Assembly: GCF_900090305.1 (NCBI RefSeq)
Contig: NZ_LT607751.1
Location: forward strand, 4,216,001 to 4,280,000
DNA: 64,000 bases
Reading direction: 5' to 3'
DNA from: Micromonospora siamensis
Lineage (GTDB): Bacteria; Actinomycetota; Actinomycetes; Mycobacteriales; Micromonosporaceae
Shown: positions 1 to 64,000 of the stretch, one piece after another
Layout of the letters: each line of letters opens with the position of its first letter
How positions within the stretch are numbered: the stretch's first letter is position 1
The notes under the pieces: model-generated
The model's database searches: none
Told to the model about the DNA's origin: nothing
The model's input: the letters and a program-made list of their open reading frames with translations, nothing else
Made by a program: the position numbers and the translations under genes

Positions 1-880
1 CCCGGCCCCACCGGTCCAGTGCGACGGTGCCGGCGGTCCGGCCGACCGTCATGCCGAGCACGAACACGCCGAACACCGCGGCCCCGGCGGCCTCGCTGAG
101 CCCGTACCCGTCGATGAAGGCCACCGCGATCCAGTCGTTGGCGCTGCCCTCGGTGAACCCCATGATCAGCACCAGTACGCCGATGAGCAGGGTGCGCGGC
201 TCCTTCCAGGCGGCCAGCACGCTACGCCGGCCGCTCGGCGCCGGGCCCGTGCCGGCCGGGGCCGACGGGGCGGCGGGAAGGAAGAACCGGGCACCGGCCA
301 GCGTGCCGGCCAGCACCACCGCGGCCAGCACCGACAGGTGCACGCCGATCGGCACGCCCAGGCGGGCCGCCCCGGCGCCCAGCGCCGCCCCGGCCACCGT
401 GCCGAGGCTCCAGGCCGCGTGGAAGCGGGGCATCACGGTACGCCCCAGCCGTCGCTCGACCACCGCCCCCTCGACGTTCATCGGCACGTCGCAGGCGCCC
501 GAGCCGTAGCCGACGGCGAACAGGCCCACCGCCACCCCGGCCAGCGAACCGAACAGGCCGGCGGCCAGCCCGACCCCGACCAGCCCCAGGGCCAGCAGGG
601 TGGTCGCCGCGCGTACCGTGCGGGCGGCGCCGAACCGCTGGGTGATCAGGCCGGCGGTGGGCAGGGCCAGCAGCGACCCGCACGACATGGCGAGCAGCAG
701 CAGACCGAGGCGGCCCGGGGTGAGCGCCAGCTCCTCGCGTACCGCCGGGACCCGGGAGAACCAGGAGGCGAGCGCGAACCCGTTGAGCGCGAAGACGACG
801 GCGACGCCGGTGCGGGCGGCGCGGACGCGGCGCGGGGTCAGCTCGGCCGGGTCGATCACCGGCGTGGTGGTGCCACTCAC
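1..880 (-). CDS. MFS transporter, partial (3' end outside window)
   Basis: Inner-membrane transporter of the major facilitator superfamily; the substrate cannot be told. The reading frame runs from a GTG at 880 to the window edge without a stop, giving at least 293 residues. It begins with about 20 polar residues, then a hydrophobic helix (VAVVFALNGFALASWF) and a series of Gly/Ala/Leu-rich membrane segments. A motif resembling the loop 2-3 region (TAGLITQRFGAARTV) and a cytosolic middle loop with a Pro-Ala run (about residues 205-220) fit the fold. GAGGGAGGGG lies 8-10 bases upstream of the GTG and decides the start. The upstream region holds an inverted repeat (904-926), a possible LacI-family operator (951-964) and, beyond it, a LacI fragment, so control by a sugar-type regulator is plausible. 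Several long overlapping frames on the plus strand here are only GC-rich shadows. Confidence 0.82.
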   Translation of the reverse strand, partial: MSGTTTPVIDPAELTPRRVRAARTGVAVVFALNGFALASWFSRVPAVREELALTPGRLGLLLLAMSCGSLLALPTAGLITQRFGAARTVRAATTLLALGLVGVGLAAGLFGSLAGVAVGLFAVGYGSGACDVPMNVEGAVVERRLGRTVMPRFHAAWSLGTVAGAALGAGAARLGVPIGVHLSVLAAVVLAGTLAGARFFLPAAPSAPAGTGPAPSGRRSVLAAWKEPRTLLIGVLVLIMGFTEGSANDWIAVAFIDGYGLSEAAGAAVFGVFVLGMTVGRTAGTVALDRWGR

Positions 881-903
881 AGGGCCCGTTTCCCCTCCCT
901 CAG

Positions 904-926
904 GTCCAGGCCGGACGGGCCTGGAC
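904..926. promoter_or_regulatory. inverted repeat upstream of MFS gene
   Basis: Nine-base arms (904-912 and 918-926) are exact reverse complements around a five-base spacer. It sits 24 bases before the GTG of the transporter, where it could be an operator or form a hairpin in the leader RNA. No regulator can be assigned. Confidence 0.4.
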
Positions 927-950
927 GGTGTCTGGGCACAATCCCACACC

Positions 951-964
951 TGAGAGCGTTACCA
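951..964. promoter_or_regulatory. possible LacI-family operator
   Basis: TGAGAGCGTTACCA has the central CG and the flanking TG...CA typical of LacI-family sites of actinobacteria, although the two halves are not perfect complements. It lies between the transporter gene and the relic of a LacI-family regulator, which is the main support. Confidence 0.3.
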
Positions 965-1012
965 CTTCAAACCGGCCTCCGCCCCTTACCGCCGGGGCCG
1001 CGTCACCGGCGC

Positions 1013-1288
1013 ATGATGCCAGGGTGGGCCGGGCGGGCGCCGGCCGACCCGACCGCGCTGGGCGTGCTGTCCGGGCCGCGCGGGCTGGGGGTCGAGGTGC
1101 CCGGGGACGTGGCGGTGGCCGGCTTCGACGACATTCCCCTCGCGGCGCTCAGCACTCCGGCGCTGACGACGGCCAGCCATCCGGTGGGCCGGATCGCCGC
1201 CGCGGCGGCCACCGCGGTCGCCGAACGGAGGACAGCCGGACCGGTCACCACCTTCCCGTCGACGCTGGTCCCCAGGGAGAGCGCCTGA
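1013..1288 (+). pseudogene. C-terminal fragment of a LacI-family regulator
   Basis: The plus frame ending at 1288 encodes about 80 residues that match the last part of the LacI/GalR ligand-binding domain: LGVEVPGDVAVAGFDDIPLA, then ALTTASHPVGRIAAAA and a final TFPSTLVPRES. These are the family hallmark VAVxGFDDI strand and the closing LVxRES strand. The helix-turn-helix and most of the sugar-binding domain are absent; the 50 bases before 1013 show no trace of them. A full member has about 330 residues, so this is a deletion relic and probably not expressed as a working repressor. It sits divergent from the MFS gene, as an intact regulator of that gene would. Confidence 0.7.
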
Positions 1289-1356
1289 TCGCCGGTTAAC
1301 CCCTGGTGGACGGGGTAGACGCCCGGGACGGCCGCCTGCCCGAGGAGAAGCCCGAC

Positions 1357-2082
1357 GTGTCCGAGCCCGCGCCACCGCACCGGCAACCGGAGGAGAACCC
1401 CCGGCACGGGCGGCTGACCGCCCGCCCGGTGCCGCCGGTGACCACGGGCGGTTCGGGCCGCACGCCGCTGACCGGCCCGGACGGCGAGGCGCTGGGGCTG
1501 GCGTACGCGCCCGCCGGCACCGCCGGGCGGCCGCTGCGGCTGGTGCTGCTGCTGCACGGCGCCGGGGGCACCGCCGAGCAGGGCCTGGACCTGCTGTTGC
1601 CGCTGGCCGACCGGCACCGGCTGCTGCTGGTCGCGCCGCAGGCGGTGGCCAGCAGCTGGGACCTCGTCGTGGAGGGCTTCGGCCCGGACGTACGCCGGAT
1701 CGACCTGCTGATGGCCGCCGCGTTCCAGGCCTGGCCGGTGGAGTGCGTGGTCGCCGGTGGCTTCTCCGACGGCGCGTCGTACGCGCTCAGCCTCGGCCTG
1801 ACCAACGGTGACCTGTTCGCCGCGGTGCTGGCCTTCTCCCCCGGTTTCGCCGCGCCGATGGTGACCCACGGCCGGCCCCGGGTCTTCGTCTCGCACGGCA
1901 CCGGTGACCAGGTGCTGCCGGTGGACGTGTGCAGCCGTCGGCTGGTGCCGCGACTGAACACGCTCGGCTACCAGGTCGACTATCACGAGTTCGACGGGGG
2001 GCACGAGGTGCCGACGCCGATCCGGCAGCACGCGGTGGAGTGGCTCTCCAGCGTCGCCGGCCGGCGCACCCGGCTGCGCTGA
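1357..2082 (+). CDS. alpha/beta hydrolase, phospholipase/carboxylesterase type
   Basis: Cytoplasmic serine hydrolase of the carboxylesterase/phospholipase group (substrate unknown). LVLLLHGAGG supplies the oxyanion-hole loop, GFSDG the nucleophile elbow, SHGTGDQVLP the acidic residue region and GGHEVP the catalytic histidine, in the canonical order and spacing. The product is about 241 residues, near the usual 210-230 plus a Pro-rich polar N-terminus. A longer frame begins at 1306, but the GTG at 1357 has CGAGGAGAAG eight bases upstream and is preferred. The gene ends 20 bases before the convergent FUSC-type gene; the preceding plus-strand sequence is the LacI relic. No signal peptide is visible. 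Confidence 0.8.
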   Translation: MSEPAPPHRQPEENPRHGRLTARPVPPVTTGGSGRTPLTGPDGEALGLAYAPAGTAGRPLRLVLLLHGAGGTAEQGLDLLLPLADRHRLLLVAPQAVASSWDLVVEGFGPDVRRIDLLMAAAFQAWPVECVVAGGFSDGASYALSLGLTNGDLFAAVLAFSPGFAAPMVTHGRPRVFVSHGTGDQVLPVDVCSRRLVPRLNTLGYQVDYHEFDGGHEVPTPIRQHAVEWLSSVAGRRTRLR

Positions 2083-2102
2083 GCCGGCCGTCACCGCGCC
2101 GG

Positions 2103-3227
2103 TCAGCGCACCGGCAGGCCGATCGCCTCGTCGACCCGGTCCAGCACGGCCGCGTCGTCGTCGCCGCGTACCCCGCGCAGCAGGTCGATGGCGGTGGCCC
2201 GGACCTGACCGATGACCATCGCCAGCGGCAGGGTCGGGCCCGGGGCGTAGAGCCGCCCGGCGGTGCGTACCGCGGTCAGCGCGGCGTCCTCCGCGGCGGC
2301 GGCGTGCCGGTCCGCGACCTCGGCCGGGCCGGTCAGGTCGGCGGCGAAGGCCGCGCCGCCGGCGCGGACGGCCTCGGCCAGCGAGCGGACCGCCGTGCCC
2401 AGGTCGGCGGGGACCGGGGACGGCTGCCGGGTCAGGGTCACCCCGGCCCGGGCCAGCACCCGGACGTTGCGCACCACGTAGTCGATCTGCCGGATGGAGG
2501 CGTCCACCGAGCGCAGCCGGCCGATGTCCCGGCGGCGGCGGACGTGCAGCCGCAGCGCCTCGCCGGCGGCGAGCACCGCGTCCCGCAGTCGCTGCACCGT
2601 CGCGTCGGCCCGGCGGGCCCGGTCCAGGGCGGCGAGCGCGGCGGTCTCGTCGGCGCGGTCCAACGCTCCGGCGACCTCCTCCAGCAGGTCCCCGATCTCG
2701 GCGAAGGTCTGTCGGAGCTGGCCGACCAGCGGGGCCAGCGGCCGGCGGGCGTCGACGAGCTGGCTGGCGGCCAGCGCCACCGCGCCGCCGATCAGGGCGT
2801 CGACGAACCGGAACGGCACCAGCGACTCCGTCGGCGGCGAGACCACCACCAGGTAGAGCGCGGAGACGGCGGCCTGCACCACCGAGACGGTGCTCGCCCC
2901 GATCGCCACCGCCAGGGCCACGGTGAGCAGGATGACGGTGAACACCGTCCAGGTCGTCCGTGGTCCGAGGGCCTGCACCACCAGGTCGGCGACGAGCACC
3001 CCGGCGGCCACCCCGAGGACCACCTCCACGGCCCGCCGCATCCGCTGGCCCCGGGCCTGGCCGAGGACGATCAGCGCGGCGGCCGGCGCGAAGAACGGCT
3101 GCGGGTGGCCGACCAGGCGGGTGGCGAGCAGCCACGCGATCGTCGCGGCCAGGGTCGCCTCGACCACCGGCAGCCAGCCGGCGCGCAGCCGCCGCAGGGC
3201 CGTACGCAGCCAACTCCACCGCGCCAT
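2103..3227 (-). CDS. FUSC/aromatic acid exporter-type membrane protein
   Basis: Inner-membrane protein of the FUSC (fusaric acid resistance/aromatic acid exporter) type, 374 residues. The N-terminal half has paired hydrophobic helices (VVEATLAATIAWLLATRLVG, FFAPAAALIVLG, EVVLGVAAGVLVADLVV, VFTVILLTVALAVAIG) ending in a fifth segment near residue 145. The C-terminal half is a charged helical cytosolic domain rich in Arg and Ala. An upstream in-frame start at 3257 exists, but the ATG at 3227 follows GGGAGGATGCGGCG and gives the natural MARWSWLR start. It is convergent with the esterase gene and lies 75 bases downstream of the TetR gene on the same strand. Transported substrate unknown; function is from family resemblance only. 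Confidence 0.75.
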   Translation of the reverse strand: MARWSWLRTALRRLRAGWLPVVEATLAATIAWLLATRLVGHPQPFFAPAAALIVLGQARGQRMRRAVEVVLGVAAGVLVADLVVQALGPRTTWTVFTVILLTVALAVAIGASTVSVVQAAVSALYLVVVSPPTESLVPFRFVDALIGGAVALAASQLVDARRPLAPLVGQLRQTFAEIGDLLEEVAGALDRADETAALAALDRARRADATVQRLRDAVLAAGEALRLHVRRRRDIGRLRSVDASIRQIDYVVRNVRVLARAGVTLTRQPSPVPADLGTAVRSLAEAVRAGGAAFAADLTGPAEVADRHAAAAEDAALTAVRTAGRLYAPGPTLPLAMVIGQVRATAIDLLRGVRGDDDAAVLDRVDEAIGLPVR

Positions 3228-3302
3228 CGCCGCATCCTCCCGGGTTGATCGACCCACCCAGGGTGCTCCTCGACGGCCCCGGACGCCAGCGCGACGGCCC
3301 GG

Positions 3303-3950
3303 TCAGACACCGGTGAAGCCGCGCAACGCCGCGCGTACGGCGGCGCGCAGGTCGTACCGGCTCTGCGGGCTGCCCGGCGGCGGGGCGTCCAGGGCGCCCG
3401 CGCCGACCAGCCGGTCGAAGAGCAGCCCGTCGACGAACGCGACGAACTGGTCGCCCTGCCGTCGGGGATCCGGCGCACCGGCCCGGGAGAGCAGGTCCCG
3501 GGCCTGCACGCGGAGCACCGTGCCGTGGTCGAGGATGCGGCGCAGGTCCGGCCGGTGCACCGCTTCGAGCAGGCAGGCGTACCGGGCGAGGGTGCGGTCG
3601 CGGCCGACGGTCAGCCAGCGGTCGAGGACCCCGGCGATCCCGGCGGCGAGCCGGTCGAGGTCGGCGGCGCCGAGCCGGTCCGGGAGTTCGGTGGCCCGCG
3701 GGTCGGCGGGGAGTTCCTCGGCGGCGATGTCGGCCCGGTCCAGGTCGGCCAGCCGCTGCACCACCGCCTCGATGAGCGCCTGCCGGGTGCGCAGGTAGGC
3801 CGAGGTGGTGCCGAGCGGCGCGCCGGCGCGGGCGTCGACGGCGCGGTGGGTCAGCGCCCGCATCCCACCCTCGGCGAGCAGGGCGATCGCGGCGTCGGCG
3901 AGCGCCGCCGTCCGGGCCGTCCGACCGGTGCCCCCTGTTCTTGGTGCCAC
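3303..3950 (-). CDS. TetR-family transcriptional regulator
   Basis: DNA-binding repressor of about 215 residues. Residues 10-60 carry the TetR helix-turn-helix pattern (ALADAAIALLAEGGMRALTHRAVDARAGAPLGTTSAYLRTRQALIEAVV). The remainder is a helical ligand-binding domain (LLEAVHRPDLRRIL, DGLLFDRLV). The frame remains open far upstream, but the GTG at 3950 is the first start that leaves the HTH intact and does not run through the divergent gene. The Shine-Dalgarno match is weak, so a leaderless or near-leaderless message is possible. It is divergent from the FAD monooxygenase gene, and the only intergenic DNA is a 49-base stretch with a perfect palindrome, so it most likely represses that gene and itself. 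Confidence 0.87.
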   Translation of the reverse strand: MAPRTGGTGRTARTAALADAAIALLAEGGMRALTHRAVDARAGAPLGTTSAYLRTRQALIEAVVQRLADLDRADIAAEELPADPRATELPDRLGAADLDRLAAGIAGVLDRWLTVGRDRTLARYACLLEAVHRPDLRRILDHGTVLRVQARDLLSRAGAPDPRRQGDQFVAFVDGLLFDRLVGAGALDAPPPGSPQSRYDLRAAVRAALRGFTGV

Positions 3951-3963
3951 GGCGCTAGTATGG

Positions 3964-3983
3964 CCTTCTACAGGTGTAGAAGG
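3964..3983. promoter_or_regulatory. TetR operator palindrome
   Basis: Arms CCTTCTACA and TGTAGAAGG (9 bases) flank a GG centre, a perfect 20-base inverted repeat. It lies exactly between the divergent TetR gene (start 3950) and the monooxygenase gene (start 4000), the classical position for a TetR-type site controlling both. Confidence 0.75.
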
Positions 3984-3999
3984 ACCCGGGGATGGTGCC

Positions 4000-5148
4000 A
4001 TGGCGACCGGACGGGCGATCGTGGTCGGTGGCGGCATCGGGGGTCTCGGCGCGGCGCTGGCGCTGCTGCGCCACGGCTGGCAGGTCACCGTGCTGGAGCG
4101 GGCCGCCGAGGCGCAGGAGATCGGCGCCGGGCTCTCCCTGATGGCCAACGGCCTGCGCGCCCTCGACGCGCTCGGGGTCGGCGCCGCCGTGCGCTCCCAC
4201 GGCCGGTCCGGTCCCGCCGGTGGCCTGCGCGACCGGACCGGACGGTGGCTGTCCCGGGTTCCCGGGGCGGAGCTGGAACGGACGTTGGGCACCGGCGCGG
4301 TCGGCATCCACCGGGCCGAACTGCACGCCGTCCTGCGTGCCACGCTGCCGGCCGACGCGCTGGTCACCGACGCGCGGGTCACCGACGTCGACCCGGACGC
4401 CGGCGAGGTGCACTACCGCGCCGCCGACACCGTCCGGGGTGACCTGGTGGTCGGCGCCGACGGCCTGCGCAGCGTGCTGCGCGCCCGGCTGTGGCCGGAC
4501 CTTCCGCCCCCGGTGTACGCCGGCTCCACCACCTGGCGGGCCGTGCTGGCCTGGCCACACCCGCTGCCGACGGCGGTCACCTGGGATCCGGGTGCCGAGT
4601 TCGGCATCGTGCCGATGGACGACGGGCGGGTCTACTGGTACGCCGCCGTGACCGCCCCGCCCGGCGGACACGAGCCGGACGAGCGAGGCGCCGTGCTGGA
4701 CCGGTTCGGGTCCTGGCACGAACCGATCCCGTCGCTGGTCGCCGCCACCCCACCGGAGGCCGTGCTGAGGCACGACATCCACCACCTCGCCACGCCACTG
4801 CCGTCGTACGTCCGGAGGCGGGTGGCGCTGCTCGGCGACGCGGCCCACGCGATGACCCCGTACCTGGGGCAGGGCGCCCAACTGGCGTTGGAGGACGCGG
4901 TGACGCTGGGCGCGGCGTGCGCCGCCGGACCGGCCGACCTGCCGGCCGCGCTGGCCGCCTACGACCGGCAGCGACGACCGCGTACCCAGGAGGTGGCCCG
5001 CGCGTCGCTGCGCGCCGGCCGGTACGGCCAGCAGCTGCGCAACCCCGTCGCCGTGGCGGCCCGCGACACCCTCCTGCGGCTCACCCCGGCCCGGATGGCG
5101 CTGCGGGCGATGGCCCGGTACGCGGACTGGACACCTCCGACAGCCTGA
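4000..5148 (+). CDS. FAD-dependent monooxygenase (PHBH-like group A)
   Basis: Flavoprotein hydroxylase, 382 residues, expected to use NAD(P)H and oxygen to hydroxylate a small aromatic compound. The N-terminal Rossmann motif is IVVGGGIGGLGAALALLRHG followed by the acidic strand end VLERAAEAQEIGAG. The DG motif appears as GDLVVGADGLRSVLR (about 148-162) and the second FAD motif as RVALLGDAAHAMTPYLGQGAQLALEDA (about 275-301). These are the three signatures of the family. The ATG at 4000 sits after GGGGATGG; upstream in-frame codons belong to the operator region. It is divergent from the TetR gene across a shared palindrome, so it is probably induced by the regulator's ligand, which may be its substrate. 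Confidence 0.9.
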   Translation: MATGRAIVVGGGIGGLGAALALLRHGWQVTVLERAAEAQEIGAGLSLMANGLRALDALGVGAAVRSHGRSGPAGGLRDRTGRWLSRVPGAELERTLGTGAVGIHRAELHAVLRATLPADALVTDARVTDVDPDAGEVHYRAADTVRGDLVVGADGLRSVLRARLWPDLPPPVYAGSTTWRAVLAWPHPLPTAVTWDPGAEFGIVPMDDGRVYWYAAVTAPPGGHEPDERGAVLDRFGSWHEPIPSLVAATPPEAVLRHDIHHLATPLPSYVRRRVALLGDAAHAMTPYLGQGAQLALEDAVTLGAACAAGPADLPAALAAYDRQRRPRTQEVARASLRAGRYGQQLRNPVAVAARDTLLRLTPARMALRAMARYADWTPPTA

Positions 5149-5255
5149 TCCACCACCGCGCGACCGGTCCGCGGGACCACGGCAGCCGGCCCGGCCTGGC
5201 AGCATGACCGGCGAGGGCGCTCCGATCGGGTGCGGCCCTGGCACGGGAGGCCGCG

Positions 5256-5786
5256 ATGGAACCCACCCACGACGACGACCGGTACGACCGCACGATCGCC
5301 CGCTGGCGGGCCGCCGCGGAGCGGGCCGACGTCGCCGAGGCGGTGCGCTGCCTGGCCCCCGACGTCGAGGTGATCTCCCCGCTGACCGCCCGGTTCCGCT
5401 TCCACGGCCCGGCCCAGGTGGGCGACATGCTGGCCGCCGCCTACGAGGTGATCGACGGCATCCGCTTCCACACCGCCGTCGGCGCCGGCGACACCCGGGC
5501 GCTGTTGTTCCACGGCACGGTCGACGGCCAGCAGGTCGAGGAGGCGCAGCTGATCCGGTTGGACGCCGCCGGGCTGATCCGGGAGCTAACCCTCTTCGGC
5601 CGGCCGCTGCCGGCGCTCACCGCGGTGATGCGGCGGCTCGGGCCGCCCCTGCTGCGCCGGCAGGGCCGCCCCGGGCTCGCCCGGTTCGTGGCCGTGGCCA
5701 CCCGGCCGCTGGCCACGATGACCCGGGTCGGCGACCGGCGGGTGGTGCCGTTGGGCGACCCGGCGCGAGGCCGCCGGGCGGGCTGA
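5256..5786 (+). CDS. NTF2/SnoaL-like protein
   Basis: Small cytoplasmic protein of 176 residues with an NTF2-like (SnoaL-type) alpha+beta cone signature: RWRAAAERADVAEAVRCLAPDVEVISPLTARFRFHGPAQV, then a segment GIRFHTAVGAGDTRALLFHGTVDGQQVEEAQLIRLDAAGLIRELTLFGRPLP. Members may be enzymes or ligand-binding proteins, so no reaction is assigned. The C-terminal 50 residues are Arg-rich and outside the usual fold. The start has GGGAGG eight bases upstream. It follows the monooxygenase by 107 bases on the same strand and precedes the deazaflavin reductase by 87. Confidence 0.7.
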   Translation: MEPTHDDDRYDRTIARWRAAAERADVAEAVRCLAPDVEVISPLTARFRFHGPAQVGDMLAAAYEVIDGIRFHTAVGAGDTRALLFHGTVDGQQVEEAQLIRLDAAGLIRELTLFGRPLPALTAVMRRLGPPLLRRQGRPGLARFVAVATRPLATMTRVGDRRVVPLGDPARGRRAG

Positions 5787-5873
5787 CCGGCCCGCGAGAC
5801 GGGCCCCCCGGCCCTGCCGCCACCTGCGCTCCCGCGGTCCGATGGAGGGGCGGTCGGCAGAGGGAGGGTCACG

Positions 5874-6401
5874 ATGGACACCAGCAGCGCCGGTGGGCTC
5901 ACCGGCCGGCACCGGCGGTGGATGTACCGGGGCGGCCGGCCGAACTGGCTCGCCCGGTTGATGAACCGGTTCGCCGCCCGGCAGTTCTCGGTCGGGCTGG
6001 CACCGCCGAACTGGATGACACTGGAGGTGCCCGGCCGCCGCACCGGCCGGACCGTCGAGGTTCCCGTGGTTGTCGCGGACCACGAGGGCGAGCAGTTCCT
6101 GGTCTCGATGCTCGGCGAGGACGCGAACTGGGTCCGCAACGTGCGGGCCGCCGGTGGCCGGGCGGTGCTGCGGCACGGCCGCCGGGAGCAGGTCCGCCTC
6201 GACGAGGTGCCGGTCGCCCAGCGGGCCCCGATCCTGCGGCGCTACCTCGCCCTCGCCCCGGGTGCCCGGGCACACCTGCCGGTGGACCGGCACGCCCCGG
6301 TCACCGAGTTCGCGGCGATCGCCGCCCGCTTCCCGGTCTTCCGGATCACCCCGGACCCGAGGCCGCCCGACCCGCCGGCCGGCGGCGCGGAGGCACACTG
6401 A
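5874..6401 (+). CDS. F420/deazaflavin-dependent nitroreductase-family protein (DUF385)
   Basis: Split-barrel flavin/deazaflavin reductase of the DUF385/Ddn family, 175 residues. The signature is seen in WMTLEVPGRRTGRTVEVPVVVADHEGEQFLVSMLGEDANWVRNVRAAGGRAVLRHG: the GRxTGxxR/V strand, the SxxGxxxNWVxN loop that touches the F420 phosphate and the GGxAxLRxG strand. The N-terminus is basic (RHRRWMYRGGRPN) as in the family. A strong GAGGGAGGG lies before the ATG. It is followed after 23 bases by a membrane protein gene and probably co-transcribed with it. The family is typical of actinobacteria that make coenzyme F420; the substrate is unknown. Confidence 0.87.
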   Translation: MDTSSAGGLTGRHRRWMYRGGRPNWLARLMNRFAARQFSVGLAPPNWMTLEVPGRRTGRTVEVPVVVADHEGEQFLVSMLGEDANWVRNVRAAGGRAVLRHGRREQVRLDEVPVAQRAPILRRYLALAPGARAHLPVDRHAPVTEFAAIAARFPVFRITPDPRPPDPPAGGAEAH

Positions 6402-6424
6402 CGGTCAGCCTGGAGGTGATCCCC

Positions 6425-7033
6425 GTGGTCTTCGGCATCCTCAGCGCGGTCGTGCACGTCCTGGCCGGCGCCCTGCTCGGCGCGGCGGCCGGTGGCGGGC
6501 CGGGGCTGGCGGTGGGCGCCGTCGCCGGGCTGCTGCTCGGCGTGCCCTTCGGCTGGGCGGTGGCCACCACCGGCGCGTACCGGCCGGACGTGCGGGGCGT
6601 GCTGCTCTTCGCCGTCGACCACACCTGGAGCCTGCCGAACACCGTGCTCGGCGCCGCGTTCCTCACCGGGCACCTGACCGCCGGTCACCGGCTGGACCGG
6701 AACACCTGCCGGCACCGGGGGCGGATCAACCTGGTCGAGGGCGTCTGGCCCCGGTACGCCACCACCCTCGGCACGGTCTGCGCGGGCGCGTCACCCGGCA
6801 CCCAGCGGCACGAGGACGTGCACGTCCTCCAGGCCCGGCTGCTCGGCCCGCTCTACCTGCCGCTGGTGGCCGCGAACTGGGTGCTGTTCACCGTCGTCCC
6901 GGTCTGGCTGCTCTGGCACGACCACGCCAACGCCCCGATCGACCGGTTCCGCCGGTACTTCGAGGTGGGCGTCTATCCGCACACCTGGCACGAGGCCATC
7001 GCGTACCGGGTGCAGGGCCGGCCACCGCAGTGA
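6425..7033 (+). CDS. membrane protein with conserved HEDVHVLQ motif, unknown function
   Basis: Protein of 202 residues. Residues 1-50 form two hydrophobic, glycine-rich helices (VVFGILSAVVHVLAGALLGAA, GLAVGAVAGLLLGVPFGWAVA). A soluble part follows, containing HRLDRNTCRHRGRINLVEG and QRHEDVHVLQARLLGPLY, then another hydrophobic segment (LYLPLVAANWVLFTVVPVWLLW). The His/Glu cluster in the HEDVH element could bind metal, but no recognised catalytic family is claimed. The GTG at 6425 is chosen because GGAGGTGAT, almost the full anti-16S match, immediately precedes it. It follows the DUF385 gene by 23 bases. The long frame upstream is a shadow. Confidence 0.72.
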   Translation: MVFGILSAVVHVLAGALLGAAAGGGPGLAVGAVAGLLLGVPFGWAVATTGAYRPDVRGVLLFAVDHTWSLPNTVLGAAFLTGHLTAGHRLDRNTCRHRGRINLVEGVWPRYATTLGTVCAGASPGTQRHEDVHVLQARLLGPLYLPLVAANWVLFTVVPVWLLWHDHANAPIDRFRRYFEVGVYPHTWHEAIAYRVQGRPPQ

Positions 7034-7121
7034 CGCCCGCGGCGGGCACGAACCAGACCGGGGTCGGACGCGGGGAGCCGTCGCGCCGTAACGTGCACAA
7101 CCGCGACGGAAGGAGACGACC

Positions 7122-7763
7122 ATGGGTGACGAGCTGACCGACATCCTGGACGCGGCGGCGGACGGGCACTTTCCCCCACCGGACGGCGGGGTCAGCGTGG
7201 TCCCGCAGCCGAGCCGCCGCGACGCCGGAGTGGTCGCCTTCACCGCCCACGCCGTGGTCTTCACCGACGAGGACCCGCGGTGGGTCCACCACACCCTGGC
7301 CGGTCTCGCCTGCGATCCGCTGGCGGCCGCGATGAATCCGGTCTTCCTGGGCGCCCTGCTCGAGCGCACCCGGCGGTCGATGGACACGATCGATCTCCTG
7401 ACCGTCGCCGCCCCGCTCGCCGGTCCGCCGCCGCTGGAGTTGACCGAGCTGACCGACGCTGATCATCCGCGGGTGGCCCGAGCACGTCGGCGGCGTTCCG
7501 ACGTCCGGGTCTGGGCGGCCGACGGTGGAGTCGTCGTTCTCGGCCGAGGCGTCGCGGACCGTTGGGAGACCGCGATCGAGGTCGACGAGGCATGCCGACA
7601 CCGGGGGCTGGGACGGGCACTGGCGACGGCCGCTCGGCACCTGGTGCCCGACGGTCAGCCGGTCTGGGCCCAGCAGGCCGCCGGCAACGCGCGCAGCGTA
7701 CGCGCCTTCCAGGCGGCCGGGTTCCGCCCGGTGGGAGCCGAGGCGCTCCTGCTCGAGAGGTAG
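7122..7763 (+). CDS. GNAT-family N-acetyltransferase
   Basis: Predicted acetyl-CoA-dependent acetyltransferase, 213 residues. The GNAT core is at the C-terminus: WETAIEVDEACRHRGLGRALATAARHL contains motif A with the RxxGxG/A pyrophosphate loop, and NARSVRAFQAAGFRPVG is motif B. The N-terminal half is an unrecognised alpha+beta region with a hydrophobic WVHHTLAGLACDPLAAAMNPVFLGALLE stretch. The start has GAAGGAGA seven bases upstream. Its stop is nine bases from the stop of the convergent DedA gene. Confidence 0.82.
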   Translation: MGDELTDILDAAADGHFPPPDGGVSVVPQPSRRDAGVVAFTAHAVVFTDEDPRWVHHTLAGLACDPLAAAMNPVFLGALLERTRRSMDTIDLLTVAAPLAGPPPLELTELTDADHPRVARARRRRSDVRVWAADGGVVVLGRGVADRWETAIEVDEACRHRGLGRALATAARHLVPDGQPVWAQQAAGNARSVRAFQAAGFRPVGAEALLLER

Positions 7764-7772
7764 GCGGCACGG

Positions 7773-8405
7773 TCAGCGCCGCCCGCCGGCACCCCGCTCG
7801 CGGCGGGCGACCCACCGGGCCCTGCCGACCCGGAGCAGCACCACCACGACCACCAGCGCCAGCAACGCCTCGCCGCCGAGGCCGAGCCGCCCCTCCACCA
7901 GCCGGTAAGACGCCCCCGCCAGGTAGCCGAGCACGCTCACCGCCACCGCCCAGAGCGCGCCGCCGGCGAGGTTGGCCAGGGTGAACGCCCGCCGGGGGAT
8001 GCCACTGAGCCCGGCCAGGCCCGGGACCAGCGCCCGCAGCGCCGCCGCCCACCGCCCCACCACCACCGCCAGCGCGCCCCGGCGCCGGACCAGGTCGAGT
8101 GCGCGGGCCAGCTCGTCGGAGCGGACGAACCGGCGTGGGGTCCGGTCCAGCAGGCGGCGACCGTAGCGGCGGCCCACCAGATAGCCGACCTGGTCGCCAA
8201 GGACCGCCCCGGCCAGCGCGGCGAGCACCACCGCCACCAGCGGCAGCCGCCCCTCGTGGGCGTACACCCCGCCGAGCAGCACGGCGATCTCGCCGGGCAC
8301 CAGCAGCCCGAGGAAGGTCGACGCCTCCAGCGCCGGCAGCAGGAAGACCAGCAGGAGGACCAGCGCGGGCGGCAGCCCGAGCAGCAACTCCCACACGCGG
8401 TCCAT
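7773..8405 (-). CDS. DedA-family membrane protein
   Basis: Polytopic membrane protein of the DedA/SNARE-associated family, 210 residues; members are linked to lipid (undecaprenyl-phosphate or phospholipid) flipping. The family segment reads STFLGLLVPGEIAVLLGGVYA, then GDQVGYLVGRRYGRRLLDR (the GxxxGYxxGrxxG loop) and VVVGRWAAALRALVPGLAGLSGIPRRAFTLANLAGGALWAVAV (the FxRxxPxxxxxxG segment). A C-terminal helix of Val/Leu ends in a basic tail. The ATG at 8405 starts MDRVWELLLGLP; its Shine-Dalgarno is weak. The same frame stays open to 11129 but that stretch lies opposite the sensor gene and is a shadow. Confidence 0.87.
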   Translation of the reverse strand: MDRVWELLLGLPPALVLLLVFLLPALEASTFLGLLVPGEIAVLLGGVYAHEGRLPLVAVVLAALAGAVLGDQVGYLVGRRYGRRLLDRTPRRFVRSDELARALDLVRRRGALAVVVGRWAAALRALVPGLAGLSGIPRRAFTLANLAGGALWAVAVSVLGYLAGASYRLVEGRLGLGGEALLALVVVVVLLRVGRARWVARRERGAGGRR

Positions 8406-8585
8406 CCGTCGATTCTGCGCCCCACCGCCCGCCCGCGACGCGCCGTCGGGCCCGTCCCGACGCCGGGCGCGTGAGGTCACACCCGGGTGGGCGTTCGAAC
8501 TGGTCGGGCAGTGGGGACAATGGGTGCCGCGGGTGCCGGCACGGAGGCGTACCCCCGGGTGACGAGGACGGAAGGGTGGCCGCCA

Positions 8586-11500
8586 GTGACCGGTGGGACG
8601 GGCGACGACGCGACGGGGCGGGCCGCCCTCGCACGGCTCTTCCCCGGCGACGACCCGACCAGCGCGGCGCACCGGGCGGTCGACTGGTCCGCCACGCCGT
8701 TGGGGCCGGTCGACACCTGGCCGGCCGAGCTGCGGGCGGCGATCCGCACGGTGCTTCCGTCGACCATCCCCATGCTGGTCTGGTGGGGTCCGCAGCTGGT
8801 GCAGCTCTTCAACCACGCCTACACCCCGATACTCGGCGACAAGTACCCGGCCGGCATCGGGCAGCCCGCCGCGGAGTGCTGGCCGGACGTGTGGGACGCG
8901 ATGGGCCCGCTGGCCGACGGGGTGCTGGCCGGGGCGGGGTCGGCGCACGGCGAGAGCACCATGCTCTACATGTACCGGCGCGGGTACTGGGAGGAGACGT
9001 ACTGGACGTTCTCCTACAGCCCGATCGACGACGACTCGGGGGCGGTGGCCGGGATCTTCGTGGCCACCTCCGACGTGACCGGCCGGGTGGTCGGTGACCG
9101 GCGGCTGGCGTTGCTCCGCGAGCTGGGTGACCTCTCCATCGCCGAGGCCGACACGGCCGGCGACGCCGCCCGGGCCGCGGCCCGGGTGCTGGCCGGCGAC
9201 GGCGCGGACCTGCTGTTCGGCCAGATCTACCTGTACGACCACCTGTTCGCCGCCACCGGCGAGGAGGAGCAGAGCGGGTCGCCCGGCGAGCTGACCCTGG
9301 TCGCCTCGTTCGGCGACGCCGTGCCCGACGGGCTGGCCGAGGCGCACCGGCGGCCCGAGGTGCTCGAGGCGCTGCGCACCGGCCTGCCGACCCGGATCAC
9401 CGGCCTGGGTGAGCTGCTGCCGGAGAACCGACGGCCCGAGCAGCTGACCGGCCCGCCGACGGTGGTCGACGCGGTGGTGCTGCCGCTGCTGGCCACCGGG
9501 CGCAGCCGCACGGTGGGGGTGCTGGTGCTGGGGGTGAGCCCCTACCTGCCGCTGGACGAGCCGTACCGGCACTTCGTCGCGCTGGTCGGCAGCCGGGTCT
9601 CCACGGCGCTGACCGACGTGCTGGCGTACGAGGCGCAGCGGCGGCGGGCGGTGGCCCTGGCCGAGCTGGACCGGGCCAAGACCGAGTTCTTCACCGACGT
9701 CAGCCACGAGCTGCGCACCCCGCTGACCCTGATCAGCGGCCCGGTGCAGGAGAGCCTGGCCGACGAGCGGGACCCGCTGCCGGCGGTGCAGCGGGAGCGG
9801 CTGGAGCTGGTCCGCCGCAACGTGGGACGGCTGCGCCGGCTGGTCAACGACATGCTGGACTTCGCCCGGATCGAGGGCGGCCGGCTGGACCCGGAGCGCA
9901 CCCCGACCGACCTGGCGGCGCTCACCACCGGCGTCGCCGAGTCGTTCGACCACGCCGTACGCCAGGCCGGGCTGACCTACCGGGTGGACGTCGCCCCGCT
10001 GCCCCGCACCGGCCACGTCGACCGGGACATGTGGGAGAAGGTGCTCACCAACCTGCTCTCCAACGCCTTGAAATACACGCTGCACGGCGGGATCGAGGTG
10101 CGGCTGCGCGGTGACGCCGAGCAGGTCACCTTGACGGTCAGCGACACCGGGATCGGCATTCCCGCCGACCAGCAGCCCCTGCTGTTCCACCGCTTCCACC
10201 GGGTACTCGGGGCGGTCGGCCGCTCCGGCGAGGGCACCGGCATCGGGTTGGCCCTGGTCCAGCAGCTGGTCCGGCTGCACGGCGGGACGGTGGCGGTGCG
10301 CTCGGTGGAGGGCGAGGGGTCCACGTTCACCGTCCGGCTGCCGTACGGCGAACCGAGCGGCGAGCCGGCGCTGGTGGCGGACGTGCCGCGGCGGCCGGAC
10401 CTGGCGGCGTACCCGGAGCTGGCTGCCGGCACCCCGACGCCGGGTGGCGGGTTCGGCGCGGCCCCGGTCGCTCATCCCCGGGACACGCCCACGGTGCTGG
10501 TGGTGGAGGACAACGCGGACCTGCGGTCGTTCCTGACCGGCCTGCTGGCTCCGCACTACCGGGTGCGGACGGCGGTCGACGGGCGCGACGGCCTGGCCTC
10601 GGTGCTCGCCGACCCGCCGGACCTCGTGCTGACCGACATGATGATGCCCCGGCTGGACGGGACGGGGCTGCTGCGGGAGCTGCGCGGGGACCGGCGCACC
10701 GCGGGCCTGCCGGTGCTCGTGCTCTCGGCGCGGGCGGGTGAGGAGGCGGCGGTCGAGGGGTTGCGCGCCGGCGCGGACGACTACCTGGCCAAGCCCTTCT
10801 CCTCGGAGGAGCTGCTGGCCCGGGTGCGGGCGCACCTGGAGCTGTCCCGGCTGCGCAGCCACGAGGCGACCTGGCGGGCGGCGCTGATCGACTCGTTGCA
10901 GGACGCGTTCGCGGTGGTGGAGCGGGACGGCACCCTGGTGGAGGCGAACGACGCGTTCTTCCGGCTGATCGGGTCGGAGCGGATCGAGCTGCCGGCGCCG
11001 ACCCTGCGGTGGTGGCCGGACGCCGAGTCGGAGCCGGCGGAGCACCACCGGATCGTGGCCGCCTTCGCCGACGCGCTGCGGGTGGGCAGCGGCCGAGTGA
11101 CGCTGCCGATGCGGCACACCGACGGGCACCGGATCTGGGTGGAGGCGGTCTACAACTCGGTCCGCGAGCCGCGCACCGACCGCCGGCTCTACGTGGCCAC
11201 CCTGCGGGACGTCACCACCGAGGTCGGTGCGGCGGCCCGCAGCGAGGCGCTGGCCACGCTGGCCTCCCGGCTCGCCGGGGCGTCGGACATCGCCGAGGTG
11301 CTGGACGCGGGGCTCGGTGAGCTGTGCGAGGTGGTCCGCGGCGCGCGCGGGGTGGCGCTCGCGCTGGACGGCGCCGGGGCGCCGGTGGTGGTGGAGGCCG
11401 GGATCAACCTCTCAGCCCGGGTCCGTGACGTGCTCGCCGGGCTGCGGCCGGACGGCGAGCCGCACCTCGAGCGGGACGCCGGGGGCCGGTTGACCGGCGT

Positions 11501-12737
11501 GGGCGCGCGGATCGAGCCGGGCGCCGAGGGCGGGGTGTGGCTGGAGGTGGACCCGCCGCGCCCGGTGACCGCGGTGGACCTGCCGCTGCTGCGGCAGCTC
11601 TGTGCCGCGCTGGCGCAGGCGCTGGTGCGGGCCCGGGCGTACGAGACGCAGCGGGCGGTGGCGCTGGCCATGCAGCGGGCGATGCTGGGGCCGGTGCAGC
11701 TGCCGACCGGGTTCGCGGTCCGCTACGAGCCGGCGGTGCGCCCGCTGGAGGTGGGCGGGGACTGGTACGACGTGGTGCCGCTGCCGGGTGACCTGGTCGG
11801 TGTGGTGGTCGGCGACTGCGTCGGCCGGGGCCTGCCCGCGGCGACGGTGATGGGTCAGCTGCGCAACGCCTGCCGGGCCCTGTTGTTGCAGGCCAAGAGC
11901 CCGGCGGAAGTGCTCGGGGCGCTGGACGACTTCGCCCGGATGGTGCCGGGCGGCGGCAACACCACGGTGTTCTGCGCGATCGTCGACCGGTCGGTGGGGG
12001 TGCTGCGCTACTCGTGCGCCGGACATCCGCCGGGCGTGTTGATGCATCCGGACGGCAGCCACGAGCTGCTGGACCGGGCGGGCTCGGTGCCGCTGGCCAG
12101 CGTGGCGGTGAGCGGCCGGCCGGAGGCCGGCGCGCAGCTGCGGGCCGGGTCGACGCTGCTGCTCTACACCGACGGGCTGGTGGAGCGGCGGCGGGAGCTG
12201 ATCGACGCGGGCATCTCCCGGGCGGTGGACACCCTGACCGTCGGGCGCGGCCTGCCGGAGGGGCAGCTGGTCGACCGGCTCTGCCGGGACCTGCTGCCGG
12301 AGGTACGCGACGACGACGTGGCGGTGCTGGTCTACCGGCACCGGGAGCCGGTGGCGTTCCTTGCCACGCTGGCCGCCGAGCCGGCGCAGCTGCACCCCAC
12401 CCGGGAGGCGCTGCGCGACTGGCTGGCCGAGCTGGGGGTGGGTGAGTCGGACGCGGAGGCGGTGCTGATCGCGGTGGGTGAGGCGTGCGCCAACGCGATC
12501 GAGCACGGCTACCGGTTCGCCCCGGGCGGCACCACGACGGTGCGGGGGCGGCTGCGCGCCGACCGGCTGGAGATCGAGGTGACCGACACCGGCGGGTGGC
12601 GGGAGACGGCGGCGAGCGGGTTCGACCGGGGCCGCGGGCGGCTGATCATGGCCCGGCTGATGGACGAGGCCCGGGTCGAGGGCTCGGCGACGGGCACCAC
12701 GGTCCGGCTGGTGAAGCGGGTCTCCGGCGGTTCCTGA
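8586..12737 (+). CDS. hybrid histidine kinase / response regulator / SpoIIE phosphatase / anti-sigma kinase
   Basis: Single 1383-residue signalling protein. Visible order: PAS-like sensor (about 25-165, with WSATPLGPVDTWP); GAF-like region (about 175-350); HisKA with the phospho-acceptor in VSHELRTPLTLISGP (H about 373); HATPase with NLLSNALKYT, DTGIGIP and GTGIGLALV (about 475-590); receiver domain with VVEDNADLRSFL, phospho-acceptor D about 684 in LTDMMMPRLDG and KPF (about 740); a second PAS (about 765-875); a second GAF; a PP2C/SpoIIE phosphatase (GGDWYDVVPLP about 1057, VVGDCVGRG, YTDGLVERR); and a C-terminal GHKL anti-sigma kinase domain (AVGEACANAIEHGYRF about 1300). It should link a two-component relay to partner switching of an anti-sigma antagonist. 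The GTG at 8586 follows GGAAGGGTGG and is preferred to 8487. No transmembrane helix is seen. Confidence 0.88.
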   Translation: MTGGTGDDATGRAALARLFPGDDPTSAAHRAVDWSATPLGPVDTWPAELRAAIRTVLPSTIPMLVWWGPQLVQLFNHAYTPILGDKYPAGIGQPAAECWPDVWDAMGPLADGVLAGAGSAHGESTMLYMYRRGYWEETYWTFSYSPIDDDSGAVAGIFVATSDVTGRVVGDRRLALLRELGDLSIAEADTAGDAARAAARVLAGDGADLLFGQIYLYDHLFAATGEEEQSGSPGELTLVASFGDAVPDGLAEAHRRPEVLEALRTGLPTRITGLGELLPENRRPEQLTGPPTVVDAVVLPLLATGRSRTVGVLVLGVSPYLPLDEPYRHFVALVGSRVSTALTDVLAYEAQRRRAVALAELDRAKTEFFTDVSHELRTPLTLISGPVQESLADERDPLPAVQRERLELVRRNVGRLRRLVNDMLDFARIEGGRLDPERTPTDLAALTTGVAESFDHAVRQAGLTYRVDVAPLPRTGHVDRDMWEKVLTNLLSNALKYTLHGGIEVRLRGDAEQVTLTVSDTGIGIPADQQPLLFHRFHRVLGAVGRSGEGTGIGLALVQQLVRLHGGTVAVRSVEGEGSTFTVRLPYGEPSGEPALVADVPRRPDLAAYPELAAGTPTPGGGFGAAPVAHPRDTPTVLVVEDNADLRSFLTGLLAPHYRVRTAVDGRDGLASVLADPPDLVLTDMMMPRLDGTGLLRELRGDRRTAGLPVLVLSARAGEEAAVEGLRAGADDYLAKPFSSEELLARVRAHLELSRLRSHEATWRAALIDSLQDAFAVVERDGTLVEANDAFFRLIGSERIELPAPTLRWWPDAESEPAEHHRIVAAFADALRVGSGRVTLPMRHTDGHRIWVEAVYNSVREPRTDRRLYVATLRDVTTEVGAAARSEALATLASRLAGASDIAEVLDAGLGELCEVVRGARGVALALDGAGAPVVVEAGINLSARVRDVLAGLRPDGEPHLERDAGGRLTGVGARIEPGAEGGVWLEVDPPRPVTAVDLPLLRQLCAALAQALVRARAYETQRAVALAMQRAMLGPVQLPTGFAVRYEPAVRPLEVGGDWYDVVPLPGDLVGVVVGDCVGRGLPAATVMGQLRNACRALLLQAKSPAEVLGALDDFARMVPGGGNTTVFCAIVDRSVGVLRYSCAGHPPGVLMHPDGSHELLDRAGSVPLASVAVSGRPEAGAQLRAGSTLLLYTDGLVERRRELIDAGISRAVDTLTVGRGLPEGQLVDRLCRDLLPEVRDDDVAVLVYRHREPVAFLATLAAEPAQLHPTREALRDWLAELGVGESDAEAVLIAVGEACANAIEHGYRFAPGGTTTVRGRLRADRLEIEVTDTGGWRETAASGFDRGRGRLIMARLMDEARVEGSATGTTVRLVKRVSGGS

Positions 12738-12793
12738 GCCGGGGTGGTGTCGTGCCGGTGACGGCGGGGTCCCGGTCGGTAGTGAAGATCCGC

Positions 12794-12799
12794 TATAAG
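12794..12799 (+). promoter_or_regulatory. possible -10 box, leaderless start
   Basis: TATAAG ends seven bases before the ATG at 12806, so transcription would begin at or near the A of the start codon. The gene has no Shine-Dalgarno sequence in that space, which agrees with a leaderless message. No convincing -35 box is seen. Confidence 0.35.
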
Positions 12800-12805
12800 T
12801 GATCC

Positions 12806-13525
12806 ATGACGTTCCCCGCGTACCTCGCGACCATGCCGATGCACGCGATCACCGAGATCCACGGGGAGCCGGGGTTGCTGGAACGGTTCCGGATGGAGAT
12901 CGACGCGTTCGGGCCGGCCGCCCGGGAGCGGCTCACCGAGGCCCTCGACCTCGCCGCCGAGCTGCACCGCGACGACCGGCGGGTGCGCGAGCCGTACCTG
13001 AACCACCTGCTGCGGGTGGCGATCCGGATGATGCACCACTACCAGGTGCGCGACGTGGACGTGATCGTCGCCGGGCTGCTGCACGACGCGGTGGAGGACC
13101 ACCCGGCCGAGCTGGCCGGCCCGGGCGCCGACGGCGACCTGCCCGGGGCCGCGCTGGCCACGCTCGCGGCCCGGTTCGGCCCGCGGGTGGCGGGCCTGGT
13201 CGCCGCGGTCACCAATCCCGCGTACGACCCGGACCGGGACCGGCACGAGCAGTACCGGGAGCACGTGGCGGCCAGTCTGGACGCCGACCCCTGGGCGCGG
13301 GTCATCAAGGTCTCCGACTTCACCGACAACGGGGTCGGGGTGATCCACACCCTGGGCCCGAAGGTGACCCGGTTGGCGGCGAAGTACCGGCCGCTGGTGC
13401 CGGTCTTCCGGGAGCTGATCGGGCGGCCGGACACCCCGCTGTCGGCGCCGGTGAAGCGGCACATCTTCGGTCAGTTGGACCTGGCCGAGGAGCGGTTCGC
13501 CGCGATCCTCGACCAGCCCGGCTGA
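12806..13525 (+). CDS. HD-domain phosphohydrolase (RelA/SpoT-type ppGpp hydrolase-like)
   Basis: Cytoplasmic 239-residue protein with an HD metal-binding domain in the arrangement of the (p)ppGpp hydrolase domain and stand-alone MESH1-like enzymes. Seen are PYLNHLLRVA (first His at about 67), VAGLLHDAVEDHP (HD at 93-94, with the xxED that follows in RelA/SpoT hydrolases) and VIKVSDFTDN (distal Asp at about 171). No synthetase or TGS domain follows, so hydrolysis only would be expected. Substrate is inferred from motifs. Transcription probably starts at the ATG itself. The gene follows the large sensor by 68 bases and converges on the M36 peptidase gene. Confidence 0.75.
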   Translation: MTFPAYLATMPMHAITEIHGEPGLLERFRMEIDAFGPAARERLTEALDLAAELHRDDRRVREPYLNHLLRVAIRMMHHYQVRDVDVIVAGLLHDAVEDHPAELAGPGADGDLPGAALATLAARFGPRVAGLVAAVTNPAYDPDRDRHEQYREHVAASLDADPWARVIKVSDFTDNGVGVIHTLGPKVTRLAAKYRPLVPVFRELIGRPDTPLSAPVKRHIFGQLDLAEERFAAILDQPG

Positions 13526-13550
13526 GCGGAGGCCCCCACCGCCCGGTGCG

Positions 13551-13577
13551 GGTGGGCGGGCCGTCGGCCCACCCACC
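13551..13577. terminator. bidirectional hairpin between convergent genes
   Basis: Arms 13551-13562 and 13566-13577 pair over 12 bases with one mismatch and a three-base loop. It lies between the stops of the HD gene (13525) and the M36 peptidase gene (13587), where a shared terminator is expected. There is no T-run, as is common in actinomycetes. Confidence 0.6.
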
Positions 13578-13586
13578 CGCCGGGTG

Positions 13587-16529
13587 TCACTGGGCGAACG
13601 CCTGGAACTCGGCGATCCGTACGTTGTTCGCCTGCTGGCTGGCCGTGGCGCAGTCGGTCGACGCCCGCGGGTCGGCGTCCTGCTCACCGGCGTAGTCGGG
13701 CGCGCCGGTGCACTGGTTGGTCAGCACCTCGACCCGCAGGTGCGTCGCCTTGGTACGCGGGATGTCGAACGACCGGATGATCAGCTCCGGCGCCCGGGGC
13801 CGCGGCTTCACCGACGGGAAGGCGTCCGCCGGGCTGGTCCAGACCGGCCGGAAGTCCGCGGCGTCGGCGCAGGTGACGTCCCCCTTCGCCTCGCACCCCC
13901 AGACCCGGAACTGGCGCAGCGCCGAGAACCGGCTCTGGGTGCCGGTGTCGGCGTCCCCGGCGACCGGCGGCCGCAGCATCGCCGAAACCTGCACCCGACG
14001 TACCTGCTGCGTGCCGCCGGCCAGATCGACGGTGACCTGCCGGCCGGCGACCGGCCCGCCCAGCGACGCCCAGTTGGTCGCCTCGTCGTCGTCGGTCAGC
14101 TTCGCCAGGTTGATCCCGTCGCCCGTGGCGACGGCACCGTTCGAGGTCGAGGCGAGGTTGGCCCACATCCGCACCGGCAGGTCGCGGACCTGGCCGGCCC
14201 GGACGGTGACCGGGCCGACCCGGACGTGCCCGTGGCCGGGGGCCCGGACCACGAACTCGTACGTGCCGGGGACCAGGCGCACCTGGTCGGGCAGCGCGGT
14301 CGCCGGGTCGGTGTCGGCCACCGGCACGGCCCGGGCCTGGTAGCGACCGACGAACAGCTGCGCGCCGGGGACCGGCGCGTCGTCGTCGACCGGCTTGAGG
14401 GTCAGCGTCGCCTCGTCGGCGTACGGGGAGGCGAAGCTGGGGGTCGGGTTCGGGTCGGCGTTGCCGGTGCTGGCTGCCGCCTCACCCAGTCCGCGCTTGG
14501 CGAAGGCGTTCCAGAGCAGGTCCTGGTCGGCCCCGCCGAAGCGGATCCGGTCGGCGGCGAGCATCGCGTCCCGCGCGTCGACCATGCTGACCTGGCTGAC
14601 TCCCATCAGCAGGAAGGAGTCGAAGACCAGCTGGATCCAGCGCCGGTTGCCGGCACAGGCGTCGACCGGGGTCTGCCCGTTGGCGCAGGACTTCTGCAGC
14701 GCGGCGTCGCCGGCGCCGTACCGGGCCATCATGGCGGCGCGGATGTCGGTGTTGGTGGCGCTCCACACCTCGCCGGAGGCGTGCACCTGGAGGCCGACGA
14801 AGTCGTAGTCGACGCTGCTGTAGTTGAGCGGGCTGTCGCTCATGTTGTAGTTGCGGATGCCGGCCTTCGGGTCGCCGGTGGTGTACTCGCCGATGGTGAA
14901 GCCGCGCTCGCCGGCCGGGGCGTACCCGTGCTCGTAGAGGTACTCCATGGCCAGCTGGTCCGACCAGCTCTCGCTCATCCCCTGCGGGGAGCTGACCCCG
15001 GCGTTCGGGCCGGCGATCATGCGGTTGGTGACGGCGTGGCCGTACTCGTGGGCGATCACCGACATGTCGAAGTCACCGTCGACGCAGGGCGCGTAGAAGG
15101 AACCGGCGATCGGCTGCCACAGGTACATGTTGGTGATCGGCGCGACGCCGTCCGGCGGGGTGATCTGGTTGGCGTTGTCCCGGGCGGCGAAGGTGGGCGG
15201 GCCGCCGCTGACCCCGCCGGCCTGCGCGTTGCCCTGCTCCCGGTCGGCGCCGAGGCCGGGCCGGCCGAAGTTGTCCTGCTGGAGGTTCCAGGCGGCCTCG
15301 GTGAAGCCGAGGTGGTACGTCCAGTCGTGCATCCGGTTGTGCATGGCGAACAGGTTGGCCCGGGCCGCGTCGATGTCGTTGGCCTGCGGCGAGGTGAAGG
15401 TGTCCGGGTGGCACTTCTGCTCGTACCACTGGTTGGTCCACGGGTAGGTGTAGTTCCGGTCGGCGCGCGGGGTGGCCGTCTCGGTGCCCACGCTGAACGG
15501 GTCGTTGCTGAACCAGTTCTGCACCGCGACGGCGTTGTTGCCGCTGGTGGTGTGGGTGGACTGCCCGGTGGCCGGGTCGACGTCCCAGGCCAGCGGGGAG
15601 GCGGCGGTACCGACCACCTCGGCGCAGCCGGCGCCGGCCTGGAAGCACCAGCGGGCCCGGGTGTCGGCCGAGGAGTGGTCGGTGCGCGGCGAGTTGGGGA
15701 AGGCGTCCCACTGGGGATTGTCCGCCTCGTGGTCGACCAGGTCCTGGCGGACCAGGACGGAGCCGTCGCGGGCGTCCACGTAGGTGGAGTAGGCGGCCGG
15801 TTCCGCACCGGTCAGGTCCGCGCCGAGCACCACCTCGTACGCGGCGCGGGCCCCCCGGTCCACGGTGGGCACGGCGACCAGCGCGGTACGCAGCACCGTC
15901 GCGCCGGTCAGGCCGGAGTCGGCGATCGCCCGCTGCCGGGCCTGCCCGGCGGTGAGGGTGGCCGGCTGGGGAGCCGCGGCGTCCCGGGCGAGGGAGGAGC
16001 TGACGTGCCAGACCGCGCCGTCGCGGACGCCGACGGCGATGATGCCGTCCACCGCGGCGGGCAGGTCACCGAAGCGCTGGCGCAGCACCACGGTGGCGCC
16101 CTGCCCCATCGGCGCCACGGTCAGCGTCTCCAGCGCATCCGCACCGGCCTCGGTCAGCCCGAGCAGGTCACGGTTGGCCGCCACGTACGCCCGGGCGGTC
16201 TCCTCGGGGGCGGTCGGCAGCCCGGTGGCCAGCGGCCGGCCGGTCGAGGCCAGCGTGGCCGGGGTGCCGAAGTCGGTCCAGCGGGCCCGCGCGCCGGCCT
16301 GCGCGGCGCGGTCGCGTTGCCCGCTGGTGGGGTCGACCCGGCCGGGGCGGTTGTCCCGGCTGCCGGTGCCGGTCCGGTCGCCGGGCAAGTGGCCGGGCCC
16401 GGCCTGGGTCGCGGTCGGGTTGTCCTGGTCGGGTGGAGCCGCCTGGCCGGTGCTGCCGGCGGTCAGGACCAGCCCGGCCGCCAGCAGCAGCGCGGTGGTC
16501 CCCGCGAACGCACGGGATGGGGTGCGCAC
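13587..16529 (-). CDS. secreted M36 (fungalysin-type) metallopeptidase
   Basis: Extracellular zinc endopeptidase, 980 residues. A signal peptide is visible (VRTPSRAFAGTTALLLAAGLVLTAGSTGQAA). A long propeptide region follows, including an FTP-type stretch (YVAANRDLLGLTEAGADAL). The catalytic domain contains VIAHEYGHAVTNR (HEYGH about 494-498) and then GMSESWSDQLAMEYLYE, which supplies the third zinc ligand as in fungalysins. After about residue 690 there is a beta-rich PEGA-like stretch (VRLVPGTYEFVVRAPGHGHV), then a discoidin/F5-8-like region (LASTSNGAVATGDGINLAKLTDDDEATNWAS) likely to bind surfaces or glycans. The GTG at 16529 follows AGGAGGGACC. It faces the HD gene at its 3' end and is divergent from the helicase gene. 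Confidence 0.9.
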   Translation of the reverse strand: MRTPSRAFAGTTALLLAAGLVLTAGSTGQAAPPDQDNPTATQAGPGHLPGDRTGTGSRDNRPGRVDPTSGQRDRAAQAGARARWTDFGTPATLASTGRPLATGLPTAPEETARAYVAANRDLLGLTEAGADALETLTVAPMGQGATVVLRQRFGDLPAAVDGIIAVGVRDGAVWHVSSSLARDAAAPQPATLTAGQARQRAIADSGLTGATVLRTALVAVPTVDRGARAAYEVVLGADLTGAEPAAYSTYVDARDGSVLVRQDLVDHEADNPQWDAFPNSPRTDHSSADTRARWCFQAGAGCAEVVGTAASPLAWDVDPATGQSTHTTSGNNAVAVQNWFSNDPFSVGTETATPRADRNYTYPWTNQWYEQKCHPDTFTSPQANDIDAARANLFAMHNRMHDWTYHLGFTEAAWNLQQDNFGRPGLGADREQGNAQAGGVSGGPPTFAARDNANQITPPDGVAPITNMYLWQPIAGSFYAPCVDGDFDMSVIAHEYGHAVTNRMIAGPNAGVSSPQGMSESWSDQLAMEYLYEHGYAPAGERGFTIGEYTTGDPKAGIRNYNMSDSPLNYSSVDYDFVGLQVHASGEVWSATNTDIRAAMMARYGAGDAALQKSCANGQTPVDACAGNRRWIQLVFDSFLLMGVSQVSMVDARDAMLAADRIRFGGADQDLLWNAFAKRGLGEAAASTGNADPNPTPSFASPYADEATLTLKPVDDDAPVPGAQLFVGRYQARAVPVADTDPATALPDQVRLVPGTYEFVVRAPGHGHVRVGPVTVRAGQVRDLPVRMWANLASTSNGAVATGDGINLAKLTDDDEATNWASLGGPVAGRQVTVDLAGGTQQVRRVQVSAMLRPPVAGDADTGTQSRFSALRQFRVWGCEAKGDVTCADAADFRPVWTSPADAFPSVKPRPRAPELIIRSFDIPRTKATHLRVEVLTNQCTGAPDYAGEQDADPRASTDCATASQQANNVRIAEFQAFAQ

Positions 16530-16709
16530 GGTCCCTCCTGTCGTCGAACGGCGATGTCCGTCCCCGCCATCCGACCAGCCGTTCCGCCCGTCACGGCATG
16601 GGCCGAACATCCACTAATTTCCCCGCGTCAATGAAATGGCTCCACATCGGAGACCGCGCCCGGCACCGTGCGCCGCCGCGACCGCCGCCGGTGCGGCAGA
16701 ATCGGCCGC

Positions 16710-19661
16710 GTGCGGCCGGCGACCATCCTCGCGGCGCTCGCCGACCTGGCCCCGGCCGGCGCCGAGCGGATCCTCGACGTGTCCGGCACCGGGCGCCCGC
16801 TGATCTGGCTGCCCGACCCCGACCGGGCGCCCCGCGACGCCCGCACCGACCGGCTGGCCGCCCTGGACGCCCTGCACCGCGACGAGCGGATCCTGCGCCG
16901 CGGCCTGGCCTTCGTCGTCGGGACCGTGCCGACCGACGCGGGCACCCGGCGGGTGCGCGCTCCGCTGCTGGCCCAGCCGGTGCGGCTGGAACGCACGCTG
17001 CGCGGCTACCGGGTGTCGCCGGCCGGCGACCTGGAGCTGAGCCCGCTGGTCTCCGACCGGGACCTGGCGGCCCGGCTGGAGGCCGCGCCGGGCCTGGCGG
17101 AGCCGGGCTGGCTGGGCGCGCCCGGCACGGCCGCCTGGCTGCGGACCGCGGCGCAGGCCGCCGGGCTGGCCGTGGCCGAGGTGGCGGCCCGGGCGCCGGG
17201 CCGGGTCGACGACACGACGCTGACCGGGCTCGCGGTGGCCGGCCTGTTCGTCAGCCGCGACGTGGTGGCCGGTGGGCTGCGCGACACCCTGCTGAGCTGG
17301 GCGGGCCGCCCCGGGCTCGGCGACACCGCGCTGGCCCGGGTGTACGCCGACTCCCCCACCCCGCCCGCGCCGGCCGGCCCCGCCGACGCCGGTCCCACCG
17401 AACCCCGGGCGCGGGCCGACGGCGACGCGCTGCTGTCGCCGCTGCCGTTGAACGCCGCCCAGCGGGACGTGGTGCGCCGGACGAGGTCCGAGCCGGTGGT
17501 GGTGGTCTCCGGGCCACCCGGCACCGGCAAGAGCCACACCCTGGTCGCCGCCGCGCTGGACGTGGTGGACCGGGGCGGGTCGGTGCTGGTGGCGACCCGC
17601 TCGGTGCATGCCGCGGACGTCCTCGGTGAGCTGCTGCGCCGCCGGCCCGGGCCGGCGCCGGTGCTCTTCGGCGACGCCGAGCGCCGGGAGACCATCGCCG
17701 TCGAGCTGGCCGGTGGGGCGCCCGCGGGCGCGGACGACGCGCAACTTCGCGCCGCCGACGCGGAGGTGGCCGAGGCCCGGCGTCGGGTCGAGGCGATCCG
17801 GGCCGGCATCGACGCCGTCCTGGACACCGAACGGCTCGCCGCGGAGCTGCCCGACTGGCAACCGCTGCTGCCCGCCCTGGCGGCCGACGCGCCCGCGCTG
17901 TTCACCCCGGACGCCGACCTGCCGGCGGCCCGGGCCGCCCTGGACACCGCCACGGCCGAGGCGGACGGCTGGTGGCAGCGGCTGCGGCGGGGCCACGCCC
18001 GGCGGCGGCTGGGCCGGCTGACCGGTGCCGCGGCGGACGTACCCGTGGACCGGTTGCGGGCGGCGGTGCGCGCGGCGACCGCCAGCCGGGCCGCGGGCCG
18101 GCTCGCCGCCGGCGGCGGCACCGACCTGGGGTCCGCCTGGCGGGCGCTGGTGGACGCGGACGCCGCGCTGGCCACCGCGGTCGGCACGGCGATGCGGCAC
18201 CGGGCGGCCAGCGCCCGCCGGTGGGACGGCCCCGGCCGGCGCAGCGCGGCGGCGCTCGGGGCGGCGCTGCGCGCCGGACGCAACCGCCGCCGGGAGCTGC
18301 TGGCCGACCTGGACGCCCCGGCGCTGGTGCGGGCGCTGCCGCTGTGGGTCGGCACGGTGACCGACGTGGAGGACCTGCTGCCGCCGGTGCCCGGCATGTT
18401 CGACCTGGTGGTGCTGGACGAGGCCGCGCACGTCGACCAGCTGCGGGCGGCGCCCGTGCTGGCCCGGGCCCGCCGGGCGCTGGTCGCCGGGGACCCCCGG
18501 CAGCTGCGGTTCGTCTCGTTCGTCGCCGACGTGGACGTCACCGCCACGCTGCACCGGCACGGCCTGGCGGCGCTGGCCGACAGGTTGGACGTCCGCCGCT
18601 CCAGCGCCTTCGACGTGGCGGCCGGCGCCGCGCCGGTCACCTGGCTCGGCGAGCACTACCGGTCCGCGCCGCACCTGATCGGCTTCTCCGCCCGACGGTT
18701 CTACGCCGGCCGGTTGGAACTGGTCACCCGCCATCCCGGCAACGAGCGGGCCGACGCGATCGACGTGCTTCGGGTAGCCGACGCCCAGGTGGTCGACGGG
18801 GTCAACCGGGCCGAGGTGGACGCCGTGGTGGACCTGGTCCGGAAGCTGGCCGACGACCCGCCGGCGGGCGGGATCGCCGTGCTCAGCCCGTTCCGGGCGC
18901 AGGCGGACGCCCTGGAGGCGGCGCTGCTGGCCGCCTTCGAGGCGCCGGAGATCGAACGGCTGGGCCTGCGCTGCGGCACCGTGCACGGGTTCCAGGGCAG
19001 CGAGGCGGACCTCGTGGTCGCCTCCCTCGGCCTGGTCGACGCCGACCCGGCGGCCCGGCACCGGTTCGTCGCCGAGCCGAACCTGTTCAACGTGCTGGTC
19101 ACCCGCGCCCGCCAGCGGCTGACGATGGTCACCTCGCTGGCCGCGCCCGCCGGGCTGCTCGCCGACTACCTCCGGTACGCCGAGGACGGTCCCGCGGCCG
19201 TGGACGCCTCGGCCGGCCCGCCGGGTGCCCCGGTACGCCCGGCGGCGCAGCAGTGGGCGGCGGCGCTCGCGGTCGAGCTGCGCCGGCTGGGGGCGACGGT
19301 ACGGGCCGACTATCCGGTCGGGCGGTGGCGGGTGGACCTCTGTGTCGGCGACGGCGCGGACGCGGTCGGGGTGATCTGCGCGGTGCACCCGGATGGGGTC
19401 GCCGCGCACCTGGAGCGGCAGCGGACCCTGCTGCGCGCCGGCTGGCGGCTGGTGGACGGCTTCGCCGGCCGGTGGGCGGGCGACCCGGTACGGGCGGCGT
19501 TGGAGGTGGCCTCCCGGATAGGTTCGGCCCCGACCAGCCGTACACCCGCGACCAGGTCGCCGAGGCGTTCGGCGGATTCGCCCTGCGACTCGTCGGCAGC
19601 CCGCTCCCCCGGCGGCTGCCCGGCACCCCCTCACGAAAGGTCTGACCTATGGAACAGGTGA
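16710..19661 (+). CDS. SF1 (Upf1/DNA2-like) helicase with C-terminal nuclease-like domain; 3' frameshift suspected
   Basis: ATP-dependent DNA/RNA helicase of superfamily 1. Walker A is VVVSGPPGTGKSHTLV (about 265-280), Walker B is FDLVVLDEAAHVDQL, motif III is VAGDPRQLRF, motif V is GTVHGFQGSEADLVVASL and motif VI is NVLVTRARQRLTMV. Residues 845-945 (AVELRRLGATVRADYPVGRWRVDLCVG...LRAGWRLVDGF) resemble the restriction-endonuclease-like domain often fused to such helicases. An ATG at 16668 exists, but homology starts after the GTG at 16710. From about 19520 the codon bias moves to the +2 frame, which reads RFGPDQPYTRDQVAEAFGGF and ends at 19645, four bases before the next ATG. The tail in the annotated frame looks out of phase, so a one-base indel is likely there. 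The 180 bases before this gene hold the divergent promoters of this gene and the peptidase; no clear boxes were assigned. Confidence 0.8.
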   Translation: MRPATILAALADLAPAGAERILDVSGTGRPLIWLPDPDRAPRDARTDRLAALDALHRDERILRRGLAFVVGTVPTDAGTRRVRAPLLAQPVRLERTLRGYRVSPAGDLELSPLVSDRDLAARLEAAPGLAEPGWLGAPGTAAWLRTAAQAAGLAVAEVAARAPGRVDDTTLTGLAVAGLFVSRDVVAGGLRDTLLSWAGRPGLGDTALARVYADSPTPPAPAGPADAGPTEPRARADGDALLSPLPLNAAQRDVVRRTRSEPVVVVSGPPGTGKSHTLVAAALDVVDRGGSVLVATRSVHAADVLGELLRRRPGPAPVLFGDAERRETIAVELAGGAPAGADDAQLRAADAEVAEARRRVEAIRAGIDAVLDTERLAAELPDWQPLLPALAADAPALFTPDADLPAARAALDTATAEADGWWQRLRRGHARRRLGRLTGAAADVPVDRLRAAVRAATASRAAGRLAAGGGTDLGSAWRALVDADAALATAVGTAMRHRAASARRWDGPGRRSAAALGAALRAGRNRRRELLADLDAPALVRALPLWVGTVTDVEDLLPPVPGMFDLVVLDEAAHVDQLRAAPVLARARRALVAGDPRQLRFVSFVADVDVTATLHRHGLAALADRLDVRRSSAFDVAAGAAPVTWLGEHYRSAPHLIGFSARRFYAGRLELVTRHPGNERADAIDVLRVADAQVVDGVNRAEVDAVVDLVRKLADDPPAGGIAVLSPFRAQADALEAALLAAFEAPEIERLGLRCGTVHGFQGSEADLVVASLGLVDADPAARHRFVAEPNLFNVLVTRARQRLTMVTSLAAPAGLLADYLRYAEDGPAAVDASAGPPGAPVRPAAQQWAAALAVELRRLGATVRADYPVGRWRVDLCVGDGADAVGVICAVHPDGVAAHLERQRTLLRAGWRLVDGFAGRWAGDPVRAALEVASRIGSAPTSRTPATRSPRRSADSPCDSSAARSPGGCPAPPHERSDLWNR

Positions 19662-20512
19662 AGGTCGAGGTCCCGGACGGCACGCTGCACGCGCTGCGGT
19701 TCGGCACCGGCCCGAAGATCGCCGTCGCCGCACACGGCATCACCGCCTCCGCGATGTCCTTCCGCACCGTCGGGCGGCACCTGCCCGAGGACTGGAGCCT
19801 CATCTCGCTGGACCTGCGGGGCCGGGGCGGCAGCAACACGCTGCCCGGCCCGTACGGCATGTCCCGGCACGGCGAGGACATCAGCGCCGCCGCCGTCCAG
19901 TTCGGCCAGGGCCGGCCGGTCGCGCTGGTCGGCCAGTCCATGGGGGCGTACGCGGCCCTGCGCGCCGCCGTCGGCACACCCGAGCTGTTCAGCCGGCTGG
20001 TGCTCGTCGACGGCGGCCTGCCGCTGCCGGCGCCCGCCGACCTGGACGTGGACGCGGTCCTCGCCGCGACCCTCGGGCCGGCCATCGACCGGCTCGGCCG
20101 GACCTACCCCTCCGAGGACGCGTACGTCGACGTCTTCCGGACGCACCCGGCGCTGGCCGCCGAGTGGAACGACGACCTGATCGCCTACGCCCGCTACGAC
20201 GCCGCCGGGGAACCGGACGCGGTGCGGTCCCGGGTCAACGGCGACGCGGTCCGCGAGGACGGGCGGGACCTGCTGATCGGCAACGACTCGTTCGGGGCCG
20301 ACCTGGTGGCGCTGACGGTGCCGACCGTGCTGTTGCACGCGCCCCGGGGGATGTTCGGCCAGGCGCCCGGCATGCTGCCCGAGCCGGTGGTCGCGCACTG
20401 GCGTGAGCGGGCCCCGCACCTGGTCACCGAGCTGGTCGACGCCAACCACTACACCATCCTGATGACCGACGGGCCGGCGGCGACGATCGTGCGCCACCTC
20501 ACCGCCGGCTGA
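19649..20512 (+). CDS. alpha/beta hydrolase
   Basis: Hydrolase-fold protein of 287 residues with substrate unknown. IAVAAHGITASAMSF gives the oxyanion strand, LISLDLRGRGGSN the DLRGxGxS loop, VALVGQSMGAYAAL the nucleophile elbow (GQSMG), and DANHYTILM the catalytic histidine. The acid is probably in the strand before the MFGQAPGM loop. It begins four bases after the likely true stop of the helicase (19645), so the two are probably co-transcribed; AAGG lies about ten bases upstream of the ATG. Confidence 0.85.
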   Translation: MEQVKVEVPDGTLHALRFGTGPKIAVAAHGITASAMSFRTVGRHLPEDWSLISLDLRGRGGSNTLPGPYGMSRHGEDISAAAVQFGQGRPVALVGQSMGAYAALRAAVGTPELFSRLVLVDGGLPLPAPADLDVDAVLAATLGPAIDRLGRTYPSEDAYVDVFRTHPALAAEWNDDLIAYARYDAAGEPDAVRSRVNGDAVREDGRDLLIGNDSFGADLVALTVPTVLLHAPRGMFGQAPGMLPEPVVAHWRERAPHLVTELVDANHYTILMTDGPAATIVRHLTAG

Positions 20513-20675
20513 CCGGCACCCGTCGGCCGTCGTCTCCGCGCGGCGGCCGGTCCACCGGCCCGGCGCTTGTTAGCGTGACGGGCGGCCGCCCGCGCGGCGC
20601 GCCGCCCGTCAGCCACCCCTGCCTGAGCGACGTGCCGAGCCTGCCCTGCCCGGAGGCGCGGCGGACAGGGGTGCC

Positions 20676-21749
20676 ATGACCGAGGCCGCCGGCCCGCAGC
20701 CGTCCGACCACCGTCCACGCCCACCGGCGGCCGACCGAGGGGCCGCGGGATCAGCGGCGGCCGCCGGCCGATGGTGGCGGGCCACCCGGGCGCGGGTCGT
20801 CGAGGCCTGGCGGGACCTGGTGGTGGACCTGCCGGTCAGCCCGCCCCCGCCGCAGCAGCCGTCACCACCGCCGCGGCCCACGCAGCCGGCGCAGCTGCGG
20901 GACACCGCCGGGGCGATCGTCGTCCCGGCCCGCGGGTACGTCTTCCAGTTCACCGTGCACGCCACCCTCACCTGGACCGGACAGGGGCTCACCACCGAGC
21001 AGCTGAGCTGGCACGTCCAGCAGCTCCGGCCGCAGGCGATCCTGCGGCTGACCCGCCTCGCCGCGACGGCCGCCCGCAGGTTCCCGCCGCACCAGGCCGG
21101 CGAGCTGGAGGTGGCGCTGCAACGCGCGGTGGCAGCCCAGCCGCCGTGGCGGTTCCGCGGCGGCGACACCGAGCCGACCTGCCGGGTCGACGTCTGGGTA
21201 CGCCTCGACGAGGCGGTCCGGCAGGCACTGCTGCCGTACGGCGAGCAACTGGTCAACCTGGAGGGCCAGTACGAGGTGCAGCTGAGGCGGGCCGAGTGCG
21301 TGGAGCAGCTGAACCGGCGGTGGGTGGACATCCTCGACGAGTTCGCGGACGGACCGGTGTCCGACGCGGCCGACCAGGAGATGCGGGAGGCGCTGGACGA
21401 CGCGGCGCGGCGGATGGCCGAGGACCAGCGGGCCGCCGCCGAGTGGAGCCGGGAACTGCTGCGCCAGCGGCAGCGGGACCGGGAGGTCTTCTGGCCGCTG
21501 CTGACGGCCGATCTGCCGCCTCCAGCGGGGGCGGGCGGCGTACCCCATCAGGCCGGCCCGGGGTCGGAGCGGGCGGCGGCCGGAGCGGCCGTGCCCCAGG
21601 AGGCGCCCGTGCCGCCCCCGCCGCCCCCGCCGCCCGGGTCGTCAAAGGAGCCCGGGCCGGCCGCCGGGCCGGCGGACGAGCACGGGCCGGCCGCCGAGTC
21701 GACGCCGCCCGGCGCGACCGAGCCGGAATCCGCGCGTCCCGGCTCCTGA
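20676..21749 (+). CDS. unrecognised protein with Pro-rich tail, next to type VII secretion genes
   Basis: Protein of 357 residues that I do not recognise. The N-terminal 40 residues and the C-terminal 85 residues (PPPPPPPGSSKEPGPAAGPA) are Pro/Ala-rich and likely disordered. Between them lies an alpha+beta domain (VVPARGYVFQFTVHATLTWTG, EQLSWHVQQLRPQAILRLTRLAATAARRFPP) and a long helical, charged segment (RQALLPYGEQLVNLEGQYEVQLRRAECVEQLNRRWVDILDEF and DDAARRMAEDQRAAAEWSRELL) suited to coiled-coil assembly, somewhat like SPFH/band-7 tails. It is the first of five same-strand genes that end at 23576, the last four being type VII secretion-like, so a role with them is possible. The 163 bases before it contain TTGTTAGCGT near 20567, a possible -10 region. 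Confidence 0.6.
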   Translation: MTEAAGPQPSDHRPRPPAADRGAAGSAAAAGRWWRATRARVVEAWRDLVVDLPVSPPPPQQPSPPPRPTQPAQLRDTAGAIVVPARGYVFQFTVHATLTWTGQGLTTEQLSWHVQQLRPQAILRLTRLAATAARRFPPHQAGELEVALQRAVAAQPPWRFRGGDTEPTCRVDVWVRLDEAVRQALLPYGEQLVNLEGQYEVQLRRAECVEQLNRRWVDILDEFADGPVSDAADQEMREALDDAARRMAEDQRAAAEWSRELLRQRQRDREVFWPLLTADLPPPAGAGGVPHQAGPGSERAAAGAAVPQEAPVPPPPPPPPGSSKEPGPAAGPADEHGPAAESTPPGATEPESARPGS

Positions 21750-21868
21750 GGGCGGCCGGCGAGGACGGCCGGCCGCCGGGACGCGCACCGGCCCGGCTCG
21801 CACGGGCCCTCGCGACAGGGCTTCCTTTGTTAGCCTCGCCCGGTGACTGCCGGGACGGGGAGGGCGGC

Positions 21869-22180
21869 GTGATCGACCCTGGATCGGAGATGCGCCGGCT
21901 CGCGGGCAAGGTGGCCCTGCTGCTGGCCTTCCTGTACGTGCTGGTGGTCTTCGCCGCCGCCGTGGGGGCCAGCCAGGGCGGCGACGCGCCCTGGTGGAGT
22001 TGGCCGCTGCTGCTCCTGCCGGCGTTCGCGTTCGTGCCGTCGGTGGCGGCGGCCGTGCGACTGCACCGCACCGCCGACCCGGACCGGCAGCGCGCCCTGT
22101 GGCGGCGCAGCCTGCTGCTCGCCGCCGCCGGATCGGTGCTGGCGGTCGCGGCGGCCCTCATCCTGGGAAGGACGACCTGA
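21869..22180 (+). CDS. small membrane protein of a type VII-like cluster
   Basis: Membrane protein of 103 residues with three hydrophobic helices: KVALLLAFLYVLVVFAAAVGA, WWSWPLLLLPAFAFVPSVAAAV and RRSLLLAAAGSVLAVAAALILG. Basic residues flank the helices. The GTG at 21869 follows GGGGAGGGCGGC. Its TGA ends two bases before the ATG of the next gene, so translation is probably coupled to the small helical secretion-type protein downstream. A TTTGTTAGCCT element (near 21827-21837), similar to that before 20676, may be its own -10 region. No enzymatic function is suggested. Confidence 0.68.
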   Translation: MIDPGSEMRRLAGKVALLLAFLYVLVVFAAAVGASQGGDAPWWSWPLLLLPAFAFVPSVAAAVRLHRTADPDRQRALWRRSLLLAAAGSVLAVAAALILGRTT

Positions 22181-22181
22181 G

Positions 22182-22514
22182 ATGACCTTCGCCGTCCATC
22201 CGCCGGCGCTGCGGACCTACGCCGGCCAGCTGCGGGAGGCCACCACGGCTGCCGACGCCGCGAAACGGTACGTCCAGAAGCACGGCTCGTTCAGCGTCCA
22301 CGAGAGCGGGCTGCTGGGGCAGGTCTCGCCGCTGCACCGCAACCTGCTCGCCGACCTGGACAAGCTCCTCGGCCACCTGCGCAACCTGACCGAGACGTCG
22401 GCCACCGCGCTGAACCAGGTCGCCGACCGGTACGAACACACCGACACCAGGGCGGCGCGGGACCTCGACGCCACCTACCCCGCCGTGCCGCGACCCTCGC
22501 CCAGCCGCGACTAG
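22182..22514 (+). CDS. ESX/type VII secretion-associated small helical protein (EspC-like)
   Basis: Protein of 110 residues made of amphipathic helices: MTFAVHPPALRTYAGQLREATTAADAAKRYV, then LHRNLLADLDKLLGHLRNLTETSATALNQVADRYEHTDTRAARDLDATY. This layout (two helices, start with a V-x-P-x-x-L pattern and end with YExxDxxAA) is that of the EspC/DUF2580-like targets of type VII secretion. It has no signal peptide, as expected. It follows the small membrane protein by one base and precedes the WXG-type protein by 26 bases. The secretion ATPase and membrane core are not in this window. Confidence 0.72.
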   Translation: MTFAVHPPALRTYAGQLREATTAADAAKRYVQKHGSFSVHESGLLGQVSPLHRNLLADLDKLLGHLRNLTETSATALNQVADRYEHTDTRAARDLDATYPAVPRPSPSRD

Positions 22515-22540
22515 GCATCCGAGCAGACGGGGGCAGCACG

Positions 22541-23260
22541 ATGGACGACCCGACCAGGTTCCTCACCGAACCCGGCAAGCCGGACAGCAGCATCACCAAC
22601 GGCTTCGTCAACCCGATCGACATGTTCAACTACGTCAGCCCGTCGGCGTGGATCAACGCGGCCATCAAGAAGCTCACCGGGGTCGACGTCTTCGGCTGGA
22701 TGACCCAGTGGATCGGTGGCGACTGGGAGGCCATCTGGAAGTTCGGCGACGCGATGGGCAACCTCGCGGCCTGCATGCAGCAGATCGGCATGAACATCCA
22801 GCAGGGCATGCTGAACCTGGACGGGCAGTGGGACGGCCACGCCGGCGACGCCGCCTTCCAGTACTTCTCCAAGCTGGCCTCCGCCACCAGCGGGCAGCAA
22901 CTGTCCCTGTACGACATCCGGGACAGCTACCACAAGGCCGCCACCGGGGCCTGGCAGCTGGCCAACCAGCTCGGCAACATCCTCCAGGCCCTCGCCGACA
23001 AGGCGATCATCGCCGGCCTGGCCGCCGCCGCGGGCACCATCACCGCGGAGACCGGGGTGGGCGCGGTGGCCGGCTACGGCGTCGCGGCACTGATGGTGAT
23101 CGACATGCTGAACCTCATCAACAAGGCGTCCCTGCTGATCAACACCGCCGGGACGGCCATCCTCGGCTTCTTCGGCACCGGCATGGACCTGGCCTACCAG
23201 GGCGGCGACCTGTCGTCGATCAAGCTGCCCGCCGTCTCCTACACCGCCCCGGGAGCCTGA
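22541..23260 (+). CDS. WXG100-like type VII secretion target with C-terminal hydrophobic region
   Basis: Protein of 239 residues. The central region has a WXG100-type helix-turn-helix: WEAIWKFGDAMGNLAACMQQIGMNIQQGMLNLDGQWDGHAGDAAFQYFSKLA, with WDG at the turn, followed by DSYHKAATGAWQLANQLGNILQAL. The C-terminal 90 residues form Ala/Gly-rich hydrophobic helices (IIAGLAAAAGTITAETGVGAVAGYGVAALMVIDMLNLINKASLLINTAGTAILGFF) that could insert into a membrane or carry an effector function. GACGGGGGCAGC precedes the ATG. It lies between two other small helical proteins in one operon. No toxin domain or immunity gene is recognised. Confidence 0.75.
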   Translation: MDDPTRFLTEPGKPDSSITNGFVNPIDMFNYVSPSAWINAAIKKLTGVDVFGWMTQWIGGDWEAIWKFGDAMGNLAACMQQIGMNIQQGMLNLDGQWDGHAGDAAFQYFSKLASATSGQQLSLYDIRDSYHKAATGAWQLANQLGNILQALADKAIIAGLAAAAGTITAETGVGAVAGYGVAALMVIDMLNLINKASLLINTAGTAILGFFGTGMDLAYQGGDLSSIKLPAVSYTAPGA

Positions 23261-23261
23261 C

Positions 23262-23576
23262 GTGCCCGACGAACCGGACGACGACCTGCACCGCGACCTG
23301 ACCCGGATGGCCGGCAGCCCGGCCGTCGCGGAGGAGGTACGACGCGGCCTGCGGCGGCTCGCCGACGGGGCGGCCAGTCCCGAGCTGGCGGAGATGGCCC
23401 GCGACGTGCTGGCCGGGCGGGTCAACGTACGGGCCGCCGCGGGCAGCGAGGCGCTGGCCGACCAGATGTCCGAGGCGATCGGGCGGTTCCAGCAGTGGCA
23501 GGCGGAGCTGACGGAGGAGGAGGGGGAGCAGTTCCTCGCCGACGCGCGGGCCCGGCTCGGCCGGGAGGAGGACTGA
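23262..23576 (+). CDS. small acidic helical protein of the type VII-like cluster
   Basis: Acidic protein of 104 residues, nearly all helix: DLHRDLTRMAGSPAVAEEVRRGLRRLADGAASPELAEMARDVLAGRVNVRAAAGSEALADQMSEAIGRFQQWQAELTEEEGEQFLADARARLG. It starts with GTG one base after the stop of the WXG100-like gene, so translational coupling is likely. Similar small proteins often sit downstream of type VII targets and may act as partners; no function is known to me. It converges on brxHI, leaving 20 bases between the stops. Confidence 0.65.
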   Translation: MPDEPDDDLHRDLTRMAGSPAVAEEVRRGLRRLADGAASPELAEMARDVLAGRVNVRAAAGSEALADQMSEAIGRFQQWQAELTEEEGEQFLADARARLGREED

Positions 23577-23596
23577 GCGGCGTCCTGCCGGTGCGG

Positions 23597-25726
23597 TCAG
23601 GAGAACGGCAGGTAGGCCAGCCGCGCCGGTTGCGTCAGCACCTCACGAGCGGCCGGCAGATCGGCCAGCCTCGTCGCCAACGTGGCCATGGCCAGCCGCT
23701 GCGGTAGCGCGCTGCTGAACTTGAGTCCGGCGAGGGCCTTCTCGGTGACGTCCGGCAGGCAGAGGCGGTCGCTCACGCCGGCCAGGGACGCATGCAGCAT
23801 CGCCCGGTCCACGTCGGGCCGGAGCCGGATCGAGGCGTCGTCGTACCGCTGGGTGGGGTCCGCCAACTCGCTCACCGTCGCGATCAGGGTCGCGTTCGCC
23901 CGGAACCCGGCCCAGGTCCACCAGCGGACCTCGCCGTCACCGTCCCGGACCACGACGGTGCCAGCCGGATTCACCACCGCGGTCGCGTCGTGACGAAGCT
24001 CGGCCAGCCGCTTCACCGCCCGCCCGGTGAGCGCCACCGGCGGGTCCGCGCCGAGCAGGACGTCGCGCATCGCGCGAACCATCCGGTACGACAACCCTTG
24101 CGGGGACGCTCCGGTCATCCAGAGCGCCTTGCCGCCGCCCTCGGCGGGCTCCACGAAGCAGCGCTTTCGCTTCCAGTCGATGTAGGTCACCCGCCAGCTC
24201 CGGCCGGCGAGCAACAGCAGTCGTGGGCCATGCACCTTGGCGGTGAGGAGGGCGGGGTCGGTGCGACCAATCTCCGTTCGCCCCGACAGCACGGTGAACT
24301 GCGGTGGGGCGGTGAAGACGGCCAGCATGTCCATGAAGTGCCGCCGACCGAAGCGGAGCTCGGCCTCGGGACCGATGAACAGCATGCCGGAGTCCGTGTC
24401 GAGGTATCCGTGCTCGACGAGATGCCGGGCGATGACCTCGCCGCTGCGGTCGAAGGGCGACAGTCCGTTCCACTCCTGCGACCAGGTCTGGTCACCGACG
24501 CGGTGCTGCTGAAGAGTGAGCGCCAGGATCTGCTGGGCGACGATGTGCCGTGGCTCGGGCGGCGGCACGACTTCCTCGACCCAGCCCTGGGCCCAGAGGT
24601 GGAGCAGCCCCGCCGCGTGCAGCAGCCCGTCGCCGTCGAGTGCGAGGAAGAGGCAGTTCCGACTCGTACCGGTACGCCGGCCGGTACGCCCGATCCGCTG
24701 GAGGAAGCCGGCGACGCTGCGCGGCGCGTTGATCTGGATGACCCGATCAAGATCACCGACGTCGATACCGAGTTCGAGCGTGCTGGTGGCGACGATGACG
24801 CAGTCCCGCTCCTGGGCGAAGGCCTCCTCGGCGCGGCGGCGCTCGTCCATGGCGAGGGAGGCGTGGGAGAGGAACGTGGTGACGCCGAGGGCACGCAGCC
24901 GCTGGCCCAGATCCTCGACCAGCGCTCGGGAGTCACAGAATACGAGGCGCTTCTCCCCGCGGTGCAGGGCGGCGATGACCTTGGCGGCGTTGTGCACGGA
25001 TCCGACGTAGTCCAGCTCGACCTGACCGGGTGGCGGAGTGGCCGGTACGGACATGGCACCGGCAGCGGGCGCCTCAGGCGCGACAACCCGGGCGGGACGC
25101 TGTCCCCGGCCCGAGCCCTGCAACCAGTGCAGCAGATCGTCTGGATTGCCGACGGTCGCGGAGAGGCCGATTCGCTGTACCGGGCGGCCGGCCACCCGAG
25201 TGAGCCGCTCCAGCACCGCCAGGAGATGCCAGCCCCGGTCGTCACCGGCGAACGCGTGCACCTCGTCGACCACGATCGCCTGCAGGTGACGGAAGAACTC
25301 CTGATGGTCGACGGCCGTGCTGACCAGCATCGACTCCAGGGACTCCGGGGTGGTCAGCAGGACGTCCGGCCGCTCCTGGAGGATCTTCCGTCGCCGTCCC
25401 ATCGTCACGTCGCCGTGCCACAGCGCCGCTCGGCGACCCAACCAGCCGGTGTATGCCTCCAGCCTGGGCAGCAGGTTGTTGAGCAGTGCCTTGAGCGGGC
25501 ACACGTAGAGCACCGAGGTTCCCGACCAGTTCTCCTGCGCCATCCGGGACAGCAGCGGAAAGACGGCCGCCTCGGTCTTTCCCCCCGCCGTCGGGGCGAG
25601 AAGCAACGCGTCCTCGCCGGTCAGCAACGGCTGGACGGCGGCTTCCTGCAGGGGCCGGAGTGCCGGCCACTGCAGCGAATTCACCACATGGTGCAGGACG
25701 ACGGGGTGGAGCAGGTCGGCGCCCAT
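23597..25726 (-). CDS. brxHI: BREX-2 helicase BrxHI
   Basis: DEAD/DEAH-box superfamily 2 helicase, 709 residues, the last gene of the BREX type 2 set. Walker A is APTAGGKT (44-51), the DExH box is IVVDEVHAF (154-157), motif III is GLSATVG (188-193), and the second RecA lobe carries CVIVATSTLELGIDVGDLDRVI and FLQRIGRTGRR. The Lhr-like arrangement and the C-terminal accessory region (residues 400-709) agree with BrxHI, a helicase found in type 2 systems. The ATG overlaps the TGA of brxD by one base, so the two are translationally coupled. The neighbours brxD, pglZ and pglY in this order confirm the assignment. Confidence 0.9.
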   Translation of the reverse strand: MGADLLHPVVLHHVVNSLQWPALRPLQEAAVQPLLTGEDALLLAPTAGGKTEAAVFPLLSRMAQENWSGTSVLYVCPLKALLNNLLPRLEAYTGWLGRRAALWHGDVTMGRRRKILQERPDVLLTTPESLESMLVSTAVDHQEFFRHLQAIVVDEVHAFAGDDRGWHLLAVLERLTRVAGRPVQRIGLSATVGNPDDLLHWLQGSGRGQRPARVVAPEAPAAGAMSVPATPPPGQVELDYVGSVHNAAKVIAALHRGEKRLVFCDSRALVEDLGQRLRALGVTTFLSHASLAMDERRRAEEAFAQERDCVIVATSTLELGIDVGDLDRVIQINAPRSVAGFLQRIGRTGRRTGTSRNCLFLALDGDGLLHAAGLLHLWAQGWVEEVVPPPEPRHIVAQQILALTLQQHRVGDQTWSQEWNGLSPFDRSGEVIARHLVEHGYLDTDSGMLFIGPEAELRFGRRHFMDMLAVFTAPPQFTVLSGRTEIGRTDPALLTAKVHGPRLLLLAGRSWRVTYIDWKRKRCFVEPAEGGGKALWMTGASPQGLSYRMVRAMRDVLLGADPPVALTGRAVKRLAELRHDATAVVNPAGTVVVRDGDGEVRWWTWAGFRANATLIATVSELADPTQRYDDASIRLRPDVDRAMLHASLAGVSDRLCLPDVTEKALAGLKFSSALPQRLAMATLATRLADLPAAREVLTQPARLAYLPFS

Positions 25727-27042
25727 CAGGTCAGGTCGAGTGAGATCGCGTCGGCGCTGGTCGCGTTGCGTTCCACGTCCGTCATCTCGGCGGTCGACAG
25801 GGTGAGCGCGTAGTGCTGGCGGGGGTCGAAGTCGGCGAACTGGTCGACCCGGTCCAGCACGTCCCCCACCAGCTTCTTCAGGAAGAGCCGCGGCGCCACG
25901 CCGACCTTGCCGCCCAGACCGCCGGCAACGGCATCAGCCAACTGGCCGAGGTACGCGTCGCCCACCAGGTCGCGTACCCGCTCGGGTGCGGCCGACCCGT
26001 CGGCGTAGAGATCACGGACCCGGCCACCCAGCTCGACCAGTGAGTCCACCGTGAAGCCGGCGAGCCGGATCTGCACTGCCCGAGGGTTGTCGAACCGCGG
26101 GTCGGTGGTGAAGTCGACGGCGAGCCGCTGGGCCAGGGGCGCCAGCCGTTGCACGCCCTGCGGCCCGTCGAAGAATGCCGGTGTGCCGGTGATGACGAGG
26201 TACAGCCCGGGGAAGCGGCCGGAGTGCACCTCGTCGATAAGCTGGCGCAGGGCGTTGAGCGCCTTGTCGCGGGCGTCGGAGCGGACCCGCTGCAGCGTCT
26301 CCACCTCGTCGAGGACCAGCAGGAGGCCGGGGTGACCGCTGTCCCGCAGCACCGCGAGCAGGCCCTGCAGGAAGCTGAGGGCTGCGAAGTGGTCCAGATC
26401 CCCGCGCACGCCGGCGACCCGCCGGGCCGACGCGGCGACGTGCGGCTGTCCGCCGAGCCAGGCCAGTACGGCCTCGGCGGTGGCGGGGTCACCGGCGAGG
26501 GAGGCGGTCCGGTAGCCGCGGAGCGCGGCGGCGAAGGCGGGTGCGGTGCGGCTGACCGTGGCGAGTCGCTGGTCGAGCAGCACCCCGACCGCCCGGTCGA
26601 GCGCGTCCGGGTCGTCGGCGGCCACCTCGCCCGCCGCGAGGACGTCCTCCTCCAACGCGTAGAACCAGCCGTCCACCACGGGCCGCATCGCACTCGGCGG
26701 GAACGTCGAGGTGGTGAGCCGCTCGGTGAGCCGGCGGTACACGGTCTCCAGCTTGTGCAGCGGGGTCTCGTTCTCGGAGATCTGCACCTCGGCGGTGGCG
26801 AAGTTGGCGCGCTTGGCTCGTTCGGCGATCCACCGGGTGAAGAAGGTCTTGCCGGACCCGTACTCGCCGCGGACTGCCTTGAAGACCGAGCCGCTGGTGG
26901 CGACCGTGTCGAGGTCCTCCCCCACCGCACCGGTGAACCGGTCGAGTCCGACGGCGAAGAGGTCCAGGCCCGCCGACGGGACGGCGCCCCGGCGCAGCGC
27001 GTCGATGACCTCCCGCCGCCGGGCCGGGCTGACGGCGGTCAC
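25726..27042 (-). CDS. brxD: BREX-2 ATP-binding protein BrxD
   Basis: AAA-type ATPase of the BrxD (DUF2791) family, 438 residues. Walker A is RGEYGSGKTFF (58-68) and Walker B is GLLLVLDEVETLQ (239-251). In the type 2 BREX set it lies between pglZ and the helicase, exactly as here. Its GTG start overlaps the stop of pglZ by four bases (GTGA) and its TGA overlaps the ATG of brxHI, so all three are coupled. Its exact role in blocking phage replication is not established. Confidence 0.9.
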   Translation of the reverse strand: MTAVSPARRREVIDALRRGAVPSAGLDLFAVGLDRFTGAVGEDLDTVATSGSVFKAVRGEYGSGKTFFTRWIAERAKRANFATAEVQISENETPLHKLETVYRRLTERLTTSTFPPSAMRPVVDGWFYALEEDVLAAGEVAADDPDALDRAVGVLLDQRLATVSRTAPAFAAALRGYRTASLAGDPATAEAVLAWLGGQPHVAASARRVAGVRGDLDHFAALSFLQGLLAVLRDSGHPGLLLVLDEVETLQRVRSDARDKALNALRQLIDEVHSGRFPGLYLVITGTPAFFDGPQGVQRLAPLAQRLAVDFTTDPRFDNPRAVQIRLAGFTVDSLVELGGRVRDLYADGSAAPERVRDLVGDAYLGQLADAVAGGLGGKVGVAPRLFLKKLVGDVLDRVDQFADFDPRQHYALTLSTAEMTDVERNATSADAISLDLT

Positions 27043-29780
27043 GGACCACCTCCGGGCAGGCCGAACTGCGTGCGCAGCAGGGCGATGTCCAGTTTGACGG
27101 TCCGCCCGTCGTCGATCTGGGTCAGCACCGGGTAGTTGTCGACGTTGAAGATCCGCTGCAGGGTGGTCACGAATCCACCTTCCCGCCCGGGCAGCTCACC
27201 GGCCCGCTGGCCGAGCACAGCCAGCGGCAGCACACCCTTCGCCTCGACCAGCGCGCGCAGCGCGGCCTCGATCTTCTTCCGGTCCACTCGGCGCGGGGTG
27301 AGGCCGTGCTGGGCCGAGAACAGCTCGGTGTCCAGCACCGCGCTCACCAGGTCGCCGTCGCCAGCCGGCGGTTCCGCGGCGGGAGCGCTCGCCAGCTCCG
27401 GTACGTCGAACAGCGCGTCCCCGGCCACGGCCGGCACCTTGCGGCGTGACCGCGGCGCGGGCACCGGGGCCATCGGCGCAACCGGCACGGGAACGGGCAC
27501 CGATGCCTGCCACCAGTCCGGTGGGCTGGTCTCGACGGGAGCCCAGCCGGCCGGCGGGCGGGTCGCGTTCGGCATCAGGTACGCCAGCAACGGGATGGTG
27601 ACCTCGGCCAGGGACGCGCCGCCGTGGTAGCCCGCCTTGCTGGGACGGTAGCGCAACATCGGGTCCCACAGCGCGACGATCCGATTGCCGTCGGCCACCA
27701 CCCGAGGGCCGGTCAGCTCGACCTCCCCGGGGGCGACCGGCCCGGGACCGGTGCGGTGCCGGGCCGAGCCGGCGTCGGCAGCCTTGACGTACTGCCCGCC
27801 CCGTTCCAGCACGTGCCCGTGGTCGCTGGTGATGACCACGGCGCGTCCGGAGGATCGTGCCTGGTCGAGCAGGCTGCCCAGGAAGCCGAGGTCGTCGAGC
27901 TGCCATCCGGGTTCGTCGCCCTCGCGGCCGTGGGTCAGCGACTCGTCCACCGTGTTGATCACGACGGCGACCACCGGGGCCGTGCCAGCCACCGCATCGG
28001 CCAGCTCAGCCGCATACGCCCAGCCTGCGCCACCCTTGGCCGGCCCCTTGTGGAAGATCCGGGACCCCTTGCCCCACCGGCCGTCGACGAAGAGCTTCTT
28101 CTCGTGCTCCTGGTTGCCGGTGCGGAGGGCGCCGGCGAAGAGCGAGGTCCGGGACACCGCGGTCAGGGTCGGCAGGGCGGCCACGAGGCCACGTCGGCGG
28201 CCAGCCCCGGAGCCGGCGAGCGGGTCGTACTCGACCCAGTGCGGGGACAGTTCGTCGGCGAGCTGAACGGCCACGGCGGCGCTCATCCCGTCGAGGACGA
28301 CGAGCAGCACCGTCCGGTCGGCCTTGACCAGCGGGTCGATGACGCTGGGCAGCAGGTTCTCTACGGTGAGTAGGCCGCCGTCGCTTCCGGGACCGGCGGT
28401 GGCCCAGGCCGCGAAGCGACCGGCGAACGCCTGGTCCAGGTCCCGCCGCCGCTGCTGCGCGTCGTCGTGGATCTGCCGGAACGCGGCCTGCAGTTCGGGG
28501 TTGGCGTCGTCGCCGGCCCAGACGTGGTGCAGCGCCACGTCGACCCAGCCCCACTGGCCGATCTGCCGCTCCACCCCGTCGGCCACACTCGCTGGCGGCT
28601 CCGGTGCGGTGCCGAGCCAGCGTACGAGCCGCTGAGCCATCCGGATGCGGTTGACCCGGGTGGCTTCCAGGTCGGCCAGTCGGTGCCCGGCCAGCGCCTC
28701 CACCGCGTCGTCGAGCGCGCGGTTGCCCGGGTCACGCAGGGCGGCCAGGAGGGCCTGCGCGGTGGCGGTGATCCGCCGGGTGAAGCCGGTGCGCAGGATC
28801 GGGCTGTGGCCGGCGCTGGCCGTCGCGTTGAACTGGACGAGGAGTTCCTCGGCCCGGTCCAGGACCGCACTGGCCTGCAACCGGGTGTCCCGGTCGCGGG
28901 CGGCAAGCATTCCGCTCACCACCTGCACCGCCGCGTCGGCGAAGGCACGCACGGTGGCGTCGTCATCGAGGTTGCCGAAGTACTGGTCGATGCGCCCCTG
29001 CGCCCGTACCGCCTCGGCGGTGGCGGTGGTCCACAGGGCGTCGCAGACCAGACCGAGTGGAAGCGCGTCGGTGCCGTGTCCGGCGGCGACGAGCGCGAAG
29101 AGCGCTCTGGCGGGCCGTCCGAACTGCTCGACGAGCCACCCGGCCAGGCCGTCCCGCTCCCCCTCCCGGAGCAGCCCGAGGGCCTCGACCGCGCCCGGCT
29201 CGGCGCTCCACCGCAGCAGCGTCGTGACGTCCAGGTCGTCGGGGCTGCCACCCCTGCGGTCGAGGCCGAGGCGTACGGCGGCGAGGTGTCGCAGCGCCAC
29301 GTCGCGGGTGAGCACGGCGGTGGTGAGCTTCGGCCAGCCGGCGGGTGGCATCGCGTCGAGCAGTGCCTCACCGGCCCAGCCCTCCCGCTCCAGCGCGCTG
29401 TCGGGCAGTTGCGCGCCGAAGGCGTCCACGACCAGGTCCCACGGCTCGACGGTGATCACCCGCTGCCGGAAGATCCGGCTGCGCACCCCGTGCCCGAGGC
29501 TCGACTCGGGGATGTCGGTGAGCAGGACCAGCACCTCGTCGCCTCGGTCAGCGACGAGGTGCTCCCAGATGGCCAACGGCGACACACACGGCACGACCCG
29601 GGCGTGGCGTCCGCCGGGCAACACCATCGCGGGGTCGTGCGGCCAGGCCGGCTCGGCGCGCACGACCAGCACCGGGTACGCCTCGCCGTTGCGGTGCCGG
29701 TCGAGCTGCTGCGCCACCTTCTGCCGGAGCGCCACCGGGTTGATCCGCAGCGCCTGGGACGGCGCGGGTGCCTGGGTCAC
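27039..29780 (-). CDS. pglZ: BREX-2 phosphatase-fold protein PglZ
   Basis: Large 913-residue member of the PglZ family, core protein of every BREX type. The alkaline-phosphatase-like metal site is visible as LLVVLDGMSAAVAVQLADEL (Asp near residue 490) and VVITSDHGHVLERGGQYVK (DHGH near 645), followed by ITSDHGH-dependent loops and the conserved YRPSKAGYHGGASLAEVTIPLLAYL segment. The first 450 residues are helical and fit a recognition or protein-interaction region. A flexible Pro-rich linker near 770-800 precedes a C-terminal winged-helix-like tail. The GTG overlaps the stop of pglY by four bases. Confidence 0.92.
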   Translation of the reverse strand: MTQAPAPSQALRINPVALRQKVAQQLDRHRNGEAYPVLVVRAEPAWPHDPAMVLPGGRHARVVPCVSPLAIWEHLVADRGDEVLVLLTDIPESSLGHGVRSRIFRQRVITVEPWDLVVDAFGAQLPDSALEREGWAGEALLDAMPPAGWPKLTTAVLTRDVALRHLAAVRLGLDRRGGSPDDLDVTTLLRWSAEPGAVEALGLLREGERDGLAGWLVEQFGRPARALFALVAAGHGTDALPLGLVCDALWTTATAEAVRAQGRIDQYFGNLDDDATVRAFADAAVQVVSGMLAARDRDTRLQASAVLDRAEELLVQFNATASAGHSPILRTGFTRRITATAQALLAALRDPGNRALDDAVEALAGHRLADLEATRVNRIRMAQRLVRWLGTAPEPPASVADGVERQIGQWGWVDVALHHVWAGDDANPELQAAFRQIHDDAQQRRRDLDQAFAGRFAAWATAGPGSDGGLLTVENLLPSVIDPLVKADRTVLLVVLDGMSAAVAVQLADELSPHWVEYDPLAGSGAGRRRGLVAALPTLTAVSRTSLFAGALRTGNQEHEKKLFVDGRWGKGSRIFHKGPAKGGAGWAYAAELADAVAGTAPVVAVVINTVDESLTHGREGDEPGWQLDDLGFLGSLLDQARSSGRAVVITSDHGHVLERGGQYVKAADAGSARHRTGPGPVAPGEVELTGPRVVADGNRIVALWDPMLRYRPSKAGYHGGASLAEVTIPLLAYLMPNATRPPAGWAPVETSPPDWWQASVPVPVPVAPMAPVPAPRSRRKVPAVAGDALFDVPELASAPAAEPPAGDGDLVSAVLDTELFSAQHGLTPRRVDRKKIEAALRALVEAKGVLPLAVLGQRAGELPGREGGFVTTLQRIFNVDNYPVLTQIDDGRTVKLDIALLRTQFGLPGGGP

Positions 29781-32700
29781 GGCACAATTCTCCAGGTCAC
29801 CTCGATGGTCGCGTCGGGTTGGTCAGCGGCGAAGGCCCGCAGCTGCTCCACAGCCCGATCGAGGTCGCCGGCCGGCACCGAGATCCGCCCACTCGGCGAG
29901 TCGACCACGACCTCCGCAACCTCGGGCGTCTCCTGGTCGGTCGGGCGGCGTGGGTGGGTGATGTCGGCAGCGTTCTCGTCGCGTCCAGGTCGATAGACGA
30001 CCGGCGGCTTCTGAGTGGTGGCGCGACGCAGCAGGGCGGTGGCGTCGGTCTGGGCCCGACGTAGGGCCGGGGCGAGCGGGGCGGTCAGCTCGTCGGCCTG
30101 GGCCACGCGGCGCAGCTCGCCGAGGATCGCCGCCGCCTCGGCCGCGTACGGCTCGGGCAGCCCGGCGACGATCTCGAAGGTGTCCCAGGGGGCGGCGGCG
30201 AGCGCCGCCGAGACCTGCGCGGCGCTCATGATGCTCTTGCCGGTCCGGTCGGCCGGGCCAGCAAGCTCGGCGCGGGCGAGCCGTTCGACGGCTTCCACCG
30301 CCGACCGTCCGTTGGCCAGCGCCTCCAGCAGGTCGGCGGCGGACCGGGCGGTGGCGAGTCGTCCGGTGTCAGACTCCTTGTCGATGCCGAGCCAGGTGGC
30401 GTGCTGGTCCAGGCGGGCGACCAGCCCGTGGGCGGCTTCCCGGTGGCGGTTCGCCTGGGTGGTCAGGTCGCGGCCGAAGAGCGCCACGAGCCGACCCCGG
30501 CGCAGGTCGAGCGGCTGGACGCCGAAGATGGCCGCGGAGCGGGCCCGCGCCGCCTGCCAGTCGTTCTCGCTGGGCAGGCGCTCCTCCCGCAGGGTGTGGT
30601 CCGCGGTGATCTTCCCCAGTTCGGGAGCCGGGACCACCTCACTGCCGTGGAGGTAGAAAGCGCGGTCGGTCTGCTCGGCGAAGGTCGCCACGACGAGCTG
30701 CGCGACGATCGGGTCGAGGCCGCGCGGGCTCGGGTCGTCGATCCAGCGCAGCAGGTCGCCGACGCGGAGCTCGCCGGTGATGCCCTCGCTGGACGCCTTG
30801 CGCTGGAAGTGCTGGACCCACTCCCCCGCGATGACGAACGCCGCCTCGTGCATGGTGCCCAGGCCGAGCGGGTTGGCGATGCGGCGCACGGTCTGCCGGT
30901 GCGTACGGTCGACCTCGACGCGTCCCTCGGGTGACTCGACGGCCCGGCGGACGTGGTCGAGCACCACCTTGACGTCGGCAAGCCGGATCGGGTCGCCCTT
31001 GCGGTCCGGGTCGAAGTCCGGATGGGCCGGGTACTGCTGGCCGAGCATCTGGTCACCGATGCTGCGCAGGGCGTCGTTGAAGGTGGCGCCCATCGGCAGC
31101 TTCGGCTCGAGCGCCCGGGTCAGCGACTGGAGATGGTCGTCGAAGCCGACCACCACGTCGGTGGGCTGCTTGCCGGCCAGCCCGTACGCCTGGCGCAGCA
31201 CGGCCTGCATCTTGGCGAGCAGCGCGCTGCGCTGGTTGGTCAGCGCGCCGTGCGCGCGGCGCCGGTCGTCCGGGTTGAGATGCTCGGCGTGGCTGTCGAA
31301 GCGCTGCCCTTCGAGCAGCTTGTCGATGATGACGAGCTTACCCAGTTCGGTGAGGCGCTCCACCGTGAGCGCCGCGGGGATCCAGCAGACGGTGCGGGAG
31401 GTGGTCCGGCTGATCAGCTCCTGCACCCGCTGCCGGTCGTCGGCCGGGCCGTGGCTGCCGTCGTCGAACGGATAGTCGATGATCATCCGCCAGCCGGCCG
31501 GGTCGTTCGGGTGGAACGCCTCGTCACGGATGTCGTTGGCGTCGCGGACGTTGCCGTAGACCAGTTCGATGACCCGGCGGCTGCCCCGCCAGCTCAGCCC
31601 CGCCTCGGCGAAGAACGAGTCGCTCCACGGCACGCCGAGCTGCTGCCAGAGCAGCCGCTGCACGATGTGCTTGCGGGCGCCCTCGTTGTCGTAGTGCTTG
31701 GCGGTGGCGAGGACGCTGTCGACGTCCACGCCGACCAGCTCCAGCGAGACGATCGGGTCGTCGCCCTCGCCGATGCGGATCTCGGCGAACCGCCCGGCCC
31801 AGTCGGTGAGCTTGCGGTTGACCTGGGCAACCTCGCCGCCGGGGATCGGGCTGGTGATGCTGCCGTGGTTCAGCGCGGAGAGCCGCCGGGCGGTGAGGTT
31901 CCGCAGCGCCGGCACGCTGGGCGCGAGGGCGGCCAGCAGCAGCGTCTTGACGAGCCGGTCGTCACCGGTGAAGGCGCGGACCCGGCCGGTCACGTCGCCC
32001 GGCAGCGCGGTGCCGCGGCGGGCGGCCTCCAGGTCGTCGTCGGTGAGGTCGTACTGGCTGAGCAGGTAGGGGCGCAGCTTGAGGTCGTAGAGCTTCTGGG
32101 CCATCTCGAACTCGGCCTTGAGCTTCTCGGTGAACGGCTGGTCGCCGCCGCTGCTGATCACGTCGTAGAGGTCGCCGAGCGGGACGAGCTGGCCGAGGCG
32201 CAGCGTGTCGCGGCGGTCGACCAGCAGCTGACGCATCAGCTTCAGCGCGGTCCGGGAGCGCTGCAGCGCGCTGGAGACGTGCACCAGGGTGGAGAGGAAC
32301 GCCGGGCTGAACGGGTACGTCGACCGGAAGGCGTCGATGTCGGCGCCGCTGCCCGAGTCCGTGCCCAGGAGGGTGTCGAACACCTCCCGGCGTACCTTGG
32401 TGGTGGCGTCGAAGGCCTTGCCGATCGCCGCGGCGGCCGTGGTGTCGCGGGGTTTGAGCAGCCGGCGGCGGGCGATCTCCGGGAGGTTGCGGTCCTCCAG
32501 CTTGATCACGTCGAACCGGCCGCTGGCCAGGTTGAGGGTGTCCTGGTAGCTCAGCTCGTTGGCGCCGGTGACCTCCTCGCCGACGAGTTCGCGCAGGTCA
32601 CGCTGGCGGGCGATGAAGCTGACCACCGGGATGGGGCGGCGGGTGTCGCCACCCTCGACGAAGTTGGTGATCTTCTGGATCTCGCGGGAGACGAACTGCT

Positions 32701-33550
32701 GGTCGCCGATGGAGTTGGCCAGCCAGAGGATCAGCTCGTCGAGGAAGAGGATCAGGCCGTGGTAGCCGAGCTCCTTGGCGTGCCGGCTGATCTCGGTGAG
32801 ACCCCGGTCGAGCGAGACGAACGCCTCGGCATCCTCCCGGGCGTTGCTGAAGAAGCCCTTGTTCCAGCTGGTCAGCAGGTCGTTGACGAGCTTGCGGCGC
32901 AGCTCGTCGGAGTACGCGCCGGCGAACGCCTCGTCGAGGCGCTCGGCCGTCCAGAAGGTCTCGCTGTCGCCCCACTCGTCCTCGGCGTCCCCACCGGGCA
33001 GGCCCTCGATGAACTGCCTGTCGCCGATCTTCTCCCGCAGCGAGGCGGCCTGCTCCAGCAGCGAGTCGGTCCGGTGCACCGCCGGGATGGGCGCCTCGGG
33101 GTGCAGGGCGCGGACCCGGTCGACGTAGCCACCGAGGACGCGCTGCTCCAGCGAGCGGGCGTCGAGCAGGTGGTACGGAATCAGCAGGAACTTGCGGCCG
33201 TCCAGCCAAACGCTGTGCTTGGCGACCAGCGGCGCCAGCTCGTCGCGCCCCCGGGCGGCGGCCTCGCCGCGCAGCAGCGCGTGCAGCACCGCCATGAAGT
33301 GCGACTTACCGGAGCCGAAGGAGCCGTGCAGGTAGGCGGCCTTGGAGGCGTGCCCCTCGACCGCGGAGCGGATCAGCCCGAGCGCCTCGTCGAAGTTGCC
33401 GAGCAGCCGGTCCGTGACGACGTAGTCGCGGAGGGTGGCGTCGGCGTCGGCGACGCTGTCGGCGAGCTTGAGCACGAAGTCGCTCGTGCTCGTGCGCTCC
33501 GGGATGTCGATGTAGTCCCGGAGCAGCGGCGCAGGGGTGGGCGAAGACAT
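29777..33550 (-). CDS. pglY: BREX-2 P-loop ATPase PglY
   Basis: Large P-loop protein of 1257 residues, the PglY (DUF6079) component of type 2 BREX, related to BrxC of type 1. Walker A is HGSFGSGKSHFM (75-86), within the N-terminal AAA-like domain, and LILFLDELILWLANSIGDQQ (near residue 260) is the Walker B/sensor region. The rest is a long helical protein with no further recognised motif. The ATG at 33550 starts MSSPTPAPLLRDYIDIPE; an in-frame extension to 33613 has no support. Only 95 bases separate the start from an IS256-family element whose transposase reads in the opposite direction, so expression of pglY-pglZ-brxD-brxHI needs a promoter in these 95 bases or in the end of the IS. Confidence 0.92.
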   Translation of the reverse strand: MSSPTPAPLLRDYIDIPERTSTSDFVLKLADSVADADATLRDYVVTDRLLGNFDEALGLIRSAVEGHASKAAYLHGSFGSGKSHFMAVLHALLRGEAAARGRDELAPLVAKHSVWLDGRKFLLIPYHLLDARSLEQRVLGGYVDRVRALHPEAPIPAVHRTDSLLEQAASLREKIGDRQFIEGLPGGDAEDEWGDSETFWTAERLDEAFAGAYSDELRRKLVNDLLTSWNKGFFSNAREDAEAFVSLDRGLTEISRHAKELGYHGLILFLDELILWLANSIGDQQFVSREIQKITNFVEGGDTRRPIPVVSFIARQRDLRELVGEEVTGANELSYQDTLNLASGRFDVIKLEDRNLPEIARRRLLKPRDTTAAAAIGKAFDATTKVRREVFDTLLGTDSGSGADIDAFRSTYPFSPAFLSTLVHVSSALQRSRTALKLMRQLLVDRRDTLRLGQLVPLGDLYDVISSGGDQPFTEKLKAEFEMAQKLYDLKLRPYLLSQYDLTDDDLEAARRGTALPGDVTGRVRAFTGDDRLVKTLLLAALAPSVPALRNLTARRLSALNHGSITSPIPGGEVAQVNRKLTDWAGRFAEIRIGEGDDPIVSLELVGVDVDSVLATAKHYDNEGARKHIVQRLLWQQLGVPWSDSFFAEAGLSWRGSRRVIELVYGNVRDANDIRDEAFHPNDPAGWRMIIDYPFDDGSHGPADDRQRVQELISRTTSRTVCWIPAALTVERLTELGKLVIIDKLLEGQRFDSHAEHLNPDDRRRAHGALTNQRSALLAKMQAVLRQAYGLAGKQPTDVVVGFDDHLQSLTRALEPKLPMGATFNDALRSIGDQMLGQQYPAHPDFDPDRKGDPIRLADVKVVLDHVRRAVESPEGRVEVDRTHRQTVRRIANPLGLGTMHEAAFVIAGEWVQHFQRKASSEGITGELRVGDLLRWIDDPSPRGLDPIVAQLVVATFAEQTDRAFYLHGSEVVPAPELGKITADHTLREERLPSENDWQAARARSAAIFGVQPLDLRRGRLVALFGRDLTTQANRHREAAHGLVARLDQHATWLGIDKESDTGRLATARSAADLLEALANGRSAVEAVERLARAELAGPADRTGKSIMSAAQVSAALAAAPWDTFEIVAGLPEPYAAEAAAILGELRRVAQADELTAPLAPALRRAQTDATALLRRATTQKPPVVYRPGRDENAADITHPRRPTDQETPEVAEVVVDSPSGRISVPAGDLDRAVEQLRAFAADQPDATIEVTWRIVP

Positions 33551-33644
33551 GCTGCTTACCGTACCGATCGCGGGAGCCTGCGCACCCGCCCGGTGGACGG
33601 TCGAGGCGGTCACGACAGCAGACTCGCCGGCGGGAGTGTGGATC

Positions 33645-33660
33645 TAACGGTGTTTCCGGC
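33645..33660 (+). repeat. left terminal inverted repeat of IS256-family element
   Basis: TAACGGTGTTTCCGGC, an exact complement of 34997-35012. Confidence 0.93.
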
Positions 33661-33701
33661 CTGACCCGCCAGGCGTTGTGCCTGGTGAGGAGGGTGCCGT
33701 A

Positions 33702-34988
33702 ATGACCGCGACACTGAACGACCAGACCGGACGTAGGAAGCGGCCCGAGCCGTCGGCGGAGGCGAAGGCCGCCGCCGATCTGGTCCGGGCCGCTAAGGAA
33801 CAAGGGCTGTCGTTGACCGGCCCGGACGGGCTGCTCAAGCAGCTGACCAAGACGGTCCTGGAGACCGCGCTCAACGAAGAGATGACGGAGCACCTCGGCT
33901 ACGAAAAACACGACCAGGCTGGTGCCGGGTCGGGCAACATCCGCAACGGCACCCGGTCGAAGACCGTCTTGACCGACGCCAACGGTCCGGTGCAGATCGA
34001 CGTGCCGCGGGACCGGGCCGGCACGTTCGAACCGCAGATCGTCCGCAAGCGGCAGCGGCGCCTGTCGGGGGTCGACGAGGTCGTGTTGTCGCTGTATGCC
34101 AAAGGCCTCACGACCGGGGAGATCAGCGCGCACTTCGCAGAGATCTACGGGGCTTCGGTGTCGAAGGAGACGATCTCCCGGATCACCGACAAGGTGATCG
34201 AGGAGATGACCGACTGGTCCCACCGGCCCCTGGATGAGATCTACGCCGCCGTGTTCATCGATGCCATCGTGGTCAAGGTCCGCGACGGGCAGGTCGCGAA
34301 CCGGCCGTTCTACGCCGCGATCGGGGTCACCCTCGACGGGGAGAAAGACATCCTCGGGCTGTGGGCCGGCTCCGGCGGTGAAGGCGCGAAGTTCTGGATG
34401 AGCGTGCTGACCGACCTGCGTAACCGGGGCGTCAAGGACGTGTTCTTCCTCGTCTGCGACGGCCTCAAGGGCCTGCCCGAGGTCGTGACGAACGTGTGGC
34501 CCCGCACGGTGGTGCAGACCTGCGTGATCCACCTGATCCGCAACACGTTCCGCCTCACCTCCCGCCGGTACTGGGACGAACTCAAGCGCGACATCAAGCC
34601 GATCTACACCGCCGTCAACGCCGACGCCGCCCGGGCCGCCTTCGACGACCTGGCCGACAAGTGGCGCGGCCGGTATCCGGCGGTGATCCGACTGTGGGAC
34701 AACGCCTGGGCGGAGTTCATCCCGTTCCTCGACTACGACCTGGAAATCCGCAAGGTCATCTGCTCCACGAACGCGATCGAGTCCCTCAACGCCCGCTACC
34801 GGCGAGCGGTCAAGGCCCGCGGCCACTTCCCCAACGAGCAGGCCGCGTTGAAGTGTCTGTACCTGGTGACCCGGTCCCTGGACCCCACCGGAGCAGGCAG
34901 AACCCGATGGACGATGCGCTGGAAACCCGCGTTGAACGCCTTCGCCATCACCTTCAGCGACCGCTTCCCAGCCGCTGAAACCTACTAA
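33702..34988 (+). CDS. IS256-family transposase
   Basis: DDE transposase of the mutator/IS256 family, 428 residues. The family pattern GLLKQLTKTVLETALNEEMTEHLGYEKHD opens the protein; catalytic acids are in EIYAAVFIDAIVVKVRDG (first Asp), FFLVCDGLKGLPEVV (second Asp) and STNAIESLNARYRRAVKARG (Glu). The ATG at 33702 follows GAGGAGGG; an in-frame GTG at 33678 is less likely. The reading frame is complete, so the element may still be active. It is transcribed against the BREX genes. Confidence 0.95.
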   Translation: MTATLNDQTGRRKRPEPSAEAKAAADLVRAAKEQGLSLTGPDGLLKQLTKTVLETALNEEMTEHLGYEKHDQAGAGSGNIRNGTRSKTVLTDANGPVQIDVPRDRAGTFEPQIVRKRQRRLSGVDEVVLSLYAKGLTTGEISAHFAEIYGASVSKETISRITDKVIEEMTDWSHRPLDEIYAAVFIDAIVVKVRDGQVANRPFYAAIGVTLDGEKDILGLWAGSGGEGAKFWMSVLTDLRNRGVKDVFFLVCDGLKGLPEVVTNVWPRTVVQTCVIHLIRNTFRLTSRRYWDELKRDIKPIYTAVNADAARAAFDDLADKWRGRYPAVIRLWDNAWAEFIPFLDYDLEIRKVICSTNAIESLNARYRRAVKARGHFPNEQAALKCLYLVTRSLDPTGAGRTRWTMRWKPALNAFAITFSDRFPAAETY

Positions 34989-34996
34989 CCAAGCTC

Positions 34997-35012
34997 GCCG
35001 GAAACACCGTTA
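34997..35012 (-). repeat. right terminal inverted repeat of IS256-family element
   Basis: GCCGGAAACACCGTTA, exact complement of 33645-33660; it begins eight bases after the transposase stop. Confidence 0.93.
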
Positions 35013-35488
35013 GCGAGACAGCCCCCAGCCGCGCCACATTCGTGCCCGTCGCCTGCAAGGCCGCTGTGGCAGGTGCCGCAACCGGCTCGGCCACCACAGC
35101 GGGTGTGCGTGGCCAGCGCCGGATCGTTGACAGTGGCCGCCCCGCTTGTGCTGATGGCCGTCGCGGTCGGCGTCAGCGCCTACGCCGATCACCAACGCCA
35201 GGAAGCGATCGAGCGGATCACTGACCTGCCGAGTGTGCGAGGGGGAATGCCTCGTTTGTTCAGATGCATGTTTGGGATCGAGGGGACGTCCGGGAGGTGT
35301 TCCTGGGCTGTAGGCACGGTCTCGGAGGCAGGCACGCGAGACGATCCGTTGACGGCTTCGTGCAGGCCTTCCAAGCCGCGGATCCACCGTGCCAGGCAGA
35401 GGCTGTAGCGTAGTTGGTGGATCGGCCGGACAAGTGAGAGTTGATCGACGGACGTAGCGTCGACCGCGGGTGACGTCCACGGCACTCG
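35013..35488. other. 476-base stretch without an intact gene
   Basis: No intact reading frame with normal codon bias is seen. On the plus strand 35040-35140 can be read as a zinc-ribbon-like piece (GRCGRCRNRLGHHSGCAWP) in one frame, and 35135-35230 as a membrane segment (VAAPLVLMAVAVGVSAYADHQ) in another. This looks like a decayed small membrane/zinc-ribbon gene, but the evidence is weak. Confidence 0.35.
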
Positions 35489-35563
35489 CTACGCCTTGGC
35501 TTTGCGGCCACGGGTGGCGGCGTTCAGCGGGCGCCACGACGTCAGCGCCTCGGGGAGCAGCTC
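35489..35563 (-). pseudogene. relic of a second pglX 3' end
   Basis: The minus frame ending at the TAG (35489-35491) reads LLPEALTSWRPLNAATRGRKAKA. The intact pglX at 44829 ends DDALTSWRPPKATRGRRPKA, so about 15 of the last 19 residues match. At the DNA level the two ends are clearly related but not identical, so this is an old homologue rather than a recent copy. Nothing of the rest of PglX can be seen upstream; the sequence is replaced by the DUF6642-like gene. The piece lies where the pglX stop is expected in a compact type 2 operon, just before pglY, apart from the IS256 insertion. Confidence 0.7.
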
Positions 35564-35727
35564 AGCGACCGAACCCGAGCCCTCATCTCGCGTCGCCTGC
35601 GGTAGGCCAGGAGTTACCAGCATGTAGACCTCGCCCGCAGGGATCGGCCGGCGGGTACTGCGAGGGCGTTCTACCTCGATCGCCGGAGCCGCCCGCAGAC
35701 CCGGACGTGGTCGCCGCAACGGTGGCG

Positions 35728-36306
35728 CTACGTCGAGCGGCCATTCTGGTAGACGATCCTGAAGCCGTAGTGCTGCGCCAGCGGTGCCCAGCGCGACGAC
35801 TTGACGAGCCGCTCCACGCTGTCGACCTTGCCACCGTTGACCATGCTGTTGAGGACCACCGTCTCGAACGCCGCAGACTCGATCCAGTCGATCTCTTTCG
35901 TGAAGCCGCAGAGCATCGCTGCCTTCGTCTCGCGCAGGAACTCGGAGAGCGTGGTATCCGAGGCGCGGAGCACGGAGCAGCTTCCGAAGTAGAACCGCTT
36001 TCCCTCGCACTGCCCGGACATCCAGCTCGCGATCTCGGCGAGCCCCACTGAGTGCGAATCGGACAGATGCAGCCGGGTAGGCGAGCCGTGCAGCGCGAAG
36101 AACCCGACCTGGTACGCGGCGTACTTGCGGGTCAGCCACCGTTCGAGGAAGTAGCGAAGCTCCTGTGGAGTGGCAGTGTCACGGTGGATGAAGCGAATGC
36201 TGCCCAACCGTTCAAGCAGTTCGAGGGTCGGCAGGACGGATCCTCGCTCCGCAAGATCGTCTTCCCACTCGCCCTCGAAGCAGAAGACACCGCCTGGCTT
36301 CGGCAC
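35728..36306 (-). CDS. DUF6642-like protein with caspase-like His/Cys pattern
   Basis: Protein of 192 residues. Its opening GGVFCFEGEWEDDLAERGSVLPTLELLERLGSIRFIHRDTAT and the central YFGSCSVLRASDTTLSEFLRETKA match my recollection of DUF6642. YQVGFFALHGSPTRL places a His at the end of one strand and FYFGSCSVL a Cys at the end of the next; that order is the His-Cys dyad of caspase-like/CHAT peptidases, which act in several bacterial defence pathways. The peptidase idea is inference. The GTG at 36306 follows ACGAGGGGAGC and is preferred; the frame is open to 36513 but that part has no normal codon bias. It sits alone between the pglX relic and the IS110 element. Confidence 0.65.
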   Translation of the reverse strand: MPKPGGVFCFEGEWEDDLAERGSVLPTLELLERLGSIRFIHRDTATPQELRYFLERWLTRKYAAYQVGFFALHGSPTRLHLSDSHSVGLAEIASWMSGQCEGKRFYFGSCSVLRASDTTLSEFLRETKAAMLCGFTKEIDWIESAAFETVVLNSMVNGGKVDSVERLVKSSRWAPLAQHYGFRIVYQNGRST

Positions 36307-36607
36307 GTCGGCTCCCCTCGTCTGGTCCCAGACGTCGACCTTAACGAATCCGATGGACGTCGACGTGCCGCTGTTGGTCCGGGCGCCTTGAGACTGCCCG
36401 TGGCCCCGGTCTAGCCGATCGGACGAAGCCTGCGCGCCGCGCCGACAATAGGCTCCGTCTCCTCGCCTGACAGTGAGGATGTAGGTGGGGTCACCCGGTC
36501 TGGTCTGACTCACCGCCTGACCGACGATGCTGTCCTGCTGTGCGATTCGTCGATCGGTTCCGGGTGACCCCGTTCCTGCACGTCACTGGCAGGGGCGTCG
36601 TGACCTG
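36307..36607. other. 301-base intergenic region before IS110
   Basis: No gene is supported here. The minus frame of the downstream protein remains open to 36513 but lacks codon bias. The region holds the promoter side of the DUF6642-like gene and the target flank of the IS110 element. Confidence 0.4.
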
Positions 36608-36615
36608 ATAGGAGC
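36608..36615 (+). repeat. left ATAGGAGC core of IS110
   Basis: Eight bases identical to 37773-37780 at the other end of the transposase locus. Confidence 0.5.
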
Positions 36616-36708
36616 CTGTGCAAGAGGCCCCATCACTGTCCTGTCCGCCCGTCCCAGCAAGTGCGTGCCGACCCTGTCGGTGCAAGCGAAAGGGACGACG
36701 GTTCCAGG

Positions 36709-37767
36709 ATGACAGCCAAGAAGCGCCAGGTCACGGGTGGGGTTGATACCCACGGAAAGACGCACCACGCCGCCGCGGTCGACCAGGCGGGTCGGGTGCT
36801 CGGTGACCAGCAGTTCCCGGCCACCGCAGCCGGATATCAGCAGCTGCTGCTCTGGCTGCGCGCCTTCGGCCGGGTGGTCAAGGTCGGGGTGGAGGGCACC
36901 GGCGCCTATGGCGCTGGCCTGGCGCGGCACCTGAGCGCGTCGGGCATCACCGTCGTCGAGATCGACCGCCCTGACCGCAAGACCCGTCGGAGCAAGGGCA
37001 AGTCCGACCCGATCGATGCCCTCGCCGCCGCCCGCACGGCCCTGTCCGGGCAGGCCACCGGTGTCCCGAAGACCCGCACCGGCCCGGTCGAGGCGATCCG
37101 CGTCCTGCGGGTGGCCCGCCGCGGCGCGGTCAAGGCCCGCACCGCAGCCCTTAACCAGCTCCACGGCCTGATCACCTCCGCGCCGGACGCACTGCGGGAG
37201 GATCTGGCCGGCCTCACCGGTGCCGCGCTCGTCCAACGATGCGTCGACCTCCGTGTCGAGGAGTCCACGCTCACCGACCCGGTGCACGCCACGAACGCCG
37301 CCCTCGCCGCGATCGCCACTCGGATCACCGCGCTCAACGCCGAGATCGCCCACGCCGATCGACGACTGCGCCCCGCCGTCGCCCGCACCGCACCGGCCCT
37401 TAGCCGCCTGTTCGGCGCAGGACCGGAAGTCGCGGGGCAACTGCTGACCACCGCCGGCGACAACCCCGACCGGCTCCGCTCCGAAGCAGCCCTGGCCCAC
37501 CTCTGCGGCGCCGCCCCGATACCCGCCAGCAGCGGACGCACCGACCGCCACCGCCTCAACCGCGGCGGCGACAGAGCCGCGAACAACGCCCTGCACACCA
37601 TCGTGCTCAGCCGGATGCGCTACGACCCACGCACCCGCGCATACGTCGACAAACGCACCAAACAGGGCCTCGGCAAGAAAGAGATCATGCGGTGCCTCAA
37701 GCGATACGTCATCCGCGAGGTCCACACCGCCCTCCTCGCCGACTTCGCCGCTCTCCACACCCCTTGA
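36709..37767 (+). CDS. IS110-family transposase (DEDD recombinase)
   Basis: Transposase of 352 residues with the RuvC-like DEDD domain and the serine-containing Transposase_20 domain. Seen are GGVDTHGKTHHAAAV (first Asp), VKVGVEGTGAYGAGLAR (Glu), KSDPIDALAAAR (the two Asp), and LAHLCGAAPIPASSGRTDRHRLNRGGDRAANNALH with the catalytic Ser in the SSG element. The ATG at 36709 gives the family start; an ATG at 36661 would add 16 residues of unlikely sequence. The frame is complete and the gene may be functional. Confidence 0.95.
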   Translation: MTAKKRQVTGGVDTHGKTHHAAAVDQAGRVLGDQQFPATAAGYQQLLLWLRAFGRVVKVGVEGTGAYGAGLARHLSASGITVVEIDRPDRKTRRSKGKSDPIDALAAARTALSGQATGVPKTRTGPVEAIRVLRVARRGAVKARTAALNQLHGLITSAPDALREDLAGLTGAALVQRCVDLRVEESTLTDPVHATNAALAAIATRITALNAEIAHADRRLRPAVARTAPALSRLFGAGPEVAGQLLTTAGDNPDRLRSEAALAHLCGAAPIPASSGRTDRHRLNRGGDRAANNALHTIVLSRMRYDPRTRAYVDKRTKQGLGKKEIMRCLKRYVIREVHTALLADFAALHTP

Positions 37768-37772
37768 CATCC

Positions 37773-37780
37773 ATAGGAGC
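37773..37780 (+). repeat. right ATAGGAGC core of IS110
   Basis: Identical to 36608-36615; five bases after the transposase stop. Confidence 0.5.
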
Positions 37781-37830
37781 ATCGATTGCACCAGTGTGCC
37801 GGTCTCGAGACAAAGTCGACGGAGGACGAG

Positions 37831-38082
37831 ATGTCGAAGTACGACGCCCTGCGCGATCACCTCCGGCGCCGGACCGGCGAGGTCACGTGCACGCTGAAGG
37901 AGATCTCTGACTTGGTACCGGGTGGGCTTCCCCCGTCGGCGTATCGGTACGAGGCGTGGTGGGCCAACGGCGACGCGAGCCATCCGCACAGCCGATCGTG
38001 GGGCGACGCCGGCTTCACAGCTCATCCGGATCTCGCCCATAGCACGGTTCGGTTCGTCCCACAGCAGAGGACGTCCTGGTGA
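37831..38082 (+). CDS. DUF7662-type small protein, partner of an OGG-fold gene
   Basis: Small protein of 83 residues: MSKYDALRDHLRRRTGEVTCTLKEISDLVPGGLPPSAYRYEAWWANGDASHPHSRSWGDAGFTAHPDLAHSTVRFVP. The order Y-x-x-L-x-x-x-L, then LPPSA...WWAN, and S-x-x-W-x-x-A-G-F/W, is that of the DUF7662 domain, often seen beside or fused to restriction or DNA-repair proteins. The role is unknown, DNA or modification sensing being a guess. The start follows GGAGGACG. Its TGA overlaps the GTG of the next gene (GTGA), so the two form a pair. Confidence 0.65.
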   Translation: MSKYDALRDHLRRRTGEVTCTLKEISDLVPGGLPPSAYRYEAWWANGDASHPHSRSWGDAGFTAHPDLAHSTVRFVPQQRTSW

Positions 38083-38792
38083 CGGGGGCACCGGCCTGCA
38101 CGCCGCTCTTCGATGAGGAGCCGCCGCCGCGCGATACGTACATCCTCGACCACGGCTTCTGGTTCAACCCGGAGACCTGGCGACGCCGCTTGCCTGAAGG
38201 AATCGACCTGCCCGTGTGGTTCGGTCATTTCCCGCGCGCCGGCCGCTGGCCCCGCATCACACGGGGTGACCTGCTGCGGGAAGGTGCCGCTGCTGACACC
38301 GGCCGCGCGGCGGTCGACATCCTGATCGGCGCGTACACGTGGGGCCACGGGTTACCCGCCAGGCGAGGGCCGGCCCGCCTACGCCAAGTGTTCGATCGCA
38401 ACAACGGCCGCGTCGAGCAGAACCTTGGTGAGGCCCTCTGCCTTCTGCGAGATGGAGGCCCTCTCGCCGCTTACCAAAGCCTCAGTCACGGCGGAGACCA
38501 CAGGTTGAGGCGGCTCGGTGCCTCCTTCTTCACGAAGCTGCTCTACTTCCTCGGCTGGGATTCAGCGGCAGGAAGTCGCCGCTCCCTGATTATGGACCAG
38601 TACGTCGTGATCGGCCTGAACGCGTGCCGGAGCACAGAATGGGATCCACTCGGCCCGTGGACAGCGGACCAGTACGGGGAGTACCTCTCCTGGGCCGCGG
38701 AGAAGGCAGGTACATGGGGTGTCGGGACCGAGGCTGACGTCGTGGAGCGGGCCGTCTGGGCGTACGGCATCTGTCTTGCAAGGAGGCGATGA
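38079..38792 (+). CDS. 8-oxoguanine DNA glycosylase OGG-fold-like protein
   Basis: Protein of 237 residues. The region ALCLLRDGGPLAAYQSLSHGGDHRLRRLGASFFTKLLYFLGWDSAAGSRRSLIMDQYVVIGLNA has the features of the OGG-fold family: a helix-hairpin-helix whose loop is LGxxFFTKLLYF, followed by a conserved Asp in IMDQYV at the position of the catalytic Asp of HhH glycosylases. The N-terminal 80 residues are outside this domain. A base-excision reaction is predicted from the fold only. The GTG start overlaps the upstream stop. The gene pair lies on the plus strand in the middle of the minus-strand BREX set, next to IS110. Confidence 0.62.
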   Translation: MTGAPACTPLFDEEPPPRDTYILDHGFWFNPETWRRRLPEGIDLPVWFGHFPRAGRWPRITRGDLLREGAAADTGRAAVDILIGAYTWGHGLPARRGPARLRQVFDRNNGRVEQNLGEALCLLRDGGPLAAYQSLSHGGDHRLRRLGASFFTKLLYFLGWDSAAGSRRSLIMDQYVVIGLNACRSTEWDPLGPWTADQYGEYLSWAAEKAGTWGVGTEADVVERAVWAYGICLARRR

Positions 38793-38885
38793 GACGGCCT
38801 CTGATCTGGAGCGAACCCCTACGACGGCAACATGCGGGCGAGGTTGACGTGTGGGCTTCAGCCGATTCGTAGTCGCACTGGGGCA

Positions 38886-38907
38886 GCTGCGCGGGCGCCC
38901 GCGCAGC
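38886..38907. terminator. 22-base perfect palindrome between convergent genes
   Basis: GCTGCGCGGGC followed directly by its complement GCCCGCGCAGC. It lies between the stop of the OGG-fold gene (38792) and the stop of the minus-strand gene at 38919, so a shared terminator hairpin is the simple reading. Confidence 0.6.
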
Positions 38908-38918
38908 GGCTTCGACTG

Positions 38919-39317
38919 CTAGATCTCGATCACTGCGTTCGGGTCCGCCCAAACGGAGCGCAGTTCCACGATGTCATTGAGCGGCGAGTGTTTGGCGACC
39001 TCGACGATACCGGTGACGCAAGCACGGATGGCTTCTGGATCGCGGTCCTCGATAGCCTTGTCGAGCCTCGTAAAGAAACCGTGGTGCAGTTCGCGACGCT
39101 CGGCAAAAACGCGGTCCAGATAATCCCGCAGGCCTTGACTCGCGGCGTTGATTCTGGCGATCTCTTTGTCGCGGTCTGCCGCGATCCGGGCACGCTCGGT
39201 CATGTTGGCGTCGATGGCCTTGACAACACCGACAATTTCCATGAGGTACTGGGCGGCGTCCGGCGTCGTGGCCACCCAGGCGGCCCCTTTGACAGCGTTC
39301 CGACGGGCATCAGGCAT
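38919..39317 (-). CDS. small helical protein of a two-gene operon, unknown function
   Basis: Protein of 132 residues, nearly all helix: PDAAQYLMEIVGVVKAIDANMTERARIAADRDKEIARINAASQGLRDYLDRVFAERRELHHGFFTRLDKAIEDRDPEAIRACVTGIVEVAKHSPLNDI. The long charged helix suits a coiled-coil with the product of the upstream gene, which also has coiled-coil segments. The ATG at 39317 lies inside the end of that gene (eight bases of overlap), so the two are translationally coupled and probably form a complex. I do not recognise a family. Codon usage is less GC-biased than in the BREX genes, which suggests recent acquisition. Confidence 0.65.
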   Translation of the reverse strand: MPDARRNAVKGAAWVATTPDAAQYLMEIVGVVKAIDANMTERARIAADRDKEIARINAASQGLRDYLDRVFAERRELHHGFFTRLDKAIEDRDPEAIRACVTGIVEVAKHSPLNDIVELRSVWADPNAVIEI

Positions 39318-40308
39318 TGGTGTGCTCCGGGCTGTAGTCGCGGTACTTGACCACGAGGGATTCACCACTGGGATCGAGGGTCAGATCTGGATTCACCACC
39401 GGCGCTGCGGCGACTTCGCCGACGCCCCTCACCATGAGGAGTGCCGCCTGGAGGCGGTGGGCATGATCGTCGCTGTCGAGGTCAAATCCGCCAGGCTCGC
39501 GCTCGGCCTGCTCCAGGTGGTCAATCGCTTCGCCTGCGCGCGTCACGAGCCCGGCCAACACGTCCTGGATCTCGCCGATCCGCTTGTCAACGCCGCGAAG
39601 TAGCTCGTTCTGACGGCCGTATGTGGCGATTGCCGTTTTGACGTCTGCATCGTATTTGGCGATTGCCTTGTCGGCGTCAGACTTCGACTTGATCATCAAG
39701 CCAACGCTGAGCGCGACTGCCGGGATCGCGGTGATGATATTGAGCCGGAGCGCACCTGCCGCGATGCCCCCGCCTCCTGCAGCCTTCGCGCCGCCTCCGA
39801 TCGCCGCGAGGGTTGCATTTTTTGCTGCTGCGCCGCTTAAAGCGTTGATCGCAGTTCCTGTAGATGCCGTGGCTACCTTCGCCACGGTCGTATAGGCCGC
39901 AGCACTAAGGCCATTTCCTGCGGCAGCAGATGCAATGCCGGCCATGGCGGTTGCGATTTCGCCAGGACCGGTGACCTCGGGGGACGCATCAATCTCTCGC
40001 TTCTCGGCCACCTCTCCGTCCTCGACGATTTGGCGTCCCCGCATCCGTAACTGGCGCTCGTTCCGTTCTGCAAAGGACTTCATTCGGGGGATCACAGTGT
40101 CGAGCACTGACTGTTGGCGCTCTCCCAGTTTTCTCAACTTCTCAGAAGTGGAATCGGCGACGGCTCGGTGCTTCGCGTACTCGCCGTCGTGCTGGGCCCT
40201 TATGCCTTCAATCCTCTCTTTTGCTTGGTATTCGATGACCTTGTTACCGATCAAATTGACTGCCGTCGTACCGACGGCGACGACAGCCAGAATTACCGGG
40301 AACGGCAT
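39310..40308 (-). CDS. glycine/alanine-rich membrane protein with coiled coils, unknown function
   Basis: Protein of 332 residues. Residues 1-25 form a signal-anchor-like helix (MPFPVILAVVAVGTTAVNLIGNKVIEY). A charged helix follows (residues 25-95). Residues 115-205 are rich in Gly and Ala with small-residue repeats (AMAGIASAAAGNGLSAAAY, GAAAKNATLAAIGGGAKAAGGGGIAAGALRLNIITAIPAVALSVGLMI), typical of packed or pore-forming helices. A second charged helix (KSDADKAIAKYDADVKTAIATYGRQNELLRGVDKRIGEIQDVLAGL) and a polar tail end the protein. GAGGTG precedes the ATG. Its base composition is the most AT-rich in the island. A membrane-disrupting effector paired with the small helical protein is a possible reading, but no family is recognised. 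Confidence 0.65.
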   Translation of the reverse strand: MPFPVILAVVAVGTTAVNLIGNKVIEYQAKERIEGIRAQHDGEYAKHRAVADSTSEKLRKLGERQQSVLDTVIPRMKSFAERNERQLRMRGRQIVEDGEVAEKREIDASPEVTGPGEIATAMAGIASAAAGNGLSAAAYTTVAKVATASTGTAINALSGAAAKNATLAAIGGGAKAAGGGGIAAGALRLNIITAIPAVALSVGLMIKSKSDADKAIAKYDADVKTAIATYGRQNELLRGVDKRIGEIQDVLAGLVTRAGEAIDHLEQAEREPGGFDLDSDDHAHRLQAALLMVRGVGEVAAAPVVNPDLTLDPSGESLVVKYRDYSPEHTNA

Positions 40309-40506
40309 ACACACCTCGACCGTTAATCGTTGCTTCCGCGGCTGACACCCTAGCAAGGATCTTCGCACGTGCGCACCGGCTCCAAGGTCCCGGCGAAGTC
40401 TTTCGCCTGTCCGGATTGGTCCCCTTGATATGGACTGCCCTTATTGGCGGTTAGCGGGGCGGGCATGACTCGTTCACAAAGACGCCTTTGAGCCTCGGCA
40501 CCTGAA

Positions 40507-41751
40507 TCATCCGTTAACCGTCCCTACCGCCGCCTCGAGCTTTGCGAGCCAGGTCGGCTGATCATCACCGGCCAGCAGCAGTACTCCGCTGCCGGCGCAA
40601 ATCGCTCGCCAGACCGGATCCGTACACCGCGAGACCAGCAGAACGGCGGTAGCGGCAACACCCCGGGCCGCGAGCCGGTGCCGGTACTCCAGCACCTGCC
40701 CTAGGCCGAGCCGGAGCTGCTCGACCTCGTTGCCGACAGCCACGCTCTTCACCTCGGCGATGAACTGGTGTCCGTCGACGTCCCGCCACGCCAGGTCGAC
40801 GTTCACCCCGGCCAGGCCGGATCCCACTGCGATGCCCGAACCGGCCAGGTGGGCAATCAGCGAACGGCACAGGCGGTCGTGCTCGTCCACCCCGGCCCGG
40901 TAGGCGTCCACGTCGAACGACCGCTGCGCCGGCAGGTCGGCGGTCACCGTCGCACCCGTGTACGGCCGATCAAAGCCGACTCCGCCACCGGGCAGCGGGT
41001 CAACGTCGTCGCCAGGCAGCAACTCCGACGCCCACCAGGCCCGCGCGACGACCTCCGGGCGGTATCGGCCCTCAAACGAGTACGGCCCGGCGGCCACCCA
41101 GCAGCACAGGAGCCGAAGACCGGCGATTACCGGCGGATGCCGCAGCAGCCAGCGAGCCGTCTCGAGGTCGGGACAGCTGAGGAAGACTTTCTCCTCCGCG
41201 AGGGTCTTGGTGCCGTCCTCCCTCATCTCGATGCCGCGGCGCTCCCACTCATGCAGATCGACCGCACCAACGTCCATTGCCGAGACGATCGGGGCGGCGT
41301 GTGACCGGAGCCAGACCTCCCCGCCCGTGTCGTATAGGCCGAGGATCTCCAGCACCCCGACCGTCAACCGCAACTTGGCAGGTCTGGCATCGTCCAGGTG
41401 GGACAGAATCCAATACTTGCCGGCGGTGTTGGCGGCGTCCGGCACGACCATCCGGGCCACCCAGCCGGCCAGCGCCCAGGCCTGGCGGCCCGTCTCGTCT
41501 AGGCCGCTCGCCCAGTCGCCGTCGAAGCCGACCGGCGGCGGGTCGAGCGGCGACGGAGCGGGACCCGCGAAGACCCAGGCGGCCAGATCGGCGGGAGTCA
41601 CGAGCTGCCAGAGCCGGGAGCGGCGCGATGCGAGCATCTCGGCCACGTCCTCCACGTCGTCCGCGTTCCACCACAACTTGCGAGCACGGCTTAAGGACAC
41701 GTCTGGCACGTCACCTCTCATAGAACCGTCAACGGTTGCGCTTGGGTCCAC
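40507..41751 (-). CDS. PD-(D/E)XK nuclease-like protein
   Basis: Protein of 414 residues. The first 280 residues are an unrecognised helical region (LWQLVTPADLAAWVFAGPAPSP). The C-terminal region GSGLAGVNVDLAWRDVDGHQFIAEVKSVAVGNEVEQLRLGLGQVLEYRHRLAARGVAATAVLLVSR has the layout of a restriction-endonuclease-like core: Asp at the end of one strand, IAEVKS as the E-x-K element, and QLRLGLGQVLEY as the helix that follows it. A DNA-cleaving role is inferred. The GTG at 41751 has AGGATGAA upstream; a start at the ATG 41721 is an alternative. The 198 bases downstream of it hold the promoter side of the membrane operon. Confidence 0.62.
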   Translation of the reverse strand: MDPSATVDGSMRGDVPDVSLSRARKLWWNADDVEDVAEMLASRRSRLWQLVTPADLAAWVFAGPAPSPLDPPPVGFDGDWASGLDETGRQAWALAGWVARMVVPDAANTAGKYWILSHLDDARPAKLRLTVGVLEILGLYDTGGEVWLRSHAAPIVSAMDVGAVDLHEWERRGIEMREDGTKTLAEEKVFLSCPDLETARWLLRHPPVIAGLRLLCCWVAAGPYSFEGRYRPEVVARAWWASELLPGDDVDPLPGGGVGFDRPYTGATVTADLPAQRSFDVDAYRAGVDEHDRLCRSLIAHLAGSGIAVGSGLAGVNVDLAWRDVDGHQFIAEVKSVAVGNEVEQLRLGLGQVLEYRHRLAARGVAATAVLLVSRCTDPVWRAICAGSGVLLLAGDDQPTWLAKLEAAVGTVNG

Positions 41752-41801
41752 CGTTCATCCTGGGTCGGGCCGGATATCGCTGCTCCTTCGCGACTGACAA
41801 T

Positions 41802-44762
41802 TCAACGCTTTCGGCCGTGTGGGCGCACAAACGTGTAGCCGTCGGGCAGCGGGCGGTTGACCACCCGCTTGGCGCGGATCGCTTCTTGATGCAGTTCTCG
41901 CTGCTCGTCGGATGCCTGCCGGCCTGCTGGGAGGCGGCGCACGAATCCGCTTACCTGCTCTTCGCGGCCGTCGGACTGTGCTGCCGCTCGCGGTGGCGGT
42001 GGTGGGGCAAGGCGCTCCAGACGCGGAACATAGCGGAGAAGCCGGACACGGGTCTCTCCCCGTCGTGGTGGGTGGCTGGGCTGACCGCTGCCATCAAGGC
42101 TGCCCCATACGAGCCCAATGAGCCGTTCCTTGACGAGACGCTCCACAGCAGGATGGACACGGGCGACCCACTTCTGCGGCAAGCCCAGCTCCAGGCAGTT
42201 GTGCACCAGAGCCTCCTCGGCGAGGATCGCGCTACCGTCGGCGCTGAGATGGCCCAAGATTCGCAGCGTACGCATCACCCATGCGGTATCCGACAGATCG
42301 AGCTCTTGCCCACCTTGGTCCGCTCCGGGCGCGTTTTCCCTGGTGACGAGACCGATGTCGTAACGGTGCCGATAGGTAAGCTGGTCGATCCGTTCCGGTT
42401 GCGGCAGCAATTCGCTGCTGGCCCTGATCAGGCGCTCACTCAAACGCCAACGGTAGGTGACCAGCGTTCCTGGAAGCATCCCTCGCGGCCACACCACACC
42501 GTGAAGCTCCCATCGTTCGCCTGTACATCGAAGGAGGACTTCGCTCTCCTCTTGGACGGACCGCGACTTGCGCCCAGGATGGTTGAGGACCAGACGAAGG
42601 CGTTGCCGGTCCTCCACCGTGGCTATCAGGCCGTCGGGAAGCTCCGTCCAGCCGCTCGTGAGATGTACCCGCCGCAAAGCAGCTCGCCACCGGAGCTCTC
42701 CGGCATCGGATCTATCGACCATCCAGAACGGTCGGCCCGCTTCCCCCGGCGACTGCACCTCAGGCTTCTCTGCCAGACCACGGAACTCCTTGGCGATCTC
42801 GTCACCCGCTGCCTTGAGTTCCTCGGTTCCACCTGTCTCGTGAGCGCGGAGCGCGAGGTCGGCCAGTCGCCCCGCCGCGCCTGCCCCACGGTGCTGCCGT
42901 CGGCAACCGCCTGCTGAGGCAGAGACCTTGCCACGACTACCAATCACTCGTAACAGCAGCTTTCGAGTCTGCTCGGCAACCGGAAATCCCAATTCTTCGG
43001 CGACGAACCTGTGCGCCAGGACATGTTGCATCACGGAGGCCGCTCGCTCGTCACGGCAGAGGACGTGGACGCGCGAGACCTCAGCGGCCAACTCCAGGCC
43101 CGTGCGGCACACAGCCTGCAGCCACGCGTCATGTTCGTTGGCGGCCTTTCCCTGTCCCGTCCCCCAGTCACCGTGCTTCGTCACAAAGCCAAAGGCGAAG
43201 CGTCCCGTCCCGGCGTCGTACCGCGACTCAGTGACACCGACCATCCTCCCGACGTTCGCCGACAGGCGCCGCCCAAGGTTGGGACAGATGAAGGAGTCAG
43301 GGCCGCCGGTGCAGGCAGGCGTCTCAACCTCCCCGGAGTCTGCGGCCGGCACGCTGGGCTTCTCGGGCTGCGTATGGCCTCCAGGCGCGCCCGCCGACGA
43401 CGACAAACGTTCTCGTACGACGGCCGCTACCTCGGGACCACATGTCAGGCAGGGGTTACTTGGGGACCACCGGGGGCAGGTCCTACGGTGTTCCGCGCTG
43501 GCCCGCGCCACCTCTGCCGCCAACCCCGGTTCGACCCGGTAGACTGCCTCCGCAGCCTCTTTCAACAGGGCAATCCGGAACTGCTGGAAGCGATCCTGCC
43601 CATACTTTCGCAACACCTCCAGCCGAAGCGCCTTCAGCGAAAAGTCAGCCATCAGGCTGCGGGCCGACGCCATCGCGTAGGCGCGCGTGGCAGCGCGCAG
43701 CCTGGCAATCTCCCTGCTTCGCTGGTTCTTCGCCACCGGCCTTCGGAGCGCCCTGTCGCAATGGTCACGGGCTGACCTGAACCGGGACTCGATTTCGCGA
43801 CTGCACGCCGCCCAGCGCTCCACAACAGCCGGATGTTCGAGCGCAGCCTCGGGCCGAGTGCCCTTTGCATCGGCGATGACGGCCTGCACGAAGGCCTCGT
43901 CATGCATGTCCAGAAGCCGGCGGACCGGCGGGGGCAGGGCCGCAGCGCTGGGCGTCGGATCGCCTGGCGTCGTGGCAAGCCATGACCAGAGCCTTACGGT
44001 GGGCAGGCTGATGGCCTCGGGACGCAGTCCGCGTTGCCGCACAACAGAGGCAAAGGCCCGGTCGTACTTCTCCCGCGCCACCTCCCGGACCACCAGCGTG
44101 CTCAGTCGATCCGGAACGCGACTCGTCCTTCGGACGTGAGCGACCCGCTGCGCGTAGCGGTCTTCAAACCGCCGCACGGCGTCGACACGTTGCCGAGCGA
44201 GCGCCCCGGCGTGGGTGGGAACGGCTTTTCCGCTGTGCCTGCCCACGAGGGCGTCGCCCTCGTAGAGCAGCTCAGCGTAGCGCAACGCCACCGGAAAGAT
44301 CAGGTCGTCCGCGAGCACCTTGAGCGCCAGGCGTTTCTCTGGGTTCAGCTTCGCCCCGGCAGCACGGTCCTGCAGGATGGCGGCCAGTTGGATGAAGCCC
44401 ATGCGCGGCTTCCCCGGTGAGCCTTGCGAACCCGCCCGGCTTTGCGGCTTGCCGGGGGGCGACGCGGAGACGGTTTCCCCGGCCCGCGGCTTCCGCGACT
44501 CCGGCACGGACGGCTTCCACGGCTCAGGGACGATCGGCCCGACGGGTTCCGCATCCCTGGTCGTGGACAAGGTGGCATGGCAGCCGTCGCACATCGGCGC
44601 TGACCAGTCCCAGTCGAGGGTAGCGACCGTCTTGGTGGTCGTGTCACGGCCGCAACGGCCACAACGGAAGGTCACCCCTGACTGGAGCCGGTACTGCTGC
44701 AGTCGTCCCCGGACGGGAAGCATCTCCCTGATACGCCAGCCGGCCGGGATGTCTCTCGCCAT
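41802..44762 (-). CDS. 986-residue zinc-binding protein of unknown function
   Basis: Large protein without a family I can name. A zinc ribbon lies near residues 34-62 (FRCGRCGRDTT...APMCDGCHATL). A Pro/Ser/Lys-rich linker (about 75-120) follows, then a long helical region (about 120-450). A second Cys cluster is CPRWSPSNPCLTCGPEV. Around residues 500-610, ANVGRMVGVTESRYDAGTGRFAFGFV...ANEHDAWLQAVCRTGLELAAEVSRVHVLCRDERAASVMQHVL has the strand/helix order of an RNase H-like fold with weakened catalytic acids. The C-terminal 300 residues look alpha/beta with a basic tail (RPLPDGYTFVRPHGRKR). The ATG at 44762 follows GGAGGGAGC. It lies 67 bases after the stop of pglX on the same strand, so it could be expressed with it. 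Confidence 0.6.
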   Translation of the reverse strand: MARDIPAGWRIREMLPVRGRLQQYRLQSGVTFRCGRCGRDTTTKTVATLDWDWSAPMCDGCHATLSTTRDAEPVGPIVPEPWKPSVPESRKPRAGETVSASPPGKPQSRAGSQGSPGKPRMGFIQLAAILQDRAAGAKLNPEKRLALKVLADDLIFPVALRYAELLYEGDALVGRHSGKAVPTHAGALARQRVDAVRRFEDRYAQRVAHVRRTSRVPDRLSTLVVREVAREKYDRAFASVVRQRGLRPEAISLPTVRLWSWLATTPGDPTPSAAALPPPVRRLLDMHDEAFVQAVIADAKGTRPEAALEHPAVVERWAACSREIESRFRSARDHCDRALRRPVAKNQRSREIARLRAATRAYAMASARSLMADFSLKALRLEVLRKYGQDRFQQFRIALLKEAAEAVYRVEPGLAAEVARASAEHRRTCPRWSPSNPCLTCGPEVAAVVRERLSSSAGAPGGHTQPEKPSVPAADSGEVETPACTGGPDSFICPNLGRRLSANVGRMVGVTESRYDAGTGRFAFGFVTKHGDWGTGQGKAANEHDAWLQAVCRTGLELAAEVSRVHVLCRDERAASVMQHVLAHRFVAEELGFPVAEQTRKLLLRVIGSRGKVSASAGGCRRQHRGAGAAGRLADLALRAHETGGTEELKAAGDEIAKEFRGLAEKPEVQSPGEAGRPFWMVDRSDAGELRWRAALRRVHLTSGWTELPDGLIATVEDRQRLRLVLNHPGRKSRSVQEESEVLLRCTGERWELHGVVWPRGMLPGTLVTYRWRLSERLIRASSELLPQPERIDQLTYRHRYDIGLVTRENAPGADQGGQELDLSDTAWVMRTLRILGHLSADGSAILAEEALVHNCLELGLPQKWVARVHPAVERLVKERLIGLVWGSLDGSGQPSHPPRRGETRVRLLRYVPRLERLAPPPPPRAAAQSDGREEQVSGFVRRLPAGRQASDEQRELHQEAIRAKRVVNRPLPDGYTFVRPHGRKR

Positions 44763-44828
44763 TGCCGCTCCCTCCATCGCCGTCGACTGCAGAGACCGCC
44801 GCAGTGTGGGGACAGGTCCACCGTGCTG

Positions 44829-47800
44829 CTATGCCTTGGGTCGCCGGCCGCGGGTGGCCTTGGGCGGGCGCCACGAGGTCAGCGCGTCGTCGGTGAGGTG
44901 GAGGCGGTTGGTGGTCTCGGCGAGGAAGCCGGCGTAAATGTCGGCCGGCGAGGCACCCCACTCCGGGTCGAACTCGCCGTACCACTGGCGTACCCAGGGC
45001 AGGATCTCGCGCAACCCCGCGACCAGCGGCAACAGCCGGTCGGCGGCCCAGCCGTCCTCCTGCTCGCGGGCCACGATCAGGGTGGCCAGGGCCTGGGCCT
45101 GCTCGCGGTGGTCCCAGCCGGCCCAGCCGACCAGCAGCGACGGATCACCGTCGCGGCTGGCACCCGGGTACGACACGAACCGCTCCTTGGGTACGTCGAG
45201 CTTGCCCCGGTGCCGCCAGTAGCTGGTCTTGAGGAAGTCCGCCGAGGTGTACTTCGGCGGCACCGGGATCTGCTTGCGGAACTCCCGCTTCGCCGCCTCG
45301 TCGGGCAGCGCGTCCTCCTGCCGCTGCAGGTCCCACACCTGCTCCCAGTCGGCGCGCTTGCTCAGGCCGGAGTCCTTGTAGCGCAGCGCGGCCAGGTGCG
45401 GCACGTGCTCGTCGGCGACCAGGTCGGCGATCACCTTGCCGAGATCCTGACCGGGCGCGTAGAGGTTGGCGACGGTGAGCACGTCGTCGTCGCGGCGCAG
45501 CTCGTCGGCGAGCTGGGCGGTGGTCAGCGGGCGCGGCTGCTCCAGCCCGTCGACGTGCTGGTACCACAGCTCGCGCGCCTCACACCGGTCCAGCAGCCAG
45601 TCGCGCAGCGCCTTCGCCTGCATCGCGTCCCAGCCAGTCGTCTCCCAGGTGCGCTTGTTGTCGGGCCGCTCGATCAGAGCGATGTTGCGATTGCCCTCGA
45701 TGACCGCGATCCGCCGCTCCACGATCGCCCGGTACTCATCCGACCAGTGGGCCGGCAGCTCAGTGATGGGCGTTGAACCAAAGTCCTGGAACCATCGCGT
45801 CTTTGCTTCACCCGCCGCGACCCTGCGGGCGAGGACGATCTCGAATGCCCGCTCTCCCACCTTCAACGCCGGCACCGAGCCGGCCGGGACGGTCAACTCG
45901 TCGTCCAGCAGCCCGTAGAGCGAGTGGACTTGCCAGTCCAACTCCTCCTGCAAGGCGATCATCCCCGCCCGGACCGAGTGCCACTCATCGCGAGCGGCAG
46001 CGAGTCGGTCGCGGGTGGGCATGCCAAGGGCCGCAACCGCCGCGGGGGTCAGGTTGGAAAGCCGCTGCGCCAGGCCGTCGATCGCCCGGCTCAATTCGAG
46101 GGGGTACGCAGACGGCAGTGGAAACTCCTGCAGCTTGGTGCCAGTAAATTCGTAGAAGTCCCGCCACTTCTCACCCTTTGAATAGCCACCGCCAGGCCCA
46201 CCCTTGTTGTGGCTGACCTGCTTCAGCCAGAAGCAGGCGGTCGAGCTGTTTAGTATTCCAAGGAGTTGCAGGTGATCGTCCTCGGAGGCCCCTGAAGACA
46301 ACTTGATCACTGGCGCAGAACGGTTGAAGACCTTACCGCCACGGTCCAAAACGAAGTGGTTGTGGGTAGCAACAAATGCCAGGCAAATGGTCCATTCGTG
46401 CGCGCCGGGATCCCGCGTGAGTTGATGCCATTCGTGCCAGGGCCGCCCCTCAGCGAAGTAGGTTACCTTGGCAAAGGTCGCCCGATTACCCAAAACGGTT
46501 CGGTTCGGCCAGAGCCAGCGGTGCCATGCGCTGGTGTGATCAAGAGGACGCAGTTGGAAGTCTGTCGTATAGGGGAAGAAGGCCCAGTCACCCTCATCGC
46601 AAGTCCAGTCGCGCACCTCGTCTCCAACGACCAGCCGACTACTAAACTCCAGATCTCCAACCCGCCGAAGCCAAACCCGCCGGCTCGCATGCATTGCCTC
46701 GTCGGCATTCGACATACCCAAGACACCGACACGAGCCACCTTTCCTCTTAGCTCAAGTCGGCTCCCATCGATGAGGGACTTGACATCGCCTGCCCCACCG
46801 CCGCTCAGGCTCCAAGGGAAGGTCCCGAGCTGGACACGCGGAGTATCCGCAGCAGTAATCCACTGACTTTCCGAACCAGGGCTGTGGATCTGATCGACGA
46901 TGGCCTGCCAGACAAGGCCCTGGCTGGGGTCCGTGGGCGGGCTTGGTTCGCCGCGGATGCCCATGACCGTGCGGATGGTGCCCGCTCGGGCGCGGTTGGT
47001 GTTGCGGCCGACCAGGATGACGGTTGGCGTACCGTGGCCGGGAATGTAGGCACCCGACGTGTCGATGACGTGGGTCAGGTTGACGTCGATCGCAAACAGC
47101 TTTTCGATCATCTTCTTGCCGAACTCGCGCTTCATGAACGAGTTGGCGGTGATCTGCCCGACGTGCCCGGCCCCCTTACCGTCTCCGTCGCCCAACTTCG
47201 CGAACTGGAAGAACCGCTGGGCGAACGGCACCGACAGGGCGTACTTGCCGGAGCAGGCGTCGTACATCTCGCGGTATGCCTCGTTGAGGCCCTTGTCCTT
47301 GACCGTGATGTAGGGCGGGTTACCGACGACGACGTGATACCGGCCGGGGGTGAGGATGCCCGAGTGCTCCCGCACGTCCTCGGTGGCGTAGGCGAACTCC
47401 GTCATTGGGTCTTCGCCGAAGAGCATGGCCTGTCGCCGCTTAATCAGCGAGTCGCCGACCGCGAGGTGCATCGGGAAGACGTACCCGGCCGAGTCACCGA
47501 ACGTCTTGACGCCGCTTGCGCGGAGGGCGGCGACCAGCAGGCGAAAGCGGGCGATGGCTACCGCGAACGGGTTGATGTCGACGCCGTGGACGGCATCGAG
47601 GGCGAGGCGTACCCGCTCGTGGGGGTCGCGGTTGGGCGCGTGCTGCTCCCACTCCTTCAACAGACGGTGGAAGGCACCGAGGACGAAGTGGCCCGAGCCA
47701 CAGGTCGGATCGATCATCTTGGCCACGTCGTGGCCGAACTCGGCGATCGCCGGAGTCAAGGTCAGGTCGAGGATGAACTCCTCGACGAACTCCGGCGTCT

Positions 47801-48404
47801 GGAGCAGGGCGTAGGTCTTGCGGGCCGCCTCGGAGAGGTCCTGGTAGAGGTCGCCGAGGAAGCGGGTGTCCCACTCCGGGTCCGCGAAGTCGTGCACCAG
47901 GCCGCCGATCTCGCCGCGCCGGCGCCAGAAGCCGATCAGCTCCTTGGCCGCGTCGTGCGACAGCGGGATCTGGTAGAGCGGGTTGTGCCGCTTGTCGAAG
48001 AGCGACTTGCCGGCCTGGGTGCTGGCGATGGCGTCGAAGCCCTGCTCCAGCCAACCGCGCAGGGTTTCCTTGGGCCGGTCGCGAAAGAACTGCGCCTCGG
48101 CCTCCTCGGCCAGCACCAGGCGATCCCCCGCCCCGGCCAGGTACGGGTCGGGCAGCAGGCCGTTGTCCTCGCAGAAGCGTACGAAGACGGTGCCGAGCAC
48201 CCACGCGACGGCGACCTGGGTGACCCGCTCGTCCCGCCAGGCCGCCCAGGTGGCGGCGGTACGCCCGACCTTGAAGGCGTGGTCGTACTCACCACGCAGG
48301 CGGAGGCGCACCTCCTCGACCGACTCGGCCTGCTCTCGCAGGTCCTTTTCCAGGTTCTTGACCTGCTTCTGCAGGTCGGACAAGAGCAGCTTCCGGTCGA
48401 TCAC
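44829..48404 (-). CDS. pglX: BREX-2 adenine-specific DNA methyltransferase PglX
   Basis: N6-adenine DNA methyltransferase of the PglX type, 1191 residues. An N-terminal helical part precedes the catalytic domain with motif I IDPTCGSGHFVLGAF (232-240), DINPFAVAIARFRLL (276-290) and the NPPY motif (362-365) in VVVGNPPYITVKDKG. The region from about 510 to 755 contains the target recognition part; its codons are less GC-biased than the rest, which suggests a swapped specificity domain. The C-terminus ends ALTSWRPPKATRGRRPKA. The start is a GTG at 48404. In this locus pglX is separated from pglY by about 11 kb and from pglW by about 6 kb. Confidence 0.94.
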   Translation of the reverse strand: MIDRKLLLSDLQKQVKNLEKDLREQAESVEEVRLRLRGEYDHAFKVGRTAATWAAWRDERVTQVAVAWVLGTVFVRFCEDNGLLPDPYLAGAGDRLVLAEEAEAQFFRDRPKETLRGWLEQGFDAIASTQAGKSLFDKRHNPLYQIPLSHDAAKELIGFWRRRGEIGGLVHDFADPEWDTRFLGDLYQDLSEAARKTYALLQTPEFVEEFILDLTLTPAIAEFGHDVAKMIDPTCGSGHFVLGAFHRLLKEWEQHAPNRDPHERVRLALDAVHGVDINPFAVAIARFRLLVAALRASGVKTFGDSAGYVFPMHLAVGDSLIKRRQAMLFGEDPMTEFAYATEDVREHSGILTPGRYHVVVGNPPYITVKDKGLNEAYREMYDACSGKYALSVPFAQRFFQFAKLGDGDGKGAGHVGQITANSFMKREFGKKMIEKLFAIDVNLTHVIDTSGAYIPGHGTPTVILVGRNTNRARAGTIRTVMGIRGEPSPPTDPSQGLVWQAIVDQIHSPGSESQWITAADTPRVQLGTFPWSLSGGGAGDVKSLIDGSRLELRGKVARVGVLGMSNADEAMHASRRVWLRRVGDLEFSSRLVVGDEVRDWTCDEGDWAFFPYTTDFQLRPLDHTSAWHRWLWPNRTVLGNRATFAKVTYFAEGRPWHEWHQLTRDPGAHEWTICLAFVATHNHFVLDRGGKVFNRSAPVIKLSSGASEDDHLQLLGILNSSTACFWLKQVSHNKGGPGGGYSKGEKWRDFYEFTGTKLQEFPLPSAYPLELSRAIDGLAQRLSNLTPAAVAALGMPTRDRLAAARDEWHSVRAGMIALQEELDWQVHSLYGLLDDELTVPAGSVPALKVGERAFEIVLARRVAAGEAKTRWFQDFGSTPITELPAHWSDEYRAIVERRIAVIEGNRNIALIERPDNKRTWETTGWDAMQAKALRDWLLDRCEARELWYQHVDGLEQPRPLTTAQLADELRRDDDVLTVANLYAPGQDLGKVIADLVADEHVPHLAALRYKDSGLSKRADWEQVWDLQRQEDALPDEAAKREFRKQIPVPPKYTSADFLKTSYWRHRGKLDVPKERFVSYPGASRDGDPSLLVGWAGWDHREQAQALATLIVAREQEDGWAADRLLPLVAGLREILPWVRQWYGEFDPEWGASPADIYAGFLAETTNRLHLTDDALTSWRPPKATRGRRPKA

Positions 48405-48476
48405 GCGAAGACTCTAACCGTCCCGCTCACGGGACGGGGGTACCCGTAAGGCCTAATCCGGCCGGCGGGTCGCTAC

Positions 48477-48716
48477 CTACGGCTCCCGCATCCAGAGCTT
48501 TGGATCGTTGATGAAGATGCCCTTGCCCTGGTGCCGCCAGATCACGCGCAGCGCTTCGAGCCGGACGTAGACCTGCTTGACCGTCGACGGACTGACCTTG
48601 TGCGTCGCGGCGAGCTGGGCGATCGAGGGCAGCTTGTCCCCCGGCTTGAGCTTCTTCGCCCTAATGTCGGCGACGATCTCGTCGGCAATACGGATGTAGT
48701 CGGCGGTAATCGGCAT
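48477..48716 (-). CDS. small GntR-type transcriptional regulator
   Basis: Winged-helix regulator of 79 residues: ITADYIRIADEIVADIRAKKLKPGDKLPSIAQLAATHKVSPSTVKQVYVRLEALRVIWRHQGKGIFI. This is the complete GntR DNA-binding domain (LKPGDKLPS, the HTH and the GKGIFI wing) without an effector domain. The ATG at 48716 has GGGGGAG upstream; the frame is open to 48986 but without support. It lies 72 bases upstream of pglX on the same strand and may regulate it. A palindrome and two TGCGTGGCA repeats occur just upstream. Confidence 0.85.
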   Translation of the reverse strand: MPITADYIRIADEIVADIRAKKLKPGDKLPSIAQLAATHKVSPSTVKQVYVRLEALRVIWRHQGKGIFINDPKLWMREP

Positions 48717-48725
48717 GACTCCCCC

Positions 48726-48734
48726 TGCGTGGCA
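48726..48734 (+). repeat. TGCGTGGCA repeat, possible GntR operator, copy 1
   Basis: First of two identical nine-base direct repeats, ten bases before the GntR start. It overlaps the palindrome TGGCATGCCA (48730-48739). Second copy at 48825-48833. Both are in the divergent promoter region of the GntR and DivIVA-domain genes. Confidence 0.45.
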
Positions 48735-48777
48735 TGCCAATTCGATCACGCAAGGACACCCGTCAACAACTCTACGT

Positions 48778-48806
48778 TTGACTAAGGCGACTGGGACAGC
48801 TAAGTT
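48778..48806 (+). promoter_or_regulatory. sigma-70-type promoter, rightward
   Basis: TTGACT (48778-48783) and TAAGTT (48801-48806) are separated by 17 bases, a close match to the vegetative consensus. Transcription would begin near 48813 and read toward the DivIVA-domain gene at 49036, leaving a leader of about 220 bases in which no small gene is seen. Confidence 0.55.
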
Positions 48807-48824
48807 GGCTTCTGCCTCTCCCCT

Positions 48825-48833
48825 TGCGTGGCA
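48825..48833 (+). repeat. TGCGTGGCA repeat, possible GntR operator, copy 2
   Basis: Same nine bases as 48726-48734. It is embedded in CCTTGCGTGGCAACAAGG, whose outer five bases are complementary, and lies just downstream of the predicted transcription start, so a bound regulator could block this promoter. Confidence 0.45.
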
Positions 48834-49035
48834 ACAAGGCACAGAGGTGATCCCCTGGTCGGGGCGGGTGCGCGTGCCCGTCCCGACCCACCGGACTGCT
48901 CCGCTGTCGTACCGCTGAATGGAGCTGCGGCGGCCGAGCGGGCGGGCCGTCCGCGGCCCCCGCGCGGACGGCCCGCCCTTCCACACCCCCTGCCGGGAGC
49001 CGCCGCGCTTCCGCCCGCCCGCAGAGAGGATCGTC

Positions 49036-49314
49036 GTGGCTCAGGTGTATCGAGGTGGCCAGCCCTACCCGGCCGGTCACCCGGGCCGGTCGACGCCGCA
49101 CGAGGTGCGGACCCGCGAGTTCGCCGCGCGCCGGCGCGGCGTCGACCCTGATGAGGTACGCGAGTTCCAGGCCCGGGTGGCCGACGAGCTGGCCGCCCTC
49201 AACGAGGCGGTACGGCTGCTCAGCCAGGAGAACGACCGGATCAAGCGGGCGCTGCGCGACTGGCAGACCATGCACGCGCGGGAGTGCCGCCCACCGAACT
49301 CCGGTCACTGGTGA
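49036..49314 (+). CDS. DivIVA-domain coiled-coil protein
   Basis: Small protein of 92 residues. STPHEVRTREFAARRRGVDPDEVREFQARVADELAALNEAVRLLSQENDRIKRALRDWQ has the DivIVA signature of actinobacteria: a TPxxVRxxxFxxxxRGxDxxEV turn followed by a coiled-coil helix that begins with the Glu-Val pair. In full-length proteins it binds curved membrane; here only the N-terminal element is present. The GTG at 49036 follows GAGAGGA. Its stop overlaps the GTG of the next gene (GTGA). Confidence 0.75.
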   Translation: MAQVYRGGQPYPAGHPGRSTPHEVRTREFAARRRGVDPDEVREFQARVADELAALNEAVRLLSQENDRIKRALRDWQTMHARECRPPNSGHW

Positions 49315-49661
49315 CCGCGCGGCCCTCCCCCGGCGACCTGCTCACCATCGACGGCCGGGCCTCGGTGCAGTTCGCCGGGGACCGCGCCTTGACCTTCCGC
49401 GTCGTCTCGGTCTCCGACCAGCCGACCTACCACGGCTGGATCTGGCTGACCGGCTACGTGCTCAACCGGCGCGGCGAGGCGACCGCCAAGCGCGAGGTCT
49501 ACGTCCAGCTCGCCGGCCTCCGCCCCGCGGCCGTCACACCAACCGCGCCACGGCGACAACGGAGCGGCGATACCGGGACCTATGCTCGTCGCGATGACGA
49601 ACGCAACTCCCGCTCAGGTCTCGGCGGCTCGCGGCTGCATGCTCGGGCTGACGCTCGGTGA
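49311..49661 (+). CDS. unrecognised small protein coupled to DivIVA-domain gene
   Basis: Protein of 116 residues. The first 75 residues form a beta-rich domain (VTARPSPGDLLTIDGRASVQFAGDRALTFRVVSVSDQPTYHGWIWLTGYVLNRRGEATAKREVYVQLAGL). The last 35 residues are Arg-rich and run over the start of the next gene, so the natural end may be less ordered. The GTG overlaps the stop of the preceding gene by four bases. No family is recognised; the pairing with a DivIVA-domain gene occurs in other actinomycetes as far as I recall. Confidence 0.6.
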   Translation: MTARPSPGDLLTIDGRASVQFAGDRALTFRVVSVSDQPTYHGWIWLTGYVLNRRGEATAKREVYVQLAGLRPAAVTPTAPRRQRSGDTGTYARRDDERNSRSGLGGSRLHARADAR

Positions 49662-50641
49662 CGCCCTCGGTGCCACTGCCGGAACGATCCCGGACAGCGG
49701 GCTGCTCAAGGCCACGAGCGCCGGCCAGCTCGCCTGCTTCACCGCCGAGGGGATCATCCGGGGGCATATCCGTTCTGTGCTCAAGGGAAACAGCCACCAC
49801 CCTCGCGGCCAGGTGTGGCACGCCTACCACCGCTGGGCGACCATGCAGGGCATCACCGGGATCAAGCGCTGGCAGGACCAGGGCTGGCCTGACGGCTGGC
49901 TGGCGGACGTGCCCGCCTTGGCGGCTCGGAGAGGATCGGCACCGGCGACAGTCGCTGCCCTGCAAGGCTCGATGACGGGGACGGTGGAGACGCCGGCCGC
50001 GACGAGCGTGGGTGCACACGGCCTCACCCGCAGCCTGCCCGCCGGCCTGTGCGACTGGGGGGGGATCGCCCCCGGGCCCCTTCGCCGCCGACGTCGCCGC
50101 CCTCGCACATGCAGCCGAGGCGCAGAGCGCTGCGGCGATCGGCGCCACGATCATGGCGTACTGCGGAAAGAGCGGCCGTTTCGAGGAGGCGGTGGCCGGT
50201 GCCGTACTCGAGTGTCGCAACCTCCCGGCAGGCCCCACCCACCTTCCTCCCGTCACTGAGGCGCTGGCCGCCGCCCGAGCCACGCCGGCAGACCCGGCTG
50301 TACTGGCCCGCTTGGCTCCCAAGGCCACGGCCGTGTCGGCGCTGGCCGGAGCCGTGTACGTCGTGGCGTCCCACCCCGAGCGTGAGCAGGTTGGACAGGC
50401 TCTGCTGTTCGCCGCGTCCACGGCGTTTGGGAGGCACGTCGCGCCTGCGGCAGGCGCCTTCCTGGGCTCGCTACACGGCGCGGATGCGCTACCCCAGGGC
50501 CTGGTCTCCCGCCTGGAGTTGGCGTGGGTGGCTGACGTCCTCGCCCGTGATCTGGTCACGGAGTTCGTGGACGGACCGGCAGGCAGCGGGTATGAGGCGC
50601 CAGCCAACCCGTATTGGTGGGAACGCTACCCGGGCTGGTAG
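49582..50641 (+). pseudogene. ADP-ribosylglycohydrolase-type gene, frameshifted at a G8 run
   Basis: The first part (49582 to about 50060) encodes AARGCMLGLTLGDALGATAGTIPDSGLLKATSAGQLACFTAEGIIRG and then GVGAHGLTRSLPAGLCDWG-type sequence, as in the ADP-ribosylglycohydrolase fold (GDALGA element). After a run of eight G (50057-50064) the coding frame moves to the one that reads PPGPFAADVAALAHAAEAQSAAAIGATIMAYCGKSGRFEEAVAGAV and ends at 50641. The usual acidic metal-binding cluster after GQL is replaced by ACFTAEG, as in a subgroup of actinobacterial homologues. The gene is either a pseudogene, a phase-variable gene or a sequencing artefact at the run. Joined, it would encode about 352 residues. 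Confidence 0.75.
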
Positions 50642-50696
50642 CCCCCGCAGCGCCCGTGCGCTGCCTCGCCGCTCCGTGCCCGGTTCCGGGCCCAGG

Positions 50697-51263
50697 TCAG
50701 CAGGAGTCACACGTACCGCTGACGGGGAGCTGGACGAAACAGGTGGGGCAGACCGGCCGGCGGGGCGGCGGAGCCTGGGCACGACGGCGCTGGACGACTG
50801 CCTGCAGCTTCGGCGCCAGGGCTGGCACACCTCCATCCGGTGGCAGCGACGCGCCGAAATGGCGGTAGCAGGCCAGTCGGGAGCCGGCGGCGTGCTCCTC
50901 CCGGGCCATCTCGTCATCCGCGGGTGGCTCGCCGGTAATGCGGAGCACCTCGTCGTACCCTCCGCCCACCATCCCGTCGTCCGTCCGGACGACAAGCGCC
51001 GACAGCGGCGGGTCACCACGGCGGCGCGACTCGTAGATCACCCGGTTGAGCACCTCTCCGATCCAGTTCTGCAGGAGAGCCGACGTCCGGATGCCGGAGG
51101 CGGCGAAGAGTCTGTCGCGGAGTTCACCGTAGGTGATCGTCGAGTGGTACGTCTGGGCGAGCTCGACCAGAACCTTGTAGGCGTGGCGTGCCCAGATCTC
51201 CCATGCCTCCTGAGCACTGATCGGCTCGCCGCTCGCCCGCCAGTACCCACGCTGCTGCGTCAC
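50697..51263 (-). CDS. winged-helix-like protein with C-terminal zinc ribbon, unknown function
   Basis: Protein of 188 residues. The region ITYGELRDRLFAASGIRTSALLQNWIGEVLNRVIYESRRRGDPPLSALVVRTDDGMVGGGYDEVL resembles the winged-helix/ATL-like domain (ITYGELxxxx...PPLSALVV...GxxGxGY) that occurs in restriction-associated proteins. The last 15 residues CPTCFVQLPVSGTCDSC are a CxxC...CxxC zinc ribbon that ends at the stop. The GTG at 51263 follows GGAGG; a longer frame to 51326 is less likely. It faces the frameshifted glycohydrolase gene at its 3' end. Confidence 0.62.
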   Translation of the reverse strand: MTQQRGYWRASGEPISAQEAWEIWARHAYKVLVELAQTYHSTITYGELRDRLFAASGIRTSALLQNWIGEVLNRVIYESRRRGDPPLSALVVRTDDGMVGGGYDEVLRITGEPPADDEMAREEHAAGSRLACYRHFGASLPPDGGVPALAPKLQAVVQRRRAQAPPPRRPVCPTCFVQLPVSGTCDSC

Positions 51264-51383
51264 AACTGCCTCCGTTCGGACACGCCTCGCGGCGTCCAGC
51301 GGAGAGTACGTGCGCCGTACGACCACGTGCTGACCCGTCAGGAGTCGACCCGGTGTTCATCAGGCGCTGCTGGTCGCGGTGCA

Positions 51384-52229
51384 TCATCTCGATGTGATCC
51401 GCTGAAGCGCCGTTCTGATGGCCGGAGCGACGGTGTCGTACAGGTACGGCGCGCTGGTCAGGCGCCCCCAGTGGGCGGTCAACCGCATGGCGGACGGATG
51501 AGTGAACGCGGCGACGAGCGTGTCGACGCCGGCGATACGCGCCTCCTCCAGGTTCGGGGCAAGCTGACGACGGCGGCTCATGAGCGTGGTGAGCGCCTTG
51601 TAGACCTCGACGCCCTGGACGATGCACAGCGTGGGCCGAAGGATCGCGATCGTGGCCGCCATGTGTGGGGCACAGTTCTGGCTCATCGTCGGGTTGCCCA
51701 GTGACTTGCTGGTGCCTCTGACCACCGCGGAGCACAACCTCATGTTGGCCATGGCGTAGGCGTCGAAGAGGTGCACCGGGGAACGGGTGCCGTCGAGGTG
51801 GAGCTGCTCACCATCCCGGTCGGCGCCGGGATCCCGGCCGACGGCGAGTCGCAGCGCGCTGGTGACCCCGCGCATGTGCGGGTTCCGCGCGGTGAACGTG
51901 AGACTCGCCGACTGCATCACCTCGGCGTGTCGCTCCTTGAGCGTGACACCCTCCCGCGCACGCCCGGTCTCCATCGCGATGACCAGGGTGCGCGTCGGCA
52001 CCCCGTCCAGCAGGAGGTCGTAGTGGTGGCCGACGTGCGACAACTGGGCGGCGGTGAACGCCGCCCCCGGTCGTGGCACCCCACCTCGGTCGCCCAGCAC
52101 GCTCCGTCGGCAGCTGTCGAGCCTCCGGCAGACGCATGCCCCGGACGGCGACAGGACATGCTCGCCCATGTACTGACCGAGTTCGTCGACACGTCTGGCG
52201 GTCGCGACGGTGTCGCTGGCGAGGGTCAT
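51384..52229 (-). CDS. uracil-DNA-glycosylase-superfamily-like protein
   Basis: Protein of 281 residues. FTHPSAMRLTAHWGR is the HPS motif of uracil-DNA glycosylase-like folds; MSQNCAPHMAATIAILRPTLCIVQGVEVYKAL has the layout of the helix and strand that precede it in families 4/5 (NCxPHxxxxIxxLxPxxxVxxG); and HHYDLLLDGVPTRTLVIAMETGRAREGVTLKERHAE may be the substrate loop. A CVCRRLDSC cluster near residue 32 could bind metal. Function as a glycosylase is inferred from these motifs. The ATG overlaps the stop of the next upstream gene (52226-53110) by four bases, so the two are one operon. There are 120 bases between its stop and the start of the zinc-ribbon gene. Confidence 0.6.
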   Translation of the reverse strand: MTLASDTVATARRVDELGQYMGEHVLSPSGACVCRRLDSCRRSVLGDRGGVPRPGAAFTAAQLSHVGHHYDLLLDGVPTRTLVIAMETGRAREGVTLKERHAEVMQSASLTFTARNPHMRGVTSALRLAVGRDPGADRDGEQLHLDGTRSPVHLFDAYAMANMRLCSAVVRGTSKSLGNPTMSQNCAPHMAATIAILRPTLCIVQGVEVYKALTTLMSRRRQLAPNLEEARIAGVDTLVAAFTHPSAMRLTAHWGRLTSAPYLYDTVAPAIRTALQRITSR

Positions 52230-53110
52230 AGCGGCGGCTCCGCTGACGTCTGTGCGAGCGCCGAAGCGCGGGATGCTTCCGTCCTGGGACGAGGCGTGCT
52301 CGCCTCGCCTTTCTCGTCATCCGTCGCGCCGAGCAGCTCATGGCGGAGGAGCGCTGTCTCCATGGCGCTCGGTGGCCCGGCCGACCCGGCATGCCACTCG
52401 ACGACGAGCCGCTGACCGGAGGGCAGCGCGTACACGCGCACCGCCCGGCTGGCCACCGATGACCCGTAGTCCGGTCCGCCCGATCCCAGCCTGCTCGTCT
52501 CTCGCAGCCCGAGCACCTGGGCCAGGTCGTCCCACGGCCGGCCGAAGGCGAACACATCCTGCACCGGCAATTCGGCGACCGGCTGCCAGACGAACTCGTC
52601 GATGACCTCTGGTGGGGGCTTCAGCGGAGCGTTGATGGACGTCGAGTGCCACGGGTAGCACTCGAAGATCAACAGGTCACGGTGGTCGGCGCCCGGGTCC
52701 TGGAGCCAGCGGCGGGTGAACTCCAGGCGCGCCTTGTAGTACTTGTTGTCGCCCATCTCGTGCGGCAGGGTCCACGGCGGCCGGTTGTAGGGACATGTCG
52801 TAGCCCACCTGCTGTACGAGAAGTGCCTCCTGATCTCCTCCGCGAAGATGCCGTCTCGCCCCTGGAAGCGGGAGTGGAAAGCGCCGGGGTTCAGGCCGAG
52901 CACCACCATCCGCGGCGTGTGCTCCAGGCCGAGAAGGTCACCGTGGTACGGCTCCGGGAAACCATCACGAGTCACTTCGCCGGCACCGACACCCACGTAG
53001 GAGTCGAACCAGCCCTCCAGCCATGGCGGTAGTCGATCGTCACCGTTGAGCCAGGCCGCGATGTGGGCATCCCAGAGGGCCGCAACCCGCTCCCGTGCAG
53101 AGGTCACCAT
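52226..53110 (-). CDS. UDG-superfamily protein, possible Brig1-like anti-phage glycosylase
   Basis: Protein of 294 residues. MVVLGLNPGAFHSRFQGRDGIFAEEIRRHFSYSRWA contains the GLNPG strand-loop typical of uracil-DNA-glycosylase-like folds; DLLIFECYPWHSTSINAPLKPP and VQDVFAFGRPWDDLAQVLGL are the following strands, and RLVVEWHAGSAGPPS may be the distal His segment. Brig1, a DNA glycosylase that removes glucosylated bases of phage DNA, is a UDG-superfamily protein; whether this gene belongs to that family needs a sequence comparison. The C-terminal 40 residues are polar. Its stop overlaps the start of a second UDG-like gene, which is an unusual pairing. A palindromic element lies 22 bases upstream of its start. 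Confidence 0.6.
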   Translation of the reverse strand: MVTSARERVAALWDAHIAAWLNGDDRLPPWLEGWFDSYVGVGAGEVTRDGFPEPYHGDLLGLEHTPRMVVLGLNPGAFHSRFQGRDGIFAEEIRRHFSYSRWATTCPYNRPPWTLPHEMGDNKYYKARLEFTRRWLQDPGADHRDLLIFECYPWHSTSINAPLKPPPEVIDEFVWQPVAELPVQDVFAFGRPWDDLAQVLGLRETSRLGSGGPDYGSSVASRAVRVYALPSGQRLVVEWHAGSAGPPSAMETALLRHELLGATDDEKGEASTPRPRTEASRASALAQTSAEPPL

Positions 53111-53131
53111 GACGAGAAGCTATCTGCGAGT

Positions 53132-53148
53132 CACTGGCGGAGCCAGTG
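53132..53148. promoter_or_regulatory. inverted repeat in divergent promoter
   Basis: CACTGGC and GCCAGTG flank a GGA centre in the 60-base gap between the glycosylase operon (start 53110) and the DUF6998-like gene (start 53171). The position suggests an operator that controls both directions. Confidence 0.45.
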
Positions 53149-53170
53149 TGCAACGCGAAGAATCAGCGGC

Positions 53171-53731
53171 GTGACGGATGAACTCCATCAGCTGGCGGCG
53201 TTGTTACGGGACCGTGATGCCCTGGACGCCAGAATCGCGCGGCTGACCGGACGGTCGGCCCGACAGGGGGACATCGGCGAGTTCGTCGCGGCGCGGGTCT
53301 TCGACATCGCGCTCGCCGCGAACCCGGTCCAGGCCGGCCACGACGGAACATTCCGGTCAGGCCCGCTGGCTGGCCGGACCGTCAACGTGAAGACCTACGG
53401 GGACGCGTTCGACGGCATCGACATCAGCCCCCACTCCGCCGACTTCTACCTGATCTTCAGTGGCCTACGACGGCCACCAGGTGCCGTCAGGCATCACCGC
53501 TGGCAGCTATCCGCGGCATACCTTCTCGACACCCGCCGCCTGCGCGAAACCTTGACCGGCCGAGGCGTCAAGATCGGCACCGCGACGAGCATCCGCACGG
53601 CCGACCTCGAGGCGGCTCGCATCTTCCCCGACACCAACCCCTACCCGCCGCTGCGCCTGACCGCCGAGCAGGTCGCCCTGTTGTCCCTGTTCGCCGAGGG
53701 CTCCCGCGACACCAGTTCGTTGGCCGGCTGA
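53171..53731 (+). CDS. DUF6998-like protein, possible nuclease fold
   Basis: Protein of 186 residues. LTGRSARQGDIGEFVAARVFDIALAANPVQAGHDGTFRSGPLAGRTVNVKTYGDAFDGIDISPHSADFYLIFSGL has the strand order of a PD-(D/E)XK core: GE in a helix, then GHDGTF, and VNVKTYG in the position of the x-x-K element. It matches DUF6998 as far as I can recall, a family without a known activity. The GTG at 53171 has only a weak ribosome site. It is divergent from the glycosylase operon across a palindrome and converges on the broken DUF559 gene. Confidence 0.6.
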   Translation: MTDELHQLAALLRDRDALDARIARLTGRSARQGDIGEFVAARVFDIALAANPVQAGHDGTFRSGPLAGRTVNVKTYGDAFDGIDISPHSADFYLIFSGLRRPPGAVRHHRWQLSAAYLLDTRRLRETLTGRGVKIGTATSIRTADLEAARIFPDTNPYPPLRLTAEQVALLSLFAEGSRDTSSLAG

Positions 53732-53789
53732 GGTCCGGCGGACTTCCCGAGGTGACCCGGCGGCCCGGACCCGACGGGAGACTGCCGAC

Positions 53790-54745
53790 TCAGCCGGTTG
53801 GGGGCGCCCGACGGGCGAGGATGGCCAGGGTCTCCCGACGCACGTCACCGGCCTCGTGGACCAGGCGACGGTGGGAGAAGCGGACCACCAGGATGCCGAT
53901 GGTGGCCAGCAGCGCGTCGCGGCGCAGGTCGATCTCCCGCTGGCGCGGTTCACCGTGAGTGGTGGCGCCGTCGAGTTCGATGTTGACCCGTTCCCGCTCG
54001 GCGAACAGGTCGAGGTACATGCTGCGCCGCCCGACGCGCACCCGCGTCTGACGATGGAACGCCGGCATTCCCGGGCCGATGAAGACGTGCTCGTGCCCCC
54101 AGATCTCCAGCGGGCTGCGGCACCCCTCGGCGAGCCGCCTCAGCAGCGTGCGAAGCGCTGCCCGGTCGTCCAACTTCGGCACGCCCGTCAGGGCCACCCT
54201 CAGCCGCTCCGGCGTGGTCAGTCGGTCGTTGACCGCCCGGATCACCGGCGCTCGCTGCTCGCTGGCGGGCAGCATCGGCCACGAGTCGACGAGGGCCTGT
54301 TCGAGGCGGATCGTCGGCAGGCCGCGCCGGATCACCACCTGCGGCGGCTCGAGGATGAGGCCCTGACGCCGGTGTACGACCACGCCGGGTCGGCTACGGA
54401 GGCCGGCGCTCGCCGGTGCGCTCAGGTGGAGCAGGTCGCCGGTCACCTGCCGGTGCAGCCCCCACCAGCCGAGCGCACTGAGGTGACTGAGCACGCCGCG
54501 CCCCGCCGCCCAGGCGCACGGTAACCCAGCGCGGGATCCAGCCGACCGATGACCGGGGTACCGCCGCATCCTCCCGCTCGATCGCGCAGCAGGTGCGCCG
54601 CCACGAACACCTCGGGCAGCACCCGCACCAGGTCACCCCTGTCGCACGCCCCCTGCAGCGTCCACGCCCGCCATCTGCTAAGACGCGCGGATCGCTGGCA
54701 GCTGGGCAGGTTGGTCGTCGGCCTGTCGAGCTGCTCAGCCGTCAA
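53790..54745 (-). pseudogene. DUF559-type protein gene with frameshift
   Basis: The first 75 codons (54745 to about 54515, TTG start) read TAEQLDRPTTNLPSCQRSARLSRWRAWTLQGACDRGDLVRVLPEVFVAAHLL, the usual N-terminal winged-helix-like part of actinobacterial DUF559 proteins. Near 54510 the frame changes; the rest reads AWAAGRGVLSHLSALGWWGLHRQ and later YLDLFAERERVNIELDGATTHGEPRQREIDLRRDALLATIGILVVRFSHRRLV, the Vsr/endonuclease-like DUF559 core. Neither frame alone gives the complete protein, so the gene is broken or the sequence has a one-base error in the G/C-rich stretch. It lies 38 bases downstream of pglW on the same strand. Confidence 0.75.
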
Positions 54746-54783
54746 CGATCATGGTGCAACCGGCGGGCCGGGACGGCGACGGG

Positions 54784-57700
54784 TTACGCCGTGACGGCGC
54801 TGCGGTGGGCGTTGACGACCCAGGCGTCGGGCAGTGCGATCCACTCGTTGTCGCCCACCCGCACCACCGCACCGTCCAGCTTCGGCAGCAGCGCCGGATC
54901 ATCCATAGGGCACAACACCCAGACGCCTCCAGCTCCACCACGAGCCGCGTCGGCCAGCTCGTAGAGCCGGTCCATCGCCCGATACCGCGCCAGCACCGCC
55001 GCGTCGTGCAACAGCACCGGCCCGGCGTCGACCGACAACGAGGCCCGCAGCGACGGCGCGGCCAACTCCCACGCCCGCTCGACGTACTCCCCCAGCTTGA
55101 TCGCGCCCCGGGAGCCGGGCGGCGCGATGTCCGCGCCGACCACCGTCTCCCAGGTCGGCTTCGGGTGCGCGTCGACCAGGGCGTGCAGCTGCTCCAGGAA
55201 GCGGGCCGCCACGTTGACCGGCCGGGCGTCGAAGCGCCGCGCCAGTTCCTCCCGCGCCAGTCCGTACCGGGACAGGCGTACCGTCAGCGCCCGGAACCCG
55301 CCGGCGGACCGCGCGCCCGTCAGCCTCTCCTCGGCCCGCATCGCCGCAGCCAGCTCCGGCGACTCGGCCGTCCATCGGCTCGGCGCCACGGTCAGCGACG
55401 GGCGCCGCTGCATGATCGACATGGAGGACGATGCGTTGCGGGGCGGCGGCGGGACGTACTTGTCGCGCTCCCAGCGCAGCTCGAAGCCGGCCTCGGCCAG
55501 CAGCCGGTCCAGCTTCGGGTGCGACGGCAGCGGGTCCAGCTCCGGGAACCGCGTCCGCACCCGCTGGGTCACCTGCTCCGGCGTCAGACCGCGGCCACCG
55601 TCGGGCGAGGCCGCCGGGGGCACCACGCCGGCCTGGGCGAGCCGCAGCGCGCGTACCGGATCGAGGTCGCGCGGGTAGAGCTCCAGCCGGGCGGTCGCGG
55701 CGGCCCGCTCCGAGGCCACCGCGGCGAGCAGCACCCGCCGCCGTTCGTCGATCGCATCGGCCGCGCCGCCGGGCGCGGTCACCGCCGCGAGGGTACGCAG
55801 CACCGTCGCCGGGCTGGGCAGCACCTCGCTGGCGGCGAGCTTGTCGGCGGCCTTGCCGAGCGCGTCGGCGTAGTCGAGCAGCGCCGGCGCGGCCGGGGTG
55901 TCCGGTCCGTCGTCCTCGCCCGCCTCGAGTGCCACCAGCAGCCGGTCACCGCGCGGGTGCGGCTTGCCGCCGATGTCGGCGCGGGCGTGCCGGCGCAGCA
56001 GCAGGCGCGGCTCGTCGGCGAGGGCGTCGACCTCCACGGCGGCCCGCACCGCGGCGACCGCCACCGCGAGCCGCAGCGCGTCCCCGGTGCGCACCGAGCC
56101 GCGGCTGCTCAGCAGCGCCGCGGCCAGCTCCGCGACGCCCATCACCCGGCCGCCGTCGCGCAACAGCTCGATGATCTGGGTACGCACGCTGCCGACCACC
56201 GGGATGTCGTGCCAGCGTTTGCGCTGCTTGCCGAGGATCTGCGCGACCCGGGCGGGCGTGACCCCCAGCGGCTTGGCCACCTGCGGGTGCTGCGGCCACA
56301 GCGGCAGGTCCGGTAGGGCGCCGGTGGCGTCGGGCAGGTGCAGCGCCAGCCGGGTGGCCTCGACGTCGTTGGGGTTCCGGCTGGCCGGGACGAGCAGGGT
56401 GGCAATCGCGTCCAGGCCGACGCGTACCAGATCGGGGTCGCCGTCCCCGGCGGCGGCCTCGGAGGCGACCTCCTCCGTTGCGGCCTTGCGGGCGGCGGGC
56501 GTGGTGGGAATGGTCTCCCGCTCCCCCAGCCGGCCGCGCCACTCCTTCACCCGGCGTTGCAGCTCCTGGCGGGTCTTGGCGCCCAGGCCGGGCAGGTGGG
56601 CGAGCTTGTTGGCGACGGCGAGCAGCTCGCCGACGGTGGTGGCGTCGAGCCGGTGGGCGGCGGAGACCGCGCGCGGGGTGAGCCCGGCGGCCTCCAGGGC
56701 GGTGGCCCGGGTCACCTTGCCGGCGGCCTCGTCGCGGGCGGCCTCGGCGGCCTGCTCGTCCGGCTCGTCGGCCTCGATCTCCGGATGGTCGGTGCCGACC
56801 GGGGCGCTCGCATCGGAGCGGCGGAACACCTGCTGCCAGGCGTCGCGCATGTCCTTGAGCGAGGCGAACCGCTGCTTGTGGTCGCGGTGCAGCGCACGCT
56901 GGAGGAAGTCCGCGAGGTCGTCGCGGATCGCCGGGTCGAACGCCTCGACGGCCAGCACCGGCGGGCCCTCGGTCAGCTGCGGCTCGGTGCCGCCGTCACC
57001 CCAGACGGGCAGCTCGCCCGAGGCCATCTCGTGCAGGGTGACCCCGAGGGCGTACCACTCGGCGTGCTTGTCGTAGCCCGGCCGGGTGGCGGTGCCGAGG
57101 AACGGGTCGAGGTAGCGGGGGGTGCCGGCGGTGATCTCCTTGACCGAGACCCCGGCCAGGGAGAAGTCGAAGAGCACGAGCTGCTTGGTGCGGTTGGGGC
57201 GGACCCGGATGGCGATGTTGTCGGGCTTGATGTCCCGGTGGTAGACGCCCTCGCCCTCCAGGTAGTCCAGGGCGCCGAACAGGTAGTCGCTGTAGGTCTC
57301 CAGCTCGTCGACGGTGAGCCGGCCGTCGTCGCGCAGCTTCCGGGCCAGGGTGCGGTCACCGGCGTGCTCCAGCACGACGACCGTGCGGGTGCCGATCTGC
57401 AGCGGCTCCGGCCGGGCCAGCCGGATCACCCGCGAGTCGGTGAGCGGGCCGAGCACCCGCGCCTCGTGCGCCAGCCGGGCGCCCTTCTCGTCGGAGAGCC
57501 CGACCTTGAGCACCTCCTCCCGGCGGGTGCGCTCGTTGAAGCCGAGGAACGCCCGGCAGGTCGAGCCGGTGCCGAGGCTGCGGACGATCTTCCACTCGCC
57601 GACCCGGTCGCCGCCACGCGCCTCCAGGGGGTCGACCTGCTCGGGCTCCGGCTCCTCGGGATGCACCGACGCTGGCGGCGGGGCGGTCAGCTCCTCCTCG

Positions 57701-59208
57701 ACCACCTGGAGCATCTCGACGAACTCGGCCACCGTGGTGAGCCGCGCGGTCGGCACCGGGGCGGTGGCCGCCTGGATCAGCTCGTCGGCGAACTCGGTGA
57801 TGCCGTCGGCGATCGCGGAGGCGCGCAGGCCGTTGTCCCGGGCCAGCCGGGTGAGCAGCTCGGCGCGCTTCGCGGCCGGCGGCTGGCCGGTCAGGATCAG
57901 GTAGCTCAACGCGCCAAGCCCGAAGACGTCCATCGCCACCGGGTCCGGCTTCGGCGCGGTCAGCTCCGGCGCCAGGTACGCCTCGGCCGAGCGCTCGATG
58001 TGCGCGGCGGCGTGGGTGGAGAGGGTGACCGGGTCACCGCTGCTGACCCCACCGCTCCCGTCGACCCCGCGGGTCGCCGACTGCCAGTCGCTGAGCTGGA
58101 GCTGAGGCGTCAGCCACGCCTCGTCCTCGCTGCCACCCCGCCGCCCGCGTCCCGGGCTGACCAGCACGCTGCGCGCCGACAGCGCCCGGTGGTGCAACCG
58201 CCGGCGGTGGGCGTACGCGACCGTCTCGGCGAGCTGACGGATCATCGCCAGCCGGCTCAGCGCGTCGAGGCGGTCGCCGTACTGGGCCATGTAGTGGTCG
58301 AGGCGGATCGAACGCGGGTCGTACCGGAAGATCAGCGCCGGCCCGGCCTCGTGCGACTCCATCGAGTCGACCTGGACGATGCCGGGGTGGTTGATGCCGT
58401 GCAGGACCTGCATCTCGCGCTTGGCGGCGCGCTCGATGCTGGCCCGCTCGGCCTGTACCGCGTTGCGCTCCACCAGGTAGATCCGGACCCGGCGGCGTTC
58501 CCGCTCCAGCTCGCGGTGCCGGGCCCGGTGGTCCTGCCAGGTGGGGCCGATGTCGAAAGGTCGGGTCTCCAGCTCCCACGCGCCGACCTGGTAGTGCCGG
58601 CGGCTGCGGGCGATGCCGATCTCCTCCAGCAGGCCGGGTAGAGCCGCCGACATCTCCTTGGTGACCCGCTGCCCCTCGTCCTGCGGCGGGCGCTTCAGCA
58701 GGGAGGTGATCGGCGGCAGTGCGACCGCCTGGTGACCGGCCGCCGGCTCCGGGCCGTAGATGCCGTGCAGGTGGTGCTCGGAGAGCCCCACGTGCAGGCC
58801 CGGCCGGGACAGGAAGACCGCCGCCTGCACGAAGGGGATCCTGACCTTCGCCCCCGGCCGCTTGGCCGCGGCGGCCTGGAGCAGCGACTTCAGCTTCTTG
58901 GCCTTCATGTCGGCCAGGTGCAGCGGGTTGTCGAAGGTACGGGTGCCGCTGGGCCCGTTCAGGATCCAGTTGGAGCCGCTGGAGACCAGCCGGCCGTTGA
59001 GGCTCTTGATCTCGATCAGGTAGAGCCCGCCCGGGCCGGCGACCAGCAGGTCGACCTCGTAGGGATGGCCGGTCTGGGCGGTGAAGGTGAAGTTCGACCA
59101 GGCGCGGTAGGGCTCGCTGTCCGGCAGGAGCGCCTGGACGTGCGCCAGCGCCTCTCGCTCGTGCGCGAACTGCGACGGCGTGATCGTCGTCCACCGGCCC
59201 TCCTGCAT
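54784..59208 (-). CDS. pglW: BREX-2 serine/threonine kinase PglW
   Basis: Protein of 1474 residues, the PglW component of type 2 BREX. An N-terminal NERD domain (about 15-125) contains PYEVDLLVAGPGGLYLIEIKSLNGRL, a nuclease-like element. A first kinase-like region (about 220-500) lacks the catalytic acids: HHRALSARSVLV replaces HRD and LSDWQSA replaces DFG, so it is probably a pseudokinase. The second kinase (about 545-820) has EEVLKVGLSDEK, YHRDIKPDNIAIR (near 654) and LFDFSLAG. A helix-hairpin-helix-like stretch (LTPRAVSAAHRLDATTVGELLAVANKLAHLPGLGAKTRQEL, about 830-880) and a long C-terminal region follow. The ATG at 59208 is the family start. It is separated from pglX by about 6.4 kb of accessory genes. 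Confidence 0.93.
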   Translation of the reverse strand: MQEGRWTTITPSQFAHEREALAHVQALLPDSEPYRAWSNFTFTAQTGHPYEVDLLVAGPGGLYLIEIKSLNGRLVSSGSNWILNGPSGTRTFDNPLHLADMKAKKLKSLLQAAAAKRPGAKVRIPFVQAAVFLSRPGLHVGLSEHHLHGIYGPEPAAGHQAVALPPITSLLKRPPQDEGQRVTKEMSAALPGLLEEIGIARSRRHYQVGAWELETRPFDIGPTWQDHRARHRELERERRRVRIYLVERNAVQAERASIERAAKREMQVLHGINHPGIVQVDSMESHEAGPALIFRYDPRSIRLDHYMAQYGDRLDALSRLAMIRQLAETVAYAHRRRLHHRALSARSVLVSPGRGRRGGSEDEAWLTPQLQLSDWQSATRGVDGSGGVSSGDPVTLSTHAAAHIERSAEAYLAPELTAPKPDPVAMDVFGLGALSYLILTGQPPAAKRAELLTRLARDNGLRASAIADGITEFADELIQAATAPVPTARLTTVAEFVEMLQVVEEELTAPPPASVHPEEPEPEQVDPLEARGGDRVGEWKIVRSLGTGSTCRAFLGFNERTRREEVLKVGLSDEKGARLAHEARVLGPLTDSRVIRLARPEPLQIGTRTVVVLEHAGDRTLARKLRDDGRLTVDELETYSDYLFGALDYLEGEGVYHRDIKPDNIAIRVRPNRTKQLVLFDFSLAGVSVKEITAGTPRYLDPFLGTATRPGYDKHAEWYALGVTLHEMASGELPVWGDGGTEPQLTEGPPVLAVEAFDPAIRDDLADFLQRALHRDHKQRFASLKDMRDAWQQVFRRSDASAPVGTDHPEIEADEPDEQAAEAARDEAAGKVTRATALEAAGLTPRAVSAAHRLDATTVGELLAVANKLAHLPGLGAKTRQELQRRVKEWRGRLGERETIPTTPAARKAATEEVASEAAAGDGDPDLVRVGLDAIATLLVPASRNPNDVEATRLALHLPDATGALPDLPLWPQHPQVAKPLGVTPARVAQILGKQRKRWHDIPVVGSVRTQIIELLRDGGRVMGVAELAAALLSSRGSVRTGDALRLAVAVAAVRAAVEVDALADEPRLLLRRHARADIGGKPHPRGDRLLVALEAGEDDGPDTPAAPALLDYADALGKAADKLAASEVLPSPATVLRTLAAVTAPGGAADAIDERRRVLLAAVASERAAATARLELYPRDLDPVRALRLAQAGVVPPAASPDGGRGLTPEQVTQRVRTRFPELDPLPSHPKLDRLLAEAGFELRWERDKYVPPPPRNASSSMSIMQRRPSLTVAPSRWTAESPELAAAMRAEERLTGARSAGGFRALTVRLSRYGLAREELARRFDARPVNVAARFLEQLHALVDAHPKPTWETVVGADIAPPGSRGAIKLGEYVERAWELAAPSLRASLSVDAGPVLLHDAAVLARYRAMDRLYELADAARGGAGGVWVLCPMDDPALLPKLDGAVVRVGDNEWIALPDAWVVNAHRSAVTA

Positions 59209-59463
59209 GCGGCAGATCCTAGGCCACGCCGCGCACTCGCCGACGCCACCACGTCACCTGGTGCGACGACCCCCTCCCATCGGTCGCCGCACACTGCCGC
59301 CAGCAGGGCTTCAAACGACATCCGTCAATAGGTGCGGGGAACATCAACGTTCGCCTGGCGCACATCCAGGCGGATATTGATCAGCGGATTTCGATGCAAG
59401 AATCGACGCAACTGGATCCCCCCACGGCGCCGACGCTGCCGGCGCCGGGACGAGAGGACGAGC

Positions 59464-60999
59464 ATGAGAGGTTACCGACCGCTCGGACGCCGGCTCCTCG
59501 CCGCGTTCGCCGCAGTCACACTGGCGTCCGTCGGGCTGGTCACCGTGACCGGGACGCCGGCATCCGCCGTCACCGGCAACTGCGGCTCGGCGGAGATCGA
59601 ACTCACCGAGACCGAGCAGGGCATCGTTCCCGCGATGAACGTCCTGGTCGACGTCCAGCTCGACGCCGAGCACCGGGACGTCTTCCACGCGGGCATGACC
59701 GGCTGGTGGATCAACCAGACCACGGCACTGGACAGCGGACCACTGACCTCGGTGGCGGGCACCCCGTACTTCGAGTCCCTCCAGCGCTACCCGTACGGGG
59801 TCACCGCCACCTGGGCCAGGGTCGTCACCAACAGCGGCCTGATCGAGGTCAGTTTCCCCCTGATCGAGGTCATCACGACCGGGGGAATCTGCTTCGGGCT
59901 GTTTCCCCGGTCCAGCATCTTCATCGACCCGGCCGACCCCTCCGCAAGCCTGCGGGTGCAGGTCGCGCTGAACGAACGAACCGCCAACGACCTGGCATTC
60001 GTCATCGACACGACGGGAAGCATGGGTGGCAGCATCGACGCGGTGAAGGCGTCGGCGGTCAGCATCGTCAACCGGCTCGCCTCGCAGAGCAGCAACTTCC
60101 GGGTCGCAGTGGTGCAGTACAACGACCCGTACGCCGGCGTCGTCTCCGGGTTCTCATCCGATGTCTCGACCATCACCGCCGCCATCAACAGCCTCGGCGC
60201 CTCCGGCGGGGGCGACACACCCGAGTTCACCTACAGCGGGGTGATGAGCGCACTCGGCCTACCCTGGCGGGACTCGGCCAACCGGTCGATGATCGTCATC
60301 GGGGACGCCGCGGCGAAGGACCCGGAGCCGGGCACCGGCTACACCATGGCCTCGGTGACCGCGGCGGTCAATCAACGGCGGATCCAGGTGGGCTCCGGGC
60401 CGACGCTGGCGTCGAAGGCGACCGCCCGGTCGGCCACGACGGCGGCCGCAACGACCGTGAGTGGGGCCTACTACGCCGGCAGCATCCCGATCATGTCGGT
60501 CCCGGTCGGCAGCGACCCCGCCGCCCTCACCTCGTTCCAGGGCCTCTCGGCCGGCACGCTGGGGACCGTCTATCCTGCGGCCGACTCCACCGGCGTCGTC
60601 GACGCGATCAACCGCGCGGTCGACCGCAGTACCGGGACGGTGCTGCCGCCGGTCACCTCCTGGAAGCAGGCGGTGTCGTGGTACGGCGGGACCGGCACGA
60701 TGACCGGAGTCCGCCGGGTCTCCGGGTACGCGTACCGGGCGGGCGTCTGTGATTCCACCGCCACACCGTGGCACGTGTTCACCTTCTCCCTGCCGTCCGC
60801 CGTCCCGACGACCAAACTGCGCTGGTGGGCCCTGGACGTGACCACCGACCAGGCACTCAAGACGCGGTACGGCAGCCTGCTGCCCGCGGTCGGCGCCTAC
60901 GGGCAGGACTACACCGCCTGGCTCTGCATGTCCGGCAGCGCCGGTTCACTGCCCACCGGGGTCACCAACGTCAAGGCCCAACTCCGCATGTCCTGGTGA
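59464..60999 (+). CDS. secreted von Willebrand factor A-domain protein
   Basis: Exported protein of 511 residues. A signal peptide is clear (MRGYRPLGRRLLAAFAAVTL followed by a TPASA cleavage site near residue 35). The VWA domain begins near residue 178: NDLAFVIDTTGSMGGSIDAVKASAVSIVNRLASQSSNFRVAVVQYNDP contains the DxTGSMxxS MIDAS motif, and ASGGGDTPEFTYSGVMSALG and RSMIVIGDAAAKDPEPGTGY give the other MIDAS loops. It should bind metal and mediate adhesion or complex assembly outside the cell. The ATG at 59464 follows GAGAGGACG. The 255 bases between it and pglW hold the divergent promoters; nothing else is seen. Confidence 0.85.
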   Translation: MRGYRPLGRRLLAAFAAVTLASVGLVTVTGTPASAVTGNCGSAEIELTETEQGIVPAMNVLVDVQLDAEHRDVFHAGMTGWWINQTTALDSGPLTSVAGTPYFESLQRYPYGVTATWARVVTNSGLIEVSFPLIEVITTGGICFGLFPRSSIFIDPADPSASLRVQVALNERTANDLAFVIDTTGSMGGSIDAVKASAVSIVNRLASQSSNFRVAVVQYNDPYAGVVSGFSSDVSTITAAINSLGASGGGDTPEFTYSGVMSALGLPWRDSANRSMIVIGDAAAKDPEPGTGYTMASVTAAVNQRRIQVGSGPTLASKATARSATTAAATTVSGAYYAGSIPIMSVPVGSDPAALTSFQGLSAGTLGTVYPAADSTGVVDAINRAVDRSTGTVLPPVTSWKQAVSWYGGTGTMTGVRRVSGYAYRAGVCDSTATPWHVFTFSLPSAVPTTKLRWWALDVTTDQALKTRYGSLLPAVGAYGQDYTAWLCMSGSAGSLPTGVTNVKAQLRMSW

Positions 61000-61030
61000 C
61001 AACGCCACGGGTCTGAGCGACGCCGACCCA

Positions 61031-61097
61031 GCGAGCACGACACCTCTGGTGAACCGTGAAGCTCGACGGCTTCACCAGCCACCGGTGTCGTGCTCGC
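61031..61097. terminator. large inverted repeat after VWA gene
   Basis: GCGAGCACGACACC (61031-61044) and its exact complement (61084-61097) enclose a 39-base loop that has its own complementary pairs (TGGTGAA with TTCACCA, or GTGAAGC with GCTTCAC). The long stem lies between the VWA and PhoD genes, both plus strand, and is best read as a terminator or an RNA-stabilising or attenuating structure. Confidence 0.55.
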
Positions 61098-61253
61098 TGC
61101 CGTCCGGGCCCGACTCACCGCGCTCGTGGGTGTCCCCGCAGGCGGGAGGGCCGCCACACGGTCGATTCCGGGGCGTTGTTCGCCATTCAAGAGGCGGCCA
61201 CCTGCCGCGCCTACGTTTCCGACCGACCTGGTTTCCTCTGGAAGGTCTCTCGT

Positions 61254-62831
61254 ATGTCGCTGTCCCGTCGTTCGTTCCTCATCGCCGGCGCCGCTGCCGG
61301 TTCCGTGGTCCTGGCTCCGCCGCTGGTGGCGTCGGCCGATCCGCGGGTGGGATCCAACCCGTTCGCCTGTGGCGTCGCATCCGGCGATCCGTGGCCCACC
61401 AGCGTCGTGCTCTGGACGCGCCTGGCACCTGAGCCCACCGCCCTGGATGGTCTCGGCGGCCTGCGCGATCCGCGCCAGCGGATCCCGGTCGAATGGGAGG
61501 TGGCGACCGACGAGTCCTTCTCGGCGCGGGCGGTCGTCCGTCGCGGTGTCGCGCTGGCGACCCCGGAGTGGGGCCACTCCGTGCACGCCGAGGTCGACGG
61601 CCTGGAGCCCGGCCGCGAGTACTGGTACCGCTTCCGCGTCGGCAACGAGATCAGCCAGGTGGGTCGGACCAAGACGGCGCCGGCAGCGGATGCCGACATC
61701 GAGTCGTTCACCTCGGCGCTGGCCACCTGCCAGAACCTCACCGCCGGCTACTTCACGGCGCTGGGCCACATCGCCGACGAGAACGTCGACCTGATCATGC
61801 ACGTGGGTGACTACATCTACGAGGGCGCCGGGGCCGGCACCATCGGCCGCCCGCACGCCCCGGCCAAGGAGATCTGGGATCTGGCCGACTACCGCGTGCG
61901 TTTCGGCCAGTACAACGCGGACCCCGATCTGATCGCCGCCCGCCGGTCGGCGCCGCTGTTCTGCGTCTTCGACGACCACGAGGTCGAGAACAACTGGGCC
62001 GCGGACCGGTCCCAGATCGACAACGAGCCCGACCAGGATCGTGACGTGTGGCTGGCGCGCCGCGCCGCGGCTCTGCAGGCCTGGTACGAGAACCTTCCGC
62101 TGCGTAGGGCTCAGCGCCCGGTCGGGCCGGACGTGCAGGCGTACCGCCGCCTACGGTTCGGGCGCCTCGCCGACGTGCACATGGTCGACACCCGCCAGTA
62201 CCGCTCCTTCCAGAACGACCCGGCGACCAATGCGACCGATCGCTGGATCCCGGGCCGCACCATGCTGGGTGACGCCCAGGAGCAGTGGCTGCTCAACGGC
62301 CTGGCGGACAGGTCGGTGCGCTGGCGGGTGATGGCCGACCCGGTCCAGATGGCCCAGCAGGACTCGGCTGCCGGCCCCGCGGTGAACGTGCCCAACGACC
62401 CGTGGGACGGGTACGCGTGGTACCGCACCCACCTGCTCACCCGGATCCACGAACTGGGCGTGCGGAACTTCGTGCACATGGCCGGCAACGGCCACTGGAA
62501 CATGGCCTCCGACCTGCTGGTCAACTTCGACGAGCCGGGCTCTCCGGTCGTCGGCGCCGACTTCATGACCACCTCGGTCACCTCCGGTGGCGACGGCTCG
62601 GAGCAGGACAACGGGGCCCGGAACCGCATGGCGGCCAGCCCGTGGCTGAAGGTGGGCAACACCCGTCGTGGCTATCACAAGACGGTCTACACGAAGGCGG
62701 AGCTGCGCCAGGAGGTCAAGGTGATGCCCTACGTGACCCGTCCGGGCGCTCCGGTCTTCACCCGCGCCAGCGCGATCGTGCGGGACGGCGTCCCCGGCAT
62801 CTCCGAGGTGGTCCAGGGCACCATCGTCTGA
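61254..62831 (+). CDS. phoD: PhoD-type alkaline phosphatase, Tat-exported
   Basis: Extracellular calcium/iron-dependent phosphodiesterase/phosphatase of the PhoD family, 525 residues. The Tat signal is MSLSRRSFLIAGAAAGSVVL followed by APPLVASA. The PhoD N-terminal domain is NPFACGVASGDPWPTSVVLWTRL, the metal-site motifs are IMHVGDYIYEGAG and CVFDDHEVENNWA, and the C-terminal HMAGNGHWNMASDL and FMTTSVTSGGDG fit the family. The ATG at 61254 has GGAAGG upstream; the frame is open further but the Tat motif fixes the start. Expression under phosphate limitation is likely, though a convincing PHO box was not found. Confidence 0.92.
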   Translation: MSLSRRSFLIAGAAAGSVVLAPPLVASADPRVGSNPFACGVASGDPWPTSVVLWTRLAPEPTALDGLGGLRDPRQRIPVEWEVATDESFSARAVVRRGVALATPEWGHSVHAEVDGLEPGREYWYRFRVGNEISQVGRTKTAPAADADIESFTSALATCQNLTAGYFTALGHIADENVDLIMHVGDYIYEGAGAGTIGRPHAPAKEIWDLADYRVRFGQYNADPDLIAARRSAPLFCVFDDHEVENNWAADRSQIDNEPDQDRDVWLARRAAALQAWYENLPLRRAQRPVGPDVQAYRRLRFGRLADVHMVDTRQYRSFQNDPATNATDRWIPGRTMLGDAQEQWLLNGLADRSVRWRVMADPVQMAQQDSAAGPAVNVPNDPWDGYAWYRTHLLTRIHELGVRNFVHMAGNGHWNMASDLLVNFDEPGSPVVGADFMTTSVTSGGDGSEQDNGARNRMAASPWLKVGNTRRGYHKTVYTKAELRQEVKVMPYVTRPGAPVFTRASAIVRDGVPGISEVVQGTIV

Positions 62832-62908
62832 CCGAGCCGCCCCGCTCCGGGGCCGGCCGTAGTCGCGTTTTCGGGACCGACACCGCGAACGCCTGGGCCC
62901 GACATCAC

Positions 62909-62926
62909 GTCCCGGTTGACCGGGAC
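62909..62926. terminator. palindrome between convergent genes
   Basis: GTCCCGGT and ACCGGGAC flank a TG centre, an 18-base inverted repeat in the 152-base gap between phoD (stop 62831) and the pRiA4b ORF-3 gene (stop 62984). A terminator function is likely. Confidence 0.45.
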
Positions 62927-62983
62927 CGGGGGTCAGCCCCAGAAGATCCCGGTTGGGCCCCGGTATGGCCGTGACACGGGGCC

Positions 62984-64000
62984 CTATCGCACCCGCTGCA
63001 GAGCCACGGTCACCGCGGCGGCCTCGAACCGCGCCGGGTCGAAGTCGTTCAGGTTGTCCAGGCTCAGCCACTCCAGCCGTTCCCGGTGCTCCGGGTGCGT
63101 CGGGTCGGCGAGGATCTCCACCAGCTCGGCGTACCCTCGCACCCCGCCGCAGTCCTCCGGCGGCGCGGCCCGCCGGCCGCCGACGCACCGCGGGTACGCC
63201 TCGGCCGCGTCCCGGTCGAAAGCCTTCTCCACGAGGATGTCGAGCTCCCAGTTGTCGCCGAAGTCGTACGTGTAACGCAGCCTGTCCCCGGTGTTAGGCG
63301 CGACCTGCTCCAGGGTGACCCGCGACTCGGCGCGATGGCCCAGGTCGGTGTCGGGACGGCCGAAGCTGCCGTACGGGGTCTCGAAGACGTGCAGGTGGCT
63401 GTCGGTCCAGCCGAAGGCGACCTGGATCAGCTCGTGCAGCCGGGCGAGGCCGACGTCGGCGGGCACCTGGAGGCGCCGCCAGATCGGCGGGCGGGCACCG
63501 CGCAGGCTCACCTTGACCTGATAGATGGGGGCCTGGCCAGCCGACTTCCTCCGCTTTCCCGGCAGTGCCGCCGGGCGTCGCGGACCGGGCACGGCACCGA
63601 CGGGCGCACCGGGAGCGATGATGTCGAGCAGCGCCGAGATGGAGGCAACGGTCAACTCGCCGTCGCGCAGGTCGCCCCGGCTCGTTGTCCGGGGAGCGGG
63701 AAGCCCCCGTAGCCAACTGCGCAGCAGCAGGGCCAGCGCGGCAGTGCCGGGCCCCTCCTCCTCGGGCGGGCCGCCCGGGCCCCCGAGGTCCTCGTCGTGG
63801 TCGGCGTAGTTGTCCAGCGCCGCCTCCACAGCTCGGCGAAAGCCGGCCGGCTGGAGCTTGCGTTCCGTGACGTCCACGCCGCCGGCCCGCATCTCGGACA
63901 GGAGCGCGTTGCGCGCCGCATCCCACCCGTCGGCGTCGACCAACAGGATGTCGCGGGCGGCACCGCAGTCGCAGTCGTCGATGACGACGACGGCGACGTG
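62984..64000 (-). CDS. plasmid pRiA4b ORF-3 family protein, 5' end outside window
   Basis: The minus frame is open from its stop (62984) to the window end, giving at least 339 residues. The C-terminal half is the pRiA4b ORF-3-like domain: YQVKVSLRGARPPIWRRLQVPADVGLARLHELIQVAFGWTDSHLHVF, then YTYDFGDNWELDILVEK and YPRCVGGRRAAPPEDCGGVRGYAELVEIL, the family hallmarks IWRR, GW.D.HLH, Y.YDFGD.W and P.EDCGG. The N-terminal part is helical and acidic. The codons beyond 63943 (DDCDCGAARDILLVDADGWD) still look coding, so the true start lies past the edge. Function is not established for this family. Confidence 0.85.
   Translation of the reverse strand, partial: HVAVVVIDDCDCGAARDILLVDADGWDAARNALLSEMRAGGVDVTERKLQPAGFRRAVEAALDNYADHDEDLGGPGGPPEEEGPGTAALALLLRSWLRGLPAPRTTSRGDLRDGELTVASISALLDIIAPGAPVGAVPGPRRPAALPGKRRKSAGQAPIYQVKVSLRGARPPIWRRLQVPADVGLARLHELIQVAFGWTDSHLHVFETPYGSFGRPDTDLGHRAESRVTLEQVAPNTGDRLRYTYDFGDNWELDILVEKAFDRDAAEAYPRCVGGRRAAPPEDCGGVRGYAELVEILADPTHPEHRERLEWLSLDNLNDFDPARFEAAAVTVALQRVR

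Follow-up and report, generated by a model that had tools for sequence, protein, structure and literature searches.

A type 2 BREX locus of Micromonospora siamensis with slot-bound, probably exchangeable accessory genes

The window analysed in this study (64,000 nucleotides of Micromonospora siamensis, contig NZ_LT607751.1, positions 4,216,001 to 4,280,000) carries an intact BREX type 2 locus whose core genes stand in three blocks. The pglW–pglX gap (slot A), the pglX–pglY gap (slot B) and, in some loci, the brxD–brxHI gap (slot C) are probably standing docking places for exchangeable cargo, largely of defence type, which would be swapped by recombination in the core genes and would cover phages that escape BREX. 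Nucleases in BREX loci and the glycosylase Brig1 beside BREX/Pgl genes have already been published; what is new is the slot order, the confinement of the cargo to the locus and the uncharacterised families.

Core genes of the locus

The complete BREX type 2 set (pglW, pglX, pglY/brxC, pglZ, brxD and brxHI) was matched over nearly the whole length of the PADLOC and Pfam profiles, with all six genes on the minus strand (Table 1). The host genome is a single contig of 6.25 Mb. The first-pass annotation had described the six genes as present and intact, the last four as tightly packed with start/stop overlaps, and about 6.4 and 11 kb of extra genes as lying in the two gaps; all of this was confirmed, the overlaps from pglY through pglZ and brxD to brxHI being 4, 4 and 1 bases and the gaps 6,379 (pglW–pglX) and 11,215 bases (pglX–pglY). 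It had overlooked two transposases, a 197-base cargo remnant, a broken ADP-ribosylglycohydrolase (ARH) gene and a trio of small genes beside pglX.

The motifs NPPY in PglX, Walker A in PglY and BrxD and DEVH in BrxHI are kept, PglW carries a NERD nuclease domain and kinase domains and the PglZ domain was matched (Pfam). These motifs, the near full-length frames and a pglX frame free of internal stops argue against the proposal that BREX no longer works here and that the locus survives as a carrier of other defences. Speaking for this proposal are an IS256-type element whose edge is 23 bp upstream of the annotated pglY start and which could cut off a promoter, and relatives whose wrecked loci have retained cargo after core loss; we regard the proposal as improbable.

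Table 1 Features of the BREX locus and its gaps (positions within the window)
Feature	Position	Strand	Evidence and remarks
brxHI helicase	23597..25726	-	PADLOC PDLC02503, 1078 bits
brxD ATPase	25726..27042	-	PADLOC PDLC02494, 699 bits; PF10923
pglZ	27039..29780	-	PADLOC PDLC02565, 875 bits; PF08665
pglY, BrxC-type ATPase	29777..33613	-	PADLOC PDLC02488, 1544 bits
IS256-type element, 1384 bp	33637..35020	+	PF00872, 455 bits; terminal repeats; IS256/Mutator transposase gene 33678-34988
Remnant of cargo gene c013, 197-base match	35033..35227	+	next to IS256
Relic of a foreign pglX 3' tail	35475..35552	-	85% to G283 pglX tail over 61 bases
DUF6642 protein, possibly caspase-like	35728..36513	-	PF20347, 54.4 bits
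IS110-family transposase	36661..37767	+	PF01548, PF02371; between DUF7662 and DUF6642 genes
DUF7662 protein	37786..38082	+	PF24698, 52.6 bits; adjoins OGG-like gene
OGG-like putative DNA glycosylase	38079..38792	+	PF21790, 171 bits
u39310	39310..40368	-	5/19 loci, slot B only
PD-(D/E)XK-like protein	40507..41751	-	invariant VDLAW...IAEVKS...EQLRLGLGQ in 9 aligned copies
991-aa protein, unnamed family	41802..44777	-	RNase H-like fold region 503-644
pglX, adenine methyltransferase	44829..48404	-	PADLOC PDLC02529, 1717 bits; NPPY at 362
GntR regulator	48477..48986	-	PF00392; directly before pglX; 19/19 loci
DivIVA-domain small protein	48919..49314	+	PF05103, 28.6 bits (cut-off 28); divergent from GntR; 19/19 loci
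u49284, small protein, constant member	49284..49661	+	19/19 loci
Broken ARH gene	49567..50641	+	homology in two frames; PF03747, 23.9 bits, below cut-off 26.2
u50697, third gene of brig1 run	50697..51326	-	protein without assigned function
Second UDG-superfamily protein	51384..52229	-	overlaps brig1 by 4 bases; four invariant Cys, HPS, altered motif A
Brig1 anti-phage DNA glycosylase	52226..53110	-	NCBIfam NF047634.1 equivalog, 357 bits (cut-off 230)
Protein with weak DUF6998 match	53063..53731	+	PF22522, 22.8 bits, below cut-off 27
AbiEi-N + DUF559 protein	53790..54569	-	PADLOC AbiEi, 3.3e-11; PF04480
pglW	54784..59208	-	PADLOC PDLC02512, 1594.6 bits; Pfam NERD + Pkinase

Gene order in relatives

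Relatives of pglX were found in 46 of 160 genomes of the genus at E <= 1e-50, the own genome included. The 17 named relatives comprised 15 from Micromonospora or Verrucosispora, one Rhodocyclales MAG and one Planctomycetota MAG. A close set of 19 loci (the window, 17 other genomes of the genus and one same-family genome, G063) was assembled by pglX identity of at least 72% over most of its length or by the locus around pglX. Up to 40 kb around pglX were taken per locus, several loci ending at contig ends, and the relatives' genes were called by open reading frame and GC pattern, with rough boundaries. G366, in which pglX is reduced to its C-terminal 310 residues, was counted among the 19, similar pieces in G047, G264 and G360 were treated as wrecks, and G356 and G328 (about 60%) were excluded from the counts.

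The distance between pglW and pglX was 2.2–12.1 kb and that between pglX and pglY 6.8–14.9 kb, each in the 16 of the 19 loci that have both ends on the contig, and wherever it could be measured (again 16 of 19 per gap) the gene order was that of the window. The suggestion that a working operon had been specially split in this genome was therefore not upheld, and a recent break-up of a compact operon here can be ruled out since the split is common to the measurable close loci. The window's two transposons can be ruled out as makers of the gaps as well, neither having been found in the other 18 loci, which were searched for these two families. An ordinary ancestral layout with the inserted genes always present would leave no hot spot for accessory genes. 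The order is indeed ordinary, but the inserts are not always present: no cargo family is universal, and the commonest, the PD-(D/E)XK protein (PDx), occurs in only 12 of the 19 loci.

More distant loci vary. The excluded G356 has pglX and pglY 0.5 kb apart and a pglW–pglX gap of 4.1 kb. Nine genomes of a second Micromonospora lineage (pglX about 53%) were compared: pglW lies within 115 bp of pglX in six genomes and 7.8 kb away in one (G409), with no pglW detectable within about 5–6.5 kb of pglX in the other two; pglX and pglY are 3.0–12.2 kb apart in six and adjacent in one (G400), with no pglY detectable within about 10 kb in two. The compact order W-X-Y-Z also exists, for example in the Rhodocyclales MAG L044. 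Within 1.5-kb flanks of 23 distant pglX loci (five from the same genus), pglW was present in 7, pglY in 6, both in 4 and neither in 14. These 14 may be split BREX loci, lone PglX-like enzymes or loci whose pglW and pglY are too diverged from those of the window; because of this ambiguity the 23 were not used to count split loci.

The trio of genes for a GntR regulator, a DivIVA-domain protein and u49284 precedes pglX in all 19 close loci and therefore is not cargo; it belongs to this BREX lineage and possibly regulates it. The GntR gene lies within 130 bp of pglX in 13 of the loci and 1.3–2.3 kb away in 6 (in G366 the distance refers to the remaining pglX piece), and the trio is kept in several wrecks of the locus. 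The DivIVA domain itself is not BREX-specific since the own genome contains four further, weaker matches to it (37–50% identity).

Cargo of the window

Slot A contains Brig1, in whose family E150 is invariant and Y124 is conserved in at least 90% of 21 aligned rows. By their equal spacing of 26 and their conservation in these rows, they would correspond to Y121 and E147, which are pocket residues of Brig1 (PMC11078745). The neighbouring protein has the fold of a family 4 uracil-DNA glycosylase (UDG); C34, C40, C166, C186 and P245 are invariant and H244 is conserved in at least 90% of 30 rows. The four cysteines and the HPS motif B fit family 4, and an Fe-S cluster is predicted. Motif A of family 4 enzymes is of the type GxxPG. 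The second UDG protein departs from family 4 here: judged by eye, motif A reads AMETG in 16 of the 30 rows and GxxPG in none. Neither of the two UDG-type proteins matched any PDB sequence at E up to 10, and u50697 had no match in Pfam, PADLOC or NCBIfam. The AbiEi-N/DUF559 gene is possibly shortened, as a relative's N-terminus matches partly in another frame. An AbiE system was set aside for this gene: AbiEi was matched in part only and no partner toxin was recognised.

In slot B, the 991-aa protein shows an RNase H topology. RNase H enzymes are expected to have the complete set of catalytic acids; in the 991-aa family the acidic residue of the first strand and D550 are kept, and in 2 of 13 rows His stands in place of the third acid (by eye). 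The PD-(D/E)XK-like protein had no Pfam match. For the DUF6642 protein, the His/Cys pair expected of a caspase-like protease is kept in three of five aligned copies (by eye). GmrSD domains were absent among the gap proteins of the window scanned with Pfam and are present in sister loci.

The same slot contains the transposons and several relics. The IS256-type element exists in three identical copies in the genome, this one included. A clean insertion was rejected, as the flanking eight bases differ and no target-site duplication is seen; an element without matching flanks and with the c013 remnant adjoining it would fit, without proving, a deletion at the element. In seven other slot Bs, c013 is an open frame of 435–470 aa. 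The pglX-tail relic is 77% identical to the window's own pglX over 78 bases, the tail of G283 being the closest.

The window's cargo is partly decayed (the broken ARH gene and the c013 remnant), which counts against our reading of the slots. Together with the two transposons and with the several genomes of the genus that hold only wrecks of the locus, this decay could mean that the gaps are neutral insertions in a decaying locus, harmless to BREX and devoid of defensive meaning. We consider that explanation highly improbable, since neither of the two transposase families searched for recurs in the other 18 loci, cargo families recur across many species in the same slot and several of them are of restriction or defence type. 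Moreover, 11 of the 12 listed cargo ORFs or pieces of the window pass the coding GC filter, and the one that fails it, u39310, is 84% identical in a relative.

Cargo families and their slots

The queries run against the 19 loci were the genes of the window and 28 sequences representing cargo clusters from relatives. Twenty-six cargo families occurred in at least three loci of slot A or B, and none of the 26 was found in both slots. Two observations count against a strict slot order: four families (c010, c011, c019 and AbiEi-N) also turn up on the upstream side of pglW, and G356, the distant locus excluded from the counts, has a slot B family (the GmrSD_N cluster) within its pglW–pglX gap. Across the 19 loci, slot A contains AbiEi-N/DUF559, Brig1, the second UDG protein, ARH, DUF6998-like, SduA_C (Shedu), HTH+M78 and other genes, and slot B contains PD-(D/E)XK, 991-aa, DUF6642, DUF7662, OGG-like, Mrr, GmrSD, EVE+NOV_C, EAL, WXG and others; NucS_C and HEPN matches in slot B were sub-threshold only. 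Slot C, of about 2.2 kb in four loci, holds Schlafen/AlbA and ParA genes.

The hot-spot reading of the first-pass annotation is supported by these contents: the gaps differ between loci with near-identical pglW and pglY–brxD, and those of relatives encode restriction- or defence-type domains that exceed the Pfam cut-off, namely GmrSD, Mrr, SduA_C (Shedu), EVE+NOV_C and Schlafen/AlbA. On a quick pglY tree with 16 tips, 17 cargo families needed 3–7 changes each, and the changes equalled the carriers for ARH (7), u39310 (5) and Schlafen (5); these are raw counts on the labels as observed, in which presence anywhere in the stretch taken per locus was scored and a contig end was scored as absence.

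Four families were searched in the 160 genomes of the genus, with thresholds of 1e-20 for Brig1 and 1e-15 for the UDG, PD-(D/E)XK and 991-aa proteins (the last by its C-terminal half). All carriers of Brig1 (8/8), the second UDG protein (11/11) and the PD-(D/E)XK protein (18/18) and 13 of the 14 carriers of the 991-aa protein had the gene in this BREX locus or a presumed wreck of it, the sole carrier outside any recognisable BREX remnant being G015. Some of these assignments are indirect: the wrecks in G412 and G354 were recognised by trio and cargo only; in G403 the copies are accompanied by other slot A genes but by neither the trio nor any core gene, which makes the wreck call weaker; and in G275 the BREX contig stops partway through a 991-aa gene fragment, the counted match being at the beginning of a different contig.

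Such near-exclusiveness, together with the slot loyalty of the cargo, could mean that the cargo genes are lineage-specific working parts of BREX, i.e. sensors, activators or backup effectors that need PglX or PglZ and are locus-bound for this reason. The arrangement behind pglX agrees with this: in the window the 991-aa and PD-(D/E)XK genes follow it directly and in the same direction, and in several relatives one or the other does. We nevertheless find this explanation rather unlikely, because none of the cargo families is present in all 19 loci, wrecks that lack an intact pglX still carry cargo, and in published tests Brig1 homologues and BrxU each protected E. coli on their own (PMC11078745, PMC8565348). 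As a point against the exchange reading, slot loyalty could also stem from selection or shared ancestry.

Exchange between loci

The window was compared with six relatives at the nucleotide level (blastn). The aligned regions were pglW, the trio with the N-terminal part of pglX, the C-terminal part of pglX, and pglY onward; the alignment was missing or fragmentary in the slots and at about codons 540–675 of pglX, a region which we take from its position to be the target-recognition region and which was too diverged for blastn in all six. In five of the six comparisons the alignment ended no more than about 15 bp from the 3' end of pglW, and in five of six the same held for the 3' end of pglX; in G063 it passes the pglX 3' end into a shared 991-aa gene. 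At the 5' end of pglY the edge fell at the same base (within 2) in all five relatives that have pglY.

Nucleotide identity between the window and G365 is 93.2% in pglW and 92.2% in pglY–brxD, against 82–86% in pglX and 81% in brxHI. Slot A of G365 shares the Brig1, UDG, DUF6998 and ARH genes at a lower identity of 66–81%, and its slot B shares only the PD-(D/E)XK gene (72%) and a c013 stretch, the rest being different. Short relics of core-gene ends (55–195 bases) were found in only 4 of the 19 loci: besides the window, G311 and G283 have matches to the pglW tail within slots (195 and 104 bases) and G380 has a pglX-derived match of 55 bases in a slot. Three further core-end matches of 33–43 bases were set aside. 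The edges, identity contrasts and relics would fit allele replacement by homologous recombination in the core genes.

A probable role of the cargo

In type 1 BREX, methylation by PglX spares the cell's own DNA and unmarked phage DNA is blocked. We infer that the BREX system of the window would likewise block phage DNA without its methyl mark and that the cargo would cover phages which escape through base modification. Wild-type T4 escapes E. coli BREX, whereas its mutant lacking glucosylation does not (work cited by PMC11078745), and in a type 1 locus BrxU closes this escape route and complements BREX protection (PMC8565348). The target base of the studied Brig1 homologue is alpha-glucosyl-hmC (PMC11078745); by analogy, Brig1 of the window would excise modified bases from phage DNA. 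The UDG-fold protein next to it would either assist Brig1 or have a different base as its target, and the PD-(D/E)XK and RNase H-like proteins would add to the effectors that act on nucleic acids. Judging from their identity and place, Brig1 and its partner would do here what BrxU does in the type 1 locus, a task for which sister loci would use slot B genes of GmrSD, Mrr or EVE type. Cargo would be swapped between strains by homologous recombination in the conserved core genes on either side, so that families stay in their slots and the variable part of PglX is reshuffled as well; transposons would erode the cargo.

A more far-reaching version of this interpretation is tentative, and taken as a whole we rather doubt it. 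Type 2 BREX of Micromonospora would be a modular chassis in which core genes serve as homology arms for slot-own cargo pools found hardly anywhere else in the genus. The cargo would consist of partners of BREX that depend on modification; these would include a unit of two glycosylases (Brig1 and a UDG-fold enzyme with an Fe-S cluster and a new specificity) and a new family of RNase H-like effectors about 990 residues long.

Relation to known systems

The Pgl system of Streptomyces coelicolor A3(2), the founding BREX type 2 system, likewise consists of pglW, X, Y and Z, with pglWX and pglYZ standing 6 kbp apart (PMC4365076). In contrast to that arrangement, pglW and pglX are also separated here (by 6.4 kb), the GntR/DivIVA trio is fixed by pglX, and both gaps carry recurrent cargo. 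BREX of pEFER contains BrxU, a GmrSD type IV enzyme nested between brxC and pglX and likewise modification-dependent (PMC8565348). That system is of type 1 and plasmid-borne, whereas the window's candidate weapon against modified bases is a DNA glycosylase, GmrSD-domain genes being found in sister loci.

The protein described here agrees with Brig1 in the equivalog match and the Tyr/Glu spacing; published Brig1 homologues are frequently located near BREX/Pgl genes, some lie beside an ADP-ribosylglycohydrolase, and the legend of the neighbourhood figure mentions other DNA glycosylases (PMC11078745). The fixed BREX slot and the overlap with a second UDG-superfamily gene appear to distinguish the gene of the window from what that source describes. 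Auxiliary and backup nucleases of BREX, with PD-(D/E)XK, GmrSD/HNH, HEPN and Schlafen effectors beside or within core loci, have been catalogued, with BREX and related systems all counted, in at least 4363 taxa (PMC12839542). The main text of that catalogue does not contain the words glycosylase, UDG, uracil or caspase, and no slot structure like that of the Micromonospora loci was found in its account of these nucleases. No description of slot-structured cargo in Micromonospora BREX was found in the open-access literature searched.

The slots turn a vague 'defence island' into a testable rule of which cargo belongs to which gap and how it is swapped. Whether the cargo closes the base-modification escape route of phages against BREX becomes testable too. 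The second UDG-fold enzyme, the PD-(D/E)XK protein and the RNase H-like family are good candidates for new anti-phage functions because in this genus they occur almost only with this BREX locus.

Divergence of pglX among relatives was high at codons about 540-675, the remainder being alignable, which points to specificity switching.

In slot B, the gap between pglX and pglY, DUF7662 recurred in 10 of the 19 loci compared and the OGG-like gene in 4; the N-terminus of the 991-aa protein contains cysteines. The annotated pglY start lies 23 bp from the edge of an IS256-type element, whose three identical copies in the genome suggest that it moved recently. In some relatives (L060, L064, L068, L082) slot C, between brxD and brxHI, holds a Schlafen/AlbA gene and a ParA-like gene. 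An EspC-like and a WXG100-like protein lie immediately past brxHI, the WXG match being under the Pfam cut-off.

Feature coordinates (window positions)
Feature	Position	Remark
EspC-like and WXG100-like proteins	22182-23260	small; type VII secretion-like
IS256-type element	33637-35020	
DUF7662 and OGG-like genes	37786-38792	recurrent in slot B
991-aa protein, unnamed family	41802-44777	RNase H-like region 503-644
pglX	44829-48404	

Another BREX type 2 lineage, only distantly related to this one, also occurs in the genus (L092, L096-L108), with GmrSD_N-like matches in the pglX neighbourhood in 4 of the 9 genomes fetched. Since presumed wrecks of the window's type of BREX locus, in which pglX is truncated or gone and the trio (GntR regulator, DivIVA-domain protein and small protein u49284) and/or cargo is still there, are present in many genomes (L089, L090, L091, L093, L094, L095, L110-L113), this locus seems to have been lost frequently within the genus.
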